NCBI RefSeq assembly: GCF_000223985.1
Contig: NZ_AFWV01000001.1
Coordinates: 186,001 to 250,000, forward strand
Reading direction: 5' to 3'
Origin: Thiocapsa marina 5811
Lineage (GTDB): Bacteria > Pseudomonadota > Gammaproteobacteria > Chromatiales > Chromatiaceae
DNA length: 64,000 nt
Positions 1 to 64,000 of this stretch are shown piece after piece. A program made the translations under genes and the position numbers. Within the stretch, counting starts at the first letter, position 1; the number at the start of each line of letters is the position of its first letter. The notes beneath the pieces were generated by a model that did not search any database, was not told where the DNA came from, and saw nothing but the letters and a program-made list of their open reading frames with translations.

Positions 1-2549
1 GGCGGCTGCTCGGATTGGATCCAGTCGTCCGTCGCGATCATGGCACGCTTGATGATGTCGGCCGCCGTGCCCTGCATCGGGGCGTTGATGGCGGTCCGCT
101 CAGCCGCTGCGCGCCGGCCCTGGTTGCTGTGCCCGATCTCGGCGAGATAGAGCCGGCGCCCGAAGAGCGTCTCGACATAGCGGTCCTCGCGTGCCTTGGC
201 GCGGGTGCGCTCCATGAAGTCCTTGACCCCGGGATAGCGCTGAAAATAACGATCGACGTATTCCTGCGCCGCACCCCGCTCGATACCGAGCTGCTTGGCG
301 AGGCCGAAGGCGGACATGCCGTAGATGAGCCCGAAGTTGATCGCCTTGGCCGAGCGGCGTTGCTCGCCGGTAACCGCCTCGGGCTCGAGCCCGAGGATCT
401 CGGCGGCGGTCGCGCGGTGGATGTCGAGCCCGCTCGCAAAGGCCGCGAGGAGCCGCTCGTCGCCCGAGAGATGGGCCATGATGCGCAGCTCGATCTGGGA
501 GTAATCGGCGGCAAGCAGTCGGTTCCCGGACTCGGCGACGAAGGCGCGGCGGATGCGGCGGCCCTCGTCGGTACGGATCGGGATGTTCTGCAGATTCGGG
601 TCGCTCGATGAGAGTCGGCCGGTGGCGGCCACCGCCTGGTGGTAGGAGGTGTGCACCCGCCCGGTCTGCGGATTGACCATCTGGCGGAGCTTGTCGGTGT
701 AGGTGGATTTCAGCTTCGAGAGGCTGCGGTGCTGCAGGATCAGATCCGGCAGTGCATGGCCGTCGGCGGCGAGCTGCTCGAGGACCGACTCCGAGGTCGA
801 CGGCGCGCCCGTCGGCGTCTTGGCGACCACCGGCAGGCCCAGCTCCTCGAAGAAGATGGCGCCGATCTGCTTGGGCGAGCCCATGTTAAAGCGCCGACCG
901 GCCGTTTCGTAGGCCCGGGCCTCGATCTCCTGGATACGCTTGGCAAGCTCCCCGCTTTGCACGGCGAGCAGGTCCGGGTCGATCCGCACCCCGTGGCGTT
1001 CCATCCGCGAGAGGATGGGGATCAGGGGGATCTCGATGTCCCGGTAGAGTGCGGCCATGCTCGGGACCGCTTCCAAGCGGGGCCAGAGTGCGCGATGCAG
1101 GCGCAAGGTCACGTCCGCATCCTCCGCGGCATAGTGTCCGGCCTGCTCCAACGGGATCTGGTCGAAGGTCAGCTGCTTGGCGCCTTTGCCGGCGATGTCC
1201 TCGAAATGGACCGTATCGTGGTCCAGGTATTTCTTGGCCAGCGAGTCCATGTCGTGGCGGGTCGCCGTGCTGTCGAGCACGTAGCTCTCGAGCATGGTGT
1301 CGTGCGCAATGCCGCGCAGCTCGATGGCGTAGCGGGCCAGGATGCTCATGTCGTATTTGAGGTTTTGGCCGACCTTGCGACGCTGCGGATCCTCCAACAG
1401 CGGCTTCAGGCGCTCCAAAACCTCCAGGCGATCGAGCTGATCCGGGGCCCCCGGGTAGATGTGGGCGACCGGGACATAGGCGGCCGTGCCCGGCTCGACC
1501 GAGACGGAGAGGCCCACCAGCTCCGCGCGCATGTAATCCAGGTCGGTCGTTTCGGTATCGAAGGCGAAGAGATCGGCGCTCCGCAGCGTCTCGACCCAAC
1601 CCTCGAAGGCGTCTCGGGTGAGGACGACCTCGTAGTCCTGGCTCGACGTCGACCCCGTCGCTGTCTCGGCGCCGTTCGGGTCGACCGCGGTGTCCGCGTC
1701 CTTGAGTGTGGCGAGCAGCCGACGCGACTCCAGGCGCTCGTACCAACCGCGCAGGGTCTCGCGATCCGGCTCGCTCGGGCGCAGGTCCGTCGGCTCGAGG
1801 TCGAGCGCGACGTCGCGCTTGATGGTGGTCAGCTCGCGCGACAGAGGCAAACGATCCAGCACGGCACGCAGGTTCTCCCCGACCTTGCCCTTGATCGTCT
1901 CGGCATTGGCGATCACGCCGTCCAGATCTCCGAAGTCGGCGATCCATTTGGCGGCGGTCTTGGGGCCGCACTTGTCGACGCCCGGAATGTTGTCGATGCT
2001 GTCGCCCATCAGGCTCAGATAGTCGACGATGCGCTCGGGCGGCACACCGAACTTCTCCTTCACGCCGGCCGGATCCAACACCGTATCCGTCATGGTGTTC
2101 ACCAGCGTGACATGCTCGCCGACGAGCTGCGCCATGTCCTTATCCCCGGTCGAGACCAGGGTCGGGATGCCCTGTGCCGCGGCGCGGGTCGCGAGCGTGC
2201 CGATGACGTCGTCGGCCTCCACATCCGGGACCACCAGCAGCGGCAGACCCATCGCCCGAATCACCTCCTGCAGCGGCAGGATCTGCTCGCGCAGCTCGTC
2301 CGGCATGGCGGGACGATTGGCCTTGTACTCGGGATAGATGTCGTCGCGAAAGGTCTTACCCGGCGCGTCGAAGACCACACCGATATAGTCGGGACGATGC
2401 TCCTCGATGAGCTTGCGCAGCATGCTGACGACACCCATCAGCGCGCCGGTGGCCTCGCCCTTGGAGTTGGTCAATTTCGGGAGTGCATGGTATGCGCGAA
2501 ACAGGTAGCCGGAGGCATCGACCAGGATCAAAGGGTAGCGTGTCGCCAT
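1..2549 (-). CDS. polA: DNA polymerase I (partial, C-terminus beyond the left edge)
   Basis: Family A DNA polymerase used in Okazaki fragment maturation and excision repair. The ATG at 2549 opens a reading frame that stays open to base 1, giving about 849 codons. The N-terminus (MATRYPLILVDASGYLFRAY) is the typical 5'-3' exonuclease start, and the block TGDKDMAQLV further on belongs to the same domain. The last visible residues (INAPMQGTAADIIKRAM) are the conserved polymerase-domain segment that lies about 60 residues before the end in E. coli PolA. Only the extreme C-terminus, including the motif C VHDE region, is therefore missing. Intactness beyond the edge cannot be judged. It lies downstream of ygfX on the same strand, separated by about 250 bp in which I see no gene. 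Confidence 0.97.
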   Translation of the reverse strand, partial: MATRYPLILVDASGYLFRAYHALPKLTNSKGEATGALMGVVSMLRKLIEEHRPDYIGVVFDAPGKTFRDDIYPEYKANRPAMPDELREQILPLQEVIRAMGLPLLVVPDVEADDVIGTLATRAAAQGIPTLVSTGDKDMAQLVGEHVTLVNTMTDTVLDPAGVKEKFGVPPERIVDYLSLMGDSIDNIPGVDKCGPKTAAKWIADFGDLDGVIANAETIKGKVGENLRAVLDRLPLSRELTTIKRDVALDLEPTDLRPSEPDRETLRGWYERLESRRLLATLKDADTAVDPNGAETATGSTSSQDYEVVLTRDAFEGWVETLRSADLFAFDTETTDLDYMRAELVGLSVSVEPGTAAYVPVAHIYPGAPDQLDRLEVLERLKPLLEDPQRRKVGQNLKYDMSILARYAIELRGIAHDTMLESYVLDSTATRHDMDSLAKKYLDHDTVHFEDIAGKGAKQLTFDQIPLEQAGHYAAEDADVTLRLHRALWPRLEAVPSMAALYRDIEIPLIPILSRMERHGVRIDPDLLAVQSGELAKRIQEIEARAYETAGRRFNMGSPKQIGAIFFEELGLPVVAKTPTGAPSTSESVLEQLAADGHALPDLILQHRSLSKLKSTYTDKLRQMVNPQTGRVHTSYHQAVAATGRLSSSDPNLQNIPIRTDEGRRIRRAFVAESGNRLLAADYSQIELRIMAHLSGDERLLAAFASGLDIHRATAAEILGLEPEAVTGEQRRSAKAINFGLIYGMSAFGLAKQLGIERGAAQEYVDRYFQRYPGVKDFMERTRAKAREDRYVETLFGRRLYLAEIGHSNQGRRAAAERTAINAPMQGTAADIIKRAMIATDDWIQSEQP

Positions 2550-2801
2550 GAGGGTCTCGTCGGGGGAGGCGGATCAATAGGAGCAACGGTAGCATAGCAG
2601 CGCGCGTGCGACCCTCGATCGAGCGCCTCCGCACGGAATTTCACCGGCGGCAGCCTTCTGTTGCCCGTCTGTAGTCAACGCTCGAAGCGCACGCCACGGC
2701 TCCGGCGGCGGACGGCCGCTGCCCCCGGCCGGACGCCATCTTGGCCCTCGCTCACTCGGAGCGTCGCGGGCGTGCGGCCGAACACCCCGCGCCGGCCGCC
2801 G

Positions 2802-3266
2802 TCACGTCAGATCGGAGGCACGATCCCCCGCCGCACCCTCGATACGGAGTTGCCGGCGCAGGCGGCGCAGCTGATCCGGGTCGAGCGCGTCGGCGAAGAC
2901 CGGGAGCGAGCGGCGATGCAGGACGGCAAGACGGAAGCTGAGCACGACGAGCGGGAGGCTGACGAAGGTGGCTGGACACAGGCGCGCCTCGCGCTCGGCA
3001 CCGGAGACGAAACGGATCCGCCAGGTCCCGTCCGGCTCCCAGCGGACCGAATGGATGGACCAAGGCGCACGCCGCAGGACATCGACATAGCCGATGTAGA
3101 GCGCACTCAGGGCAATCGGAATCAACACGAGCAACCAGATCGAAGCATTGCCGAGCAGCGGGATCACGGCTGCCGCCGCGAGATGCGTCAGACCGACGAA
3201 CCCGGCGAACCGCCGAGAAAACCCCGGGCAGATCATCAGCGGCGGCCGTTCGCGGTGAGAGCCCAT
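2802..3266 (-). CDS. ygfX: YgfX-family membrane protein (CptA-like)
   Basis: Small 154-aa protein. After a short N-terminus come two adjacent hydrophobic helices (about residues 22-60), then a soluble part with the W-x-x-DG-x-W pattern (SVRWEPDGTWRIRF) and the C-terminal ADALDPDQLRRLRRQLR. That closing 'DAL...RRLR..LR' signature and the two-helix architecture are typical of YgfX. YgfX is the membrane partner historically paired with SdhE (YgfY/CptB), and sdhE lies 1.5 kb upstream on the same strand, although the cytochrome peroxidase gene separates them here. E. coli YgfX was described as a toxin-like inhibitor of cytoskeletal proteins; that role has not been shown here. Recognition is by pattern, without an alignment. 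Confidence 0.72.
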   Translation of the reverse strand: MGSHRERPPLMICPGFSRRFAGFVGLTHLAAAAVIPLLGNASIWLLVLIPIALSALYIGYVDVLRRAPWSIHSVRWEPDGTWRIRFVSGAEREARLCPATFVSLPLVVLSFRLAVLHRRSLPVFADALDPDQLRRLRRQLRIEGAAGDRASDLT

Positions 3267-3430
3267 TCAAGACCTGATCAATCGCGCTCGAGAGGGTGTG
3301 CCGCATCGGAGTCGCGCCTCGCCGTCATGCTCCGATCGAGCGCGTTGCAGATCGAAAACAAGGCGACTTCGGTGCTCGCAAGATGGGGCGGACGAGCGTC
3401 TCGCGGTCCGCTCGGGCCGGCGGAGGGCTC

Positions 3431-3456
3431 GGCGGACTTCGCTCGCTCGTCCACCC
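3431..3456. repeat. Partial copy of the GTGGACTTCGCTCGCTCGTCCACC repeat
   Basis: In the 240-bp gap between the cytochrome peroxidase gene and ygfX, a segment with core GGACTTCGCTCGCTCGTCCA closely matches the right part of the element found inside dnaE2 (57253-57331). The left half is degenerate (around 3390-3430). Nothing else is recognised in this gap. Confidence 0.5.
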
Positions 3457-3506
3457 GGTTGGTCTCGCGAACAAAAGGCGGTTTCCCGAAGGGTTACCCG
3501 CCCGGA

Positions 3507-4592
3507 TCACGGGATCTCGGGCATGTCCCAGGTCTCACGGCTCGTGAGCGCGCGCAGGAAGGCGCCGAGCTGGAAGATCTCCGCATCGCTCAGGCCGCGA
3601 TCGACAAGCAGCTCGGACTTGTTCGGATCCGGATTGCCGCCGGAGGCCATGTAACGGATCGCCAGCTCGAGCGTCGGCGCACTGGCATCGTGGAAATAAG
3701 GTGCGCTCGAGGCGACGGAGCGCAACGAGGGCGTCTTGAATGCACCGCGGTCGGCCTCGTCGTTGGTGACCTTGAATCGACCGGGGTCGGGGGTGTCCTT
3801 TCCATGCTCGAGGCCGATGTTGTAGAAGGTGCTGTTGCCGTAGTAAGGCGGGGCGTGACAGGCCACGCATCCGGCCTTGCCGACGAAGAGCGCCTGTCCG
3901 GCGATGGCGTCCGGCGTCACCGCGCCCGCCTGACCCGCCTCGTAGCGATCCCAGGGCGAATCGTCGCTGTTCTTGGTGCGCAGATAGGCGGCCAGCGCCT
4001 TGACGATCGTCTCGGGTGTGGCCGGTCCGCCGAAGACGGTCTCGAACTGGGCGGCATATCCCGGGACCGCCTGGATGAGCGGTGCGACCTGCTCCGGATC
4101 GGCGTTGATCTGGGCCTTCCAGGCCGCCAACACTTGTCCCTCGAGGCTGGTCGCGCGTCCATCCCAATACCAGGCCGTCTGATAACCCGTGTTGTACAGC
4201 GACGGGGTATGACGCGTGTTCAGCTCCCCGTTGTCCTTCGGCGAGAAGGCGCGACCGTCAGTCCAGCCGAGATGACGGTAATGACAGCCTTGGCACGCCA
4301 TAGTGCCGCTACCGGAAAGACGCGGATCGACGAACAATTGTTTGCCGAGCGCGATCTTCCCGGGTGTCGCGGGGTTGTCGTCCGGATGGACCATCGGGGG
4401 CAAGGCGGACGGGCGAACGGGCGCGGCGGGCGGCTCGGGGGCCGCAGCCTCGGTCGGGGCGGCGGGCTGCGCAACCGGGATCGATGTCTGATCGGGAACA
4501 GGCGGTTCGACGCTCTCGTCCCTGCGGTCGTAGACGATCCACAGGGACGTGGCCACAATCAGCCCGGCGATGGGATAGCGAATATCGATCAT
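3507..4592 (-). CDS. Di-haem cytochrome c peroxidase / MauG-family protein
   Basis: A 361-aa c-type cytochrome with an N-terminal membrane anchor or uncleaved signal (residues 6-20, IRYPIAGLIVATSLWIVY), followed by a Pro/Ala-rich linker (about 28-68) and two haem-binding CxxCH motifs, CQGCH at 100-104 and CVACH at 242-246. Spacing and surrounding blocks (ALGKQLFVDPRLSGSGTMAC; FKTPSLRSVASSAPYFHDA) are those of bacterial CcpA/MauG proteins, which reduce H2O2 with electrons from small cytochromes in the periplasm. The C-terminal haem 2 region contains the usual YFHDA histidine and a Met-containing stretch. It sits 150 bp downstream of sdhE on the same strand, so co-transcription with sdh is possible but unproven. 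Substrate is not predictable from sequence. Confidence 0.9.
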   Translation of the reverse strand: MIDIRYPIAGLIVATSLWIVYDRRDESVEPPVPDQTSIPVAQPAAPTEAAAPEPPAAPVRPSALPPMVHPDDNPATPGKIALGKQLFVDPRLSGSGTMACQGCHYRHLGWTDGRAFSPKDNGELNTRHTPSLYNTGYQTAWYWDGRATSLEGQVLAAWKAQINADPEQVAPLIQAVPGYAAQFETVFGGPATPETIVKALAAYLRTKNSDDSPWDRYEAGQAGAVTPDAIAGQALFVGKAGCVACHAPPYYGNSTFYNIGLEHGKDTPDPGRFKVTNDEADRGAFKTPSLRSVASSAPYFHDASAPTLELAIRYMASGGNPDPNKSELLVDRGLSDAEIFQLGAFLRALTSRETWDMPEIP

Positions 4593-4741
4593 GCGTTCTC
4601 TCCTCCAGTAATGGTCGGCCTTGCATGCGGCTCTTGTCTCGTCAAGCGAGAGGCTACCGGGTCGGGCCTTCGAACCCGAGTGGTCGCGCCGTTCACGGGC
4701 GAGGAGATGATGCGATCGATACTCTATCCCTGCAAGTCGGT

Positions 4742-5077
4742 CTAGCCGCCGTGTCGTTCACGCACGACCTCGACGATGTGCCGAACGAGATCGCTCAGCT
4801 CGGTATCCGGCGGTTGCGTGCGAGACATAAACCAGTCGCTGAGCCGCTGATCCTGCTCGCCGAGCAGGCGCACGAAGGCGAGGCGTTGCGCCTGACTCAA
4901 CCCTCGGTAGCCGAGATCGAGGAAGCGATCCAGGAGATGATCGAGCTCCAACATGCCGCGCCGGCATTGCCAGCGCAGCCGCCGGATCTCGAGCTCCGTG
5001 CTCGACGCCTCCCGGGCAGCCTCGGTCACGGCCGCGGACTCCGATGTCGATTCGGTCGCCACCGGAGCGCTAGACAC
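4742..5077 (-). CDS. sdhE: FAD assembly factor SdhE
   Basis: Small 111-aa protein needed for covalent flavinylation of SdhA. The diagnostic RGxxE motif is present as RRGMLELD (Arg40, Gly41, Glu44), followed by the helical domain with LSQAQRLAFVRLLGEQDQRL and a conserved DWF. The first ~28 residues (Ala/Ser/Glu rich) are an extension not normally present, so translation may instead start at an internal codon. The GTG at 5077 overlaps the sdhB stop by 8 bp, indicating translational coupling. It follows sdhC-D-A-B directly, which fits its role. Confidence 0.9.
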   Translation of the reverse strand: MSSAPVATESTSESAAVTEAAREASSTELEIRRLRWQCRRGMLELDHLLDRFLDLGYRGLSQAQRLAFVRLLGEQDQRLSDWFMSRTQPPDTELSDLVRHIVEVVRERHGG

Positions 5078-5762
5078 CCTTGTCGAGCATCAGATCTTTG
5101 ATCTTGCCGATGGCCCGAGTGGGATTGAGCCCCTTCGGACAGACCTCGACACAGTTCATGATGCTGTGGCAGCGGAAGAGCTTGTAGGGACCGTCAAGCG
5201 CATCCAGCCGCTCCTCGGTCGCCTGGTCGCGGCTGTCGGCGAGAAAACGCCAGGATTGCAGCAGTGCCGCGGGACCATGGAACTTCTCCGGATTCCACCA
5301 AAAGGACGGGCAGGCCGTCGAGCAGCAACCGCAGAGGATGCACTCGTAGAGCCCGTCGAGCTTGTCGCGCTCTTCCGGTGACTGGAGGATCTCCTGCTCG
5401 GGAAGCGGATCCTTGCGCACCAGATAAGGCTGAACGGCGCGGTATTGCTCGTAGAACTGGGTCATGTCGACGACCAGGTCACGGATCACCGGACGGCCCG
5501 GGAATGGGCGAACCTGGATCGGCTCCTTCAGCTCGCCGATGGGCGTGATACAAGCGAGCACGTTGCGGCCGTTGACGTTGACCCCGTCCGAGCCGCAAAC
5601 CCCCTCGCCGCAGGAGTGGCGAAAGCTGAAGGTCTCGTCCTGCTTCTTCACCTCGAGCAAGGCATCGCGCAGCATCATGCCTTGGAAGGTCTTGACCTCG
5701 TAGTCCTGCATCCGTGGCTTGGTGTCGGTGTCCGGATTGTAGCGGTAGACGCTGATCTTCAT
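5070..5762 (-). CDS. sdhB: Succinate dehydrogenase iron-sulfur subunit
   Basis: A 230-aa subunit carrying the three Fe-S clusters that transfer electrons from SdhA flavin to ubiquinone at the membrane. The [2Fe-2S] ferredoxin-like domain shows CGEGVCGSDGVNVNG near residue 51 with a later C; the C-terminal domain has CILCGCCSTACP and CHSIMNCVEVCPKGLNP for the [4Fe-4S] and [3Fe-4S] clusters. Length matches the family. The ATG at 5762 follows a 185-bp gap after sdhA that contains an interspersed repeat (5787-5917), unusual inside an sdh operon. It overlaps the downstream sdhE by 8 bp. Confidence 0.97.
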   Translation of the reverse strand: MKISVYRYNPDTDTKPRMQDYEVKTFQGMMLRDALLEVKKQDETFSFRHSCGEGVCGSDGVNVNGRNVLACITPIGELKEPIQVRPFPGRPVIRDLVVDMTQFYEQYRAVQPYLVRKDPLPEQEILQSPEERDKLDGLYECILCGCCSTACPSFWWNPEKFHGPAALLQSWRFLADSRDQATEERLDALDGPYKLFRCHSIMNCVEVCPKGLNPTRAIGKIKDLMLDKGV

Positions 5763-5786
5763 GGCTCATCCTGCTTTCTGGAATTG

Positions 5787-5917
5787 GAACCGCCAAGGCG
5801 CGAAGGACGCAAAGGGTCTTGGCGTCGCGGGTTCTTCGCGGCTCCCGGCCAGGGCGCGAACCCCGGGATGAGAGCAACAGAGTCACCGTCTTCGCGCCCT
5901 TTGCGCCTTTGCGGTTC
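5787..5917. repeat. AACCGC-AAGGCGC inverted-repeat element between sdhA and sdhB
   Basis: The left end (GGAACCGCCAAGGCGCGAAG from 5786) and the reverse complement of the right end (GAACCGCAAAGGCGCAAAGG, ending at 5917) are near identical, so the roughly 130-bp stretch is bounded by imperfect inverted repeats of about 28 bp. It fills almost the whole sdhA-sdhB gap and encodes no gene. It looks like a mobile palindromic element of the 'aaccgcaaaggcgcaaaggg' type scattered in many bacterial genomes. It could form a hairpin in the sdh mRNA. Confidence 0.75.
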
Positions 5918-5947
5918 AAACATGTTTGATCGACTGAACCATTCCGC

Positions 5948-7711
5948 TCAGTAAACCCGCTCCTTCGGCGGGAAAGACTCGACCGTCAGGGGCTTGGTGC
6001 GCACCGGTTTGTAGTCCATGCGATCGCCCTCGCGGTAGTAGAGGCTGTGCTTGAGCCAGGACTGGTCGTCGCGCGCGGGATAGTCGGGACGCGAGTGGGC
6101 ACCTCGGCTCTCTTGGCGATGCAGTGCCGAGACGGCGATCGACATGCCGACATCCATCATGTTCTCCAGCTCCAACGCCTCGATCCGGGCGGTGTTGAAG
6201 ACCTTGGACTGGTCGGTCAGACGCACCTCGGGGAGACGCTCGCGCAGCTCGCAGAGCTTGTTGTAGCCCTCGGTCATGATCTCCTCGGTCCGAAAGACGC
6301 CGGCGTGATCTTCCATGCACTTGCGAAAATCGGCGCGCAGCTGTGCGACCGTGGGGCCGTCGCCCCTTTGCTCCCAACGCCCCAGACGGCCCATGGCCTG
6401 CTCCAGGCTCGCGGAATCGGCGGCGCGTTGATAGGGGTTCTCGCGGACATACTCGATGATGTCCTTGCCCGCCAAACGGCCGAACACCAGGATATCGAGC
6501 AGCGAGTTCCCGCCCAGTCGATTGGCCCCGTGCACCGAGGCACAAGCGCACTCCCCGGCCGCATAGAGGCCGACCACGACCTCCTCGGAGCCGTGACCCG
6601 CCGGCATGGCGACCCGCCCGAAGCGGTCGGTCGGGATACCGCCCATCGCATAGTGAGCGGTCGGAAAGACCGGGATGGGCTCGATGACCGGATCGACGCC
6701 CGCGAAGATCTGGCTCGACTCGCGGATACCGGGGAGACGTTTGGAGATGACCGCCTCGCCGAGGTGGTCGAGCTTGAGCATCACGTAGTCGCCGTTCTCG
6801 CCGCAGCCGCGGCCCTCCTTCACCTCGGTGACGATGGCACGCGAGACCACGTCGCGGCTGGCCAAGTCCTTGGCGCGCGGGGCGTAGCGCTCCATGAAGC
6901 GCTCCCCGTCCTTGTTGATGAGATAACCGCCCTCCCCGCGCGTGCCCTCGGTGATCAACATCCCTTTGCCGGCGATGCCGGTCGGGTGGAACTGGAAGAA
7001 CTCCATATCCATCAGCGGGATGCCGGCACGCAAGGCCATCGCGGCACCGTCGCCGGTGTTGATGTGCGCGTTCGAGGTCGTTCGGAAGACCTGACCCCAG
7101 CCGCCGGTGGCGAGTAGGGTCGCCTTGGACTCGATCAGGAGCGGCTCGCCGGTCTCGATCTCGAGCACCAGCGCGCCGCAGATCACCCCTTCGGCATCCC
7201 GCACCAGATCGATGGCGAAGAACTCGTCGAAGAAATGGGTCCGCGCACGGATGTTCTGCTGGTAGAGGGTGTGTAGGATCGCGTGACCCGTACGGTCGGC
7301 CGCGGCACAGGTGCGCGCCGCCTGATCGCCGCCGAAGTTCTGGCTCTGCCCCCCGAATGCACGTTGGTAGATCTTGCCGTCGTCGAGCCGCGAGAAGGGC
7401 ACGCCCGCGTGCTCGAGCTCGTAGACCGTCGGGATGGCCTCGCGGCACATGAACTCGATGGCGTCTTGGTCACCGAGATAGTCCGAACCCTTGACGGTAT
7501 CGAACATGTGCCAGTGCCAGGAGTCCGGCAAGACGTTGGCCAGCGCGGCGTTCACCCCGCCCTGGGCTGCGACCGTGTGCGAGCGGGTCGGAAAGACCTT
7601 GGAGACGACGGCGACGCGCAGATCCGCTCCGGCCAGCTGAAGTGCTGCGTTCAGGCCCGCGCCGCCGGCACCGATGATGAGCGCGTCGAAATGACGTGTT
7701 GGAATTCCCAT
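5948..7711 (-). CDS. sdhA: Succinate dehydrogenase flavoprotein subunit
   Basis: A 587-aa catalytic subunit oxidising succinate to fumarate in the TCA cycle. The N-terminal dinucleotide-binding motif is [14 protein letters not shown] (about residues 14-27). The covalent FAD site is SHTVAAQGG, with the histidine that is flavinylated. The substrate-site block FHPTGI and the GEC[18 protein letters not shown] motif are present, and the C-terminus ends with the usual [12 protein letters not shown]-type tail. Length equals the family norm. The ATG at 7711 lies 7 bp after the sdhD stop. Confidence 0.98.
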
Positions 7712-7718
7712 GCCCGAA

Positions 7719-8063
7719 TTACCCCTGCAGACCGGCGGTGATGATGGCCTTGAAGGCCCAGAGGCCCGAGGCGACGAAGACGAACGCGAACAACGTCAGC
7801 AGACCGATTCGAAGCCCGAGGGCATGGACGTAGTCGATCAGAACGTCGCGGATGCCGACCCAGGCGTGCGCGAGCAGGAGCGGCACGAACAGCAGCAGAC
7901 CCAGCGCGACCAGCGGATGTGCAACCCAAACGGTCAGTGCGGCATGGTCGGCCGGCGCATTGAAGGCGAAGTGGATCAGCAAATAGGCGAGGAAGATCGC
8001 CAGATAGACCGCCGTCGCGCGTTGAATGACCCAGGCCATGAGGCCGGATGCTTGTCGGCTCAT
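7719..8063 (-). CDS. sdhD: Succinate dehydrogenase membrane anchor subunit SdhD
   Basis: A 114-aa, three-helix membrane protein (helices about 10-32, 45-70 and 82-110). The segment [17 protein letters not shown] in helix 2 and the following loop holds the haem-ligand histidine and the conserved D-Y of SdhD. It forms the haem b and quinone site with SdhC. The start ATG overlaps the sdhC stop in an ATGA arrangement at 8060-8063, and sdhA follows after 7 bp. Confidence 0.93.
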
Positions 8064-8434
8064 AACGTCAGCCCTCCGCCGATCAGCAGCACGGCAATCG
8101 CCGCGAGCAGCGCCATCCAGGAGCTACGTCGAGCCGCCGGTCGATCAAGCCCGATCCCCAGATCGAGAAATAGATAGCGAATCCCTGCAAAGAGGTGGTG
8201 CAGCAGACTCCAGGCCAAGACCAAAAGGACGATCTTTACCGGCCAGCTTCCCATGATGCTCGCCACGGCGGCGAATCCGTCGGGACCCGAGAGCGCCGTA
8301 TGAAAGAGGATCGCGGCGACCGGAATGGTCAGCACCATCAGCACCCCGCTGATGCGATGCAGGATGGAGACGACGGCGGGGATCGGGAGCTTGATTCGCC
8401 ACAGCTCCAGGAAGACGGGTCTTGTTGTTTGCAT
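8060..8434 (-). CDS. sdhC: Succinate dehydrogenase cytochrome b556 subunit SdhC
   Basis: The ATG at 8434 is chosen because the protein then begins MQTTRPVFLELWRIKLPIPA, with the RP-x-x-L-x-L and S-x-x-HRISG blocks typical of SdhC. The frame runs 35 codons further upstream, but that part is made of tandem repeats and is probably untranslated. The resulting 124-aa protein has three hydrophobic helices, and the haem histidine lies in HHLFAGIRYLFLDLG. It is first gene of the sdhCDAB-E operon. A weak AAAGG precedes the start by about 8 nt. Confidence 0.92.
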   Translation of the reverse strand: MQTTRPVFLELWRIKLPIPAVVSILHRISGVLMVLTIPVAAILFHTALSGPDGFAAVASIMGSWPVKIVLLVLAWSLLHHLFAGIRYLFLDLGIGLDRPAARRSSWMALLAAIAVLLIGGGLTL

Positions 8435-8436
8435 TC

Positions 8437-8500
8437 TTGAACCTTTGGTGATGCGTGCTTGAACCTTTAGGTGCTGCTTAAACCTTTGGTGCTGCGTGAT
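8437..8500. repeat. Three tandem ~20-bp repeats upstream of sdhC
   Basis: Three imperfect direct copies of TTGAACCTTTGGTGCTGCGTG (plus-strand reading; the unit length varies 19-22 bp) lie immediately before the sdhC start codon. They fill the expected ribosome-binding and 5'-leader region of the sdh operon. The rest of the 306-bp gap (8501-8740) holds no gene. Confidence 0.7.
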
Positions 8501-8740
8501 CGGCATGCGGGAGAACCACGACCCGACCACGCTCGGCATCCGGATCGCCCCGGGGCCTTGCCGCGGCCGGACGCCAGGCCTCCGCGCCGGCGCCAGGCTG
8601 ATGCCGTTCGTAAGGCCGGACTCGGAGCCTAGGCTGATATTGGATCGTTATTGTGCACTGCAACAGGGGACGATTCAATCTTGAGGGTCGTTATGGGTCT
8701 TGCCGGTTCGACCGCACAAACGCGCGTGCGATCGACCGGA

Positions 8741-9736
8741 TCAACCACCCGAAGACACCGGTTGTTCGGGACGCCCCCCGCAGACCGAGGTCCTCGGCAA
8801 CAGAAAGGCCAGAGCGCCGAGGATCAGGGTCGAGCCGAGAAGAAACAGGTGGAGGTTGACCGCACCGGACAAGGCGAGCCCGGGATCCACGCCCAAGGGC
8901 ATCAGCGCTGCCACGACCGCGAGCTCGTAGCTCCCGCTGCCGGCGATCCCGTGAAAGGGCAGCACGCTCGACAACTCCGCCCCCATGACGCCCGTGAGCA
9001 CACGCCAGAAGGCGACCGGCAGGAAGTGCTCGAGCAGCACGGCAAAGGCCGTGATCTTCAGCGTCCAGGTCAGTGCAGTCCAGAGATAGACGCGGGCGAT
9101 GATCCCTGCGTCGGCCGGTGCGGCGATCACCAAGCGCCGGATGAACCGGAGCGGTTTTGCCGTGATGCCCTCCCGTCCCGCGAGCGTCGCCCCGATGGCC
9201 CGACGCCGCAGCGGCAGGATGAGTGCGAGGCCGCCGAGCCAGGCCAACGCCGACCACCACCAGATCGGCGCGGGGTCGCGCAGATCGAGGATGAACAGGC
9301 CGATCAGGGCCAGAAAGTGTAGATCCAAGAGGCGGATCCAGAGCAAGGACGCCGCGGCATCGAGAAACCCGTGCCCGAAATAGCGCCGCATCAACCAAGG
9401 AAACACCATCTCCCCTGCACGCATCGGCAAGAGGTTGTTGGCCGTGTTGTGCAGCACGCTCAGACGCAGCACGGTCAGGAAACACCCCCTGAACCGCGGC
9501 CTGAAATAGTCGTAGACGCGCACCGCGCGCAGGGCATAACTCAGGGCGGTCAGCGCAAACAGGGCACCCAAGAGCGGCGCCGAGAGCGTGCGCCAGGGCG
9601 AGAGCAGCGGTCCCCACCCGACCGTCCAGTGCACTGCGGCGACCAACGCGATCAAAAGCGCCGCGCCGATCAGCCAATCGCGCACGCGGCCGAGACGCAG
9701 CGCCTTGCCCTCATCCATCGCTTCGGGTCGCGTCAC
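8741..9736 (-). CDS. Flippase-like integral membrane protein (UPF0104 / lysylphosphatidylglycerol synthase TM-type)
   Basis: A 331-aa protein with about eight hydrophobic helices. The family signature appears early: LSVLHNTANNLLPMRAGE (about 92-109), followed by a charged loop, and late as GVMGAELSSVLPFHGIAGSGSYE, the two matched N..P.R.GE and PF.G.GS.E blocks of the flippase-like domain. The likely start is a GTG at 9736, preceded by GGAG at a 6-nt spacing; an ATG six codons later is the alternative. It follows the LpxL-like acyltransferase by 45 bp and ends the tamA-tamB-lpxL operon, which suggests a role in envelope lipid or glycolipid export. The substrate is unknown. Confidence 0.8.
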   Translation of the reverse strand: MTRPEAMDEGKALRLGRVRDWLIGAALLIALVAAVHWTVGWGPLLSPWRTLSAPLLGALFALTALSYALRAVRVYDYFRPRFRGCFLTVLRLSVLHNTANNLLPMRAGEMVFPWLMRRYFGHGFLDAAASLLWIRLLDLHFLALIGLFILDLRDPAPIWWWSALAWLGGLALILPLRRRAIGATLAGREGITAKPLRFIRRLVIAAPADAGIIARVYLWTALTWTLKITAFAVLLEHFLPVAFWRVLTGVMGAELSSVLPFHGIAGSGSYELAVVAALMPLGVDPGLALSGAVNLHLFLLGSTLILGALAFLLPRTSVCGGRPEQPVSSGG

Positions 9737-9781
9737 AGTGCACTCCGAATCGGAAACCGAGCAGGCGAAACGCGCGGAGGA

Positions 9782-10699
9782 TCAACGCCGGCGCCGCTTC
9801 GGAGGATAGATGGGGGCCGCGCCGGGCGGGCGGGTCTTGAAGCGTCGGTGAACCCAGAAATACTGCTCGGGCATGGTGTGAACACGCGCCTCGATGACCC
9901 GGTTCATCCGGGCCGTGTCCGCGGTGCGATCTCCGCTCGGAAAGTCCTCCAGTGCCGGATCGAAGATCAGCTCCAGGCCGCGTCCCCACGGCAGAAATCG
10001 AGCGAAGGTCGGAATGACGGCCGCGCCGGTCATGGACGCGAAACGCCCGAGCATGGGCACGGTCGAGGCCGCGATCCCGCAGAAGGGCACGAAGAGACCG
10101 CGCCGTCCGCCGTCTTGATCGGGCAGATAGAAGAAGGGCGTGCCCTTCTTCATCTCGCGCACCAGCCCACGCAGGTCGTCGTGGCGCTCGATGGAGACGC
10201 TGCCGTATTGCTGACGCGCGCGCCGCACCTGCCGGTCGACGACCGGGTTTCGGATCCTTTGATACATGTAGACGCCCGAGTGAACCAGCGCCGTGAAGGC
10301 CGCCCCGCCGAGCTCGAGACCGACAAAATGGGGAACGAGGACGATCACCGGACGACCCTCGGCGATGCAGCGGTCGATCGACTCGCGGTTGCGGATCTTC
10401 ACCAGCCGCGCGAGCCGCTCGCGCGAGGCCCCCCAGCTCACGCCCTGACAAAAGGCCGCGACGCCCAACCACCCGAAATGAGCCCGCAAGATGCGCTCGC
10501 GCTCGCGTGCGCTCGCGTGCGGGAGGCAGATCTCGAGATTACGCCGACCGATCAGACGTCTGGTGCCGGCGAGCAGATAGCTCAAGCGCCCGAACCCGGT
10601 TCCGATCAACCAGATCAGAGGGAACGGCAAGCGACCGAGCCCGTAGATCAAGCCGACGACGAGCCAACTCGGCCAAAACCTTGGATGCGCGAGGCTCAT
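9782..10699 (-). CDS. LpxL/HtrB-family lipid A acyltransferase
   Basis: A 305-aa inner-membrane acyltransferase of the late lipid A (lauroyl/myristoyl) family. An N-terminal hydrophobic segment (about 10-40) anchors it. The catalytic HX4D/E motif is HFVGLE (near residue 123), and the family blocks YQRIRNPVVDRQVRRAR, FFYLPDQDGG and EQYFWVHRRFKTRP follow in order. The C-terminus is Lys/Arg rich. The ATG overlaps the tamB stop as ATGA (10696-10699), so it is translationally coupled to tamB. Whether it acts on lipid A or another lysolipid cannot be settled from the sequence. Confidence 0.88.
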   Translation of the reverse strand: MSLAHPRFWPSWLVVGLIYGLGRLPFPLIWLIGTGFGRLSYLLAGTRRLIGRRNLEICLPHASARERERILRAHFGWLGVAAFCQGVSWGASRERLARLVKIRNRESIDRCIAEGRPVIVLVPHFVGLELGGAAFTALVHSGVYMYQRIRNPVVDRQVRRARQQYGSVSIERHDDLRGLVREMKKGTPFFYLPDQDGGRRGLFVPFCGIAASTVPMLGRFASMTGAAVIPTFARFLPWGRGLELIFDPALEDFPSGDRTADTARMNRVIEARVHTMPEQYFWVHRRFKTRPPGAAPIYPPKRRRR

Positions 10700-13600
10700 C
10701 GCTCGAAGCTGTAAAAGATGTCGGCGCCCTGATTCCCCCCGGTTTCGGTTTGAATCTCGACGTGCTCGGTCAGGTCGTAGCGCAGTCGAACGCTGTTCGC
10801 CTGGTCGCCCAGGCCGGTCTCGTATTCCAAAAAGATTTTGGGTGCGATGTAGGTCCCGACGGCAAGCCCGGTATTGCTCTCGCCGTTCCCGCCCGGGGCG
10901 ATGCCGGTCAGGAGAAACTTGGTGATCTGCGCTTGGGTCATCCCGGGGTCGGTCCCGGAAAAGAAGGTCAGCTTCGGCTCACGCAGGGTTCCCAGGACGC
11001 GGATGCCCGCGACGGTCGATCCCCCGTCACGCTCGGCCTGGATCACGAGCCCGGGATTGTCGATCGGGCTGCGCGCATAGATCACGCGTCCCTGGGAGAT
11101 ATTGAGCGGAGCACCGATCTCGGCGGACAAGCCGAGACCGGTCGTCAACCGATACTGGCCATCGATGATCTGCAATTGGCCGTTGCCCAGCATGTCGCGG
11201 CCGGGCGCCTGGGAGACCGCCAGGTCCCCGGCGAGGCGTCCGCGCAGACCGAAGGCATCGACGGTCACGGCATCCCCCAGCTTCACGCGCAGATCGATGG
11301 TCAGCGGTAAAGCCGCCTCCTCGGAGCTATCCGCCAAGACCACGTCGCTCGACTGCGTCTGCGTTCCGGCCGGAATGGCGCGAGGCCGGATACGGGCCTC
11401 GGGGATCGTGATCTCGCCGCTCAGACGCGCACCCTTCGAGTTGGCCTCGACATTCAGGTCGGGCGACAACAGCGCGAAATATTCCGTCGTGTCCGCGACC
11501 TTGAGACCTGTCCCGAATACCCGTGCCTGTGCGGCGAAGCCGCCCCCGCCGAGACGGGCGTCGCCGGTCAACTCCAATCGACCGCCTCCGATGTCCGCCT
11601 GACCCTGCAGGTCCAAACGCTCGCCGGTCGGTGCGCTGGCCGTGAGGTTGAGATCCGCGACCCGTAGCCCGACGAGCGGAACGCTGAAGGCCACATCCCG
11701 AATCTGCGCCTCGCCGCGCAACGCCGGTGCGCCGAGGGTACCGCGCACCCCGAGATCCACGCCGAGCCCGCCCTTCATCTGGCCGATCTCCGGAACCAGA
11801 TTGGGGATCCGATCGAGCCCTTGGAGATCGGCCCGCAGGGTACCGGCGAGGGGCTGGCTTTTCCGACCGGGGTCGTCGAGCCGCCAACCGGCAAGATCGA
11901 GCGTTCCGTCGACGCGCCCGAGTCCCTCCAGCGGGATCCCGAGACGCGCGGAGAGGGACTTCGCGCCGGCATCGACCGCGAGCCGAGTACCCGAAAAATC
12001 CAGGGTCTCGTCCCGGCCTCCGCCCATCAGCACACGCAGCGACCCCTGCGGGATCTCGACGCTTGCAGTGCCCTTCAGCACCGAGCCGGCGGTCTCGAAT
12101 TGCCCGCGCACGCGTGCGTTGCCGCTCAGGTCAAGCGTCTCGGGCAACACCGGGGCGAGGAGCGCGAAATCGGCCAAGCTCAAGTCCAGACTGGCGATCG
12201 CCCGTTCGTTCGCGTCGCGTTTGAGCTCCAGGCAACCGCCGGAATCGGCCGGACCTCGGATACAAAACGGCCCGAAGGCGAGCTTCGAACCGTCCACGGC
12301 GATCGGACTCGGTCGCTGCAATGCCCAGTCGCCGAAGGATGCGGCATCGACATCCAGGCGCGCGATTCGCCCGGCATAGGCGCCGGCCGAATCCAGACCG
12401 CCCGCGGCTTCGAGGATCACCGACAGGGGCTCGCCCTTCAGGGCCAGCTCGAGTCGGTGATCCGGAATCCTGCCCGCACCGCGCACCGTCAAGGTATCCC
12501 AGATCATGTCGCCGAGGACGAGGCGGCTCCCGTCCAAACGGATGTCGAAGGGATCCTCCGTGGAGAGACCCAGGTCCAGGCGTCCCGACAGCTCGGCGAT
12601 CCCTTGGCCCGACCACTCGGCGTCGCGCGCGGAGAGATCGAGCAGAACGCGCGGCGAGGCGCGCGGCCCGGAGACCTTGCCGCGGGCCGTGAGGCTGCCG
12701 GCGGCCTCCGGCATCACACTCGCGAGGTTCTGCGACTCGAGACTGAAGACAAGGTCCAAGGTCTCGTCGATCAGTCCTTGCAGGTTCAGCGAGCTCGGGC
12801 CGGAGGCGGCGTCCAGGCCCTCGATCCGGATGGTCTCGCCGACCATCGTGACGGTTCCGGACGCGAGCACGGGATAGCCGCGCAGCAGGCCCTCGAATCG
12901 CTCGATGCGGGCGACCAGATCCGGACCCGAGGGCTCGATCGTCCCGCGACTGCTCAGCCGGGCTGCAAGGTTGCCGCCCCACTGCGCGGCGAAGCTGCCG
13001 GGGTCGATGTCGGAGGCATCCAAGGTCGCCTCCCAGGTGACCTGCGGATCCCAGCCGAGCGTCGCGCCGCCCTCGATACGTCCGTCCAGGGTCTCCAGAA
13101 CGAGGGTTTCGATCCGGGTTTGGCGCACATCGCCTCGGCCGCCCAGGCGCAACTGCGACGGCGGCAATCCGGGACCGACGGAGCGCGCCGCGAGATCGTA
13201 CTCGAAACCGTCGAGGCCGCCCGAGGTCTCGAATTGAAACGACAGGCGGTCCTCGAGCCCCTCGACCACGGCGACGGGGTCGAGATTCGTACCGTCGAGC
13301 GCGAGCGTCCAACGCACGTCCGGCGACCAGGTCACCTCGCCTTTGCCGAGCAGCTCGCCGTCAAGCACGGACAGCTCGAGCGCGTCGATTCGGGCCGCGG
13401 TTTGAGAACCGCTGCCGCCGAGATCCAGCGTCGCGGGCGGCACATCCGGGCCCTGCACGGCCAGCGACAGCGAATAGACGAAGGCGTCGAAGGCCCCCGA
13501 GACATCGAGCGTCCCGCGGGGTGACTCGGCGATCAGATCGCCGCTCAAAGGCCAACGCAGGCGCTGCCATTCGCCGGACAGCGCGAAATGACCGGGCGTC

Positions 13601-14736
13601 GAACCCGTATCGACCTGACCGGTGAGATTCAGCAGGGCATCGGAGACCTGCTCGGTCAGCGCAAGACTGCGGATCTTCAGGATCTGGTCGGCCCAGCCGA
13701 CATCCAGCACGACGGCGAGATGTCCGAAATCCGGAAGTTGCGGGGCACGGGCATCGAGCTGTCCCTTGACCGACGCCGTGTCGAGATCACCCTGCGTCTC
13801 AAGACTGCCGGTCACCGTGACCTCGGGAAGATCCGATCCGAAATCGGGTAGATCCACGCCGAGGATCTCCAGCCGACCGTCCCACGCCGGCTCGCCGAGC
13901 GGGTCGTCGACACGGACATCGAGGTCCGCCTGCGCGGAGCCGCTCAAGCGGTGTCGGACCTGCAAGGATGCCAGATCACCCGTGAGCTGCGCCGAACCCT
14001 GCAGGGCGATCGCAGGCGCCTGCGTCATCTCCCAATCGAGGTCGAGATCCAGCGGATAGTCACCGCTGAGCTCGACCCGACCGAAGGCCCGCGCGGCGAG
14101 CCGCGGGTTCGGCAGCACCACTTCCAAGCGCGTGACGTCGAGCGCGCTGCCCCGCAGGCTCGCGGACAGGATTGCATCCTCGATCACGAAAAAGGGCTCG
14201 GCCTCGCCGTGCTTGAAGAGACGCAGCCGCTCGATTTGCGCCTCGTGCAGCTCGATGCGAAGCGGCAAGGCAATGTCGGGCAGAACGAGCGGTTTAGGCT
14301 CTTCGGGACTCGGCGGCAGCACCAGATCCAGATCGTGTATCCGGAGCACCTGGATCGGCAGATCTCCGCGAAGGGCAGCGACAGGCGACCAGTTCAAACC
14401 GATGCTGCCGGCACGCATCTCGAAGTCCGCAACCGTGATCGCGAGCCGATCGAGAGTCAACCGACCCGTGATGCGCCCCTCGACACGCTCGACGCTCAGG
14501 ACGCCGGGGGCCAACTCGTCCACCACACCGATCGCAAAGCGCAGCCCGGTCTGGGTGCCGAGCACCAGCCCCAGCATCAGGACCAACACGAGCGTGAAGG
14601 ACACGAGCAGACCGACTATCAGGCGCAATGGACGAATGCGCCTAGGCCGCCGGTTGGATCCGGAGGCAACGTCCGTGGGCTCGGCCGACGCGGCCTGCTC
14701 GGGTGGTGTTGCTGCGGTCGTGTCGGTCTCGCTCAT
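10696..14736 (-). CDS. tamB: Translocation and assembly module protein TamB
   Basis: A 1346-aa protein with a single N-terminal transmembrane helix (LIVGLLVSFTLVLVLMLGLV, about residues 45-65) and a very long beta-rich periplasmic body of repeating strands. It ends with the DUF490/TamB C-terminal domain (blocks such as DVVLADSSEE, LRVKLGDAVTVDAFGLRGRL, TGLGLSAEIGAPLNISQGRV and TKFLLTGIAPGG). It pairs with the outer-membrane TamA to insert outer-membrane proteins and to move phospholipids across the periplasm. The start at 14736 was chosen because it overlaps the tamA stop as ATGA; an upstream extension would lie inside tamA. Followed by lpxL with another 4-bp overlap. Confidence 0.93.
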   Translation of the reverse strand: MSETDTTAATPPEQAASAEPTDVASGSNRRPRRIRPLRLIVGLLVSFTLVLVLMLGLVLGTQTGLRFAIGVVDELAPGVLSVERVEGRITGRLTLDRLAITVADFEMRAGSIGLNWSPVAALRGDLPIQVLRIHDLDLVLPPSPEEPKPLVLPDIALPLRIELHEAQIERLRLFKHGEAEPFFVIEDAILSASLRGSALDVTRLEVVLPNPRLAARAFGRVELSGDYPLDLDLDWEMTQAPAIALQGSAQLTGDLASLQVRHRLSGSAQADLDVRVDDPLGEPAWDGRLEILGVDLPDFGSDLPEVTVTGSLETQGDLDTASVKGQLDARAPQLPDFGHLAVVLDVGWADQILKIRSLALTEQVSDALLNLTGQVDTGSTPGHFALSGEWQRLRWPLSGDLIAESPRGTLDVSGAFDAFVYSLSLAVQGPDVPPATLDLGGSGSQTAARIDALELSVLDGELLGKGEVTWSPDVRWTLALDGTNLDPVAVVEGLEDRLSFQFETSGGLDGFEYDLAARSVGPGLPPSQLRLGGRGDVRQTRIETLVLETLDGRIEGGATLGWDPQVTWEATLDASDIDPGSFAAQWGGNLAARLSSRGTIEPSGPDLVARIERFEGLLRGYPVLASGTVTMVGETIRIEGLDAASGPSSLNLQGLIDETLDLVFSLESQNLASVMPEAAGSLTARGKVSGPRASPRVLLDLSARDAEWSGQGIAELSGRLDLGLSTEDPFDIRLDGSRLVLGDMIWDTLTVRGAGRIPDHRLELALKGEPLSVILEAAGGLDSAGAYAGRIARLDVDAASFGDWALQRPSPIAVDGSKLAFGPFCIRGPADSGGCLELKRDANERAIASLDLSLADFALLAPVLPETLDLSGNARVRGQFETAGSVLKGTASVEIPQGSLRVLMGGGRDETLDFSGTRLAVDAGAKSLSARLGIPLEGLGRVDGTLDLAGWRLDDPGRKSQPLAGTLRADLQGLDRIPNLVPEIGQMKGGLGVDLGVRGTLGAPALRGEAQIRDVAFSVPLVGLRVADLNLTASAPTGERLDLQGQADIGGGRLELTGDARLGGGGFAAQARVFGTGLKVADTTEYFALLSPDLNVEANSKGARLSGEITIPEARIRPRAIPAGTQTQSSDVVLADSSEEAALPLTIDLRVKLGDAVTVDAFGLRGRLAGDLAVSQAPGRDMLGNGQLQIIDGQYRLTTGLGLSAEIGAPLNISQGRVIYARSPIDNPGLVIQAERDGGSTVAGIRVLGTLREPKLTFFSGTDPGMTQAQITKFLLTGIAPGGNGESNTGLAVGTYIAPKIFLEYETGLGDQANSVRLRYDLTEHVEIQTETGGNQGADIFYSFER

Positions 14737-16508
14737 AGGTCGGGGCCGATGACGAAGACGAGGCGTGCCGGGGGCCAGCCGTCGCCGATCTCGTAGTTGT
14801 TTTGGGTGAAGGGCAAGGCCAGATCCAGGCGGACCTGACCGATGGGCGAGGCCCAGCGCACGCCGAAACCCACGCTCTGCTGAAATTTGTTGTCGTAGTC
14901 CGGATCGAAGGCGTTTCCGAAATCGGTGAAGACGGCGGCGCTCCATGGACCTTTGATCTGCCGCTCGAGCTCGAGGCTGCCGACGCCCAGATAGCGTCCG
15001 CCGACCGTGTCGTCGTTGAAGGGCTCGGTGGGTCCCAGACTGTTGAACCCCCAACCGCGAATCGTGTTGTCGCCGCCGGTGAAGAAGCGACGGCTCGCCG
15101 GCAGCTCGTCGAGATCCTCCGCCAGTGTGACGCCGAGATCGGCCCGCGTGATGAAGCGATACTTTTCCGCGAAACCGCGGATCCATTTGAACTGCAATAC
15201 CCCGCTCAAATAAGTGGCATTCGACACCAGACCCTCGACCGCGCCCAGCAGCGAATAACGAATCCTATATCCCCGTTTGGTGTTGATCGGGTCATCGGCC
15301 ACGGTCTTCGACCAAGAGATGTTGGGAACCAGCTCCGAGGAGGCCCCGGTCTGGATGTTGCTGATGTCGTAGTCCTCGTAGTTGTAGTCGACGCCGGCGG
15401 TGCGTCGCCAGCCGCTCGGGGTGAGCGTCGAGTGGGCGAACTGCACCGAATACAACCAGCCTTTTTGGGTGTTGAGATCCGAGTAGGTGACTTGGGGCTT
15501 GACGATGATGTAGTCGCGCGTCGGATCCTGGATCGGGATCCGATAATCGAAGCTCCATTGGGAGAGCACCGGCGAGAGTTGCAGCTCAGTCCGAAAGTTG
15601 TGACCCCACTGGTTGACGTAGCGACGCCGCCAATCGGCACTGACCCGTGGGCCGGTATCGGTCGAGAACCCCGCGCCGACGCGAAACTTGTCGCGCTTGT
15701 TGCGGGTTGCGACAACCTCGATCGGAACCAGGGTATCGTCGCCTGCGGCATCCTTGCGAGGGACGATCTCCACATCGGAGAAGTATTCGGTGCTCAGCAG
15801 CCGACCCTGCATCGCCAGAAGCAAATCCGGATTGTAGACGACGCCGGGATCGAACTTGACGAACTTGTGCAGGAATTTGTCGTTCAGGAGATCCTGCTTG
15901 AACGAGACCTCGCCGAGATAATAACGAGATCCGGTCGCGAGCTCGAAGTCGATGATCGCCTCGTAGGCGACCAGGTCGATGAGCACGCGGTGTTGCGCGA
16001 GATTGTAGTCGAGATAGCCGCCCGAGGACGCGCGGGCACGCAGATCGGACTTGGCCGCCTCGTAGGTACGATGCAGGAACACCTCGCCGACCTGCATCGG
16101 GAAGGTCTTCGGGAAGGCGGGATCATCGGCCCCCTCGCCGGTGATCGAAAAGTTGACCCGGCCGATCTTCACGGGCGGCCCGGGGACGACCTCGTACCGA
16201 GCCGTCCAGGTGCCGTTCGGATCCACGGCGGCATCGAGCCGATCCGTCACCTCGACCTGATAGAGCCCGAAAGGCGCCAAGGCATCGCGGATCTGATCCG
16301 GCGCCAGGCGATGCAATGCCTCGGCCCGCGCCGGCGTCATATCCTCCTGTGCGCGCTCTTGGTAGATGGACAGGAGAGCCAGGACGTTTGTCTCCTGCTC
16401 CCCCTCCAGGCCGGTCACCTCGACGTCGAGCTTCATGGCGAACGCCCCGCTCGCCAGAACGAGCAGAGGGATCGCGAGCAATCGCACCCATGCGCCCGGG
16501 CGCACCAT
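14733..16508 (-). CDS. tamA: Outer membrane Omp85-family protein TamA
   Basis: A 591-aa protein. The ATG at 16508 gives a clean signal peptide (WVRLLAIPLLVLASGAFA), whereas a start further upstream would bury it. Three POTRA domains (about 25-265) are followed by a 16-strand beta-barrel (bacterial surface antigen domain) with the Omp85 signature FFTGGDNTIRGWGFNSLGP (motif RGW/RGY) and terminal barrel strands such as SVGFGVRWASPIGQVRLDLA. It ends in an aromatic/hydrophobic residue pattern, IGPDL. It is the first gene of the tamA-tamB-lpxL-flippase operon. The 256-bp gap upstream (16509-16764) holds no recognised gene. Confidence 0.93.
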   Translation of the reverse strand: MVRPGAWVRLLAIPLLVLASGAFAMKLDVEVTGLEGEQETNVLALLSIYQERAQEDMTPARAEALHRLAPDQIRDALAPFGLYQVEVTDRLDAAVDPNGTWTARYEVVPGPPVKIGRVNFSITGEGADDPAFPKTFPMQVGEVFLHRTYEAAKSDLRARASSGGYLDYNLAQHRVLIDLVAYEAIIDFELATGSRYYLGEVSFKQDLLNDKFLHKFVKFDPGVVYNPDLLLAMQGRLLSTEYFSDVEIVPRKDAAGDDTLVPIEVVATRNKRDKFRVGAGFSTDTGPRVSADWRRRYVNQWGHNFRTELQLSPVLSQWSFDYRIPIQDPTRDYIIVKPQVTYSDLNTQKGWLYSVQFAHSTLTPSGWRRTAGVDYNYEDYDISNIQTGASSELVPNISWSKTVADDPINTKRGYRIRYSLLGAVEGLVSNATYLSGVLQFKWIRGFAEKYRFITRADLGVTLAEDLDELPASRRFFTGGDNTIRGWGFNSLGPTEPFNDDTVGGRYLGVGSLELERQIKGPWSAAVFTDFGNAFDPDYDNKFQQSVGFGVRWASPIGQVRLDLALPFTQNNYEIGDGWPPARLVFVIGPDL

Positions 16509-16764
16509 AGGAGGCGCTGCCGCATCCCTCGGCGTGGTGCCTCGATGTCTTTCGGCTCGATCCAAACTCAACCCCTTGACGATCAGACGAAACCGGCGAA
16601 TCCGAAGGTACGGCCCCATCCACGACTCGGCACCCCCGCAGAAGGGCAGCCATGCGTCGAGGAATTACAACAACCCGCATCCCAAAAGCGACAGTTTGTA
16701 TCATAGTACCAAAAACAGATGCGCGCACGACGCGCCCCCATCCGGTCCGGCATCCCGAGCCTCG

Positions 16765-17589
16765 TCAACTCTGCTTGGCGCGCATCGCCAAATCGCGCCG
16801 CAGCCCCTCGATCTCCTCGCGCAAGGCCCGCACCTCCAACTCGACAGCACGGGTGTCGCTGTGGACCGTCTGCTCGATACGCTCGCGCTCCGCGGCGTGC
16901 TGATCGTCATGCAGGGTCTGCATGGTGTCCACGATGATGCCGATGAAGAGGTTCAGCATCGTGAAGGTCGCGATCAAGATGAAGGGGATAAAGAAGAGCC
17001 AGGCGTAAGGATGGACATCCATCACCGGGCGCACGATACCCATCGACCAACTCTCCAACGTCATGATCTGAAACAGGGTGTACATGGACCGGCCGAGTGT
17101 GCCGAACCACTGCGGAAACCCCGTCCCGAACAGACCCGTCGCAATCACCGCGGCGACATAAAAGAGCAGCAGCATCAGAGAAGCGATCGATGCGATGCCC
17201 GGCAATGCCTTGAGGAGCGCCTCGACGACAAACCTCAGACGCGGCGACACCGAGACCAACCGCAAGACGCGAAGCACGCGCAGCGCGCGCAAGACCGCAA
17301 GCGGCCCGCTCGCCGGGATCAACGCGATCGCGATCACGGTAAAGTCGAACAGGTTCCAGCCCCGACGGAAAAAGCCCAGCCCGTGAGCGAAGAGCTTCAG
17401 CAGGATCTCCGCGACGAACGCGGCCAGGATGACGCGATCAAGGAGATGCAGGAAACCGCCATAGCTCGCCATGATGCGCGACGAGGTCTCCAAGCCAAGG
17501 GTGACCGCGTTGACGAGAATCAACACGATGATGATGCGCTGAATCCGGGTCGATTCGATCCATGCGCCGACCTGTTCACGGCTCGACAT
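16765..17589 (-). CDS. Voltage-gated sodium channel of the NavBac family
   Basis: A 274-aa six-helix ion channel subunit. S4 carries four arginines at three-residue spacing (R101, R104, R107, R110 in VLRALRVLRVLRL). The pore loop has the selectivity filter TLESWSM (177-183), identical to that of NavAb-type sodium channels, with Glu179 as the high-field-strength site. S6 (FFIPFILIATFTMLNLFIGIIVD) is followed by a C-terminal heptad coiled coil (about 230-270, RALREEIEGLRRDLAMRAK), as in NaChBac, which forms the tetramer bundle. The start at 17589 is preceded by GGAGG with 8-nt spacing. It stands alone between tamA and an HMA gene. Its physiological role in this organism is unknown; family members are involved in motility or pH responses. 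Confidence 0.92.
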   Translation of the reverse strand: MSSREQVGAWIESTRIQRIIIVLILVNAVTLGLETSSRIMASYGGFLHLLDRVILAAFVAEILLKLFAHGLGFFRRGWNLFDFTVIAIALIPASGPLAVLRALRVLRVLRLVSVSPRLRFVVEALLKALPGIASIASLMLLLFYVAAVIATGLFGTGFPQWFGTLGRSMYTLFQIMTLESWSMGIVRPVMDVHPYAWLFFIPFILIATFTMLNLFIGIIVDTMQTLHDDQHAAERERIEQTVHSDTRAVELEVRALREEIEGLRRDLAMRAKQS

Positions 17590-17810
17590 GGCAACTGCCT
17601 CCGACAAAACGACAGACAACAGACGCCGCGGATCGGACGTACCGATCCACGGGACTGGAACAAAAGATTCAGGCGACGCTCGACCGACAGCGGGGTGATC
17701 GAGGGTTTAAGCGCAGCGCCCGATGGCGATAACCGCGACATCCGGATGGATGGAGCGTCGGTACCGAGACTCACCCCGGAGGGAGAGGCCCATCGGGACC
17801 CGCCTCGGGG

Positions 17811-18020
17811 TTATGCCGGCGGGGCCGGCTCCGCGCCGTAACCCTCGGCCACGACGGCCGCGATCAAGGCATCGGCGTCGGCGTGCCCCTCGACCCGGGC
17901 ACGAGCAAGATCCAGATCCACCTCGACAGACTCGACGCCGGCGACGGACTCCAGCGCCGATGTCACGGCACGAACGCAGTGGGCGCAGCTCATTCCGGTA
18001 ATGCTGAGCGTTTGTGTCAT
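17811..18020 (-). CDS. Heavy-metal-associated (HMA) domain protein, CopZ-like
   Basis: A 69-aa protein that is a single ferredoxin-like HMA fold. The metal-binding motif GMSCAHC (residues 9-15) has the two cysteines that chelate Cu(I) or another soft metal, followed by the usual helix AVTSALESVAGV and the VEVDLDLARARVEG strand pair. Such proteins are copper chaperones or mercury carriers. No P-type ATPase is adjacent, so the partner is not visible here. A heptanucleotide repeat lies immediately upstream. Confidence 0.88.
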   Translation of the reverse strand: MTQTLSITGMSCAHCVRAVTSALESVAGVESVEVDLDLARARVEGHADADALIAAVVAEGYGAEPAPPA

Positions 18021-18050
18021 GGGTTCCTCTTTCTTGGATTTGGGGTTGAG

Positions 18051-18113
18051 CCTCCTGCCTCCTGCCTCCTGCGACTTTGAAGCTGGCGGCTGGTGGCTGG
18101 TGGCTGGTGGCCG
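18051..18113. repeat. Heptanucleotide tandem repeats (CCTCCTG and GGCTGGT units)
   Basis: Three copies of CCTCCTG (18051-18071) are followed by four to five GGCTGGT-like heptamers (18083-18113). They fill the gap between the HMA gene and glk. The same 7-bp periodicity with a GCTGG or CCAGC core occurs at 30413-30490, 52906-52985, 53105-53133 and 62056-62111. Confidence 0.8.
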
Positions 18114-18120
18114 GAGCCAC

Positions 18121-19095
18121 CTACTGCGACGCCAGAAACCGAGCCGCCCCCATCAACGGAGCACTCGGCTGCACGATCACCCGGACCGGCATCGTGCGCA
18201 TCAGAGGCTCCAAGCGGCCCTTGTCGAAAAAGCCCTCCAAAAAGGCGCTGCTGCGCAGGGCGTCAAGGTTCTTCGGCGCAATGCCTCCACCCAAGTAGAC
18301 CCCGCCAAGCGCCATTTGCTTCAGCGCCATGTTTCCGGCCTCGCGCCCGTAGAGACGAAAAAACAGGTCCATCGTCTCGGTGCAGATCGGACAGGATGTC
18401 TCGGAAGCGGCCGAGGCGATCGCCGCCGCGGCGTCTCCGCTCGCGATGGCCTCGCGCAAAGCGGACGGGGATTCGATTCCGCGCCATTCGGACAAAAAGT
18501 CGTAGAGGTTTCGGATCCCGAGACCTGAGACGACGCGCTCCCAGCTGACCCGACCGAAGCGTTGCTTCAAAAATGCGTGAAGCGCGCACTCGCGCTCGTC
18601 CGTGGGCCCGAAGTCCGCATGCCCGCCTTCGGTCGCGAAGGGATGGTGACGCAGACCGTCCCAAAAGAGCCCGGCTTCGCCGAGCCCGGTACCCGCTGCG
18701 ACCACGCAGGCGTTTCCCTGTACCGACTCCCCCGGATGGACCTCGGCGACGTCGTCGGGCCCCAATACCGCGAGCCCCCAAGCCGTCGCCTCCAGATCAT
18801 TCAGTAAGGCAACGCCGGCAAAACCGAGCGCCTGTTCCATGGCATCGGCGTCCAGCTCCCAAGGTAGATTGGTCGCCCGACTGCGCCGGTCCCGCACCGG
18901 CCCGGCAATCGCGAAGGCGGCAAAACGACACGTCGTTCCGGTCTCCTCGAGATAGCGCCGGACGATCCCGTCGAGCGAGTCGAAATCCGCACTCGGATAC
19001 TGCCTCGTCTCCTCGAGATCGACGCGGTCTCGATGCGTCTTCGCAAGACCCAATGCGGTCTTGGTGCCCCCGATATCACCGACGAGTACTCGCAT
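18121..19095 (-). CDS. glk: Glucokinase
   Basis: A 324-aa ROK-independent bacterial glucokinase (Glk family) phosphorylating glucose with ATP. The N-terminus MRVLVGDIGGTKTALGLA is the phosphate-1 motif (DxGGTxxxLxL). LLNDLEATAWG supplies the catalytic Asp block, AAGTGLGEAGLFW the adenosine motif, and EGGHADFGPTDERE the glucose-binding EGGH. The C-terminus LGGVYLGGGIAPKNLDAL is the family's second Gly-rich element. The ATG at 19095 is preceded by GGAGA at proper spacing. The gene is monocistronic-looking and flanked by repeats downstream. Confidence 0.94.
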   Translation of the reverse strand: MRVLVGDIGGTKTALGLAKTHRDRVDLEETRQYPSADFDSLDGIVRRYLEETGTTCRFAAFAIAGPVRDRRSRATNLPWELDADAMEQALGFAGVALLNDLEATAWGLAVLGPDDVAEVHPGESVQGNACVVAAGTGLGEAGLFWDGLRHHPFATEGGHADFGPTDERECALHAFLKQRFGRVSWERVVSGLGIRNLYDFLSEWRGIESPSALREAIASGDAAAAIASAASETSCPICTETMDLFFRLYGREAGNMALKQMALGGVYLGGGIAPKNLDALRSSAFLEGFFDKGRLEPLMRTMPVRVIVQPSAPLMGAARFLASQ

Positions 19096-19348
19096 ATCGC
19101 TTCTCCGCTCAGATCGCTGACAGGACTCGCTCGCACACGCGAGCCAGAGCCGAAGCGGATGATAGCAGGCAGCAGACCGCAGGCGGCGACCCGTGCACCG
19201 ACGAAGCCGCAGCACACGGAAGGCGAGCGACGATCACCGGGGCACGGACCGATCGATCTCCGGGAGCTGGTCTTGCGATTGGAGGCGCGACAACGTCGGC
19301 ACTGAAGGCCCGATCGCACCTGGCGGCAGCGAATGCGGTGGTTCGCGC

Positions 19349-19370
19349 CTCGATGCCGGGCGGCATCGAG
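19349..19370 (-). other. Hairpin downstream of the sulfur globule protein gene
   Basis: A 9-bp perfect stem (CTCGATGCC / GGCATCGAG) with a 4-nt loop lies 11 bp past the sgp stop. No U-tract follows on the minus strand, so it is more likely an mRNA-stabilising hairpin or a factor-assisted terminator than a classic intrinsic terminator. Confidence 0.5.
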
Positions 19371-19380
19371 ACGCGGAGAG

Positions 19381-19701
19381 TCACTTGCTCGAGTCGGTGC
19401 TCGAAGGCGTTGTCGGATAGCTGTAGGCCGGATAGCTATAGGCCGGATAGCCGTAAGCGGGGTAGCCGTAGAGAGGCGCACCCCAGCCGTAAGGCACACC
19501 GTAGCCACCATAGGGATAGCCATAGCCGCCATAGGGATAGCCGCCGTAGGGTCCGTACCAAGGCGAATTCCAGGGTCCGCCCCAACCGCCGGGGAACATC
19601 CCGAAGGGGCCGGAACCCCAAAAGGCGTTCGCAGACATGGAGCCGAACGCAGTGATAGCGGCGACCGCCGCAGCAAGCCCAAGCCGTTTTGTCCTCGTCA
19701 T
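19381..19701 (-). CDS. Sulfur globule protein-like Gly/Tyr/Pro-rich secreted protein
   Basis: A 106-aa precursor with a clear Sec signal peptide (RLGLAAAVAAITAFGSMSANA) and predicted cleavage before FWGSG. The mature part is dominated by Gly, Tyr, Pro and Trp in short repeats: three GGYGYPYGGYG-type units, then four YPAYSYPAYGYPAY-type units, and a Thr/Ser tail. Composition, size and architecture match the sulfur globule envelope proteins (SgpA/SgpB, formerly CV1/CV2) of purple sulfur bacteria, which coat intracytoplasmic-appearing but topologically periplasmic sulfur granules. Structural repeat proteins of other kinds have a similar composition, so the assignment is by pattern only. A perfect FNR-type box lies about 100 bp upstream (19799-19812). 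Confidence 0.75.
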   Translation of the reverse strand: MTRTKRLGLAAAVAAITAFGSMSANAFWGSGPFGMFPGGWGGPWNSPWYGPYGGYPYGGYGYPYGGYGVPYGWGAPLYGYPAYGYPAYSYPAYSYPTTPSSTDSSK

Positions 19702-19798
19702 CACGTTTGTCCCCTCTCGATAGACCTGGTGAGCACGCCGTGAACAGGATATCGCTCCGACGCGACGTCAAGATTAGGACGGAATCCAATGTAGAGGA

Positions 19799-19812
19799 TT
19801 GATCTTGATCAA
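19799..19812. promoter_or_regulatory. Perfect FNR/ANR-type binding site
   Basis: TTGATCTTGATCAA matches the FNR consensus TTGAT-N4-ATCAA exactly. It lies between the divergently oriented sgp gene (start 19701) and the 57-aa ORF (start 19983), roughly 100 bp from the former. A second palindrome, CGCTAATATTAGCG, follows at 19817-19830. The position suggests anaerobic control of sgp; binding is inferred. Confidence 0.7.
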
Positions 19813-19816
19813 TATT

Positions 19817-19830
19817 CGCTAATATTAGCG
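19817..19830. promoter_or_regulatory. 14-bp perfect palindrome beside the FNR box
   Basis: CGCTAATATTAGCG is a perfect inverted repeat, 4 bp after the FNR-type site, in the sgp upstream region. It could be an operator for a dimeric regulator; none is assigned. Confidence 0.45.
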
Positions 19831-19914
19831 ATCACGTCGAAGCACCACCCCAAGCAGGGAGACACGCGGCTCCGGTACCGGAAGACATCGGACGAGGATG
19901 ATCAAAATAAGGGC

Positions 19915-19942
19915 TTGCTAATTTAGAATCTGCTTATATAAT
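19915..19942 (+). promoter_or_regulatory. Sigma-70 promoter for the 57-aa orphan gene
   Basis: A -35 element TTGCTA (19915-19920) and a perfect -10 TATAAT (19937-19942) are separated by 16 bp, about 40 bp upstream of the ATG at 19983. Confidence 0.7.
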
Positions 19943-19982
19943 GATCCCCATACCAGCAACCACTCGAAATCGGAGATGTACC

Positions 19983-20156
19983 ATGGGTGCCTTAGGTGTT
20001 CTTGCAGCAGTCGCGTTGCTCGTAGGCGGAGTCCAAACCACGATGGTCCTGCCTGAGCCCGAGCGTCTCGCAAACGAAGAATCGAAAGAGCCGGTTGTCG
20101 AAGTGCAGGCGGTTGCCGCCGACTCGACTCAGACCGTGAGCTTCCTCGACTTCTAG
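19983..20156 (+). CDS. Orphan small protein with N-terminal hydrophobic segment
   Basis: A 57-aa product not recognised as a known family. The ATG at 19983 is preceded by GGAG with 7-8 nt spacing (CGGAGATGTACC). Residues 2-16 (GALGVLAAVALLVGG) are a single hydrophobic helix with no positive charge before it; the remainder is acidic (ERLANEESKEPVVEVQ) and ends VSFLDF. The gene has its own strong sigma-70 promoter and a strong intrinsic terminator 22 bp after the stop, so it is an isolated, probably well-expressed transcription unit. The transcript could also act as a small RNA. Function unknown. Confidence 0.6.
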   Translation: MGALGVLAAVALLVGGVQTTMVLPEPERLANEESKEPVVEVQAVAADSTQTVSFLDF

Positions 20157-20178
20157 TCGAGATCGGCCTCGGCAAATC

Positions 20179-20215
20179 AGGCCCGGGACGCTTGCGTCTC
20201 GGGCCTGTTTGTTTC
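20179..20215 (+). terminator. Rho-independent terminator of the 57-aa gene
   Basis: A 12-bp stem, AGGCCCGGGACG / CGTCTCGGGCCT, with one G-U pair and a CTTG loop (20179-20206) is followed by GTTTGTTT. Confidence 0.85.
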
Positions 20216-20224
20216 CGGCGCCGA

Positions 20225-20290
20225 CAAAAAAAGACCCCGACATCAATGCTCTACCGACCTGAAACGCCGGAGGAACAGGGTCGTCGGGGC
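20225..20290 (-). terminator. Probable intrinsic terminator of the mla operon
   Basis: Read on the minus strand, GCCCCGAC (20283-20290) pairs with GTCGGGGTC (20233-20241) across a ~41-nt loop, and an uninterrupted T-run (eight A on the plus strand, 20225-20232) follows. It lies 51 bp past the mlaD stop. Confidence 0.65.
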
Positions 20291-20340
20291 CGGCGAGATC
20301 TTGTCACGACGCACGCAGCGGCCGACTGCCGGATCAAGGA

Positions 20341-21366
20341 TCATCGCTTACCCTGCAACAGCGCTTCCGGATGCCGCTCCAAATAATCGGCAAGATCCCG
20401 AAGGGATCGAGCCGCCGCCGATGCCTCGGCGAGGAAGCGGTCGAACCGAATCCGTGTTCCGGACGCATCCCCGGCCAAGGCGCCCAGCGAACGCATGGCG
20501 GCTTCCACCTCGCCGAGCGCAGCCCGGGTCGCTCCCGACAGCGGGATCACCTGCTCGTCGACCCGGCGCACCAAGACAGCCAGCGACGCGGAAACCGCCT
20601 CGAGGTTTTCCGCGACCGGGACAATGCCGGATTGCACCGCTCGCGCCAACGCGCCGTAATCCTCCAGGGTCGAATCCAGGCGCCGTGCAAGCGGCGGTAC
20701 CTCCCGATCGACATCTTCGATCAACACCCGAGCCGACTCGAGAGTCCCGTTCAAGGTCTCTAGCAAACGCAGCACTTCCCCGGAACCGATCAATTGCCGG
20801 ATCGACGCAAGTGTCAGCGACGCCTCGTTGACGAGATCGTCGAGCCGTAGATTGTCGAGCATTTCCGACATCCGATCGCGCGTCGCCTCGATCGAGGGCA
20901 CCTCCACCGCATCGTCGGGATCCTTCAGCAACCGCAAAGGGCGCCCGGGAATCAACTGGAGCGCAACCACGTATTGCCCGGTGACGAAGCTCAGCGACTC
21001 CAGGCGCGCATGCAAACCGCGCTCCTTGACCAAACCGCGGAGGATCTCCTCCGGCGAATCCTCGGAGGCCGAACCGAGGATGCTCACGCTGTCCGGCCAG
21101 ACCTCGTAGGTCACAGGCACGCTGAAGGTGCCGGTATCCGGCGAGAAGCTCAGCTCGATCCCGGTCACCCGCCCGACCGTCACACCCTCGAACTGGACCC
21201 CGGCGCCGACATTCAACCCCTGCACCGAACCGGGAAAATAGGTGACCATGGGAACCTGCGCGCGAAAAAGCGCACCGCTGCCGAACACCAGGATCGCGAT
21301 GACGACCAGGGCCAAGGCCCCGAGCACGAAGCCGCCGATCACGGTTGGATTGGCCTGCTTGCTCAT
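20341..21366 (-). CDS. mlaD: MCE/MlaD-family substrate-binding protein
   Basis: A 341-aa protein with one N-terminal transmembrane helix (TVIGGFVLGALALVVIAILVF) and a single MCE domain (about 38-115), in which GSVQGLNVGAGVQFEGVTVGRV is the conserved start. A long helical tail (about 160-335) follows, resembling the tunnel-forming tails of the longer MCE proteins rather than the short E. coli MlaD. It is the periplasmic lipid-binding part of an ABC system moving phospholipids or sterol-like lipids between membranes. The ATG overlaps the mlaF stop as ATGA. No mlaC or mlaA is adjacent. Confidence 0.9.
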   Translation of the reverse strand: MSKQANPTVIGGFVLGALALVVIAILVFGSGALFRAQVPMVTYFPGSVQGLNVGAGVQFEGVTVGRVTGIELSFSPDTGTFSVPVTYEVWPDSVSILGSASEDSPEEILRGLVKERGLHARLESLSFVTGQYVVALQLIPGRPLRLLKDPDDAVEVPSIEATRDRMSEMLDNLRLDDLVNEASLTLASIRQLIGSGEVLRLLETLNGTLESARVLIEDVDREVPPLARRLDSTLEDYGALARAVQSGIVPVAENLEAVSASLAVLVRRVDEQVIPLSGATRAALGEVEAAMRSLGALAGDASGTRIRFDRFLAEASAAARSLRDLADYLERHPEALLQGKR

Positions 21367-22235
21367 GTCTCTCCCCGGCTCAAGAAATCGCGAACGATCT
21401 GGATCTCGCTGTGCTCGCGCAGCTCGCGGGGATTGCCCGTCGTGAGCATGGTCTGCGTGGCGGCGTCGAGGAACACCGAGTCGTCCGCAATGGCGAAGAT
21501 GCTCGCCAGGTCATGGGTCACGACGACCATCGTCGTACCCAGGCTCTCGCGCAGCTCTAGGATCAGGTCATCGAGCAGACGTGCACTCAAGGGGTCGAGA
21601 CCCGCCGACGGCTCGTCGAAGAAAAGGATGTCCGGATCCAGCGCCATGGCACGGGCGACGCCGACCCGTTTGCGCATGCCGCCGCTGATCTCGGAAGGAT
21701 AGAAGTCGCAATAAGCCGAGAGGCCGACGAGGGCGAGCTTGTAGACCGCAACATCGTGGATCTGGCTCGGTCGAAGCCGCGTGTATTGCTCGAGCGGCAA
21801 GGCCACGTTCTCTTCGAGCGTCATGGAGCTCCACAGGGCACCGCTCTGATACATCACTCCGTTGCGACGCATCCTTCGGATCCGCGCACGCTGGGGCGCA
21901 TCCCAAAAGCTCTCCCCGTCGAACAGAATCTTCCCGGCTTGCGGCGCAAGGAGTCCGATCAGGCTGCGCATGAGCGTACTCTTGCCGCTGCCGCTGCCGC
22001 CCATGATGACGAAGATGTCGCCGCGGCGGATTGCAAAGCTCAAATCGCGCTGAATCACCGTGTCGCCGTAGCCCACCGACACGCCATCCACAAGGATATG
22101 TCGATCCTCCGCGGAGTGGCCTGGCTGATCGGGAGCCCGGTCAGGCCGCCGATCGGAAGACGGAGCAGCTGGAGAATCGCTGGACGGATCCCTGGACGTC
22201 CGGCGGCTTGTATCTCCCGCGACTCGGGTCGGCAT
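21363..22235 (-). CDS. mlaF: ABC transporter ATP-binding protein, MlaF type
   Basis: A 290-aa ATPase. Walker A is GGSGSGKST, the signature is SEISGGMRKRVGVARA, Walker B is ILFFDEPSAGLDP, and the H-loop is VVVTHDL. The SGGMRKRVGVARA signature with the phrase FDEPSAGLDP is typical of MlaF/Ttg2A. The first ~45 residues are a polar, Arg/Ser/Pro-rich extension without domain character, so translation may start internally. It lies between the permease (15-bp gap) and mlaD (ATGA overlap). Confidence 0.92.
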   Translation of the reverse strand: MPTRVAGDTSRRTSRDPSSDSPAAPSSDRRPDRAPDQPGHSAEDRHILVDGVSVGYGDTVIQRDLSFAIRRGDIFVIMGGSGSGKSTLMRSLIGLLAPQAGKILFDGESFWDAPQRARIRRMRRNGVMYQSGALWSSMTLEENVALPLEQYTRLRPSQIHDVAVYKLALVGLSAYCDFYPSEISGGMRKRVGVARAMALDPDILFFDEPSAGLDPLSARLLDDLILELRESLGTTMVVVTHDLASIFAIADDSVFLDAATQTMLTTGNPRELREHSEIQIVRDFLSRGET

Positions 22236-22250
22236 CGTCGAATCCGCCGC

Positions 22251-23417
22251 TTACGACAGGCCGACCGCATCGAAGACGATCGTGAGAACCGCCGATGCAA
22301 TCACGATGAAGACGATCGAGGTCACCACCGCCGATGTCGTCGCCTCCCCGACGGCCGCAGCGCTGCGCCCGCTCTGCATGCCGCGCAGGCATCCGGAGAC
22401 GGCGACGATGGCGCCGAAGACGGTCGCGCTGATCAACCCCTGAGTGATGTGGTTCCAGCCGATCGCCGCGACCGTCTCGGTAAAATACTCGGCCGGATTC
22501 AAACCACCGACCACGGTGCCGGCAAAGGCCCCGCCGAGGATCCCCGTGAGGTTCGCGTAGATGGCCAACAAGGGCGTCATCGCGACCAGCGCGATCAGTC
22601 GCGGCAAGACCAAAAACTCGACGGGCGAGATCCCCAAGGTGCGCAGGGCGTCGATCTCTTCGTTCACCTGCATGGTCCCCAGCTGAGCCGCAAAGGCCGC
22701 TCCGGTTCGCCCGGCGAGCACGATCGCGGTGATCAGCGCGCCCATCTGAATGACGATGGCGAGCCCGACGAGGTCGGCGACGAAGATCCGTGCGCCGAAT
22801 TGGGCCAACTGCTGATCACCGATATAGCCCAGGATGAGTCCGACCAGAAAGCTGATGAGACTGATGATCGGCAAGGCATCGGCGCCCACCTCCTCGATCA
22901 GTAGCCAGAGCTCCGAGCGCCGAAAGCGGGCTCGCCCGGCCACCATCGAGCGCACCGCGAGGGTCACCTCCCCGACAAACGCCAGGATCTCGCCGGTGGA
23001 GCGCGCCAGATCGATGAAGTCCTGACCGAAACGCCGCAGAAAGGGGTCGGCATGCTCGTTGCGACCCTCGGCACGACGCTCCGGCACCGTCGAGGCCAGA
23101 CGCAGCAGGGCCTGAACCCCCTCGGGCAGCCCCTCCTCCCGCACCTCGATGCCGCGCTCCCGACACCGCCAGGCCAGTGAGGCGAGGTAGCTCACGAGAC
23201 CGGAGTCCCAAGCAACCAGGTCGGAAGTCTCGAAAGCAATCGACGTCAGTTCTTGCTCGGAGAACAGATCGGCATCGAGCCGCTCGAGGTCCGGTAGATC
23301 CGCATCGAGCTGCCAAGCACCGCCGATCGCCACGACGACGTGGCCGGCCTGCTCGCGCGCAAGCGCCATCCGTGGATCTGAGTGCGGTTTGACGGGATTT
23401 GAGACAACGTCGTTCAT
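22251..23417 (-). CDS. mlaE: ABC transporter permease MlaE with N-terminal STAS-like domain
   Basis: A 388-aa product from the ATG at 23417 (MNDVVSNP); earlier in-frame starts exist but none has a good ribosome-binding site. Residues about 20-115 resemble a STAS/MlaB-like domain (AIGGAWQLDADLPDLERLD; TSDLVAWDSGLVSYL), fused to the six-helix MlaE permease (about 130-388) with the hallmark loop GRTGAAFAAQLGTMQVNEEIDALRTLGI. In E. coli these two parts are the separate proteins MlaB and MlaE. It is the first gene of the mlaE-F-D operon. A TAAACCGC-type composite repeat lies upstream (23545-23735). Confidence 0.9.
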   Translation of the reverse strand: MNDVVSNPVKPHSDPRMALAREQAGHVVVAIGGAWQLDADLPDLERLDADLFSEQELTSIAFETSDLVAWDSGLVSYLASLAWRCRERGIEVREEGLPEGVQALLRLASTVPERRAEGRNEHADPFLRRFGQDFIDLARSTGEILAFVGEVTLAVRSMVAGRARFRRSELWLLIEEVGADALPIISLISFLVGLILGYIGDQQLAQFGARIFVADLVGLAIVIQMGALITAIVLAGRTGAAFAAQLGTMQVNEEIDALRTLGISPVEFLVLPRLIALVAMTPLLAIYANLTGILGGAFAGTVVGGLNPAEYFTETVAAIGWNHITQGLISATVFGAIVAVSGCLRGMQSGRSAAAVGEATTSAVVTSIVFIVIASAVLTIVFDAVGLS

Positions 23418-23544
23418 GGCACCGACAAGGATGCGCATGCCGGGCCATGGAGCGCAAGCGCGGAGAGGCCGGCTTAGACGGGCAAGCATGCGGGAGCGAT
23501 CGAAGTCACACCGCATCCCGCAGATCACCTGCGGCCGTGGTGAC

Positions 23545-23735
23545 TAAACCGCCTCCAGAGCGAGATGCTCGGTTTCGAGTGAGCTCGACGTTTGGCGCAT
23601 CCGCGGCCCTTAGCGAGGACGCGGGTTAAAGTGATTCTTTTCTAATCTTTTTAACCGCTCCGACCGCAGCGGTCGTCAAGTCGACCGGAGCCGATCCCGT
23701 CCAAAAACATCGCATACCGCGCTTGGCGCGGTTTA
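23545..23735. repeat. CGCGGTTTA composite repeat, copy A (L-spacer-R)
   Basis: L unit 23545-23630 (starts TAAACCGC, ends GCGGGTTAA-like), AT-rich spacer 23631-23650, R unit 23651-23735 (ends GGCGCGGTTTA). It lies between mlaE and the cbiM stop and contains no gene. The L unit keeps the internal GAGCGAGATGCTC and TTTCGAGTGAGCTCGACG blocks shared with copies B and F; the R unit keeps GCCGATCCC and ACATCGCATACCGC. Confidence 0.9.
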
Positions 23736-23744
23736 GAGTCGTCC

Positions 23745-24398
23745 CTACAAGGTCGAGCGCTCGGCCGGCAGAAGGCGAGCGGGTAAAACCGCCGGGAGCA
23801 GCTCGGGACGCACGGTCAGGAGAAGCCGCAAGGCCGCAGCGGTAAGCGCTCCTTCCACGAGCATCACCGGGATCTGAACGATCAGGATCAGTTTGGCCGC
23901 CACGAGGAATTCGCTCCCGCTCAGCGCAAGTACTCCGGCCACCGACAACGCGGATACGCCGAACGACAAGGCACCGACCAGAAAGCCGGCAACGACCAAC
24001 GTCGCCGAGCGAGGCGAGCCGTCCAAGCGCGCCAAAAGCCGCTGCGCGAGCAGACCGATCACGACCGCCGGTAGAGCCAGATTCAGTGTATTGGCTCCGA
24101 TCACGGTCAAACCGCCAAACCCGAAAAAGGCCGCCTGTAAAAGCAGCCCGACCAAGATCGCGGGAAAGGCCGCCCAGCCGAGCAGCAACCCCATGAGTCC
24201 GGTCAGCATCAGATGGGCGCTCGCCGGACCGACCGGCAGATGGATCAAAGAGGCGACAAAAAAGACGGCCGTCAGAAGGCCGGCGCGCGGGATGGACTCG
24301 CTATCGAGGGCGCTCAACCCCCGAGCGACGCCGGCAACCGCGAGCATGGATGCGCCGATCAAAACCGGCGCACCGAGAACACCGTCGACGATGTGCAT
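23745..24398 (-). CDS. Energy-coupling-factor-type nickel/cobalt transporter component CbiM/NikM
   Basis: A 217-aa membrane protein with six to seven helices. The start at 24398 is fixed by the family's functional N-terminus, MHIVDGVL: CbiM/NikM proteins bind the metal through the free amino group and His2, so an upstream start would be non-functional. Later blocks PVGPASAHLMLTGLMGLLLGW and the substrate-core motif GGLTVIGANTLNLALPAVV (CbiM consensus G.N..NM..) support the family. NikR is encoded 1.1 kb away, which favours nickel as substrate. No CbiN, CbiQ or CbiO gene is visible in the window. A three-hairpin leader lies just upstream (24419-24483). Confidence 0.82.
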   Translation of the reverse strand: MHIVDGVLGAPVLIGASMLAVAGVARGLSALDSESIPRAGLLTAVFFVASLIHLPVGPASAHLMLTGLMGLLLGWAAFPAILVGLLLQAAFFGFGGLTVIGANTLNLALPAVVIGLLAQRLLARLDGSPRSATLVVAGFLVGALSFGVSALSVAGVLALSGSEFLVAAKLILIVQIPVMLVEGALTAAALRLLLTVRPELLPAVLPARLLPAERSTL

Positions 24399-24418
24399 AG
24401 CTGTTATCGATGTCCGGA

Positions 24419-24483
24419 CAAGGCCAAGGCGCGTAGTACCTTGGTGCAAACGGTAATACCCGAGAAGGTAGCACTCGGCCTTG
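24419..24483 (-). promoter_or_regulatory. Candidate structured leader (three-way junction) upstream of cbiM
   Basis: Three stems nest without gaps: P1 CAAGG/CCTTG (24419-24423 with 24479-24483), P3 CCAAGG/CCTTGG (24424-24429 with 24439-24444) and P2 CCGAG/CTCGG (24460-24464 with 24474-24478). It sits 21 nt before the cbiM start on the minus strand. It does not obviously match the cobalamin riboswitch. The pairing is read by eye; chance pairing in GC-rich DNA is possible. Confidence 0.35.
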
Positions 24484-24625
24484 CAGGCGTCTACCCGGGG
24501 CCGACGGCGTCGGTAAGTCCTGCCGGCATATATCCGGCGGGCACCGCTATTGGAGTCTCGGTCTCCGACCGGATATCTTTGCCGAGAGGATCAATGCGAG
24601 CTGATTCACCCTTCGGAGGCGAGCC

Positions 24626-25246
24626 ATGGACCAAAGCAACACGAGCCAAAACGAACAGAGACTGAACGAGCAGCGGATCATCGACGACCTGTTCGGCAAG
24701 CTGCGACAGGCCGAGCATCAAACCGGACCACGCGATCCGGCCGCGGAACAGCAGATCGCCGCGGCGCTCGAGCATCAGCCCGCAGCACCCTATTACATGG
24801 CCCAAGCGATTCTGGTCCAGGAGCGAGCCATCGAGACGCTCGGCCAACGGGTCCAGGATCTCGAGCAGGAGCTCGCGAGCCGGCCGGCCGGCGGCGGCTT
24901 CCTCGACAGCCTTTTCGGGGCACCGAGCTCCCGTGCGGGCGCCCCGGGCGCTCCGGCCGGCGGAGCCTTGGGCCGTGCGGTTGCGCCGAGCGGCATGGGC
25001 CTCGGCGGCATGCAACCCGGTCAAGCCCACCGGGCGGGCGGCGGTTTCCTGGGATCGGCACTGCAAACCGCGGTTGCGGTTGCAGGCGGTGTCATGATGG
25101 CCAACGTGCTGACCGGCCTCTTCGCCGCCGAGGAGGCCCAGGCGGCCGAGGAACCTGTCGAAGATCCGGGGCTGGATTCGGATTTCGACCCCAAGATGAT
25201 GGACGACGGCGATATGGGTGACTTCGACGGCTTCGATGACTTCTAA
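24626..25246 (+). CDS. DUF2076 domain protein
   Basis: A 206-aa protein with an N-terminal helical part of the DUF2076 type (RIIDDLFGKLRQAEHQTGPRDPAAEQQIAAAL...PYYMAQAILVQERAIE, residues 18-78) and a coiled coil VQDLEQELAS. A Gly/Pro/Ala-rich middle (85-140) carries a hydrophobic glycine segment (TAVAVAGGVMMANVLTGLF, about 150-170), and the tail is very acidic (DFDPKMMDDGDMGDFDGFDDF). Family members are described as periplasmic ligand-binding sensor-like proteins, but function is essentially unknown. GGAGG lies 7 nt before the ATG. The stop codon TAA is the first three bases of repeat copy B. Confidence 0.78.
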   Translation: MDQSNTSQNEQRLNEQRIIDDLFGKLRQAEHQTGPRDPAAEQQIAAALEHQPAAPYYMAQAILVQERAIETLGQRVQDLEQELASRPAGGGFLDSLFGAPSSRAGAPGAPAGGALGRAVAPSGMGLGGMQPGQAHRAGGGFLGSALQTAVAVAGGVMMANVLTGLFAAEEAQAAEEPVEDPGLDSDFDPKMMDDGDMGDFDGFDDF

Positions 25247-25519
25247 ACCGCGTCCAGAGCGAGATGTTCACTTTCGAGTGAGCTCGACGCTTGGTGTATC
25301 CACGATCCTCAGCGAGGACGCGGTTTAAAATAATAGAATACATTTAATGTCTTAAACCGCGCCGGCTCCAGCGGCCGTGAAGTCCGCCGGGGCCGATCCC
25401 ATCCAATAACATCGCATACCGCACTGGGCGCGGTTTAAACCGCGGCGTCTCCAGCGGCCGTCAAATCCGCCGGGCCGATCCCATCCGGAAACATCGCATA
25501 CCGCGCTCGGCGCGGTTTA
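25244..25519. repeat. CGCGGTTTA composite repeat, copy B (L-spacer-R-R)
   Basis: L unit 25244-25327, AT-rich spacer 25328-25352, R1 25353-25437 and a second R2 25436-25519, with R1 and R2 sharing the TTTAAAC junction. Each unit is 84-85 bp with ends TAAACCGCG and CGCGGTTTA; L ends are TAAACCGCGTCC/GGACGCGGTTTA (12-bp inverted), R ends TAAACCGCGCC/GGCGCGGTTTA. The L unit has the internal hairpin TCACTTTCGAGTGA. It spans the whole gap from the DUF2076 stop to 11 bp before nikR. Confidence 0.93.
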
Positions 25520-25530
25520 AGAGGCCCGAC

Positions 25531-25968
25531 ATGTCTTCTGTCGAGGAAAGCGTTCGCGAGGAAACCATCCGTTTCAGCGTCTCCCTGCCCCGCCCGTTGC
25601 TGGACGAGCTTGATCGACGCGTCGTCAAGAAGGGCTACGCCTCGCGCTCCGAGCTGGTGCGCGACCTGATCCGCGAGCGGATCGTCGAGGAAACCTGGGA
25701 GCGCGGCGACGTGGAGGTCGCGGGTGTGCTCACCATCGTCTACGACCATCATCAGCGCGAGCTCACCCAGCACATCCTGGACATTCAGCATCGCCAGTAC
25801 ATCCACGTCGTCGCAACGACGCACGTGCACATGGACCATCACAACTGTCTGGAGACCATCATCATTCGCGGCATGCCGGTCGAGATCGAGCGGCTGAGTT
25901 TGGAGATCGGGGGGTTGCGGGGCGTGCGGTTCTCCGAGTTGACGCGGGCATCGCGCGTCCAAAACTGA
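25531..25968 (+). CDS. nikR: Nickel-responsive transcriptional regulator NikR
   Basis: A 145-aa regulator. The ribbon-helix-helix DNA-binding domain occupies residues 10-52 ([20 protein letters not shown], then [14 protein letters not shown]) and the ACT-like metal domain residues 60-140. The high-affinity Ni ligands are conserved: His87, His98, His100 and Cys106 (motif [12 protein letters not shown]). In Ni-replete cells NikR represses nickel import genes, which fits the CbiM/NikM gene 1.1 kb away. Repeat copy B ends 11 bp before its ATG, and its TGA is the beginning of repeat copy C, so its promoter must lie in or before the repeat. Confidence 0.95.
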
Positions 25969-25975
25969 ACCGCGC

Positions 25976-26201
25976 TAAACCGCGTCCGGTGCTCTCGGAG
26001 ATGGTCGAGTCGATAGAGAGGTTAAAACACTCTTGAATCGCCGGAGTCGACGCGGTTTAGGATAAGAAAAACAATATTTTAAAATTCTTGAACCGCGTCG
26101 ACTCCGACTTCTTTGGGTCGGCCGAGGCAAGACGCAATCCGCGATGTTCGCATATCATTTCGGACGCGGTTCAATTCGCATATCACTCCGGACGCGGTTC
26201 A
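25976..26201. repeat. CGCGGTTTA composite repeat, copy C (diverged)
   Basis: L-like unit 25976-26059 (TAAACCGCGTCCGG...GACGCGGTTTA), AT-rich spacer 26060-26088, and a second unit starting TGAACCGCGTCGACTCC (26089), ending CGCGGTTCA at 26173 with a further partial end at 26193-26201. The termini have drifted to TGAACCGCG/CGCGGTTCA. An extra GAACCGCG half-site overlaps the nikR stop at 25967. The right end overlaps the last codons of the transglutaminase gene. Confidence 0.8.
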
Positions 26202-27085
26202 ACAGGTATGACGGCCAGGGTTTCTTCGAGCTCCGGCACCGATCCGTCGCTGCGGCAGGTCTGACGCAAGGGCTGCACGTCGCCTGCATCGCGCCCGACG
26301 GCAACGCGCATGTAGGTCGCATCGGCGAGCAGTCCCATCGCCGGATCGACACCGCGCCAGCCGCCGCCCGGGATCAGCACCTCGGCCCAGTGGTGGAGCC
26401 TCTGCTCGCGCGGCTGGGTGCCCGGCGGATCTTCGTCGTCCGGGTCGAAATAGCTCGCATCCAGATACCCGGAGACGAATCGCGCGGGAACCGACCACTG
26501 CCGCATCAGGGCGATCAAGAGGTGCGCCAGGTCGGCGGCACAGCCGCGCCCTGCGTCGAACAGCGCCGGCAATGCCATGACCGGGCGTGCGACCTCCGGG
26601 TCGAACGGCGTCACCGACTGAATCCAGGCACTCGCCTCCTGCACCTGATCCAGGAGCGGTCGATCCTCGCGCAGGATCGGCACCCGGTGTCCGCAGATCT
26701 CCTCGGGCAGCGCGGGGGTCAGTGGCCCTTGATGCAGGACGAAGTCCCAGAGGCGCGGGGCTTGATGGAGGGCGTCGTCGATCCAGGCGCGCTCGCGTGC
26801 CTGCGCGACCACCGGGAAGTCGAAAGGGTTGCTGCGAAGGGTCTCCACCTCGGCCGTCATGGTGAAGGCGAGCTCCCGGTGCGCTCCCATCACCGCGAAG
26901 TGATGCGAGAGGTTGCCGAACCCGTCCCGACAGGCGGAAACGCCCGCGTCGGGTGCCACGGAGAGCTGGATCTGCAGGAGCGACTGACTCTCGTCGTCCC
27001 AAGGCGCCAGGCGGATCTGGACGTGGTGCTCGCGTGCCGGGGCCGCGAAATGGATCCGACAAACCCGCTCGATCTGATATCTCAC
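26183..27085 (-). CDS. Transglutaminase-like cysteine protease family protein
   Basis: A 300-aa protein: an N-terminal beta domain typical of bacterial transglutaminases (residues 1-80) is followed by the transglutaminase core with Cys182 (GRGCAADLAHLLIALMR), His232 (LHHWAEVLIPGGGW) and Asp247 (GVDPAMG) as the papain-like triad. It is the third gene of an ATP-grasp / alpha-E / transglutaminase operon. The GTG start at 27085 overlaps the alpha-E stop (GTGA). The last six codons (VEPRPE-stop) are written in repeat copy C sequence, so the native C-terminus was probably replaced by the repeat. Substrate unknown. Confidence 0.88.
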   Translation of the reverse strand: MRYQIERVCRIHFAAPAREHHVQIRLAPWDDESQSLLQIQLSVAPDAGVSACRDGFGNLSHHFAVMGAHRELAFTMTAEVETLRSNPFDFPVVAQARERAWIDDALHQAPRLWDFVLHQGPLTPALPEEICGHRVPILREDRPLLDQVQEASAWIQSVTPFDPEVARPVMALPALFDAGRGCAADLAHLLIALMRQWSVPARFVSGYLDASYFDPDDEDPPGTQPREQRLHHWAEVLIPGGGWRGVDPAMGLLADATYMRVAVGRDAGDVQPLRQTCRSDGSVPELEETLAVIPVEPRPE

Positions 27086-28047
27086 TGAGCATCATCCCCC
27101 AGGTGGGCCTCGAAATAGTCGCTCTGCAGCGCCGTGCCGAAATCGGCCAAGAGCCCCAGGAAGTCGTCGAGATACTCGTGCAGGCCCAGATCCAGAATCC
27201 CCTGGGGCGTTGCGCCGTCGAGATGACGACGCAGTGCGGCAAGACGCTCGGGCATCGCTCCGTCGGGCAAGCTCCCGATGCGTCCGAGCGCGCGTTCCAT
27301 ACCCTCCACACAGTAGGCGAGCGAACGCGGGAAATCCGTGTCGAGCACCACGAACTCCACCACGTCGATCGGGCGGATGCCGCCTTGATACTTGCGGCGA
27401 TACGCCTCGAAACCGGAGAGCGACTTGAGCAGTGCACCCCATTGGTAGTAGTCCAACGGCGAGCCGACGAGCTTCAGATCCGGCAGCAGCAAGTGGTAGC
27501 GCGTATCCAGGATGCGCGCGGTCATGTCGGCGCGCTCCTGGAGACTGCCGAGCGCCATGAAGCCGTAGGCCTGGCCCCGCATCATGGTGCTTTGGGTCAG
27601 ACCGAAGAAGGCCGCGACCTGGCGATGAATGAAGGCGTAGAACTCGGCCGCACGCCAGGGCTGCAAGGTCGTCTTCAGATGCTTGTCGGCCGAGAGCCAC
27701 AGCTCGTTGAGCGCCTCCCACATCTCGCTCGAGATGCGATCGCGCACCACCCGCGCATTCTCGCGGGCAAGCTTGAGACTGAGCAGGAGCGAGCCCGGAT
27801 TGTTGCGGTCCTGGGTGAGCAGATGGATGACGCGCTGCACCGTCACGCGCCCGTCGGGATGCAGCTCCTCGTACAGCTCGTCTGCACCCATGATGGTAAG
27901 CAAGGGACGCCACTGCATCTCCTCGGTCGCACCCTCGTCGGCCTCGAGCATGTAGACGACATTGATGTCCAGCACGCGCGCGGTGTTGTCCGCGCGCTCC
28001 AGGTGCCGGGTCATCCAGTACAGCGACTCCGCAATACGACTCAACAT
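27082..28047 (-). CDS. Alpha-E domain protein (DUF403)
   Basis: A 321-aa all-helical protein recognised by its start MLSRIAESLYWMTRHLERADNTARVLD, the strongly conserved DUF403/alpha-E opening, and by GSLQERADMTARILDTRYH in the centre. It is always encoded with circularly permuted ATP-grasp and transglutaminase-like proteins, as here, and is thought to act with them in synthesis or cleavage of a small peptide or peptide tag. No catalytic residues are known. The ATG overlaps the ATP-grasp stop by one base (TAATG), and the downstream gene overlaps by 4 bp. Confidence 0.92.
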   Translation of the reverse strand: MLSRIAESLYWMTRHLERADNTARVLDINVVYMLEADEGATEEMQWRPLLTIMGADELYEELHPDGRVTVQRVIHLLTQDRNNPGSLLLSLKLARENARVVRDRISSEMWEALNELWLSADKHLKTTLQPWRAAEFYAFIHRQVAAFFGLTQSTMMRGQAYGFMALGSLQERADMTARILDTRYHLLLPDLKLVGSPLDYYQWGALLKSLSGFEAYRRKYQGGIRPIDVVEFVVLDTDFPRSLAYCVEGMERALGRIGSLPDGAMPERLAALRRHLDGATPQGILDLGLHEYLDDFLGLLADFGTALQSDYFEAHLGDDAQ

Positions 28048-29546
28048 TAGTCGGCCAGCACCCAGGTGTCTTTACTGCCCCCGCCCTGCGAGGAGTTCAC
28101 GACCAAGGATCCCTTGGTCATGGCGACCCGGGTCAAGCCGCCCGGGACGACCTCGATATCGCTGCCGTAGATGCTGAAGGGACGCAGATCCAGATGGCGC
28201 GACTCCAGCTCGCCGTCGAGATAGCAGATGTGGCGCGAGAGCTGGATCACAGGCTGGGCGATGTAGTTGCGCGGATTCTCCTCGATCTTGCGGGCAAACT
28301 CGGCGCGCTGCGCGGTGGTGGACGAGGGCCCCATCAGCATCCCGTAGCCGCCGGATTCAGCGACCGCCTTGATGACCATTTTCTCCATGTTGTCGAGCAC
28401 ATACATGCGGTCCTGGTGGTCGGTCATCTGATAGGTCGGGACACTCGGCAGGATGGGGGATTCGCCGAGGTAGTAACGGATGATGTCCGGGACATAGGCA
28501 TAGACCGCCTTGTCGTCGGCGATGCCCGCCCCCGGTGCATTGGCCAAGGCGACGTTGCCGGCCCGCCAGGCGTTGATGATCCCGGCCACGCCCAGCTCGG
28601 AGTCCGAGCGAAACACCAGGGGATCGAGGAAGTCGTCGTCGACGCGCCGATAGACCACATCGACCTGACGCAGACCCTGCGTGGTCTTGAGATAGACCTT
28701 GTCGTTCTTGCAGACCAGATCCCGCCCCTCGGCCAGCTCCACGCCCATCTCCTTGGCGAGAAAGGTGTGCTCGAAATAGGCCGAGTTGAAGATGCCGGGG
28801 GTGAGCACGACGATGGTCGCGTCGTTCGCGCCGCGCGGCGAGAGATGACGCAGGGCCTGCAGCAGCAGCGCCGGATAGTGCTCGACGCGGCGGACCCGAT
28901 AGCGGGCGAAGAATTCGGGCAGGATGCGCCGCTCCACGATCCGGTTCTCGATCATGTAGGACACACCGGACGGGGTGCGCAGGTTGTCCTCGAGGACCAG
29001 ATAGCGACCGTCCTCGTCGCGGATCAGATCGACCCCGCTGATGTGGGTGTAGATATCGTGCGGCGGGGTGATGTCCATGATCTCGCGCCGAAAATCCTTG
29101 CCCCGGTAGATCAGCTCCGGAGGCACCACACCGTCCTTGAGGATCCGCTGACCGTGATAGAGGTCCTTCAGGAAGAGATTCAGGGCGCGGATGCGCTGCT
29201 TGAGTCCGGCCTCGATCTGCGCCCACTCGATCGCCGTGATGATGCGCGGGAGGATGTCGAAGGGCCAGACCCGCTCGATCCCCTCCTCGTCGTTGGAGTA
29301 GACGGTGAAGGTCACCCCTTCGGTGTGCAATGTCAGATGGGCATCGCGCGCCTTGGCCCCGAGGATCTGCTGCCCCGTGGTCTGGATGTGCTCCCACATC
29401 GGCAGGTAGTGATCGCGCGGCCGGAAGTCGTCCTGATAGAACTCGTGGTAGGCCATCGCTTGTCCCGCGCGTTGCATCTGGATCTGGCCGGCACCGCCGG
29501 ATTGGAATTGTTTAAGCATCTGCGTGAACCCCACAACATGGCCCAT
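28047..29546 (-). CDS. Circularly permuted type 2 ATP-grasp protein (DUF404/DUF407)
   Basis: A 499-aa ATP-grasp amidoligase-like enzyme. Recognisable blocks are AYHEFYQDDFRPRDHY near the start, PFDILPRIITAIEW, GVDLIRDEDGRYLVLEDNLRTPSGVSYMIENR (ATP/Mg-binding glutamates and asparagine), VLTPGIFNSAYFEHTFLAKEMGVELAEGRDL and the C-terminal PRNYIAQPVIQLSRHICY...HLDLRPFSIYG. Such enzymes are predicted to form amide bonds between amino acids. The first ~30 residues are variable and M10 or M32 are alternative starts. It is the first gene of a three-gene overlapping operon. Confidence 0.92.
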   Translation of the reverse strand: MGHVVGFTQMLKQFQSGGAGQIQMQRAGQAMAYHEFYQDDFRPRDHYLPMWEHIQTTGQQILGAKARDAHLTLHTEGVTFTVYSNDEEGIERVWPFDILPRIITAIEWAQIEAGLKQRIRALNLFLKDLYHGQRILKDGVVPPELIYRGKDFRREIMDITPPHDIYTHISGVDLIRDEDGRYLVLEDNLRTPSGVSYMIENRIVERRILPEFFARYRVRRVEHYPALLLQALRHLSPRGANDATIVVLTPGIFNSAYFEHTFLAKEMGVELAEGRDLVCKNDKVYLKTTQGLRQVDVVYRRVDDDFLDPLVFRSDSELGVAGIINAWRAGNVALANAPGAGIADDKAVYAYVPDIIRYYLGESPILPSVPTYQMTDHQDRMYVLDNMEKMVIKAVAESGGYGMLMGPSSTTAQRAEFARKIEENPRNYIAQPVIQLSRHICYLDGELESRHLDLRPFSIYGSDIEVVPGGLTRVAMTKGSLVVNSSQGGGSKDTWVLAD

Positions 29547-29733
29547 AACGGAGAAAACACGTCAAGAAACGCGCCAAGATCGCGCTCGTCGCCACGCGAC
29601 GCCAACCGATTCATCGATAAGGACTTTTGCGAAGCGCAGATTGCCGTCGCAAAATGATGCCGCACTATGGGAGTGCACCACCACCGGAAGGGAACACAAA
29701 ACCAGCCACCGATGCACGAAGATCGAGCGCACC

Positions 29734-30378
29734 CTACTCAAACCGCTGGCGGAGCGTTTTCAGACCCCGTGCCCGCGTCAGCAACACCACCTCGTCACCG
29801 ATCTGCAGATGCATCTGCGGATCGGCGAATTTGAGCTCCTCGCCGTTGCGATAGACGCAGATGGCCCGAGCGACATCCGGAATGGCCAACGCCTCGAGCG
29901 TCGTCGCCGACGCCTCGTCGACCTTGAAGGAAAAGATCCGGGTGTCGCCGCGCAGGATGTCGGAGATGGCGATGATGTCCTGCCCCTCGGCCATGTCGGC
30001 GAGATAGCGGCCGACGGTGTGCATCGGCACCAGCGAGTCGGCCAGACCCAGCTCGGCGCAGATGTGCTCCAGGTCGGGATCCTCGATCTTGGTCACGACC
30101 CTTCGGTAACCGAGGGAACGCGCCACCAGGCTCGCGATGATGTTGGACTGATCGTCGTGGGTCAGGCAGAAGAGCAGATCGGTATTCTCGGGATCGGCCT
30201 CGCGCAGGATCGCCGGCCGGGTCCCGTCGCCATGGAGGAAACCCACGTCGAGCTCGTCGCGAAACCGCTCGATCGTCGCCGGATCGCGCTCGACGATGAC
30301 GACCTCGTGACCGCGCTCCACGAGCATCCGCCCGGTAAGCACGGCGAGGGTTCCGCTGCCGATGAAGACGAATCGCAT
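29734..30378 (-). CDS. trkA: Potassium uptake regulatory protein TrkA (single RCK unit)
   Basis: A 214-aa cytoplasmic RCK protein. The TrkA-N Rossmann domain (1-125) begins MRFVFIGSGTLAVLTGRMLV and has the acidic end-of-strand-2 residue in VVIVERDP; the third glycine of GxGxxG is replaced by Ala. The TrkA-C domain (about 140-214) includes LKFADPQMHLQIGDEVVLLT. It gates the TrkH channel by nucleotide binding. E. coli TrkA has two such units in tandem; this one has a single unit, like KtrA. It is separated from trkH by 363 bp of repeats. Confidence 0.9.
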   Translation of the reverse strand: MRFVFIGSGTLAVLTGRMLVERGHEVVIVERDPATIERFRDELDVGFLHGDGTRPAILREADPENTDLLFCLTHDDQSNIIASLVARSLGYRRVVTKIEDPDLEHICAELGLADSLVPMHTVGRYLADMAEGQDIIAISDILRGDTRIFSFKVDEASATTLEALAIPDVARAICVYRNGEELKFADPQMHLQIGDEVVLLTRARGLKTLRQRFE

Positions 30379-30412
30379 GTCGTGTCCCTCGTTGCGGGGA
30401 AAGCCTCCGGCT

Positions 30413-30490
30413 GCCAGCCCCAGCTCCCAGCTCCCAGCTCCCAGCTCCCAGCCTCCAGCCTCCAGCCTCCAGCCTCCAGCCTCCAGCCTT
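30413..30490. repeat. Heptanucleotide tandem repeat (CCAGCTC then CCAGCCT units)
   Basis: About ten 7-bp units: four CCAGCTC followed by five to six CCAGCCT, upstream of trkA. No gene. Same periodicity as the other heptamer loci. Confidence 0.9.
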
Positions 30491-30548
30491 TGGCCTTTAC
30501 TTTAGTCGATTTCCGGACCTCGGCATCCCGACGACGCATACGATTCGG

Positions 30549-30734
30549 CCGGAAGTGATGCCAACGGTCGTCGCGAAGCGGCGACACCTCCCGGGATAGA
30601 CGACTTGCAGTCGTCCTCTTCAGTCGGCGCGACGCCCCTGAGGTTCGGATGGAGCGCAACCCCGCCGGTACTCAGGACGCTTGGAAGATGACGACTGCAA
30701 GTCGTCGATCCCGGGGAACGTCGCTTCGCGACGC
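30549..30734. repeat. Large inverted repeat with GACGACTTGCAGTCGTC hairpins between trkH and trkA
   Basis: Left arm (30549-30623) contains GTCGTCGCGAAGCGGCGAC, CCCGGGAT and GACGACTTGCAGTCGTC; right arm (30684-30734) is its near reverse complement (GACGACTGCAAGTCGTC, CCCGGGGA, GTCGCTTCGCGAC). A third, single copy of the arm occurs at 47367-47452. The stretch encodes no gene and can fold into a long cruciform or mRNA hairpin. Confidence 0.85.
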
Positions 30735-30741
30735 CCGCCGC

Positions 30742-32175
30742 TCAAGGCTTATACCAAGTCCCCGGAAACAGCAGGACCAGCAAGGCGATGATCTCCAGTC
30801 GCCCGGCCAACATGTCGAGGCTCAGAAGCAGCTTGAGCCCGGGCTCGAGGTCGGGGCTGGCTATACCCACCGACAGTCCGACCGTCGCCGTGGCCGAGAC
30901 CACCTCGAAGAGGGCATCGAGCGCCGGATAGCCGGCGGCGAGAAAGGCCATCCAGGACCCGAGCACCAGCAGCACGAACAGCAGAATCAGTACCAGGGCA
31001 TGCTCGATCTGAAGGCCGCCGAGTGTCCGGTCGCCGATCGCCGGCTGGACCACTGCATGACGCGGCAGTTGAACACGCATCACGGCGAGCTGGATCATGC
31101 GGATCAGGATCAGCAGGCGCAGGAGCTTGATGCCGCCGGCCGTCGAGCCGACACCCCCGCCGGTGGCCATCGAGAGGATCAGGACACCTTTGGCCGCCGG
31201 GTCCAGCTCGCTCAGATCCAAGGTCGCAAAGCCCGTGGTCGTCTGAGCCGAGCCCGCCTGGAGCAGCGCGTCCGCCGGCGACAGACCCCCGAGCCACCAG
31301 AGCAGAACCGCCACCAGCGCGACGGCGATGAGCAGTGCCCGAAGCTCGGGATCGGACCTCAGGGAGACGGGGCCGGACCTCCACGCCCTGTAGTACAAAA
31401 AGAGCGGCAAGGCACCGAGCAGCGACACGGCGAAGAGCGCGAAATGAGCGCCTCGCCCGAAGCCGGCCAGGCTGTCGGAGACACCGCCGAACCCGCCGGT
31501 CGAGATCGCGGCCAGCGTATGGATGAGGGCGTCGAAGGGCGGCAGATCCGTCGGCAGGACCAGCAGCAAGCCGGCAACCGTGAGCAGCACGTAGATCGTA
31601 AAGGCACGCCGGGCGTGGATCCGCGTCCCTTCCGCCAAGCTCTCCTCGTCCACACCCGCATCGGCCAGACGACGCATGTCCTCGGTCCGCCCGAAGGCCA
31701 GGGCGAGGGACAAGACGACGATGCCCAAGCCGCCGAACCACTGCATCCAGGCGCGCGTGAAGAGAAAGGCATCGGAACGGAGCTCCGGGTTCGGCACCAA
31801 ACTGAGACCGGTGGTCGTCACGCCCGAGACCGACTCGAACCAGGCATCCAAAGGCGACAGACCCTCCGCAGTGAGCGGATAGGTCATGAGCGCCGCCGCG
31901 ATAATGAAGGTCAAGGCCGAGATCACCAGGGCCTCGTTGGCCTGCAAGGGCCGGTCGCTCGGACGGATCCGAGCACAGACGCCGAGCGCCAAGGCCGGCA
32001 GAAGCGCCGCGAGCAGGATGCGCCGCGCCAGCTCCCAGTCACCGGTCGCCGCCGCGAAGGCCAAGGGCACCGAGAAGAGCACCGCCAGAATCAGCGCAAT
32101 CTGACCCAGGTGATGCAGCACCATCGCCGGGCGCACCGGCTGCATCAGCGGCTTGACTGCGGGGTGGAAGGACAT
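30742..32175 (-). CDS. trkH: TrkH-family potassium uptake channel subunit
   Basis: A 477-aa membrane protein with four M1-P-M2 repeats. The pore-loop selectivity segments are SGVTTTGLSL, AAISTGGFGG, GSAQTTTGFATL and SATATVGLSV, each with the conserved glycine; in the fourth, VG replaces the usual TG, as is common. The family C-terminus ...MLAGRLEIIALLVLLFPGTWYKP is intact. It takes up K+ together with TrkA, encoded downstream on the same strand. Its start lies 3 bp after the stop of the deleted ribonucleotide reductase gene. Confidence 0.95.
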   Translation of the reverse strand: MSFHPAVKPLMQPVRPAMVLHHLGQIALILAVLFSVPLAFAAATGDWELARRILLAALLPALALGVCARIRPSDRPLQANEALVISALTFIIAAALMTYPLTAEGLSPLDAWFESVSGVTTTGLSLVPNPELRSDAFLFTRAWMQWFGGLGIVVLSLALAFGRTEDMRRLADAGVDEESLAEGTRIHARRAFTIYVLLTVAGLLLVLPTDLPPFDALIHTLAAISTGGFGGVSDSLAGFGRGAHFALFAVSLLGALPLFLYYRAWRSGPVSLRSDPELRALLIAVALVAVLLWWLGGLSPADALLQAGSAQTTTGFATLDLSELDPAAKGVLILSMATGGGVGSTAGGIKLLRLLILIRMIQLAVMRVQLPRHAVVQPAIGDRTLGGLQIEHALVLILLFVLLVLGSWMAFLAAGYPALDALFEVVSATATVGLSVGIASPDLEPGLKLLLSLDMLAGRLEIIALLVLLFPGTWYKP

Positions 32176-32178
32176 GCC

Positions 32179-33399
32179 TCAGTCCCCTTCCCGCTCCGAT
32201 CCGCAGCAGGGCCCCGACGCCTCCGGCGTGCGGGCTTCGAGATCCTGGCTCAGGATCTCGCCGGTCACCGGGTTGGGCCTGAAGGTCGTGCAGCCCTTCA
32301 GCCCGAGATCGTAGGCACGCCGATAGAGCCGCTCGAACGACGCGAACGGGATCCCGGCCGGCACATTGATCGTCTTGGAGATGGCGTTGTCGACATAGGG
32401 CGCAACGGCCGCCTGCATGGCGAGATGGTCCTCCGGCGCCACCTCGTGCGCGGCGACGAAGGCCGGCGGTCCGGGCTGCCGCCCGAAGCGCTCGCGCCAG
32501 AGCCGTACGGCATCATCCTCGACCCGATACCGGTCCGATTGACCCGCAACCGTGCGGACTCGGCGATACTGCACGCGAGAGAAGACCGGCTCGATGCCGC
32601 TCGAGAGGTTGTTCGCGAGCAGGCTGATGGTCCCGGTCGGTGCAATCGCGGTGAGATGCGAGTTGCGGATGCCGCCCGAGGCGATCCCGGCACGGATGTC
32701 CTCGGGCAACCGCCGCACGAAGGGCGCCGCCAGATAGGCATCGCGCACCAGGTACGGAAACGGCCCCTTCTCGACGGCAAGAGCAACCGAGGTTCGGTAG
32801 GCCGCATGCATGAAGTCATTCGTGACCAACACCGAGAGATTGAAGTTGCGCAGCGCCTTCGCGTCGCGCTTGGCGTCGATGAAGACCTCGATGTCGGGGT
32901 GGTCGCAGCGCAACGTCCCCATCATGGCGCCGCGGCGCACGCCGGTGGAGAGCAGGGTCGCGCACATGCAGTCCCACAGGCCCATGAAGAACACCGACCC
33001 CGAGGCCGTACCCCCGACGCGCCGGGCGCGCAGACCGGCGGGGCGCAGCGTGGAAAAGTCGCAACCCACGCCCCCGCCCTGCTGCATGGTCAGGGCCGCA
33101 TCCCGCAGCGACTCGAAGATGCCCGAGAGGTCGTCCGGGATCGGACCCATGACGAAACAGTTGAACAGGGTCAGGTCCCGATCCAGGCCGGCCCCGGCGA
33201 GGATCCGCCCGCCCGGGAGGAACCGAAACCCCTTCAGCACGTCCAGATACCGCGCCGCCCAAACCTCCCGCGCCGCCGGCTCCACCGACGCCAGCGCGCA
33301 CGCCACCCGCTGCCGGGTCGCGTCGAGATCGGTCTCGCCTTCGGCCCGATAGCGGGTCTCCCAGACGAGACGCGAGATGGTCGGCTGCTGGTCTTTCAC
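32179..33399 (-). pseudogene. Class II (B12-dependent) ribonucleotide reductase with internal deletion of the catalytic core
   Basis: A 406-aa open frame homologous to the N- and C-terminal parts of NrdJ. The N-terminal part reads ISRLVWETRYR, FLPGGRILAGAG, TLFNCFVMG (Cys81, one of the redox pair), QQGGGVGCDFSTLRPAG and RGAMMGTLRCDHPDIEVFID. At residues 196-201 it jumps from LVTNDFM directly to HAAYRTSVALAVEKGPFP, which in full-length relatives lies ~200 residues later. The missing stretch contains the NPCGE loop with the radical cysteine and glutamate, so it should not reduce ribonucleotides. The frame is otherwise open, with SAIAPTG-type block and C-terminal GCTTFRPNPVTGE intact. The GTG start has GGAGG upstream. 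It may be a decaying gene or a repurposed nucleotide-binding protein. Confidence 0.8.
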
Positions 33400-33439
33400 G
33401 CTTGATCCGCCTCCGGTCGGGACTCCGGATCACGAGGAA

Positions 33440-35911
33440 TCAGTCCATTCGGTCGCCGGGCACGCGAATGCGCATACGCGTTCCAGGTGCGGACGGTTCC
33501 ACGGAGAGCTCGGCCTCGATCAAGTCCAGGCGCTCGCGGACACGATGCAGTCCGAAGCCTCCGTCGGGGCGCGGTAGCGGCTGCGCTGCGTTCGGGTCGA
33601 ATCCGATCCCGTTGTCTTCCACGATCAGCTCGAGGTCACCTCCCCGTGACTGCAATCGGATGGCACCATGGCTGGCCCGCGCGTGTTTGATGAGGTTGTA
33701 CACCAACTCCCGGGCGCACTGGAAGAGGATAACAGACACCTCATGCCGCGGTTGAGGCAGGTCGGGATCCACCGCGGAGGCCATCCGAATACCCCAGCGG
33801 GCTTCGGTACTCTCGGCGAGCCATGCCAGCGCCGCGGCCAGACCCTGACGCGCCAATACCGGCGGACTTAGATCGAATTGCAGCGTGCGCAGCTCGGCGA
33901 TCGCCTCGCTCAGCAACGTCTGTCCTGCGCCGAGCATTTCGGCCGTCTCCGCATCATCGGGGTCCCGCGCGGCGGACTCGACCTGTATTTGCGCCAGGGC
34001 GAGTTTCTGCATCGGACTATCATGCAGCTCCCCCGCCAAGCGCGCCCGCGCGGCCTCATCCGAAAGCGACAGATCCACGGCCAGCCGGCGCAGCCGGACA
34101 TTCGCGCCGGCAAGCTCATGGGTGCGCTCGGCAAGCGCCTGATCAAGTCCGCGAGACAGCTCGGCAAGCGCAGCCTCGGCCCGGCGTCGGCGCCCGACCT
34201 CCCGGGACAGACTGAACGCCCACCACCCGACGATCGCCAGCAGCAGCGCGGAACCCGCGGCGACCCGCAGCAAGAGCCCCCAGTCCGCCTCGACGCGATA
34301 CCGGATCGAGATCCAGTCGTTGTAGATCGCATCCCTCTCGTAACGGGGGATTGCATCCAGGCCCTTCTGCAGGATTGCCGCCAGCATCGGCTCGTCGCGA
34401 TGAACCGCCATTCCCAAGCGATACACGAACGGGGTCTCCCCGAGCACCTTGATCTCGGTGAGACCGGACGCGCCGATATAGTAGCTGGTGACCGCAAGGT
34501 TACCGACGAAGGCAAAGGCATCGCCCCGCGCGACCGCACGCAAGGCCGCGGGCGTATCCGCCACGGGCAGCAACTGGATCTCCGGCTCTTGCTCGCGCAG
34601 CCAATCATGCACCGCCTCGCTCTCGATCACGGCGACGACCTTCCCCTGCAACGCCTCGATGCCGCCCAAATAGGCGACATCGGCCGCCGCGAAGATCGCG
34701 GCCGGAAAAGACACATAGGGCTCGGTCAGGTCGAAGCGTTGGCGGCGCGACGGCGTCGCCGCCACCGCCGGGAGAAGGTCGAGTTGGCGTCGGTGGAACT
34801 GCGCGACGGCCGCTGCCCAGGACCGGGCCTCGACGAACTCGAGCCGCAGGCCGAGACGCTCGGCGACCAGCCTGATATAGGCGACCGAGATCCCCTGCGG
34901 TCGGCGCTGCTCGTCGAAGAACTCGATCGGCGCCCAGGTCGGATCGATGCCGACCCGAAGCACGGGATGGTCGGCGATCCACCGCTTCTCCTCGGCACTC
35001 AAGCCGGTCGGCGTCGAACCGCCCGAGAAACCATCGGCGCGCCCGAACCAACGCCGATTCAGGACAGCCGACTCCTCGGCGGTGATGGCCGCAAGACCCT
35101 TGTCGAGGATGCCGACCAGCTCCGGCCAATCCTTGCGGATCGAGATCCCCAGCCGTGCGGGGCCTTCGGACAGCATCCGCTTCGGCCCAAAGCCAAGCAC
35201 ACCGTTGCTCGCTCGCCAGTACTCCAAGGCGTACGAGCCGATGGCTGCGTCCACCACGCCAGTCAACAGCGCCTCCGCCAGTGCCGCTTGGCTCGGCAGC
35301 GCGACCGCCTCGATGGACGCTTGGCCCTCCAGCAGCTTGCGCTCCCGCAAGACCTCCCGCAGATAGCCGACCCGCCGCCCGTTCAACCCCGCGAGGCCCG
35401 GCGGCGGCAGAGGGTCACCGTCGCGCAGGTAAAGAAAGAGGTGAACGGTATGGAAGTTCTCCGTGAAGAGAAAGCGATCGCCGCGATCCGAGAGCGGCGC
35501 GGCCAACGTCAGACCATCGAGCCGACGTTCCTCGGCCGCGGCGACCATCTCATGCCAAGGACCGGACGCGAGCCCGATCTCGATACCGAGCTTCTCGCCA
35601 AGCAGCCGCAGATGATCCACCGCGAATCCGGCGATGCGCCCCTCCCCGACCGGAATCACCCAGGGCGCCCACTCGGCACCGACCCCGAGCAGGATCCGCG
35701 GGTGCGCGTCCAGCCAGGCACGTTCGGCCGGGGTCAGCAGGTCCGGACGTTTATCGTCGGCGAGTACGGCTTGGGCCAGGAACAACCAGACCAGACCCAT
35801 GACGAGAAACGCCCTCGCGGCGCGTCGGCGATCGCTTGCGGCGCTTTGAAATGATACGTGTCGTTCGGTCGTCATGGCGGCATTCTCTGCTGTGCCGAGA
35901 AGCAAATCCAT
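33440..35911 (-). CDS. Sensor histidine kinase with two periplasmic substrate-binding domains
   Basis: An 823-aa membrane kinase. A signal/anchor helix (about 34-50) is followed by two tandem SBP_bac_3 (family 3 solute-binding) domains, about 62-295 and 305-530 (each starting HPRILLGVGAEWAPWVI / HPVLRVGIDPTWAPIEFFD). Next come a transmembrane helix (about 547-567), a coiled coil, a HisKA_3 dimerisation domain with the phospho-acceptor in LAGELHDSPMQ, and an HATPase domain (N box LVYNLIKHARASHG, G box DNGIGFDP and GGFGLHRVRERL). This is BvgS-like sensing with a NarX/NarL-type output. No response regulator is encoded nearby, so the partner is unknown. M13 (35875) is an alternative start. The 296-bp gap upstream (35912-36207) shows nothing recognisable. 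Confidence 0.88.
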   Translation of the reverse strand: MDLLLGTAENAAMTTERHVSFQSAASDRRRAARAFLVMGLVWLFLAQAVLADDKRPDLLTPAERAWLDAHPRILLGVGAEWAPWVIPVGEGRIAGFAVDHLRLLGEKLGIEIGLASGPWHEMVAAAEERRLDGLTLAAPLSDRGDRFLFTENFHTVHLFLYLRDGDPLPPPGLAGLNGRRVGYLREVLRERKLLEGQASIEAVALPSQAALAEALLTGVVDAAIGSYALEYWRASNGVLGFGPKRMLSEGPARLGISIRKDWPELVGILDKGLAAITAEESAVLNRRWFGRADGFSGGSTPTGLSAEEKRWIADHPVLRVGIDPTWAPIEFFDEQRRPQGISVAYIRLVAERLGLRLEFVEARSWAAAVAQFHRRQLDLLPAVAATPSRRQRFDLTEPYVSFPAAIFAAADVAYLGGIEALQGKVVAVIESEAVHDWLREQEPEIQLLPVADTPAALRAVARGDAFAFVGNLAVTSYYIGASGLTEIKVLGETPFVYRLGMAVHRDEPMLAAILQKGLDAIPRYERDAIYNDWISIRYRVEADWGLLLRVAAGSALLLAIVGWWAFSLSREVGRRRRAEAALAELSRGLDQALAERTHELAGANVRLRRLAVDLSLSDEAARARLAGELHDSPMQKLALAQIQVESAARDPDDAETAEMLGAGQTLLSEAIAELRTLQFDLSPPVLARQGLAAALAWLAESTEARWGIRMASAVDPDLPQPRHEVSVILFQCARELVYNLIKHARASHGAIRLQSRGGDLELIVEDNGIGFDPNAAQPLPRPDGGFGLHRVRERLDLIEAELSVEPSAPGTRMRIRVPGDRMD

Positions 35912-36207
35912 TGTGGCCTGAGGGAGACGGAGAGCGTGATCCCTGCGCCCGTGGCTTCGAGATAGCTGTCGTTGGGCATCCGCGAGGCGGCGCGGCGATC
36001 GAGAGAATCGGTCGTGAAGGTGCCGTGTAAGCCGGAGCGCGCGACGTACATTTCGGGGAAGGGCGCCGCGGGTCGGTCTTTGGGCCTTTTGGGCTTGATC
36101 GTTCCGGGGTCTCGGCGGGAAGGTTCTGTAAGCTATGCTGGTGCTTGCGATTGGTCAGCGCGGGATCGTCAAGCAGAACGCCGTGGCCGGTCATTTTCGC
36201 CGGAGCA

Positions 36208-36555
36208 CTATTGTCGGAGCTCCGAGCCCATCAGGGCCAGGACCTTGGCCCTGACGTCATTCAGCTCGGCGGCGGAGACCCGCCCTTTGTGTTGCGCCTT
36301 GCGGGCCACCCAATCGAGGCTCTTGAGCTGGTCGGCCAAGGCAACGCTCGGACGATCACCCGCGATCAAGACCTCGAAGGGGTAGCCCTTGATCTGCGTC
36401 GTCATGGGACAGCACAAGATCAGCCCGGTCTTGGCGTTGTAGGCCGAAGGGCTGGCGACCAGCGCCGTACGGTGACCGGCCTGCTCGTGTCCGGCTTGGG
36501 GATTGACATGCAGCCACACGATGTCGCCGGCCTCGGGCACATAGGGCCCGGCCAT
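36208..36555 (-). CDS. mazF: MazF-family endoribonuclease toxin
   Basis: A 115-aa PemK/MazF toxin that cleaves mRNA. Family blocks are YVPEAGDIVWLHVNPQAGHEQAGHRTALVASP (start of the beta-barrel, with the catalytic-region Arg) and KTGLILCCPMTTQIKGYPFEV, followed by the hydrophobic VALADQLKSLDW. The ATG at 36555 overlaps the mazE stop by one base (TGATG); the reading frame could be extended one codon to a TTG, but that start is less plausible. Transcribed after mazE from the promoter at 36829-36857. Confidence 0.93.
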   Translation of the reverse strand: MAGPYVPEAGDIVWLHVNPQAGHEQAGHRTALVASPSAYNAKTGLILCCPMTTQIKGYPFEVLIAGDRPSVALADQLKSLDWVARKAQHKGRVSAAELNDVRAKVLALMGSELRQ

Positions 36556-36797
36556 CAAAGGGCTTCCTTGCCGACGGGTCCACCGAAATCGACTTCGGAA
36601 TGCAGGTTCGCCGGTGTGATGCCGTCGAGCAATCGGGCCAGATCGTATCCCTTTGGGCGGATCGGCTCGATCACGATGCAGCCACCCTCTTCGCGGATGT
36701 CCACGGTTTCATCCAGCGTCAGACGAGCCGCTTCCATGATGGCGGCCGGGATGCGCACCGAGGCGCTGTTGCCCCACTTCTTGACGGTGACACGCAT
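36555..36797 (-). CDS. mazE: MazE-family antitoxin (AbrB-type)
   Basis: An 80-aa antitoxin. The swapped-hairpin AbrB/SpoVT DNA-binding domain is at the start (VTVKKWGNSASVRIPAAIME, then LDETVDIREEGGCIVIEPI), and the flexible C-terminal tail (DLARLLDGITPANLHSEVDF) should wrap the toxin. The ATG at 36797 has GGAGG at 6 nt. It autorepresses the operon in this family; a palindrome GTATC-N9-GATAC lies just upstream. Confidence 0.93.
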   Translation of the reverse strand: MRVTVKKWGNSASVRIPAAIMEAARLTLDETVDIREEGGCIVIEPIRPKGYDLARLLDGITPANLHSEVDFGGPVGKEAL

Positions 36798-36811
36798 TTT
36801 CGACCTCCACC

Positions 36812-36830
36812 GTATCTTCAATGTCGATAC
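36812..36830 (-). promoter_or_regulatory. Candidate MazE operator palindrome
   Basis: GTATC-N9-GATAC, 15 bp upstream of the mazE start and immediately downstream of (and touching) the -10 element. The position fits autoregulation by the MazEF complex. Confidence 0.55.
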
Positions 36831-36857
36831 ATTATGCCACCATCGAGGACGTGACAA
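36829..36857 (-). promoter_or_regulatory. Sigma-70-like promoter of mazEF
   Basis: On the minus strand, -35 TTGTCA (36852-36857) and -10 TAATGT (36829-36834) are separated by 17 bp, about 30 bp before the mazE start. Confidence 0.6.
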
Positions 36858-37059
36858 CATCGCCGATTCCTCGCCCCCCGCACACCTCGGGGCATCGCGG
36901 GACGGATGCCGCGGCGCGATCGTGGCAGGCCCGAGCACGCGGGATGACCCCGACCTTCCCTGAAACATTCTCGGTGTCGTAAGGGTCTGAGCGATTAACT
37001 GACCTCGCTTGTCGGGTAAATCGCCATGACACGACTCCGCCCCCCCCGTCCGGGGATGG

Positions 37060-37257
37060 ATGATCGGCTGGCTGACCAAGGAAGGAGAGCCGCACGAGGT
37101 CCCCTTGTGCGATTTCAAGGTGCTACTGAACGACCGCAGCCGCTCCTATCGCGCCGCCGCGAGTGCGACTTGGGTGGTCGGTCCCGCCGGCCGAGTCACG
37201 CTCGGCGACCTGCCTTGCGGGTGCTCCGAGACGGCCGTCTCGACCGAGGACTGCTGA
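37060..37257 (+). CDS. Doubtful 65-aa ORF, possible remnant of a YiiX-like gene
   Basis: The opening MIGWLTKEGEPHEVPLCDF resembles the N-terminus of YiiX/lipo-like papain-fold proteins, which then continue differently; here the similarity stops at DFK and the rest (VLLNDRSRSYRAAASATWVV) is not recognised. A run of eight C at 37039-37046 lies just upstream and would place an upstream ATG (37026) in another frame. It may be a broken leftover, or simply the leader of fadE, whose ATG follows 2 bp after the stop. The rest of the 461-bp mazE-fadE gap (36858-37025) shows no gene. Confidence 0.25.
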   Translation: MIGWLTKEGEPHEVPLCDFKVLLNDRSRSYRAAASATWVVGPAGRVTLGDLPCGCSETAVSTEDC

Positions 37258-37258
37258 T

Positions 37259-39589
37259 ATGACCATTCTTATCATCGCGTTCGGCACTATCGCCGCGACG
37301 ATCGCGGCGCTGACACTTTTCGCACCGCTCCGCCGGCATCTGATCACCCGACACCTGCTCGCGCAGTTTCGGCGCGTCATGCCGGCCATGTCCCGCACCG
37401 AGCGGGAGGCGTTGGAGGCCGGAGGGACCTGGTGGGATGCGGAGCTCTTCTCGGGCCGCCCCGAGTGGTCGCGTCTGCGCGACCTACCCCCGGCCCGTTT
37501 GAGCCCAGCCGAGCAGGCGTTTTTGGACGGCCCGGTCGAGCAGCTCTGTCGCATGCTCGACGACTGGCGCATCACCCACGAGGATCTGGATCTGGCGCCC
37601 GAGGTCTGGTCCTTTATCCGGCGCGAGCGCCTCTTCGGACTCGTGATTCCGACCCGCTACGGCGGGCTCGGCTTCTCCCCGCTCGCCCACTCGGAGATCG
37701 TCATGAAGCTCGCCAGCCGCAGCATCACTGCCGCGGTGACCGTAATGGTCCCCAACAGCCTGGGTCCGGCCGAGCTGCTGCTGCGCTACGGCACGCAGGC
37801 CCAGCGCGAGCGTTGGCTGCCGCGCATGGCGAGCGGCGAGGAGATCCCCTGCTTCGCGCTCACCGGACCGACGGCCGGCAGCGACGCGGCCTCCACACCG
37901 GACATCGGGGTCGTCTGTCAGGGCCTCTTCAAGGGTCACCCCACACTCGGGATCCGGATCGATTTCGACAAGCGCTACATCACCTTGGGACCGGTCGCGA
38001 CCCTGATCGGACTGGCCTTCCGATTGACCGACCCGGACCAGCTGCTCGGTGACGATCCGCAGCCCGGTTTGACCCTCGCCTTGATCCCGGCCGACACGCC
38101 CGGCATCGAGCGCGGGCGCCGTCACCTGCCGCTCGGCATCCCCTTCCAGAACGGACCCCTGGTCGGGCGCGGTGTCTTCATCCCGGTCGATTGGGTCATC
38201 GGCGGCCGGGACGGGATCGGCAAGGGCTGGCGCATGCTGATGGAATCGCTCTCGGAGGGTCGCGGCATCTCGCTGCCGGCGCTCGCCACGGGCGGCGGCA
38301 AGCTGGCCGCGCGCTACACCGGGGCCTATGCCCGCATCCGCAAACAGTTCGGCCGCCCGATCGGCGATTTCGAAGGGGTCGAGGCCGCACTCGCACGCAT
38401 CGCCGGGCGGACCTACCAGATGGACGCCGCGCGCCGGGTCTTTCTCGCCGCGCTGCAGGCCGGCGAGCATCCGGCGGTGCTCTCGGCGGTGCTCAAGTAT
38501 CAGCTCACCGAGGCCTATCGCCGGGTCATCAACGACGCCATGGACGTACAAGGCGGCAGCGGGATCTGTCTCGGGCCCGCCAATCCGCTCGGCCGGGTCT
38601 ATCAGGCAATCCCGATCGCCATCACGGTCGAAGGCGCGAACATCCTGACGCGCAACCTCATCGTCTTCGGTCAGGGCGCATTGCGGTGTCATCCGCACGT
38701 GCTGGAAGAGTTTCGGGCCGCGGGAGATCCGAACCCGACGCGCGCGCCAGAACGCTTCGATGCAGCTATCGCCGGACATGTCGGCTTCCTGATCCGCAAC
38801 CTCCTGCGCACTCTGCGCGATGGACTGACCGGCGGACATCTCGCCGCACGGCCCATCGCAGGCTGGCTCGGTTCCCACTATCAGCGGCTTGATTGGCTGA
38901 GCAGCGTCTTCGCCCTCAATGCGGATCTCGCCATGATGACCTTGGGCGGAAGCCTGAAACGCCGCGAGCGTCTGTCCGCACGGCTCGGCGACATCCTGAG
39001 TCTGCTCTTCATGGCATCCTGCACGCTCAAGCATTTCGAGGATCAAGGCCGACCGGAGGCCGACCGCGATCTGGTCGAGTGGGCCATGGCGGATCACCTG
39101 ATGCGTATTCAGGAGGCGCTGGTCGCGCTCTGGCGGAACTTCCCCCGGCGTGGCCTTGCACGGCTCCTGCGGATGATCAGCTTCCCGACCGGACTGCCCT
39201 TCGAGGGGCCGAGCGACGCGCTGGAGCATCGCGTGGCCCGGCTGATCCTGGAGCCGGGTGCGTCCCGCGACCGCCTGACCGCGGGGATCTTCGGCAGCCG
39301 CGATCCGAGCTTGGCCGTCGGTCGCATGGAGCTGGCGTTGACGGCGGCGACACGCGCGGAGGAGATCCGGCATGTCCTGCGCGCGGCCATCCGTCAGGGG
39401 CGCTTGGGCGAAGGAGACGGCCGAACACAAATCCGAGAGGCGGTCGCGGCCCGTCTGATCACCGCGGATGACGCGGCCGCGCTTCGGGAGGCGGAACAGC
39501 TTCGCGATGCCGTCATCGGGGTCGACAGTTTTGCCGCGCTGCGGCCGCTGCAGCCGCGCGTTCAGGATGAAGCGCGGGCCGCGGCCTGA
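37259..39589 (+). CDS. fadE: Acyl-CoA dehydrogenase FadE
   Basis: A 776-aa enzyme for the first oxidation step of beta-oxidation (acyl-CoA to enoyl-CoA, FAD-dependent). A hydrophobic N-terminus (ILIIAFGTIAATIAALTLF) is followed by the acyl-CoA dehydrogenase core: GLVIPTRYGGLGFSP, ALTGPTAGSDAAS, GKGWRMLMESLSEGRGISLPA, RKQFGRPIGDFEGVEAALARIAG and the DVQGGSGICLGPANPLGR block, then the long FadE-specific C-terminal domain (DUF1974). Slightly shorter than the ~814-aa E. coli FadE because the N-terminal membrane part is shorter. It is the first gene of a fadE-A-B-D operon; the next gene starts 17 bp later. Confidence 0.96.
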   Translation: MTILIIAFGTIAATIAALTLFAPLRRHLITRHLLAQFRRVMPAMSRTEREALEAGGTWWDAELFSGRPEWSRLRDLPPARLSPAEQAFLDGPVEQLCRMLDDWRITHEDLDLAPEVWSFIRRERLFGLVIPTRYGGLGFSPLAHSEIVMKLASRSITAAVTVMVPNSLGPAELLLRYGTQAQRERWLPRMASGEEIPCFALTGPTAGSDAASTPDIGVVCQGLFKGHPTLGIRIDFDKRYITLGPVATLIGLAFRLTDPDQLLGDDPQPGLTLALIPADTPGIERGRRHLPLGIPFQNGPLVGRGVFIPVDWVIGGRDGIGKGWRMLMESLSEGRGISLPALATGGGKLAARYTGAYARIRKQFGRPIGDFEGVEAALARIAGRTYQMDAARRVFLAALQAGEHPAVLSAVLKYQLTEAYRRVINDAMDVQGGSGICLGPANPLGRVYQAIPIAITVEGANILTRNLIVFGQGALRCHPHVLEEFRAAGDPNPTRAPERFDAAIAGHVGFLIRNLLRTLRDGLTGGHLAARPIAGWLGSHYQRLDWLSSVFALNADLAMMTLGGSLKRRERLSARLGDILSLLFMASCTLKHFEDQGRPEADRDLVEWAMADHLMRIQEALVALWRNFPRRGLARLLRMISFPTGLPFEGPSDALEHRVARLILEPGASRDRLTAGIFGSRDPSLAVGRMELALTAATRAEEIRHVLRAAIRQGRLGEGDGRTQIREAVAARLITADDAAALREAEQLRDAVIGVDSFAALRPLQPRVQDEARAAA

Positions 39590-39606
39590 ATCGAACGGAG
39601 GACACG

Positions 39607-40920
39607 ATGAGCGAACGCACACGAGCGAACACCCGACCTGTCTATCTGGTCGACGGCTGCCGGACACCCTTTCTGAAGGCACGCGGCGTCCCCGGGCCCT
39701 TCAGCGCTGCGGATCTTGCCGTCGGCGCCGGCCGTCCACTCCTGTTGCGCCAGCCGTTCCCGGCGGAGGCGATCGACGAGGTCATCCTGGGTTGCGTAGT
39801 CCCGGGCCCGGACGAGATGAACATCGGCCGAATCGCCGCACTGCGTCTCGGCTGCAGCGAGCGCACCCCGGCCTGGACGGTGCAGCGCAACTGCGCCTCC
39901 GGGCTTCAGGCACTGGACAGCGCCGCGCAGTCGATCGCCTCGGGCCGGGCGGATCTCGTCCTGGCCGGCGGCACCGAGGCCATGAGCCATGCCCCGGTCC
40001 TCTTCGGGCGCGCCTTCGTGGACTGGCTGGGGCGCTGGTCGCGCGCCCGCGGCCCGATAGCCCGCGGACGGCTGCTGACGCGGCTGCGACCGCAGGATCT
40101 CGTCCCCGTGATCGGTCTGCTCAAGGGTCTCACCGACCCCATCGTGGGGCTTTCGATGGGTCAGACCGCCGAGCATCTCGCTTGGCGGTTCAGGATCGGT
40201 CGCCAGGCGATGGATCGGTTCGCCTTGCGCAGCCATCAGCGGCTGGGGACCGCGCTCTCCGACCAGGTCTTTTCAGCCGAGATCACGCCCCTCATCGCGC
40301 CCGACGGGACTGCCTATACTCAAGATGAAGGCTATCGGGCCGACTCGGACCTCGAACAACTCGGCGCTCTGCGCCCCGTCTTCGACCGACCCACGGGCGC
40401 GGTGACGGCCGGCAACAGCGCACAGGTGACGGACGGCGCGGCGCTGCTCCTGCTGGCCTCCGAGGAGGCGGTGGAGCGTTGGGATATGAGCGTGCTCGCG
40501 CAGCTCGTCGATGTCCAGTGGGCGGCGCTCGATCCGACCGAGATGGGCCTCGGACCGGTCCATGCCATGGCCCCGCTAATGCGTCGCCCGGGGCTCGCGA
40601 CCGTCGACATCGACCTCTTCGAGATCAACGAGGCCTTCGCCGCGCAGGTCCTCGCCTGCCAGGAGGCTTGGTCGGATCGCCACTACCGTGAAGAGGTGCT
40701 CGGCGACGAGCCGGACCAGCCGATCCCGGACGATGCCCTGAATCCGGAGGGCGGCGCCATCGCCATCGGCCACCCGGTCGGTGCGAGCGGTGCACGTCTG
40801 GCCCTGCACCTGGCGCTGTCCATGAAGCGTCGAGGGCTGACCCGGGGCGTTGCGAGTCTTTGTATCGGAGGCGGTCAGGGCGGGGCCCTGCTGCTTCGAG
40901 CCGAAGGAGGTGTGCCATGA
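39607..40920 (+). CDS. fadA: Acetyl-CoA C-acyltransferase (3-ketoacyl-CoA thiolase)
   Basis: A 437-aa thiolase releasing acetyl-CoA in the last step of beta-oxidation. The acyl-enzyme cysteine is in VQRNCASGLQALD (near residue 97), LAGGTEAMS follows, the active-site His is in NPEGGAIAIGHPVGASG, and the second catalytic Cys in ASLCIGGGQGGA. FEINEAFAAQVL is the conserved NEAFA block. Its length is closer to FadI than to the ~390-aa FadA, so it may be FadI-like. GGAGG precedes the ATG. Its stop overlaps the next start (ATGA at 40917-40920). Confidence 0.95.
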   Translation: MSERTRANTRPVYLVDGCRTPFLKARGVPGPFSAADLAVGAGRPLLLRQPFPAEAIDEVILGCVVPGPDEMNIGRIAALRLGCSERTPAWTVQRNCASGLQALDSAAQSIASGRADLVLAGGTEAMSHAPVLFGRAFVDWLGRWSRARGPIARGRLLTRLRPQDLVPVIGLLKGLTDPIVGLSMGQTAEHLAWRFRIGRQAMDRFALRSHQRLGTALSDQVFSAEITPLIAPDGTAYTQDEGYRADSDLEQLGALRPVFDRPTGAVTAGNSAQVTDGAALLLLASEEAVERWDMSVLAQLVDVQWAALDPTEMGLGPVHAMAPLMRRPGLATVDIDLFEINEAFAAQVLACQEAWSDRHYREEVLGDEPDQPIPDDALNPEGGAIAIGHPVGASGARLALHLALSMKRRGLTRGVASLCIGGGQGGALLLRAEGGVP

Positions 40921-43004
40921 AGACACTCTGGACGATCGAACAAGACGCCGTGGACGGATTCTGCCGGCTCGGGATCGACGACCCGTCGCACGCCGTCAAC
41001 CTGCTCTCGATCGCCGCACTCGATGAACTGGACACGCGTCTGGACGAGATCGAAAGCGCACTCGAAACCGGGATCGCGCCGGGACCCCACTCGCATCCGA
41101 TCACCGGACTCATCATCCATTCGCGCAAACCCAAGGGATTCATCGCCGGCGCGGATGTCGGCGAGTTCGAGAGGCTCACCGATCCGGCAGCGGCCGAGCG
41201 CCACATCCGACGGGTCCACGCCCTGCTCGTCCGCATCGAGGACCTGCCGATCCCGACCCTCGCCCTGATACACGGCATCTGTCTCGGCGGCGGCCTAGAG
41301 CTGGCGCTCGCCTGTCGCTACCGCATCGCGAGCGACGACCCCGCGACCAAGCTCGGCTTCCCCGAGGTACGACTCGGGATCTTCCCGGGCTACGGCGGCA
41401 CCTGGCGCGCCATCCGCACGCTGGGTCCCGTCGCGGCCATGCAGGCCATGTTGGCCGGCAAAACCTACTCGGCCCGCCAAGCCCAACGGATGGGTCTGGT
41501 CGATCGAGTCCTCCCGCAACGTCAGTTGGAGGCAGGCGCTCGCGATCTGATTCGCGCCGCACCCTTACCGACCCGGGCGAACTTTTCGCAGCGTCTGCCC
41601 AATCTTCCGCCGCTGCGCGGTTGGATCGCGCGCCGGATGACCCGCCGAACGGCGGCCAAGGTGAGGCAGGAGCACTACCCTGCCCCCTTCGCCCTGATCG
41701 AGCATTGGCGCGCCAACGGCGATAACGCACGGGGTCTGCTCGACGGCGAGGCCCTGCGGGTGCCCGAGCTTCTGCTCGGCGAAACCTCAACCAATCTCAG
41801 GCGCGTCTTCCATCTCCAGGAGCGGCTCAAGGCCCTTTCCGATGCCGAGGTCCCGCGTCCGCAACGGGTCCATGTCGTCGGGGCCGGCGTGATGGGTGGC
41901 GACATCGCGGCCTGGTGCGCACTCAGCGGTCTGACGGTGACCCTTCAGGACCTCTCGCTCGATCAGATCGGACAGGCCATGAAGCGCGCCCATCGCCTCT
42001 TCGAGCAACGCCTGCGCGATCCCCGGCTGGTCCGCACGGCCTGGGATCGCCTGATCCCGGACCCCGACGGCGAGGGGCTACAACGCACCGACCTGGTCAT
42101 CGAAGCGGTCGCGGAGCAGGCACAGCTCAAGCAACGCCTGTTCGCCGAGATCGAGACACGCGTCCCCGCGCATGCCTTGCTCGCCACCAACACCTCGAGC
42201 ATTCCGCTCGAACGCATCGGCGAGGGTCTTCGGGATCCGGGGCGCCTCGTCGGTCTGCACTTCTTCAACCCGGTTGCGCGGATGCAGCTCGTCGAGGTCG
42301 TCCACGGCGCCTCGACACGACCCGAATCGCTTCAGCGCGGCCTCGCTGCGGTCCGCGCATTCGACCGGCTCCCGCTGCCGGCGCGCAGCAGTCCGGGATT
42401 CCTGGTCAACCGCGTCCTCATGCCCTATCTGCTCGAGGCCGTCGACCTGCTCGACGAGGGTGTCTCCATCGCCGCCATCGACAAGGCCGCGGTCGACTAC
42501 GGGATGCCGATGGGCCCGCTGGCGCTCGCCGATACGGTCGGGCTCGACATCTGTCTAGCCGTCGCCGACACACTCGGACCGGCCTTGACGGCCCCGGAAG
42601 AGGCGCCCGAACGGCTGCGCCGGATGGTCGCGGGCGGACGACTCGGGAAAAAGAGCGGACACGGATTCTATCGTTACCCTGACAGGCAGGCCGTGCCCGA
42701 GCCCATGCCGCACGATCGGCCGCCCCCTGACCTGACCGAGCGGCTGATCTTCCGCCTGCTCAACGAGTGTGTCGCCTGTCTGCGCGAAGGCGTGGTCGAG
42801 GATCCAGACCTGCTCGACGCCGGCGTCGTCTTCGGCACCGGTTTCGCCCCGCATCGCGGCGGCCCGCTTCATGAGATCGCCCAAGGCGGCTGGGAGCGCA
42901 TGCGCGAGCGCCTCGATGCCCTCCAACGCGACCATGGCCGCCACTTCAGACCGGACCGGGGCTGGCAGTTGTCACCGGCCGGGCTCTATCGAGGAGGACA
43001 CTGA
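40917..43004 (+). CDS. fadB: Fatty oxidation complex alpha subunit (enoyl-CoA hydratase / 3-hydroxyacyl-CoA dehydrogenase)
   Basis: A 695-aa bifunctional protein. The crotonase domain (1-200) shows IHSRKPKGFIAGADVGEF (oxyanion hole), ALIHGICLGGGLELALACRYR (catalytic Glu) and KLGFPEVRLGIFPGYGGT. The NAD-binding dehydrogenase domain (about 315-500) has HVVGAGVMGGDIAAWCA, LLATNTSSIPLERI and the catalytic His in GLHFFNPVARMQLVEVV; the C-terminal 3HCDH domain closes with HRGGPLHEI. The ATG at 40917 overlaps the thiolase stop and follows GGAGG at 6 nt, so the two subunits are translationally coupled, as expected for the trifunctional complex. Confidence 0.95.
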   Translation: MKTLWTIEQDAVDGFCRLGIDDPSHAVNLLSIAALDELDTRLDEIESALETGIAPGPHSHPITGLIIHSRKPKGFIAGADVGEFERLTDPAAAERHIRRVHALLVRIEDLPIPTLALIHGICLGGGLELALACRYRIASDDPATKLGFPEVRLGIFPGYGGTWRAIRTLGPVAAMQAMLAGKTYSARQAQRMGLVDRVLPQRQLEAGARDLIRAAPLPTRANFSQRLPNLPPLRGWIARRMTRRTAAKVRQEHYPAPFALIEHWRANGDNARGLLDGEALRVPELLLGETSTNLRRVFHLQERLKALSDAEVPRPQRVHVVGAGVMGGDIAAWCALSGLTVTLQDLSLDQIGQAMKRAHRLFEQRLRDPRLVRTAWDRLIPDPDGEGLQRTDLVIEAVAEQAQLKQRLFAEIETRVPAHALLATNTSSIPLERIGEGLRDPGRLVGLHFFNPVARMQLVEVVHGASTRPESLQRGLAAVRAFDRLPLPARSSPGFLVNRVLMPYLLEAVDLLDEGVSIAAIDKAAVDYGMPMGPLALADTVGLDICLAVADTLGPALTAPEEAPERLRRMVAGGRLGKKSGHGFYRYPDRQAVPEPMPHDRPPPDLTERLIFRLLNECVACLREGVVEDPDLLDAGVVFGTGFAPHRGGPLHEIAQGGWERMRERLDALQRDHGRHFRPDRGWQLSPAGLYRGGH

Positions 43005-43005
43005 C

Positions 43006-44859
43006 ATGTTGCTGTTCGATCAAACCGCAACGACAGGCGTCTCGACCCACCTGCTGGACCTCATCTCGGCCGAGGAGGCAGGCAGCCTTTGCGGCCTCTT
43101 GCTCAAACGTGTGGCGCGCACCCCGGATGCGGTCGCCTACCTTCAGTACGACGACCGCGCGCAAACCTGGATCGAGATCACTTGGCGCGACACCGCCCGG
43201 GCGGTCGCACATTGGCAGGCGGCCTTGACGCGCGAAGGTCTCTCGCCCGGCGACCGTGTGGCCCTCATGATGCGCAATCGGCGCGAATGGGTCGCCTTCG
43301 ATCTCGCGGCGCTCGGTCTGGGCCTGGTCACGGTGCCGCTCTATCCCGACGACCGGGCGGAGGCGGTCCGGCATATCCTCGAAGATGCCGGCGTTCGACT
43401 CCTGCTGCTCGAGAGCGTCGAGCAACGTGCTCGGTTGTCCGCCATCGATCCGACGCTCGACGATCTCAAGCGCCTGCTGATTCTCGAACCGGGCGAAGCG
43501 GCACTGCCCGAAGGCACGCGGGCAGTCGGCGATTGGCTCGGCGCGGCGCTGACCCCGGCCGATCACCGGCCCGTCGATCGGGTCGACAACCCCGACGCCT
43601 TGGCGACCATCGTCTACACCTCCGGCACGACCGGACACCCGAAAGGCGTGATGCTCAGCCACCGCAACATCCTCTGGAACGCCGAGGCATCGCTGAAGCT
43701 CATTCCGGCGCGACCCGAGGACCGCTTCCTCTCCTTCCTGCCGCTCTCCCATACGCTCGAGCGCACCGGTGGCTGCGTCCTGCCGATCATGGCCGGCTGC
43801 AGCGTCGCCTTTGCGCGGTCGATCCCGCAATTGGCCGAGGATCTGCTGCAGATCCGACCGACCGTCATGATCGCGGTCCCGCGCATCTTCGAGCGCGTCC
43901 ATGCAAAGCTGCTCGAACGCCTCGAGAGCGAATCCGCGCTCAAGCGCCGGCTGTTCGAGAAGGCGGTGAAGATCGGCTGGAATCGCTTCGAGCACAGCCA
44001 AGGCCGGGCGAGCTGGCACCCGGGCCTCTTGGCGGCCCCGCCGCTCGATCACCTGGTGGGCGTGAAGATCCGCGCGCGCTTCGGCGGACGACTGCGGGTT
44101 GCCGTCTGCGGCGGCGCACCCCTGGCATCGGATATCGCGCGGGTCTTCATCGCGCTCGGCGTTCCGCTCGTCCAGGGCTACGGACTCACCGAGACCAGTC
44201 CCGTCATCAGCGTCAGCCCGCTCGAAGACAATATCCCAGAGAGCGTCGGGCGGCCTCTGCCCGGACTCGAGTACCGGGTCGGCGATCTGGACGAGCTGAT
44301 CGTGCGCTCGCCCGGCGTCATGTCGGGCTACTGGAAGCAGCCGCAATCCACCGCCGAGGTGCTCGACACCGAGGGTTGGCTCAAGACCGGCGACCAGGTC
44401 CGCATCCAGGACGGCCATTTCTTCATCACCGGTCGCATCAAGGACATCCTGGTGCTCGCCAACGGCGAGAAGGTCGCGCCGGCCGACATCGAAATGGCCA
44501 TCACCGTCGACCCGCTCTTCGAGCAAGTCCTGGTCATCGGCGAGGGACGCCCTTTCCTAAGCGCGCTCGTGGTGCTCGATCCGGATGTCTACACGGAGGT
44601 GGCAAAGGCCGAAGGCCTGCCGCCCGAGCCCATGGCCGCCGATGCCGACGGCCGACTGGAGCCCATCCTGCGGGACAGGATCGAAAGCCGGCTGACCGGA
44701 TTCCCCGGCCATGCCACGATCCGCCGCGTGGTCCTGGCCGCCTGCCCCTGGTCCATCGAGAACGATCGCATGACCCCCACAATGAAGCTCAAACGCGCGA
44801 AGATCCTCGCCGATTATCGCGAGGCGCTCACCCGACTCTATGTCGGGCACGAGCATTGA
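43006..44859 (+). CDS. Long-chain acyl-CoA synthetase (AMP-forming)
   Basis: A 617-aa adenylate-forming enzyme activating fatty acids for the upstream beta-oxidation enzymes. Motifs in order: YTSGTTGHPKGVMLSH (A3), FLPLSHTLERTGG, VPRIFERVHAK, GYGLTETSPVIS (A5), WLKTGDQVRIQDGHFFITGR (A7/A8) and the C-terminal catalytic lysine block MTPTMKLKRAKI. The LERTGG and FERVHAK blocks are typical of the FAA1/long-chain type rather than E. coli FadD. GGAGG precedes the ATG by 9 nt, 1 bp after the fadB stop. It is the last gene of the fad operon; a hairpin follows. Confidence 0.93.
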   Translation: MLLFDQTATTGVSTHLLDLISAEEAGSLCGLLLKRVARTPDAVAYLQYDDRAQTWIEITWRDTARAVAHWQAALTREGLSPGDRVALMMRNRREWVAFDLAALGLGLVTVPLYPDDRAEAVRHILEDAGVRLLLLESVEQRARLSAIDPTLDDLKRLLILEPGEAALPEGTRAVGDWLGAALTPADHRPVDRVDNPDALATIVYTSGTTGHPKGVMLSHRNILWNAEASLKLIPARPEDRFLSFLPLSHTLERTGGCVLPIMAGCSVAFARSIPQLAEDLLQIRPTVMIAVPRIFERVHAKLLERLESESALKRRLFEKAVKIGWNRFEHSQGRASWHPGLLAAPPLDHLVGVKIRARFGGRLRVAVCGGAPLASDIARVFIALGVPLVQGYGLTETSPVISVSPLEDNIPESVGRPLPGLEYRVGDLDELIVRSPGVMSGYWKQPQSTAEVLDTEGWLKTGDQVRIQDGHFFITGRIKDILVLANGEKVAPADIEMAITVDPLFEQVLVIGEGRPFLSALVVLDPDVYTEVAKAEGLPPEPMAADADGRLEPILRDRIESRLTGFPGHATIRRVVLAACPWSIENDRMTPTMKLKRAKILADYREALTRLYVGHEH

Positions 44860-44928
44860 TGCAGGGTGGACTTGGATGCGGCGACGCCGGGGTTAAGCAA
44901 TCGTTCCATAACACGTGATCCATCTTAG

Positions 44929-44966
44929 CCCCTCTCCCCTCGCGTGAGACGGGTTGGGGAGAGGGG
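44929..44966. terminator. Perfect 11-bp inverted repeat between convergent fad operon and galE
   Basis: CCCCTCTCCCC (44929-44939) and GGGGAGAGGGG (44956-44966) with a 16-nt loop, between the 3' ends of the acyl-CoA synthetase gene and galE. No long U-tract on either side; probably a bidirectional terminator or an interspersed palindrome of a common type. Confidence 0.5.
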
Positions 44967-44988
44967 GATACCAATTCTGAGAATCGCC

Positions 44989-45999
44989 TCAGTGTTCCTC
45001 CTTTCGCTCCAACGCCGGCCCGCGGTGCCAGTACCATGCGGTGCGGATGATGGCGTCGAGGCTTGCGTAGGCGGGCACCCAACCCAACTCGCCGCGGATG
45101 CGGCTCGCATCCCCGACCAGGCGCGGCGGATCGCCGGCGCGGCGCGCGCCGTATTCGACGGGGACGCTCGAACCCGTGACCCGCTCGGTCGCCGCGATGA
45201 CCTCGCGCACCGAGAAGCCCTGTCCGTTGCCCAGGTTGTAGACGCGGCTCGGCGCCCCTCCGAGCAATGCGTCGAGGGCCCGAAGATGCGCTTGGGCGAG
45301 ATCGGCAACATGGATGTAGTCGCGGATGCAGGTCCCGTCGGGCGTGTCGTAATCGGTGCCGTAGACGGTGAGTCCGGGTCCGGTTCCGGCGGCCGCCGCG
45401 ATGGCGAGCGGGATCAGGTGGGTCTCCGGATCATGGTCCTCGCCGATCTCGGCGTCCGGGTCCGCGCCGGCGGCGTTGAAATAACGCAGCGCGATCGCGC
45501 GCAGACCGTGGGCCGTATCGAAGTCCGCAAGCATCCGTTCGACCATGAGCTTGGATGCACCGTAGGGGTTGATCGGGTTCTGCGGGTGGTCTTCGGCAAT
45601 GCGCTCGCTGCGGGGTACACCGTAGGTGGCGCAGGTGCTCGAAAACACGAACGGGGCGACGCCGTGATCGCGCATCGCCTCGAGCAGCGTCAGGGTCCCG
45701 GCAACGTTGTTGCGGTAATATTTGGCGGGGTCCGTGACGGATTCGCCGACGTAGCAAAACGCGGCAAAGTGCATCACCGCAGCGGGCCGATGGCTCTCGA
45801 ACACCGCATCCAGACGCGCGCGGTCCCGAATGTCGCCCACTTCGAGCGGTCCCCATCGCACCGCCCAACGATGGCCATGCACCAGATTGTCGTAGACGAT
45901 GGGGCGATAGCCTGCTTCATGAAGAAGCTTGCAGGCGTGGCTTCCGATATAACCTGCTCCGCCTGTGACGAGGATGGGTGTTCCGATGGTATCGTGCAT
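44989..45999 (-). CDS. galE: UDP-glucose 4-epimerase
   Basis: A 336-aa extended short-chain dehydrogenase interconverting UDP-glucose and UDP-galactose. The NAD motif is LVTGGAGYIGSHACKLL, the catalytic Ser/Tyr/Lys are in SSTCATYG and NPYGASKLMVE (YxxxK), and the substrate region ALRYFNAAGADPDAEIGEDHDPETHLIP is typical of GalE. The C-terminus (LGWVPAYASLDAIIRTAWYW) is complete. It is convergent with the fad operon and supplies sugar nucleotides for envelope polysaccharide. Confidence 0.95.
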   Translation of the reverse strand: MHDTIGTPILVTGGAGYIGSHACKLLHEAGYRPIVYDNLVHGHRWAVRWGPLEVGDIRDRARLDAVFESHRPAAVMHFAAFCYVGESVTDPAKYYRNNVAGTLTLLEAMRDHGVAPFVFSSTCATYGVPRSERIAEDHPQNPINPYGASKLMVERMLADFDTAHGLRAIALRYFNAAGADPDAEIGEDHDPETHLIPLAIAAAAGTGPGLTVYGTDYDTPDGTCIRDYIHVADLAQAHLRALDALLGGAPSRVYNLGNGQGFSVREVIAATERVTGSSVPVEYGARRAGDPPRLVGDASRIRGELGWVPAYASLDAIIRTAWYWHRGPALERKEEH

Positions 46000-46166
46000 C
46001 CGATTCCCTGCAATCTCTAAGACCCTGTAAACGGCATCGAAAACGGTGCCGGGTCGGCCGTGTCCCGACGGGCTAGGAGGGTCGGGCGCCGCACGTGCGT
46101 TGCGGAGGCTAGCACGAACCCGTCGCCGACACAGCCGCGTAAAACAACCGAGTCAGCTACCGAATA

Positions 46167-46928
46167 ATGCGCAGAGAATCCAGTACCTCGTTCCACCTTA
46201 TTTTGCGTGCTCAGCAAAATAAGGTGGAACGAGGTACTAGCATCTCCGTCGTTATCCCGACCCTCGACGAGGCCAAGGACATCGTCTCGCTCCTTGCGAC
46301 ACTAGCGCCCGTCCGCGCGGTCGGCGGCGAGATCCTGGTCGTCGACGGGGACAGTCCGGACGGCACGGCCGGTCTCGCCGCACCCTATGCGGACCAGGTT
46401 CTGAGCGCGCCGCGCGGCCGTGCCGTCCAGATGAACGCCGGCGCCGCGGCAGCGCGCGGCGATCTCCTCGTCTTCCTGCACGCGGACACGCGAGCGCCGA
46501 TCGATACCCTGCTTCGGCTTCCCGATCTGCTCGCACGCAGCGGACGATCCTGGGGCCGCTTCGACGTGCGGATCGAGGGCCGCCATCCACTGCTCCCGCT
46601 CGTCGCTTGGAGCATGAACCAACGCTCGCGTCTTACCGGGATCGCCACCGGAGATCAGACGATCTTCGTTGACCGAGCCCTGTTCGAGCAGGTCGGCGGC
46701 TATCCCGAGATCGCCTTGATGGAAGACATCGCACTTTCGCGTCGACTCAAACGCCATAGCCCACCGCTGCGTGTGCGCGATCGCGTCGTCACCTCGGGGC
46801 GACGCTGGGAGAGCAAGGGTGTCCTTCGCACGATCCTACTGATGTGGCGGTTGCGACTGGCCTATGCACTCGGCGTCCATCCGGACAGGCTTTCGCACGT
46901 CTACGGATATCGCTCGCGGCCGGATTGA
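46167..46928 (+). CDS. Family 2 glycosyltransferase, TIGR04283-like, with repeat-derived start
   Basis: A GT-A fold transferase: SVVIPTLDEAKDIVSLLATL, EILVVDGDSPDGTAGLA, RAVQMNAGAAAARGDLLVFLHADT, ATGDQTIFVDRALFEQVGGYPEIALMEDIALSRRLKR and a C-terminal RWESKGVLRTILLMWRLRLAYALG, all typical of the TIGR04283 group. The family normally starts a few residues before SVVIPTL. Here those positions are occupied by a 24-9-24 palindrome (46182-46238), so the only upstream ATG (46167, 253 aa) reads through it; a GTG at 46223 inside the right arm (QN-K-V-ERGTS) is an alternative. Divergent from galE. Acceptor unknown. Confidence 0.85.
   Translation: MRRESSTSFHLILRAQQNKVERGTSISVVIPTLDEAKDIVSLLATLAPVRAVGGEILVVDGDSPDGTAGLAAPYADQVLSAPRGRAVQMNAGAAAARGDLLVFLHADTRAPIDTLLRLPDLLARSGRSWGRFDVRIEGRHPLLPLVAWSMNQRSRLTGIATGDQTIFVDRALFEQVGGYPEIALMEDIALSRRLKRHSPPLRVRDRVVTSGRRWESKGVLRTILLMWRLRLAYALGVHPDRLSHVYGYRSRPD
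46182..46238. repeat. Perfect palindrome, 24-bp arms and 9-bp loop
   Basis: Left arm 46182-46205 (AGTACCTCG...TTATTTTG) and right arm 46215-46238 are exact reverse complements, separated by CGTGCTCAG. It sits across the start region of the glycosyltransferase gene. The sequence is more AT-rich than its surroundings. It could be an inserted palindromic element. Confidence 0.95.
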
Positions 46929-47037
46929 CCCGACCCGATGGCCTCGCCGAACGCGGTTGCTTTCGGCACCGGGACGCGGAATACTCCGACCCGCAATCCG
47001 TGCATACCCTGATTAGACCCCAACGGAGGAAACGGCA

Positions 47038-47325
47038 ATGATCGATCGTAAAGTCTACATCGAAAAGATGAAGGCCAAGATGGACGAATGGGATGCGGAC
47101 ATCGAGAAGCTTCAAGCCAAGACCGAGAGCGCCCAGGCCGACATGAAGCTGCAATACCAGGAGCAGATGGAGCGGCTGAAGCAACAGCAGGACGAGGCCC
47201 GCGAGATGCTGAGCAAGATGACCGACGCAAGCGAAGCAGCCTGGGAAGACATGCGCAAGGGCATGGAGAGCGCGTGGGAAGCTACAAGCAAGGCATTCAT
47301 GGACGCCTTCTCGCGCTTCAAGTAG
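47038..47325 (+). CDS. sll1863-type coiled-coil stress protein
   Basis: A 95-aa protein, nearly all helical and highly charged, with no hydrophobic segment: VYIEKMKAKMDEWDADIEKLQAKTESAQADMKLQYQEQMERLKQQQDEAREML forms a continuous heptad coiled coil, and the end is WEDMRKGMESAWEATSKAFMDAFSRFK. Pattern and length fit the sll1863 family of stress-associated coiled-coil proteins, commonly seen in cyanobacteria and proteobacteria. The ATG is preceded by GGAGG at 8-9 nt. It stands alone; function not established. Confidence 0.75.
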   Translation: MIDRKVYIEKMKAKMDEWDADIEKLQAKTESAQADMKLQYQEQMERLKQQQDEAREMLSKMTDASEAAWEDMRKGMESAWEATSKAFMDAFSRFK

Positions 47326-47366
47326 CCGAGAGATCGACTTCGGCGGCCTCGTTCATCCGACCGACC

Positions 47367-47452
47367 GGAAGCGGCGCCGGCGATCGTCGCGAAGCGGCAA
47401 CATCCCGGAGTCCCCGGACCCCGGGATCGACGACTTGCAGTCATCCTCTTCC
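47367..47452. repeat. Copy of the GACGACTTGCAGTCGTC repeat family
   Basis: Contains CCGGAAGCGG, GATCGTCGCGAAGCGGCAAC, CCCCGGGATC and GACGACTTGCAGTCATCCTC in the same order as the left arm at 30549-30623, with a ~15-bp insertion in the middle. It lies between the coiled-coil gene and the metallopeptidase gene. Confidence 0.8.
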
Positions 47453-47549
47453 GCCGCTGATTCGGCTGACGGCAGTGAGATCCCTGTCCGGGTCTCCGGG
47501 CACGGACCTCGCGGCATCATCGTATTAAAGGTCTGGAACTCCCGCCATC

Positions 47550-48707
47550 ATGAAGACATTCGTCTGTCAGTCTTGCGGTCAGCCGGTCTTCTTCGAAAAC
47601 ACCCGATGCACACGCTGCGGTGCCGTCTTGGGCTTCCTCCCGGATCAGATGCGGCTCTCGGCGCTCGTCGATGCAGGAGACGGGATCTGGACGGCGGCGC
47701 CCTCGTCCCCTCCGACCCGCGCCCGACCTCCCGGCTTCTTCGGTCGTCTCTTGCGCACGCGTGCTCCCGCGTCCGAACCCGGTCCGGGTGCGACCCGGCA
47801 CTACCGCAAATGCCTCAACTACGCCGAGCACGACGTCTGCAATTGGATGGTGCCGGCGGATGACCGCTCCCTTCTCTGTATCGCCTGCGCCCCGAATCGC
47901 ACCGTGCCCAACCTCGGGCGGCCCGGCAACCTCGAGAAATGGGCACGCATCGAGCGCGGCAAGCGGCGCTTGGCCTACGGACTGCTGCGGCTCGGACTCA
48001 CGGTCGAAACACGGCAACAGAATCCCGAGCAGGGTCTTGCCTTCGATTTCCTCAGCAGCGAAGACGCGCCACCCGATCAACCGGTCATGACCGGCCACGC
48101 CTCGGGGCTCATCACCGTCAATATCGACGAGGCCGACCCTTCACTGCGCGAGCGGACGCGGCTGGATATGGACGAGCAGTATCGCACCCTCATCGGCCAC
48201 TTCCGCCACGAAATCGGCCACTACTTCTGGGACACACTGATCCTCGACGGCGGGCGGCTGGAGGGCTTTCGCGCCCTGTTCGGGAACGAGCAAACCGATT
48301 ACGGCGAGGCCCTCCAACGCTATTACGACGCAGGCCCGCCCGCCGACTGGCAGGACCGATTCATCACGCCTTACGCCAGCGCGCACCCTTGGGAAGACTG
48401 GGCGGAGACCTGGGCGCACTACATGCACATCGTCGACACCCTTGAAACCGCGGGGCATTTCGGCATCGAGGTCGAATGGCCGCTTCCGGACGGAAGCCGT
48501 GCGGTCTCGGATCCCGACTTCGACCCCTACGATCTGAAGGACTTCCAGCCGATGATCGAACACTGGCTGCCCCTCACGTTCGCGATCAACAGCCTGAATC
48601 GCAGCATGGGCCAGCAAGACCTTTACCCGTTCGTCCTGCCGCAGCCGGCCATCGACAAGATGGCCTATGTCCACAGGACGATCCGCGCGGCAGCCAAACG
48701 GTCCTAG
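47550..48707 (+). CDS. Zinc-ribbon putative metallopeptidase (DUF2248-like)
   Basis: A 385-aa protein. An N-terminal zinc ribbon has CQSCGQ (6-10) and CTRCG (20-24); a second Cys pair region follows at HDVCNW...CIACAPNRTVPNL. The catalytic-looking HEIGH (220-224, RHEIGHYFW) is a zincin HExxH with a downstream conserved region FGNEQTDYGEALQRYY and HPWEDWAETWAHYMHI, where a third ligand would lie. These blocks are shared by the putative zinc-binding peptidase group DUF2248. Located 3' of a repeat and 5' of a DUF4139 gene. Physiological substrate unknown. Confidence 0.85.
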   Translation: MKTFVCQSCGQPVFFENTRCTRCGAVLGFLPDQMRLSALVDAGDGIWTAAPSSPPTRARPPGFFGRLLRTRAPASEPGPGATRHYRKCLNYAEHDVCNWMVPADDRSLLCIACAPNRTVPNLGRPGNLEKWARIERGKRRLAYGLLRLGLTVETRQQNPEQGLAFDFLSSEDAPPDQPVMTGHASGLITVNIDEADPSLRERTRLDMDEQYRTLIGHFRHEIGHYFWDTLILDGGRLEGFRALFGNEQTDYGEALQRYYDAGPPADWQDRFITPYASAHPWEDWAETWAHYMHIVDTLETAGHFGIEVEWPLPDGSRAVSDPDFDPYDLKDFQPMIEHWLPLTFAINSLNRSMGQQDLYPFVLPQPAIDKMAYVHRTIRAAAKRS

Positions 48708-48744
48708 CCGAGCGTGGCCGACCACCGATCACGACGAGCACATC

Positions 48745-50217
48745 ATGCCTTCGACACCCTTTGCATCCAGACCCCATCGATCAACCTCGACCACCCCCGC
48801 ACTCGCCGGCATCGCGGTGAGTCTTGTGATGTTCGCCGCAAACGGAGCCGCCGTGGATCAGGAACAACGCATCGACGACAATGACCAAGAGGCACTCGCC
48901 GTCACCATCTACAACGCCGATCTTGCCCTGGTGAAGGACCGCCGACGTGTCACGCTGAACTCCGCGGAGAACCGGCTCGCATGGCGCAACGTCTCCCAAC
49001 GGATCCGACCCGAGACCGCCCTGCTCGCCGAGACCTCGGGGGCACTTTCGGTCAACCTGCTCGAGCAAAACTTCGACTTCGATCTGCTCACCCCGGAGAG
49101 CCTGCTCCAGAAATATGTCGGGCGCACCGTGCAGGTCATCCGCACCAACGACGCCGGAGAGCAGGAGATCGAGGACGCCATCGTCCTCGCCGCGAATCCG
49201 GCGCCGGTCCTGCGCTATGCCGATCGAATCGAGACCACCGTCGTCGGCCATCTGGCCTTCCCGGACGTGCCGGCGGATCTGCGCGATCAGCCCACGCTCG
49301 TTCTGCATCTGAATGCCGCGACCGGCGGCGAAGGACTCTTCGAGCTGTCCTACCTGACCGGAGGGCTCGCCTGGAAGGCGGACTATGTCGCCGACCTCTC
49401 CGCCGACGGCACGCAGATGGACATCAACGGATGGGTCACCCTGACCAACCAGAGCGGCATCGCCTATCGCGACGCCCAAGTACAGTTGGTGGCAGGCGAG
49501 GTCAATCAGGTCGAGGAACAGATGCCCGTGCCCATGATGGCACGCGGCATGGTCATGTCGGCCGACGCGGCGATGCCCGAGGAAGAAAGCCTCGCGGAGT
49601 ACCATCTCTACACCCTGCCCCGCACCACCGACATCCTCAACAACCAGACCAAGCAGGTTGCGCTGCTGAGCGCACCGCGAGTCCCGGTCATACGCGAGCT
49701 CGTCGTAAGCGGTCAGCCCTATGCCTATCAGTCCCGCACCTCGGACGGATGGATCAAGCTGCCGGTCACCGCGAACCTGCGCTTCGAGAACAAGGACGGC
49801 AGCCTCGGCATCCCGCTTCCGAAAGGGATCATGCGCGTCTACGCCAAGGACAGCCGAGGCAATGCCCAATTCGTCGGCGAAGACGCCATCGACCATACCC
49901 CGAAGAACGAGACCGTCACGCTCAAGCTCGGCGAGAGCTTCGACGTCACCGCACGGCGCCGCCAGACCGAGTTCAAGAAGCTCGCCGGAACCAGCGCCTA
50001 CGATTACGCCTACGAGACCGCCTTCGAGCTGGAGCTGAAGAACGCCAAAGAAACCCCGGTCACCGTCAAGGTCACGGAGCAGATCCCAGGCGACTGGACC
50101 ATGCAGAAGGAGAGTCAACCGCACGCCAAAGAGGCATCGAACCTCGCCTCCTGGCGGCTCGAGGTCCCCGCCGAGGGCTCGACCATCCTAAGTTGGCGGG
50201 TACAGGTCAGGTTTTGA
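48745..50217 (+). CDS. Secreted DUF4139 domain protein
   Basis: A 490-aa protein. The ATG at 48745 gives an N-terminal region ending in a signal-peptide-like segment (PALAGIAVSLVMFAANGAAVD, about 18-38). The rest is beta-rich: AVTIYNADLALVKDRRRVTL at the start, LSYLTGGLAWKADYVADLS, GWVTLTNQSGIAYRDAQVQLVAGEVNQV, and the C-terminal DUF4139 region with GDWTMQKES and a final LSWRVQVRF. Proteins of this type (MuiA-like) are exported and of unknown function. Its start is 37 bp after the metallopeptidase stop, so the two may be co-transcribed. Confidence 0.82.
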   Translation: MPSTPFASRPHRSTSTTPALAGIAVSLVMFAANGAAVDQEQRIDDNDQEALAVTIYNADLALVKDRRRVTLNSAENRLAWRNVSQRIRPETALLAETSGALSVNLLEQNFDFDLLTPESLLQKYVGRTVQVIRTNDAGEQEIEDAIVLAANPAPVLRYADRIETTVVGHLAFPDVPADLRDQPTLVLHLNAATGGEGLFELSYLTGGLAWKADYVADLSADGTQMDINGWVTLTNQSGIAYRDAQVQLVAGEVNQVEEQMPVPMMARGMVMSADAAMPEEESLAEYHLYTLPRTTDILNNQTKQVALLSAPRVPVIRELVVSGQPYAYQSRTSDGWIKLPVTANLRFENKDGSLGIPLPKGIMRVYAKDSRGNAQFVGEDAIDHTPKNETVTLKLGESFDVTARRRQTEFKKLAGTSAYDYAYETAFELELKNAKETPVTVKVTEQIPGDWTMQKESQPHAKEASNLASWRLEVPAEGSTILSWRVQVRF

Positions 50218-50295
50218 GATCCAAGGCGCGCCCGGCGATCCATTCCGGACGACTGCAGGGCCGGCGGATCTCACCCGACCGATGCGATCGGTCTG

Positions 50296-50346
50296 CCGAG
50301 GCCGATCCCGTCCAAGAACATCGCATACCGCGCCGGGCGCGGTTTA
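50296..50346. repeat. CGCGGTTTA repeat, truncated R unit (copy D)
   Basis: Only the right ~50 bp of an R unit are present: GCCGATCCCGTCCA, ACATCGCATACCGC and GGGCGCGGTTTA. It ends 3 bp before the stop codon of the PH-like gene and lies between convergent genes. Confidence 0.8.
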
Positions 50347-50349
50347 GAT

Positions 50350-50814
50350 TCAAAGCCCGTCAATGCGGCTTTTCGCCTCCGCTGCAGTGCCTTGTCGGGC
50401 GCCGATACACTTCAGGGCATCGCCAAACTGCCGAGCCTTTTCTGTCTTGAATTTGAATTCAATCACCCCGTCCCATTTGTCTCGAAAGACCGACGACTCA
50501 AATGAAACCAACAGTATCCCGGAGTCCGGGACATCGAAATACAGCGCTGAAACCCTGGGATCGTCTACGCCAATATTGATCTGGCGTTTCGCGTAAGTGA
50601 AACAAAGGATCCGCTTTTTTGTTATCACAAGGCAACCGGAAAAACCCTCCGAGCGACGAATGTAGCGCTTCCCTGGACCCTTAACGTTCTTTGTAACGAG
50701 ACGACCGCCGATCCCTTCATCACAGACGACAACCCCCTCTTCCTGAAGAACCGGGAGAATTTTTTTGGGTATAGCCCCAAAGCCGAGCAGCCTGTATAGA
50801 AAGGTTTTATTCAT
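50350..50814 (-). CDS. Hypothetical protein with PH/GRAM-like strand pattern
   Basis: A 154-aa protein, no family firmly recognised. It is beta-rich with phrases such as EGFSGCLVITKKRILCFTYAKRQ and SALYFDVPDSGILLVSFESS, reminiscent of PH/GRAM-like domains that sense a stress-induced ligand; it has no signal peptide. Base composition is visibly more AT-rich than neighbours (several T/A runs, for example at 50760-50766), suggesting separate acquisition. The ATG at 50814 is chosen because the frame upstream runs through the TetR gene. It is convergent with the DUF4139 gene and downstream of the tetR gene. Confidence 0.6.
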   Translation of the reverse strand: MNKTFLYRLLGFGAIPKKILPVLQEEGVVVCDEGIGGRLVTKNVKGPGKRYIRRSEGFSGCLVITKKRILCFTYAKRQINIGVDDPRVSALYFDVPDSGILLVSFESSVFRDKWDGVIEFKFKTEKARQFGDALKCIGARQGTAAEAKSRIDGL

Positions 50815-50927
50815 CCGAGTTCGCCCTGCATCCAATAAGCAGTTCCGGAGAAGTTCGTTCAATAATAGCTGCCATGCGGCCCGGCGCCAATCGCTCGTCG
50901 GACGGGTGTCGACGGGCGGACGTAGGC

Positions 50928-51524
50928 TCAAAGGAGCGCGCGCAAGGCGGCCCTCAGCAGCGGCAGCAGCGCCGCCTTGTCGAGATCGGGGTGGCTGATG
51001 GCGCGTCCCGAGAGGCCGTCGAAGAGGGCCATGATGACCTCGATCGAGGCTTCGGCATCGCCGAGCTCCATCCCGCGGGCTTGCCGGGCGGCGCGATGCA
51101 GGGCGCAAAGGCGCTCGCGCTTGGCGGCGTCGGCCGCGCGGACGATCTCGGCGACGGCCGGATTGCGGGCGGCCTCGGCGAGCATCTCCATCTCCAGTGC
51201 GGCGGTGTCCAGGTCGGTCTTCTCGTTCAGGCCGACCTCGACTCGGTCGATCATCGCCTGAAAGAGGTCGTCTTCGCTCTCGAATTGCAGAACCATCTCG
51301 AGCGAGCGTTCCAACTTGCGCTGCACCAAGGCGCCGATGATGGCCTCCTTGCTCTCGAAGAAGTGATAGATGTGGCCCGGACTCATCCCGGCCGCCTTCG
51401 AGATCTTCGCGATGCTGGTCCCGTGAAATCCATCGCGCACGAAACAGGCGGCCGCGGCGTCGAGGATCTGTTGACGCCTCGCCTGGCCGCGGTTGGGTTC
51501 CTGCTCTCGATCCGACCCCTGCAT
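50928..51524 (-). CDS. TetR-family transcriptional regulator, AcrR-like
   Basis: A 198-aa repressor. The helix-turn-helix is at residues 17-62 (QQILDAAAACFVRDGFHGTSIAKISKAAGMSPGHIYHFFESKEAIIGAL), followed by a helical ligand-binding domain. It is divergently transcribed from an efflux pump operon, the classic arrangement of a local repressor, and the shared gap holds an 18-bp palindrome at 51671-51688. Confidence 0.93.
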   Translation of the reverse strand: MQGSDREQEPNRGQARRQQILDAAAACFVRDGFHGTSIAKISKAAGMSPGHIYHFFESKEAIIGALVQRKLERSLEMVLQFESEDDLFQAMIDRVEVGLNEKTDLDTAALEMEMLAEAARNPAVAEIVRAADAAKRERLCALHRAARQARGMELGDAEASIEVIMALFDGLSGRAISHPDLDKAALLPLLRAALRALL

Positions 51525-51670
51525 ACTGACTCCTCCGCTGCCTGTTCGCGCCGTTGCACGGGCGCTCTTTGATGAGGGCGCCGAAGACGGCGCCGCAACG
51601 ACCCGAACCGCGCACGCCGCCTGACACCTTGACCTCGTCGACTCGCCGGTCTAAAGTTCGGTCACGAACT

Positions 51671-51688
51671 AGAATGAACGTTCACTCT
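51671..51688. promoter_or_regulatory. Candidate TetR-type operator
   Basis: AGAATGAACGTTCACTCT is an 18-bp palindrome with one mismatch, in the tetR-efflux gap, 40 bp upstream of the adaptor gene start. It resembles operators of AcrR-like regulators; binding is inferred. Confidence 0.65.
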
Positions 51689-51727
51689 AAATCAGTCAAC
51701 GGTCGACACCGCACTTCGAGGTATCTC

Positions 51728-52906
51728 ATGGGATCCGCCCGCCGCCAGATCGGCATCGCCCTCGCCTTGCCGATCGGCATCGCACTGCTCCTCGCCGGAT
51801 GCAATCAGACGCCTGCAGGCAACGCTGCGCCCGCGGCACCCCCGCCGCCCGAGGTCGGGACGGTCACGGTCGTCGCCCGCCCGACCACGCTGACGACCGA
51901 GCTCCCCGGCCGCACCGTACCTTATCGGATCGCCGAGGTGCGACCGCGCGTCAGCGGCCTCATCCAGGATCGACTCTTTACGGAAGGCGGCGAGATCAGC
52001 GCGGGTCAAGTGCTCTATCAGATCGACCCCGCCGTCTACCAGTCGGCCTACGACAGCGCCGAGGCCGCGCTGGCACGCTCGCAGGCGACCTTGGATCGGG
52101 CGCGACTGAAGGCCGATCGCTATGCGCTTCTCGCAAAGTCCAAGGCGGTCAGTCAGGAGGACAACGACGACACCCAGGCGGCGCTCAAGGAGGCCGCTGC
52201 CAGTGTCGCCGTCGATCAGGCGGCCTTGGAGCGCGCGCAGATCGACCTCGCCTATAGCCGGGTCGAGTCACCGATCGCCGGGCGGATCGGCCGTTCGACC
52301 GTCACTCAAGGTGCGTTGGTGACGGCCAACCAGGCCGAAGCGCTGGCGACCGTGCAGCAGATCGATCCCATTTACGTCGACCTCACCCAATCCAGCACCC
52401 AGCTGCTCAAGCTGCGGCGCGCCTTGGCCGACGGTCGCCTGGAGACGCCAGACGGCGAGCAGGCGAAGGTGACGCTTATCTTGGAGGACGGCAGGGTCCA
52501 CCCGCATGCGGGACGCCTGGAATCCTCCGAGGTCACGGTCGACCAGGGGACCGGCACGGTCACGTTGCGGGCCACCATCCCGAACCCCGAGCAAGAGCTT
52601 CTGCCGGGGATGTTCGTCCGCGCCCGGGTGGAGGAAGGCATCCGCCCGGACGCCATCCTGGTTCCGCAACAGGGTGTCCAGCACGATCGTCGCGGCAACC
52701 CGATCGCCTTGGTCGTCAACGACGAGGGCACGGTGGAGGAGCGCAAGATCGAGACGACGCGCACCATCGGCGACCGATGGCTGGTGGACGCCGGGCTTGA
52801 GCCGGGCGATCGCGTCATCGTCGAGGGCAGCCAAAAGGCGCGACCGGGAACGCAAGTACGGGTGATGGACCTTGGCGGTCAGCCGGGCTTTGCGGCGGTG
52901 GATTGA
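51728..52906 (+). CDS. RND efflux periplasmic adaptor (AcrA-like lipoprotein)
   Basis: A 392-aa membrane fusion protein. The ATG at 51728 has GAGG at 7 nt and gives a lipoprotein signal with lipobox LLAGC (Cys25). The barrel-sandwich/lipoyl domain ([30 protein letters not shown]), the alpha-helical hairpin ([28 protein letters not shown]), the second lipoyl half ([20 protein letters not shown]) and the beta-barrel with [14 protein letters not shown] are in the usual order. It links the inner-membrane pump encoded next to an outer-membrane channel that is not in this window. Confidence 0.95.
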
Positions 52907-52985
52907 GCCGCCAGCCGCCAGCCGCCAGCCGCCAGCCGCCAGCCGCCAGCCGCCAGCCGCCAGCCGCCAGCCGCCAGCCGCCAGC
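52906..52985. repeat. Heptanucleotide tandem repeat (AGCCGCC), 11 copies
   Basis: Eleven perfect or near-perfect AGCCGCC units start at the stop codon of the adaptor gene. They are followed by a smaller heptamer array at 53105-53133 (GCTGGAG/GCTGGAA units). The two arrays fill much of the 259-bp gap before the pump gene. Confidence 0.95.
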
Positions 52986-53104
52986 GGGGAGGCGCCGATC
53001 GGTCCCCTAAAGTTCCGAGCGGAACACCAATCGACCAAGCAGCCTCGCAACGCCAGCGACAACCAAGCAAAAGCGACATCGCAAGCTAAAGGCCGGATGC
53101 TGAA

Positions 53105-53133
53105 AGCTGGAGGCTGGAGGCTGGAAGCTGGCA
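53105..53133. repeat. Heptanucleotide tandem repeat (GCTGGAG units)
   Basis: Four 7-bp units (GCTGGAG, GCTGGAG, GCTGGAA, GCTGGC) directly before the RND permease start region. Confidence 0.85.
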
Positions 53134-53165
53134 ACCCACACTCCCGAACCAAGGACTCCAACCCC

Positions 53166-56100
53166 ATGGCCCGTTTCTTCATCGATCGACCCGTCTTCGC
53201 CTGGGTCATCGCGATCGTCATCATGCTGGCCGGGGTGCTGTCGATCCTGACGCTGCCGGTCGCCCAGTATCCGAGCATCGCGCCGCCGGCGATCTCCGTC
53301 ACCGCCAACTATCCGGGTGCCTCGGCCCAGACGCTGCAGGACTCGGTGACCCAGGTCATCGAGCAGCAGATGAACGGGCTCGACGGGCTGCGGTATATGT
53401 CCTCGACGAGCGAGTCGACGGGTGTCGCGACAGTCACTCTGACCTTCGAGAACGGAACGAATCCCGACGTCGCCCAGATGCAGGTCCAGAACAAGCTGCA
53501 GACGGCCACGGCGCTCTTGCCGGCCGAGGTGACCCAGCAAGGGCTGCAGGTCGCCAAATCGGTGCGTAACTTCATGATGGTCGTCGCCTTCGTCTCGCGT
53601 GACGGGCGGCTCGAGAGCGCGGATATGAGCGACTACATGGCCAGCCTGGTCAAGGATCCGCTCAGTCGCGTGCCCGGTGTCGGGGAGATCACCCTTTTCG
53701 GTGCCCAGTATGCGATGCGGATCTGGCTCGACCCGAACCGGCTCAACCAGTTCGGTCTGACGCCGACCGATGTCGCAACCGCCATCAAGGCCGAAAATGC
53801 CCAGATCTCGGCCGGTCAGCTCGGCGCTGTTCCGGCCGAGCCCGGCCAGCGGCTCAACGCCACCGTGAACGTGCAGAGCCGGCTCAACACGCCCGAGGCC
53901 TTCGGCGCGGTCCGGGTGCGCACCGCGGCCGACGGCTCCACGGTCTACCTGCGCGACGTGGCCCGCATCGAGCTGGGCAGCGAGAGCTACAACACCGCCG
54001 CCTTCCACAAGGGCAGCCCGGCCGCCGGCATGGCGATCCGTCTGGCGACCGGTGCCAATGCGCTGGAGACCGCCGCGGCCGTCCGCGCACGGCTCGACGA
54101 GCTTGCCCCCTTCTTCCCGGCCGGGGTCGAGGCGGTGTTTCCTTACGACACGACGCCCTTCGTGAAGATCTCCATCGGCGAGGTGATCAAGACCCTGATC
54201 GAGGCGGTGATCCTGGTCTTCCTGGTCATGTATCTGTTCCTGCAGAACCTGCGTGCGACCCTGATCCCGACGCTGGCCGTCCCGGTCGTGCTGCTCGGCA
54301 CCTTCGGCGTGCTGGCGGCCTTCGGCTATTCGATCAATACCCTGACCCTGTTCGCGATGGTGCTGGCGATCGGTCTGCTGGTGGACGACGCCATCGTGGT
54401 GGTCGAGAACGTCGAGCGCGTCATGCACGAGGAGGGTCTGCCGCCCAAGGAGGCGACACGCCGCTCCATGGATCAGATCACCGGTGCCCTGATCGGCATC
54501 GCGCTGGTGCTCTCCGCCGTGTTCGTGCCCATGGCCTTCTTCGGCGGCTCGACCGGGGTCATCTACCGGCAGTTCTCCATCACCATCGTCTCGGCCATGC
54601 TCCTGTCCGTGGTGGTCGCCCTGACCCTGAGCCCGGCCTTGGCGGCGACCTTGCTCAAACCCGGACATCAGGGCGAGCGACGCGGCTTCTTCGGCTGGTT
54701 CAACCGCAACTTCAACCGCGGCACGACAGGCTATGTGAGGGGTGTGAAGGGCATTCTGGGACGACGCAAGCTATTCCTCGCGGTCTATCTCATGCTCGTT
54801 ATCGCCCTGGGTCTGTCCTATGCGCGCCTGCCGACCGCCTTCCTGCCGGACGAGGACCAGGGCATCCTCATCACCCAGGTGATGCTGCCCGCCGGCGCGA
54901 CACGCGAGCGCACGCTTGAAGTCCTGCGCGAGGTCGAGCGCCACTTCCTCGAAGACGAGTCCGAGGCGGTCCAGGAGCTCATCACCGTGGCCGGCTTCAG
55001 CTTCGCCGGACAGGGCCAGAACATGGCGTTCGGGTTCGTGCGCATGAAGGACTGGGACGAGCGCAAACGGCCGGACCTGAAGGTGAAGGCGGTCGCCGGG
55101 CGGGCGATGAAGGCCTTCTCGCAGATCCGCGATGCGCAAGTCTTCGCCTTCGTCCCGCCGGCCGTCATCGAGCTCGGCACCGGAACGGGCTGGGACGCCC
55201 AGCTTCAGGACCGCGGCGGGATCGGTCACGAGGCCCTGATGGCCGCGCGCGGTCAGTTCCTCGGGATGGCGAACGCCGATCCTGCCCTCGCCGCGGTCCG
55301 ACCCAACGGACGCGAGGACGAGGCGCAGTTCAAGGTCGAGATCGACCGCACCAAGGCCGGCGCGCTCGGGCTCTCGCTCGCGGACATCAACACCGCGCTC
55401 TCCGCGGCCTGGGGCAGTGCCTATGTCGACGACTTCGTCCACGAAGGGCGGGTGAAAAAGGTCTATCTCCAGGCCGACGCGCCCTATCGGATGTTGCCCG
55501 AGGACCTGGACGACTGGCATGCCCGCAACGCCGACGGCGAGATGGTCCCCTTCTCCGCCTTCGCCAGCGGAAGCTGGGTCTATGGCTCGCCCCGCTTGGA
55601 GCGCTACAACGGGCTGCCCTCCGCGCAGGTGATGGGTCAGGCCGCGCCCGGGGTGAGCTCGGGCGAGGCCATGGACGCGGTCGAGGCGTTGGTCGCCAAG
55701 CTCCCGCCGGGGATCGGTCTGGAATGGACCGGGCTGTCGTTCGAGGAGCGCGCCGCCGGTGCCCAGGCGCCCCTGCTCTATGCACTCTCGGCACTGGTGG
55801 TCTTCCTGGCGCTCGCCGCACTCTACGAGAGCTGGTCGGTGCCCTTCGCGGTGATCCTGGCGGTGCCGCTCGGGGTCTTGGGTGCCGTGCTCGCCGTCAC
55901 CTGGCGCGGACTGCCGGCCGACATCTATTTCCAGGTCGGACTGCTCGCGACCATCGGACTCTCGGCGAAGAACGCCATCCTCATCGTGGAATTCGCAAAG
56001 ACGCTTCAGGAACAAGGCAAGGGGGCCGTCGCCGCGGCCCTGGAGGCGGCACGGATGCGGCTGCGGCCGATCCTCATGACCTCGCTCGCCTTCGGCTTCG

Positions 56101-56315
56101 GCGTGGTCCCGCTCGCGATCAGCTCGGGTGCGGGCTCGGGGGCGCAGAACGCGATCGGTACGGGTGTGCTCGGAGGTGTCGTCGCCGGGACCTTGCTCAA
56201 CGTTCTGTTCGTGCCGCTCTTCTTCGTGGCGATCCGATCGCGGCTGGATCGGCGGACGGCTCGGGAGGCGTCGGAGCAGGCGGTCGTAGCAGCGCCGACA
56301 CCGGCTAGGCCGTAG
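53166..56315 (+). CDS. RND multidrug efflux permease (AcrB/MexB family)
   Basis: A 1049-aa proton-driven pump. The start [20 protein letters not shown] is the canonical HAE1 N-terminus; an open frame extends upstream only because it reads through heptamer repeats. The porter domain phrase [14 protein letters not shown] and the proton-relay aspartates of TM4 in [16 protein letters not shown] (Asp-Asp) are present, as is the TM10-TM11 region [20 protein letters not shown]. Twelve transmembrane helices and two large periplasmic loops are expected. It forms a tripartite system with the upstream adaptor. The outer-membrane partner is not in the window. Confidence 0.96.
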
Positions 56316-56387
56316 GTTGTGCCGAGCCGTGCGAGGCACATCAAACCACTTACGCCTCAAGTCTTCGGCAAACCGGCGCAGAACTTT

Positions 56388-56467
<80 letters not shown>

Positions 56468-56483
56468 AGCAGGGCTGTCGGCC

Positions 56484-59723
<3,240 letters not shown>

Positions 59724-59725
59724 CC

Positions 59726-59919
59726 TAAACCGCGTCCGGAGCGACACTGCGTCATTTTCATTTTGCGTTTGGCCTTGGAGATGTCCTCGATCTCGGTGAG
59801 ACGCGGTTTAGAATTTAATATTTTTTAATACCTTAAACCGCGCCAGCTCCGACAGCCGTCGGAGCTGGCGCGGCCAATCCATTCCAATAAATGACGCATA
59901 CCGCACCGGGCGCGGTTTA
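59726..59919. repeat. CGCGGTTTA composite repeat, copy E (L-spacer-R)
   Basis: L unit 59726-59810 (TAAACCGCGTCCGG...GACGCGGTTTA), AT-rich spacer 59811-59833, R unit 59834-59919 (TAAACCGCGCCAGCTCC...GGGCGCGGTTTA). It lies between imuB and dnaE2 inside the SOS mutagenesis operon; its left end begins 3 bp from the dnaE2 ATG. The R unit has an extra internal inverted repeat (GCGCCAGCTCCGAC / GTCGGAGCTGGCGC). Confidence 0.92.
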
Positions 59920-59961
59920 GATCCGGCACTTGAACGGCCCCTGGAGAGCGTCCCGCCAGGA

Positions 59962-61446
59962 TCACTCCACCTGACCATGCACGAACCAGCCGCGACGCAC
60001 CCGATCGTAGAAGACCCACAAGAGCTCGCCTTTACGGGTTTCGGCAAAGTGATACTCCCGGTGCAATGCACGTACCCACCAGCCGCCGGCGACCACATAG
60101 GGGCCCCAGACCCGCACCACCGGTCCCTGCTCCAAGCCGTGGAGCATCCAGCCGTCCGGCTCATGGCGTGGGCGCGGCGGCAAGGGGATCGGACGCCTGT
60201 AGAGACGACGCACCAGACGGCGCTGCAGACGCGTGCGCGGATGCGCCGGCTCCAGTCGGGACAAGGGCTCCCACGCGAAGCTGTTCTCGGGCAGATGACC
60301 CGAGCTCAGCCGCGCCCGCACCACCGACTGCTCGCCGAATGCTGCCCGCACGCGCGCCAAGGCACGATTGGCCGCCTCCAGGTCGCGGCGCGGCCGGACG
60401 GCGAGCAGCTCGAGCTGGCGCTGCTCGGGGTTGACGGCACGGACGAGCAGATGCAGCTCCTCGACACCGTCCGGCAGGCGTGCCGCCGACAGACGCAGAC
60501 GGATCAGCTCCAGGATCTGTCGGGCATCCAGGGTTGGGGCAGCCGGGCGGATGCGCTCCTTGTGCTCGCCCAGACGCTCGAAGCGAAACAGCAGCCGCAG
60601 CTCTTCGAGGACCTGACCGCGCCCGGCAAGCTCCTCCAGAAGCGGCGGCAGCCGCGTCTCGATCAGAGCCATCAGGCGCTCGACATCGGTCTCGGGCCGA
60701 TCGAGGATCAGTCGAGTCGTCACCGGCTCGACCGGGTGCTCGGGCTGCAGCGGGAGATTCAGCTCGCCCGAGGCCATCCGGTGCAGATCGAAGGCGGCCT
60801 TCCCGTAGCGCCGACGGATGCCCTCGGACGGCAACCGGAGAAAGGCACCGAGGCTGTGCACGCCGAGCTTGGCGAGCGCGTCTCGTGTGCCGGGCGCGAT
60901 CGCCAACCGCTCCAGGGGCACCTCCTGCAGAGCAGCCTGCTCCTCGGCCGCATCGTGCAGGACACGCACGCCTTGTCCGGATCTGGCGAGCGCATAGGTC
61001 GCGAAGCGGCGAAAGCCGACGACCACGACGGCGCTCAAACCCATCGCCGAGAGTCCCGTCTCGATCCCCGCGGCCCAGGCGTCGAGCGACCCGTAGAGCG
61101 GCTCGAGCCCGGACGCATCGAGCCAGAAGACACCGGGCTCTTCCGCGGATGGCTCGACATGCGGGCTTTGCTCGCGCAGCCGGCGGGAGACGGCGAGGAC
61201 AGCCCGATCGATCTGCGCCTTGGGCACCGGGGCGGCGCGCAGATCCCCGCTCAGCGACAGGGCCGCAGCAAAGGACATGCCCGAGAGGATGCGTGCGGCA
61301 CGCGCGGACGCATTGACCCACAAGACGATGCCCCGCGGCTGATCGCTGTCGACGACGGCGACCGGATGCCCCCGCCACTCGGGATGCTGCCGCAGCAGGA
61401 GTTGAAGCGGGAAGGCCGGCAGATCAAGACAGGCCATCCGGTCCAT
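59962..61446 (-). CDS. imuB: Y-family polymerase-like protein ImuB
   Basis: A 494-aa protein of the DinB/UmuC fold used to recruit DnaE2 to the sliding clamp. From the ATG at 61446 (GGAG at about 8 nt) it reads MDRMACLDLPAFPLQLLLRQ, then the palm/finger region (PRGIVLWVNASARAARILSGM), thumb HhH-like segment (LAIAPGTRDALAKLGVHSLGAFLRLPSEGIRRRYG) and little-finger part. The DDE catalytic triad of active Y-family polymerases is not evident, as is usual for ImuB. The C-terminus ends with the DUF6504-type block (WVFYDRVRRGWFVHGQVE). It overlaps imuA by 23 bp; the gap to dnaE2 is 238 bp and filled by repeat copy E. Confidence 0.93.
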   Translation of the reverse strand: MDRMACLDLPAFPLQLLLRQHPEWRGHPVAVVDSDQPRGIVLWVNASARAARILSGMSFAAALSLSGDLRAAPVPKAQIDRAVLAVSRRLREQSPHVEPSAEEPGVFWLDASGLEPLYGSLDAWAAGIETGLSAMGLSAVVVVGFRRFATYALARSGQGVRVLHDAAEEQAALQEVPLERLAIAPGTRDALAKLGVHSLGAFLRLPSEGIRRRYGKAAFDLHRMASGELNLPLQPEHPVEPVTTRLILDRPETDVERLMALIETRLPPLLEELAGRGQVLEELRLLFRFERLGEHKERIRPAAPTLDARQILELIRLRLSAARLPDGVEELHLLVRAVNPEQRQLELLAVRPRRDLEAANRALARVRAAFGEQSVVRARLSSGHLPENSFAWEPLSRLEPAHPRTRLQRRLVRRLYRRPIPLPPRPRHEPDGWMLHGLEQGPVVRVWGPYVVAGGWWVRALHREYHFAETRKGELLWVFYDRVRRGWFVHGQVE

Positions 61447-62032
61447 GACAGAGCTCCGCGTAGGTCCGGCCCGGTCCCTGGCGCTTGTCCTTGAGGACGA
61501 GCGTCTCGCAGCGGAACAGCGGCGGCGCACGACCGGTGCGCGTCGCATCGGCGCGCAACGAGATCAGCGAGCCCAGCGACGGACGCTCCCGCCCCTTGCG
61601 CGTCAGACACAGGAGCGCCGTCTCGTGCTTCTTCGCGAGCGCGGCGAGGCGTGTCTGCGCGGCCAGCGGGAGGTCGTCGTCGGTGCCCAGATCGAGCACG
61701 ACAAGACCGAAGGCACCCGAGCGCAACAGCAGGTCGGCCGCCCGCGCGGCCTCGAGCGCACCCTGTGCCCACACGACCGCCAAGGCACTCAGATCGATCC
61801 CGACCGCCGCGACATCCGGCGGATAAAAGCCGCTGTCGCGCCCCGTCACCCAGACCACGGGCTCGTCGCACTGCTGAGCCTCGGCCACCAGCCCCATGGC
61901 CAGCGTCAGCGCCGCAGTCGCCTCCCCGCCCGAGATCTCGGCAAAGCGACCGCGAAAGGCAGCCAGCCCCCATGAGACGGGCGCCCGGCTCGGCTTGAGC
62001 CCGCGTTGAAGATCCGAAAAGGCCGCCTTCAT
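61424..62032 (-). CDS. imuA: Translesion synthesis accessory protein ImuA
   Basis: A 202-aa RecA/SulA-like protein of the imuA-imuB-dnaE2 cassette. Characteristic phrases are GLAAFRGRFAEISGGEATAALTLAMGLVAEAQ, WVTGRDSGFYPPDVAAVGID and LAALAKKHETALLCLTRKGRE near the C-terminal end. It lacks a canonical Walker A, as ImuA proteins often do. It supports recruitment of the mutagenic polymerases. A heptamer repeat (62056-62111) separates it from lexA. Confidence 0.9.
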   Translation of the reverse strand: MKAAFSDLQRGLKPSRAPVSWGLAAFRGRFAEISGGEATAALTLAMGLVAEAQQCDEPVVWVTGRDSGFYPPDVAAVGIDLSALAVVWAQGALEAARAADLLLRSGAFGLVVLDLGTDDDLPLAAQTRLAALAKKHETALLCLTRKGRERPSLGSLISLRADATRTGRAPPLFRCETLVLKDKRQGPGRTYAELCHGPDGLS

Positions 62033-62055
62033 CGAGATGCTCCGATCGTTTGACG

Positions 62056-62111
62056 TTAGCTGTTAGCTGATGGCTGATAGCTGGAGGCTGGAGGCTGGTG
62101 GCCGGCGGCTG
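62056..62111. repeat. Heptanucleotide tandem repeat (xxxGCTG units) between lexA and imuA
   Basis: Roughly eight 7-bp units: TTAGCTG twice, ATGGCTG, ATAGCTG, GAGGCTG twice, then GTGGCCG and GCGGCTG. The array ends 13 bp before the lexA stop and begins 23 bp upstream of the imuA ATG. Confidence 0.85.
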
Positions 62112-62124
62112 AAAGCCCCCTCTC

Positions 62125-62760
62125 TCAATCGAGATAACGCCGCACCTCGATCACCCGCCCCAGCACCTGGAGCGCATCCGGATCCGGCGTCATGACCTCG
62201 TAATCGGGGTTTGCCGGATGCAGCTCGATCCGGTCGCCGCGCCGCCGCAGACGCTTGATCGTCGCCTCCTCGCCCACCAGGGCAACGACGATCGCGCCGT
62301 CTTCGACACTGGGCAGACGCCACACGATGACGATGTCGCCGGGCAGGATGCCGGCGTCGCGCATGCTCTCGCCGCGCACACGCAGACCGAACAGCTCCTC
62401 GTTCGCGCCGACGCGGTCCGACTGCACCGGGAGATAGCCTTCGAGGTCCTCGACCGCCAACCCGAAGGCGCCGGCCGCGACGCGCCCGAGTAAGGGGACC
62501 AAGCGCGGCGGCGCGATCCGGTCTGCGCCGGAGAGGAGCACCGCTGCGTCCGCAAGCCGATAGCCCCGTGCCCGACCCGACTGCTTCTCGAGGCGCCCTT
62601 CGGACACCAGCGCCTCGAGATGCGCGCGCGCGGTCTGCACGGAGCGAAAACCGAACGCCTCCTGAACTTCCCGAACGGTCGGCGGTTGGCCGGCCAGGAG
62701 CCGTTCGCGCATGAGCTGGAACACCTGCTCGCGCGTCTGTCCGGTCGGTGTTCGCCCCAT
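62125..62760 (-). CDS. lexA: LexA-type SOS repressor
   Basis: A 211-aa repressor of the S24 family. The winged-helix N-terminal domain (1-70) includes TVREVQEAFGFRSVQTARAHLEALVSEGRL; the autocleavage bond is in RVAAGAF (Ala96-Gly97), with catalytic Ser132 (RGESMRDAGI) and Lys169 (EATIKRL). Self-cleavage is stimulated by RecA-ssDNA. It heads the lexA-imuA-imuB-dnaE2 group and is therefore probably the copy dedicated to this cassette (LexA2-like); a second lexA may exist elsewhere. The ATG at 62760 is preferred; a GTG one codon upstream is possible. Confidence 0.94.
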   Translation of the reverse strand: MGRTPTGQTREQVFQLMRERLLAGQPPTVREVQEAFGFRSVQTARAHLEALVSEGRLEKQSGRARGYRLADAAVLLSGADRIAPPRLVPLLGRVAAGAFGLAVEDLEGYLPVQSDRVGANEELFGLRVRGESMRDAGILPGDIVIVWRLPSVEDGAIVVALVGEEATIKRLRRRGDRIELHPANPDYEVMTPDPDALQVLGRVIEVRRYLD

Positions 62761-62798
62761 CACATCACCCTCGCTCGGCCGGGGAATCCCATGAACGC

Positions 62799-62819
62799 GT
62801 TATAGCATACATTTGTATG
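62799..62819 (-). promoter_or_regulatory. Candidate LexA operator and -10 element of the SOS cassette
   Basis: CATACATTTGTATG (62806-62819) is an inverted repeat (CATACA-NN-TGTATG) placed directly upstream of a -10-like TATAAC (62799-62804), about 46 bp before lexA. No similar site is seen before imuA or dnaE2, so the cassette may be transcribed from this single promoter. The motif differs from the E. coli CTGT-N8-ACAG box. It ends 2 bp before repeat copy F. Confidence 0.55.
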
Positions 62820-62820
62820 T

Positions 62821-63010
62821 TAAACCGCGCCATCGCAGTATGCGATATTTTTGGATGGGATCGGCCCCGGCAGACTTGACGACCGCCGGAGTCGGCGCGG
62901 TTTAAATTATTAAAAATATAAATAATTAAACCGCGTCCCCGCTAAGGGCCATGGATGCATCAAACGTCGAGCCTTCCCGAAAGTGAGCATCTCGCTCCGG
63001 ACGCGGTTTA
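62821..63010. repeat. CGCGGTTTA composite repeat, copy F (R-spacer-L orientation)
   Basis: R unit 62821-62904 (reverse orientation), AT-rich palindromic spacer 62905-62926, L unit 62927-63010 in reverse orientation. It fills the gap between the lexA promoter and the CusA-type gene, and its right end (CGCGGTTTA, 63002-63010) contains the TAA stop of the minus-strand pump gene. Units align with copies A and B over their length. Confidence 0.93.
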
Positions 63011-64000
63011 TGAGGATCGAAACGCCTGTCGGTGTCGGATGAGGAAGAGGGCCGGGATGACGAAGAGACTCAGCAAGGGTGCGGTGATCATGCCGCCGAC
63101 CATGGGTGCCGCGATGCGTCGCATCACCTCGGAACCCACACCGGTACCCAGGATGATCGGCAGCAGACCGGCGAAGATGGTCGCGACGGTCATCGCCTTG
63201 GGCCGAATCCGCATGACCGCGCCTTCGATGATCGCGTCGAGCAGGTCGGCTTCGTCCCGGAGCCGGCCCTCCTCGCGCCATTGCTTCACCGCATTGTCGA
63301 GATACACCAACATGATGACGCCGAACTCGGCAGCGACCCCGGCCAGCGCGATAAACCCGACGGCAACCGCCACCGACAGGTTGTAGCCGAGCAGATAGAT
63401 CAGCCAGAAGCCGCCGACCAGCGCAAAAGGCAGCGAGAGCATCACCAGCAGGGCCTCGGCGGTCGAGCGGAAGGTGAGATACAGCAGCAGAAAGATAAGT
63501 GCCAGGGCGACCGGCACCACCTGCGTGAGCTTGGCTTGCGCGCGCAGCATGTACTCGTACTGGCCGGACCAGGCGATCGAGTAGCCGGGCGGCAGCGCGA
63601 CCCGATCGCGCACCACGGCTTGTGCATCGGCGATATAGCGCCCGAGATCGCGCCCGCGGATATCCACGAAGACCCAGCCGTTGAGACGCGCATTCTCGCT
63701 GCGCAGCATGTCCGCCCCGTCCACGACGACCACCTCGGCGATCTGCCCGAGCGGGATCTGAGCACCGGTCGGTGTGACGATGGGCAGCTCGCGCAGCTTC
63801 TGCAGATCGTCGCGCTGCTCGCGCGGGAAACGCACGCTCACCGGATAGCGCTCCAGCCCCTCCACCGTCCGGGTCACGGTCGCGCCGCCCAAGCCGGCAG
63901 CGACGATCCGGTTGATGTCGCCGATGTTCAGACCGACGCGCGCGGCCGCCACCCGATCCGGTCGGATCTCGATGTAACGCCCTTGGGCTGCGCGCTCCGA
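63008..64000 (-). CDS. CusA/CzcA-type heavy-metal RND efflux pump (partial, cut at the right edge)
   Basis: The visible 331 residues are the C-terminal third of a metal RND permease: the porter segment (IEIRPDRVAAARVGLNIGDINRIVAAGLGG; GLERYPVSVRFPREQRDDLQKLRELPIVTPTG), then the second membrane block with FALVGGFWLIYLLGYNLSVAVAVGFIALAGVAAEFGVIMLVYLDNAV and a final MVGGMITAPLLSLFVIPALF. The gene enters from beyond base 64000 and ends in the repeat: its TAA stop is the start of copy F. Substrate (Cu/Ag versus other divalent metals) cannot be told from this part. Confidence 0.92.
   Translation of the reverse strand, partial: SERAAQGRYIEIRPDRVAAARVGLNIGDINRIVAAGLGGATVTRTVEGLERYPVSVRFPREQRDDLQKLRELPIVTPTGAQIPLGQIAEVVVVDGADMLRSENARLNGWVFVDIRGRDLGRYIADAQAVVRDRVALPPGYSIAWSGQYEYMLRAQAKLTQVVPVALALIFLLLYLTFRSTAEALLVMLSLPFALVGGFWLIYLLGYNLSVAVAVGFIALAGVAAEFGVIMLVYLDNAVKQWREEGRLRDEADLLDAIIEGAVMRIRPKAMTVATIFAGLLPIILGTGVGSEVMRRIAAPMVGGMITAPLLSLFVIPALFLIRHRQAFRSS

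What the first reader, a model, noticed from the sequence alone, without database searches (positions are those of the whole stretch)
23545..63010. Family of ~85-bp TAAACCGCG...CGCGGTTTA units arranged as L-spacer-R composites
Five loci (23545-23735, 25244-25519, 25976-26201, 59726-59919, 62821-63010) and one truncated copy (50296-50346) share the same design. An L unit of 84-86 bp has 12-bp inverted ends TAAACCGCGTCC/GGACGCGGTTTA and an internal hairpin TCACTTTCGAGTGA. A 20-28-bp AT-rich spacer follows, then an R unit of 84-86 bp with ends TAAACCGCGCC/GGCGCGGTTTA and conserved GCCGATCCC and ACATCGCATACCGC blocks. Unit length is almost constant, copies occur in both orientations, and two R units can be joined at a shared TTTAAAC. 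This looks like a dedicated interspersed element, either a MITE or a structured RNA/protein-binding element, rather than random palindromes. I do not recognise it as a named family.
Basis: seen in the sequence. Interest (0 to 1): 0.72.

Follow-up and report, generated by a model that had tools for sequence, protein, structure and literature searches.

The report
Twin-arm mobile repeat in stop codons
Purple sulfur bacteria of the Thiocapsa group carry hundreds of copies of a roughly 190-base mobile DNA element that very often lands exactly in the stop codon of a gene and supplies a new stop codon, so it spreads without breaking the protein.

Summary
The window lies in a Thiocapsa genome with 313 exact-ended units and none for the reversed control. 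L, an AT-rich spacer (22-23 bp in 73 of 102 composites) and R form one ~190 bp element: 69 of 85 close unit pairs are L then R in one orientation.

Best reading: a non-autonomous, MITE-like mobile element of Chromatiaceae with two inverted arms, mobilised in trans by an unidentified enzyme. Between Thiocapsa species, differences of 188-192 bp occur at seven sites and single-arm differences at three. Outer flanks are pyrimidine...purine in 266 of 270 ends.

New here: in 78 of 199 clusters from five genomes the element's first TAA/TGA is the stop codon of the neighbouring called gene (about 13% expected from available YTAR sites). In element-free orthologues the stop sits at the same codon in 8 of 10 distinct gene ends. 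Loci from a second, partly overlapping set of species give 55 of 105.

No transposase with convincing matching ends was found. Pneumococcal BOX repeats also supply stop codons (PMC3049150), so this is a new variant of a known kind.

The parts
23545..23628 (+). L arm (class L1), ends slightly decayed
23629..23650 (+). AT-rich spacer of this composite
   Evidence: read from the sequence
23651..23735 (+). R arm with decayed inner end (TTAACCGCTCC...GGCGCGGTTTA)
25244..25327 (+). L arm; its first TAA (25244-25246) is the stop codon of the DUF2076 gene 24626-25246
25328..25352 (+). AT-rich spacer, 25 bp
25353..25437 (+). R arm of the same composite
25436..25519 (+). older R arm, present alone in G116 and G114; the composite was inserted at its left TA
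25966..25975 (+). vestigial TGAACCGCGC end; its TGA is the stop codon of nikR (25531-25968)
25976..26059 (+). first arm of an older composite, at the same place in eight Thiocapsa genomes
26060..26088 (+). AT-rich spacer, 29 bp
26089..26173 (+). second arm, TGAACC...GGTTCA type
26174..26201 (+). 28-bp tandem copy of the arm's outer end, shared with G109; its terminal TGA (minus strand, 26201-26199) is the stop codon of ORF 26199-27437
50290..50346 (+). truncated R arm (outer part only)
59726..59810 (+). L arm (class L2)
59811..59833 (+). AT-rich spacer, 23 bp
59834..59919 (+). R arm (class R2, with an inner 16-bp hairpin)
62821..62904 (-). R arm
62905..62926 (-). AT-rich spacer, 22 bp
62927..63010 (-). 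L arm; its TAA (63010-63008, minus strand) is the stop codon of an AcrB-family ORF (63008-63952); empty site seen in G111

Best explanation
A non-autonomous mobile element of about 190 bp, MITE-like, found so far only in Chromatiaceae. It has two inverted arms of 84-86 bp joined by an AT-rich spacer of mostly 22-23 bp. Each arm has an outer end (TRAACCGCG followed by blocks that both arms share as an inverted repeat) and an inner end (TRAACCGCG followed by other bases). Shown: the composite appears or is missing as one unit at exact boundaries; its flanks are a pyrimidine on the left and a purine on the right; it sits outside called genes, next to gene 3' ends, and in about 40% of clusters its own TAA or TGA is the stop codon of the neighbour; where an element-free orthologue could be compared, the stop was already at that codon in 8 of 10 cases. 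Inferred: an unidentified enzyme acting in trans recognises the ends and opens DNA at short Y..R sites; because TAA/TAG/TGA after a pyrimidine fits that rule and the element's ends start with TRA on both strands, insertion at a stop codon is harmless and is kept. Lone arms arise mainly by decay or deletion of one half.
For: 313 exact units against 0. 28 of 210 genomes of the order positive, 16 of them with 29 or more, 0-582 per genome in the genus; reversed control hit in 1 of 210. 69 of 85 pairs L+R+. The composite of 62821-63010 matches in 9 of 11 genomes of the genus; the paralogues listed are 83-91% alike and mostly full length. Differences of 188-192 bp in 13 comparisons at seven sites; 8 of 13 candidate empty sites leave exactly 2 bp (two leave 1, three leave 17-28). 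Flank rule in 266 of 270 ends of 135 composites, equally with and without an element-made stop (76 of 78 and 80 of 82 ends). Stop codons: 78 of 199 clusters; offset -3 holds 81 gene ends, next largest 13; same codon in 21 of 25 comparisons, 8 of 10 distinct ends; second set 55 of 105. Outer-end similarity of L and R.
Against: No enzyme with convincing ends was found near 95 transposase or resolvase loci, and G116 holds 339 units but no DDE_3, DDE_Tnp_1, resolvase or rve match. Copies are mostly 83-91% alike (nearest neighbours in the G000 sample: median 0.87-0.88, up to 0.96 for L and 0.99 for R), so much of the family is not recent. The target duplication that defines most MITEs is not shown: the two bases at empty sites are TA at only one of six loci whose flanks align well (TG, TA, CG, CC, TC/TT, TC); a seventh site with ragged flanks was left out, and the right flank of the CG site is itself a repeat. 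Single arms also differ between genomes at three sites. Gene calls are from my own hexamer script, not an annotation.
Confidence: 0.8

Rival explanations
1. An ordinary IS630/Tc1-type MITE: it inserts at TA inside YTAR and duplicates TA; stop codons TAA/TAG are simply frequent YTAR sites that tolerate insertion.
For: TA at both ends of most units; Y-TA-R context resembles IS630, whose preference for TA in CTAG I saw only as a reference title in PMC2170065; one well-aligned empty site is TA; two element-element junctions share TA.
Against: TGAACC...GGTTCA units obey the same flank rule (134 of 140 ends) but cannot be TA duplications. The former stop was TGA in 5 of 8 orthologous ends, although only 79 of 491 TAA/TAG stops are TGA in a relative (p about 0.004). 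Stop-codon share is about 3 times the YTAR expectation. None of 20 DDE_3 loci has these ends and G116 has no DDE_3 match.
Confidence: 0.35
2. A REPIN-like element moved by a RAYT (Y1 tyrosine transposase): two inverted palindromic units with a spacer.
For: Inverted twin-arm design, 3'-end location and high copy number recall REP dimers; Y1_Tnp matches occur in all 11 Thiocapsa genomes and are the only one of five searched families present in G116; PMC3733652 describes TIR families of RAYT-like genes, many arranged as dimers (section 16).
Against: None of 30 Y1 loci has a unit within 900 bp of the domain, or ends on both sides (30 of about 100 matches were cut out). Genomes with no exact-ended units (G110, G115, G118) also have Y1 matches. 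Arms are 84-86 bp, not 20-40 bp tagged hairpins.
Confidence: 0.15
3. A structured RNA or 3'-UTR element (terminator or mRNA stabiliser) kept by selection rather than a mobile element.
For: Six window arms fold better than shuffles (z -1.9 to -5.9). End positions change in complementary pairs across units (position 2: 36 changed on both sides and still paired; 7.9 changed on both sides expected). Enrichment between convergent genes (54 of 169 clusters against 185 of 1180 intergenic gaps). 41 orthologous comparisons show no length difference.
Against: Internal pairs of L classes do not covary, those of R classes hardly. Symmetric end changes are also expected for inverted repeats bound by a protein. 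Copy number varies from 0 to 582 within the genus and exact empty sites exist.
Confidence: 0.15

Closest known systems
Pneumococcal BOX elements (PMC3049150; sections 3 and 9 read, passages from others)
   Same: Composite small interspersed repeats; a passage gives over-representation between convergent genes; 58 CDSs overlap BOX and in 36 the repeat encodes the stop codon without strong evidence of truncation.
   Different: boxA-boxB(n)-boxC design of variable length; unrelated host; the sections read report no exact replacement at the orthologous stop codon and no Y..R rule.
RUP of S. pneumoniae and other IS630-linked MITEs (PMC2229807, passages read)
   Same: About 100 bp, inverted repeats, TA at the ends, intergenic, non-coding.
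   Different: RUP is one unit and its ends resemble a resident IS630; here there are two arms and no matching transposase was found.
CIR repeats of Caulobacter (PMC2229807, table and passage)
   Same: 5' and 3' sections are modelled as independent stem-loops with a linker; intergenic.
   Different: CIR carry a GANTC methylation motif; the passages say nothing of a stop-codon habit.
REPIN/BIME and TIR dimers linked to RAYT (PMC3733652: abstract, section 16 and passages read)
   Same: Inverted pairs close together, predominantly downstream of coding regions, high copy.
   Different: REP units are 20-40 bp with GTAG or CGTC tags; here arms are 84-86 bp and no inspected Y1 gene is flanked by them.

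Membership tests
MITE (bacterial, non-autonomous transposon) | short, non-coding, repeated, with terminal inverted repeats | tested here: met
MITE (bacterial, non-autonomous transposon) | presence/absence at exact boundaries in relatives | tested here: met
MITE (bacterial, non-autonomous transposon) | target-site duplication | tested here: inconclusive
   2 bp remain at empty sites, TA at only 1 of 6 well-aligned loci
MITE (bacterial, non-autonomous transposon) | autonomous partner with the same ends | tested here: not met
   95 inspected loci of four families (20 PF13358, 30 PF01797, 30 PF01609, 15 PF00239): ends on both sides in one PF01609 locus (L236) and one PF00239 locus (L361, 2.5 kb apart), each end with one mismatch and taken as chance. 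PF00665 loci were not cut out; other families were not searched
IS630/Tc1-mariner MITE | insertion at TA with TA duplicated | tested here: inconclusive
   Y-TA-R context met in TA-type units; TG-type units and TGA stops speak against it
IS630/Tc1-mariner MITE | resident DDE_3 transposase | tested here: not met
   met in G000, G111 and G117 but without these ends; not met in G116, with 339 units and 0 DDE_3 matches at 91% completeness
REPIN / REP-RAYT | RAYT gene flanked by the repeat | tested here: not met
   0 of 30 Y1_Tnp loci; about 100 matches exist
REPIN / REP-RAYT | 20-40 bp hairpin with unpaired GTAG or CGTC tag | tested here: not met
   arms 84-86 bp with a 9-12 bp closing stem
Rfam RNA family | match at gathering score | tested here: not met
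   window 23000-27000: two hits, both below gathering; other loci were not scanned

The most novel reading that the evidence does not exclude
Insertion is aimed at gene ends: the machinery recognises stop-codon contexts (or DNA opened at terminating genes) and swaps two target bases for the element's own TA or TG/CA ends, i.e. transposition by two-base replacement rather than target duplication, making the stop codon a dedicated safe harbour for a bacterial mobile element.
Probability: 0.25. Interest if true: 0.85.

Novelty: new variant of a known kind. Interest (0 to 1): 0.58.

Why it matters
If right, about 4% of the genes called in the sampled Thiocapsa sequence (81 of 1873) end in a stop codon donated by one mobile element. 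It gives a natural experiment on how a mobile element can avoid harming its host, on whether stop-codon sites are aimed at or only tolerated, and on what such 3' ends do to transcript ends. The missing enzyme and the apparent two-base replacement are testable questions.

Tried and rejected
Autonomous partner: long-range pairs of orphan ends in the held DNA (31 pairs, none convincing); DDE_3, Y1 and DDE_Tnp_1 and resolvase loci; rve matches were found but their DNA was not cut out. Units 1.3 kb from several Y1 genes (L201, L205, L207, L217, L219, and single ends in L211) look like one orthologous place; I read only L219, where the unit lies beyond a prfB-like gene (prfB named from reading the ORF, sameness inferred from distance). 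L+...R+ at long range with a gene between: four listed, three being the same place with a second repeat inserted in the spacer, one crossing different composites. Integron attC sites were considered from recall and rejected because the GTTRRRY core does not fit (not tested with a model). Phage, plasmid and viral collections: no match. Class-wide: 1 of 369 genomes, the own one (3 of the others are of the same family). Literature: no Chromatiaceae repeat of this kind among the listings, which cover open-licence PMC papers only. In one search, 95 papers hold one of the end strings; 20 were listed, none with a title on these bacteria, and none was opened.

Weak points: the p-value treats orthologous clusters as independent; per-genome values run from 1.4e-3 to 6e-7. 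Well-aligned empty sites are few because flanks diverge. In one search, 8 comparisons were dropped because the alignment did not reach the junction and 64 because the relative has the element. An earlier run gave 19 of 23 comparisons at the same codon in 15 ends; with a looser element filter, new gene calls and G112 added gave 21 of 25 in 10 distinct ends. The TGA test (5 of 8) has small numbers and includes one TG-type element. In one search, Thiobaca (6 of 18, p 0.05) and Lamprocystis (1 of 3, p 0.12) are weak on their own, the gene model was trained on Thiocapsa, and the Thiocapsa group includes KS1 and DSM 217, so it is not wholly independent. One search counted one place three times; the distinct count is. 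Several pooled sets include 23 loci (L116-L138) of the scan whose titles were not listed, and orthologous copies.
Full report
What is there. The window is contig C62:186001-250000 of a 5.59 Mb genome with 313 exact-ended units and none for the reversed pattern. Genus relatives include contigs whose lengths equal those of Thiocapsa KS1 and T. roseopersicina DSM 217, so I take the host to be a Thiocapsa. In 450 kb including the window, 67 hits with at most one mismatch per end have lengths 76-98, of which 59 are 84-86 bp; a scrambled control gave 0.

Anatomy. Units fall into two arms, L (classes L1-L3, mostly 84-85 bp) and R (R1 mostly 85, R2 mostly 86), plus 36 of 269 units with other interiors, 28 of them 84-86 bp. 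Of 85 close pairs, 69 are L+ then R+. Over 102 composites the spacer is 22-23 bp in 73 and 84% AT; the 48 spacers of 23 bp give AAATtttATATTTTTTAATAtcT. The outer ends of L and R (R read on its other strand) share TAAACCGCG followed by similar blocks (GCG, ATGCG, TTT); the inner ends share less. The composite is therefore an inverted design, outer-inner-spacer-inner-outer. Lone units are often not alone: 34 of 86 distinct ones have an AT-rich stretch at the inner side, often followed by a decayed second arm, and 0 of 86 at the outer side.

Two end types. Besides TAAACC...GGTTTA there are units with TGAACC...GGTTCA. Position 2 deviates on both ends in 37 units where 7.9 are expected, with 36 keeping the pair; position 5 in 13 (12 paired, 1.4 expected); position 6 in 6 (0.6 expected) (360 distinct units found with up to two mismatches per end, where scrambled controls gave 10-54 hits). 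Inside the L classes pairs are kept no more often than independent columns predict; in R1 a few inner pairs exceed it (66 against 59 and 85 against 79) and in R2 one (30 against 24). Six arms of the window fold better than shuffles (z from -1.9 to -5.9).

It moves as a whole. At the nikR upstream site, G117, G111, G109, G112 and G113 have no element, G116 and G114 one R arm, and G000 that R arm plus a whole L-spacer-R at its left TA. Comparing 450-480 kb each of G000, G117, G111, G109 and G112, 80 kb of G113 and short loci of five others, length differences at tightly aligned sites are 0 in 41 comparisons and 188-192 bp in 13, at seven sites. A further four comparisons at the nikR downstream site against G118 give 195-198 bp with 2 bp left, but with 11-18 unaligned bases, and two more give 184 and 186. 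Differences of 82-86 bp are 6 comparisons at three sites: the R arm of G116 and G114, and two lone L arms. One 108-bp difference is a spacer plus L arm beside an identical R. In one search, of 13 candidate empty sites 8 leave exactly 2 bp, two leave 1 and three leave 17-28.

Target. In 135 composites the base on the left is C or T in 135 and the base on the right A or G in 131; background before TA is A 28%, C 24%, G 34%, T 14%. TG/CA-type units follow the same rule in 134 of 140 ends. The two bases present at well-aligned empty sites are TG, TA, CG, CC, TC/TT and TC; a seventh site (position 144909 of the joined G111 stretch) has ragged flanks and was left out. A plain TA duplication would leave TA; base changes in the relatives could explain some, so the mode of insertion stays open.

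Stop codons. Using a hexamer gene caller written for this purpose, 19 of 44 clusters in G000, 15 of 49 in G117, 18 of 55 in G111, 14 of 25 in G109 and 12 of 26 in G112 have a terminal TAA or TGA that is the in-frame stop of a called gene: 78 of 199 clusters, 81 gene ends among 1873 called genes. The offset from gene ends peaks sharply there (81, next 13). YTAR sites open to insertion outside genes or in stops are stops in 13.4% (where 67 of 175 clusters made a stop). When a relative lacks the element, its gene stops at the same codon in 21 of 25 comparisons, 8 of 10 distinct ends; in the other two the relative's stop is 13 codons on, or absent in the 19 codons read. The relative's stop is TGA in 5, TAG in 2, TAA in 1. 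Element-free orthologous TAA/TAG stops are TGA in a relative in 79 of 491 stop-stop pairs, which makes 5 of 8 unlikely (p 0.004) if only TA sites were used. Loci fetched from a scan of other genomes (80 of 103 stretches, L036-L115) give 42 of 76 in Thiocapsa and unnamed Chromatiaceae bins, 6 of 8 in Thiocystis, 6 of 18 in Thiobaca and 1 of 3 in Lamprocystis. These loci were found by their units and include KS1 and DSM 217, so the share, not the count, is the result, and it is not wholly independent. In the window, stops of ORFs 24626-25246, 25531-25968, 26199-27437 and 63008-63952 are made by element ends; the first, second and fourth are DUF2076, NikR and AcrB-family genes. ORF 26199-27437 had no Pfam match.

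Place in the genome. 5 of 175 clusters overlap a called gene by more than 20 bp; contexts are tandem 98, convergent 54, divergent 17, against 797, 185 and 198 intergenic gaps.

Spread. 28 of 210 genomes of the order, all in one family, have units (12 of them only 1-3); the reversed control hit 1 genome; within the genus 8 of 11 are positive. In the class sample 1 of 369, the own genome. None in viral contigs, plasmids or phages. The composite of window 62821-63010 matches in 9 of 11 genomes of the genus; the paralogues listed are 83-91% alike and most are full length; G110 has 6 weaker matches although it has no exact-ended unit.

What it is. The anatomy and exact boundaries are those of a non-autonomous mobile element. 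The mobiliser is unknown: no convincing ends around 20 DDE_3, 30 Y1, 30 DDE_Tnp_1 and 15 resolvase loci, and G116, with 339 units, lacks matches to four of the five families searched, having only Y1 matches. IS630-family ISY100 inserts at TA and duplicates it (PMC2170065, abstract and passages), which fits the TA-type ends but not all data here.

Comparison with the known. Small repeats that supply stop codons are on record: BOX elements encode the stop of 36 genes in one pneumococcal genome, with no strong evidence for truncation (PMC3049150, section 9). REP-like repeats lie downstream of coding regions (PMC3733652, abstract). CIR elements have two stem-loops with a linker (PMC2229807, passages). 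The present family differs in sequence, host, twin 84-86 bp arms, the strict Y..R flank and the finding at orthologous genes that the element took over the existing stop codon.

Verdict. Real, mobile, family-specific; new variant of a known kind. The stop-codon habit is well supported; whether it is aimed or merely tolerated, and how two target bases are replaced, is not settled.

Noticed in passing
L001 1610-1735 (G000 C33), also the G111 orthologue of C62:126899: A second repeat (GTGACACCCGCTCTGCGGTGTCACGC...CTGGCGCTCTGCGCCA) is inserted inside the spacer of a composite and recurs in the G111 sequence.
   Followed up: no
window 26147-26202: A 28-bp tandem duplication of an arm's outer end, present in G000 and G109 but not in the other relatives compared.
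   Followed up: partly
window 30415-30498, 52892-53003, 62059-62119: Arrays of 7-bp units related to CAGCCTC/GCTGGAG, possibly another slippage-prone repeat.
   Followed up: no
window 30581-30724 and 47362-47456: A 41-bp inverted repeat around GACGACTTGCAGTCGTC with a second copy 17 kb away.
   Followed up: no
window 46174-46246 and 56379-56477: Two further inverted repeats with short loops (91% and 74% complementary).
   Followed up: no
G113: Listed at 10.4 Mb while its contig C1 equals Thiocapsa KS1 in length; a match at position 5.18 Mb of contig C2 suggests a mixed or doubled assembly.
   Followed up: no
window 25966; L016 8155 and L034 12154: A direct 10-bp TGAACCGCGC precedes several units, as if a younger end replaced an older one.
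   Followed up: partly
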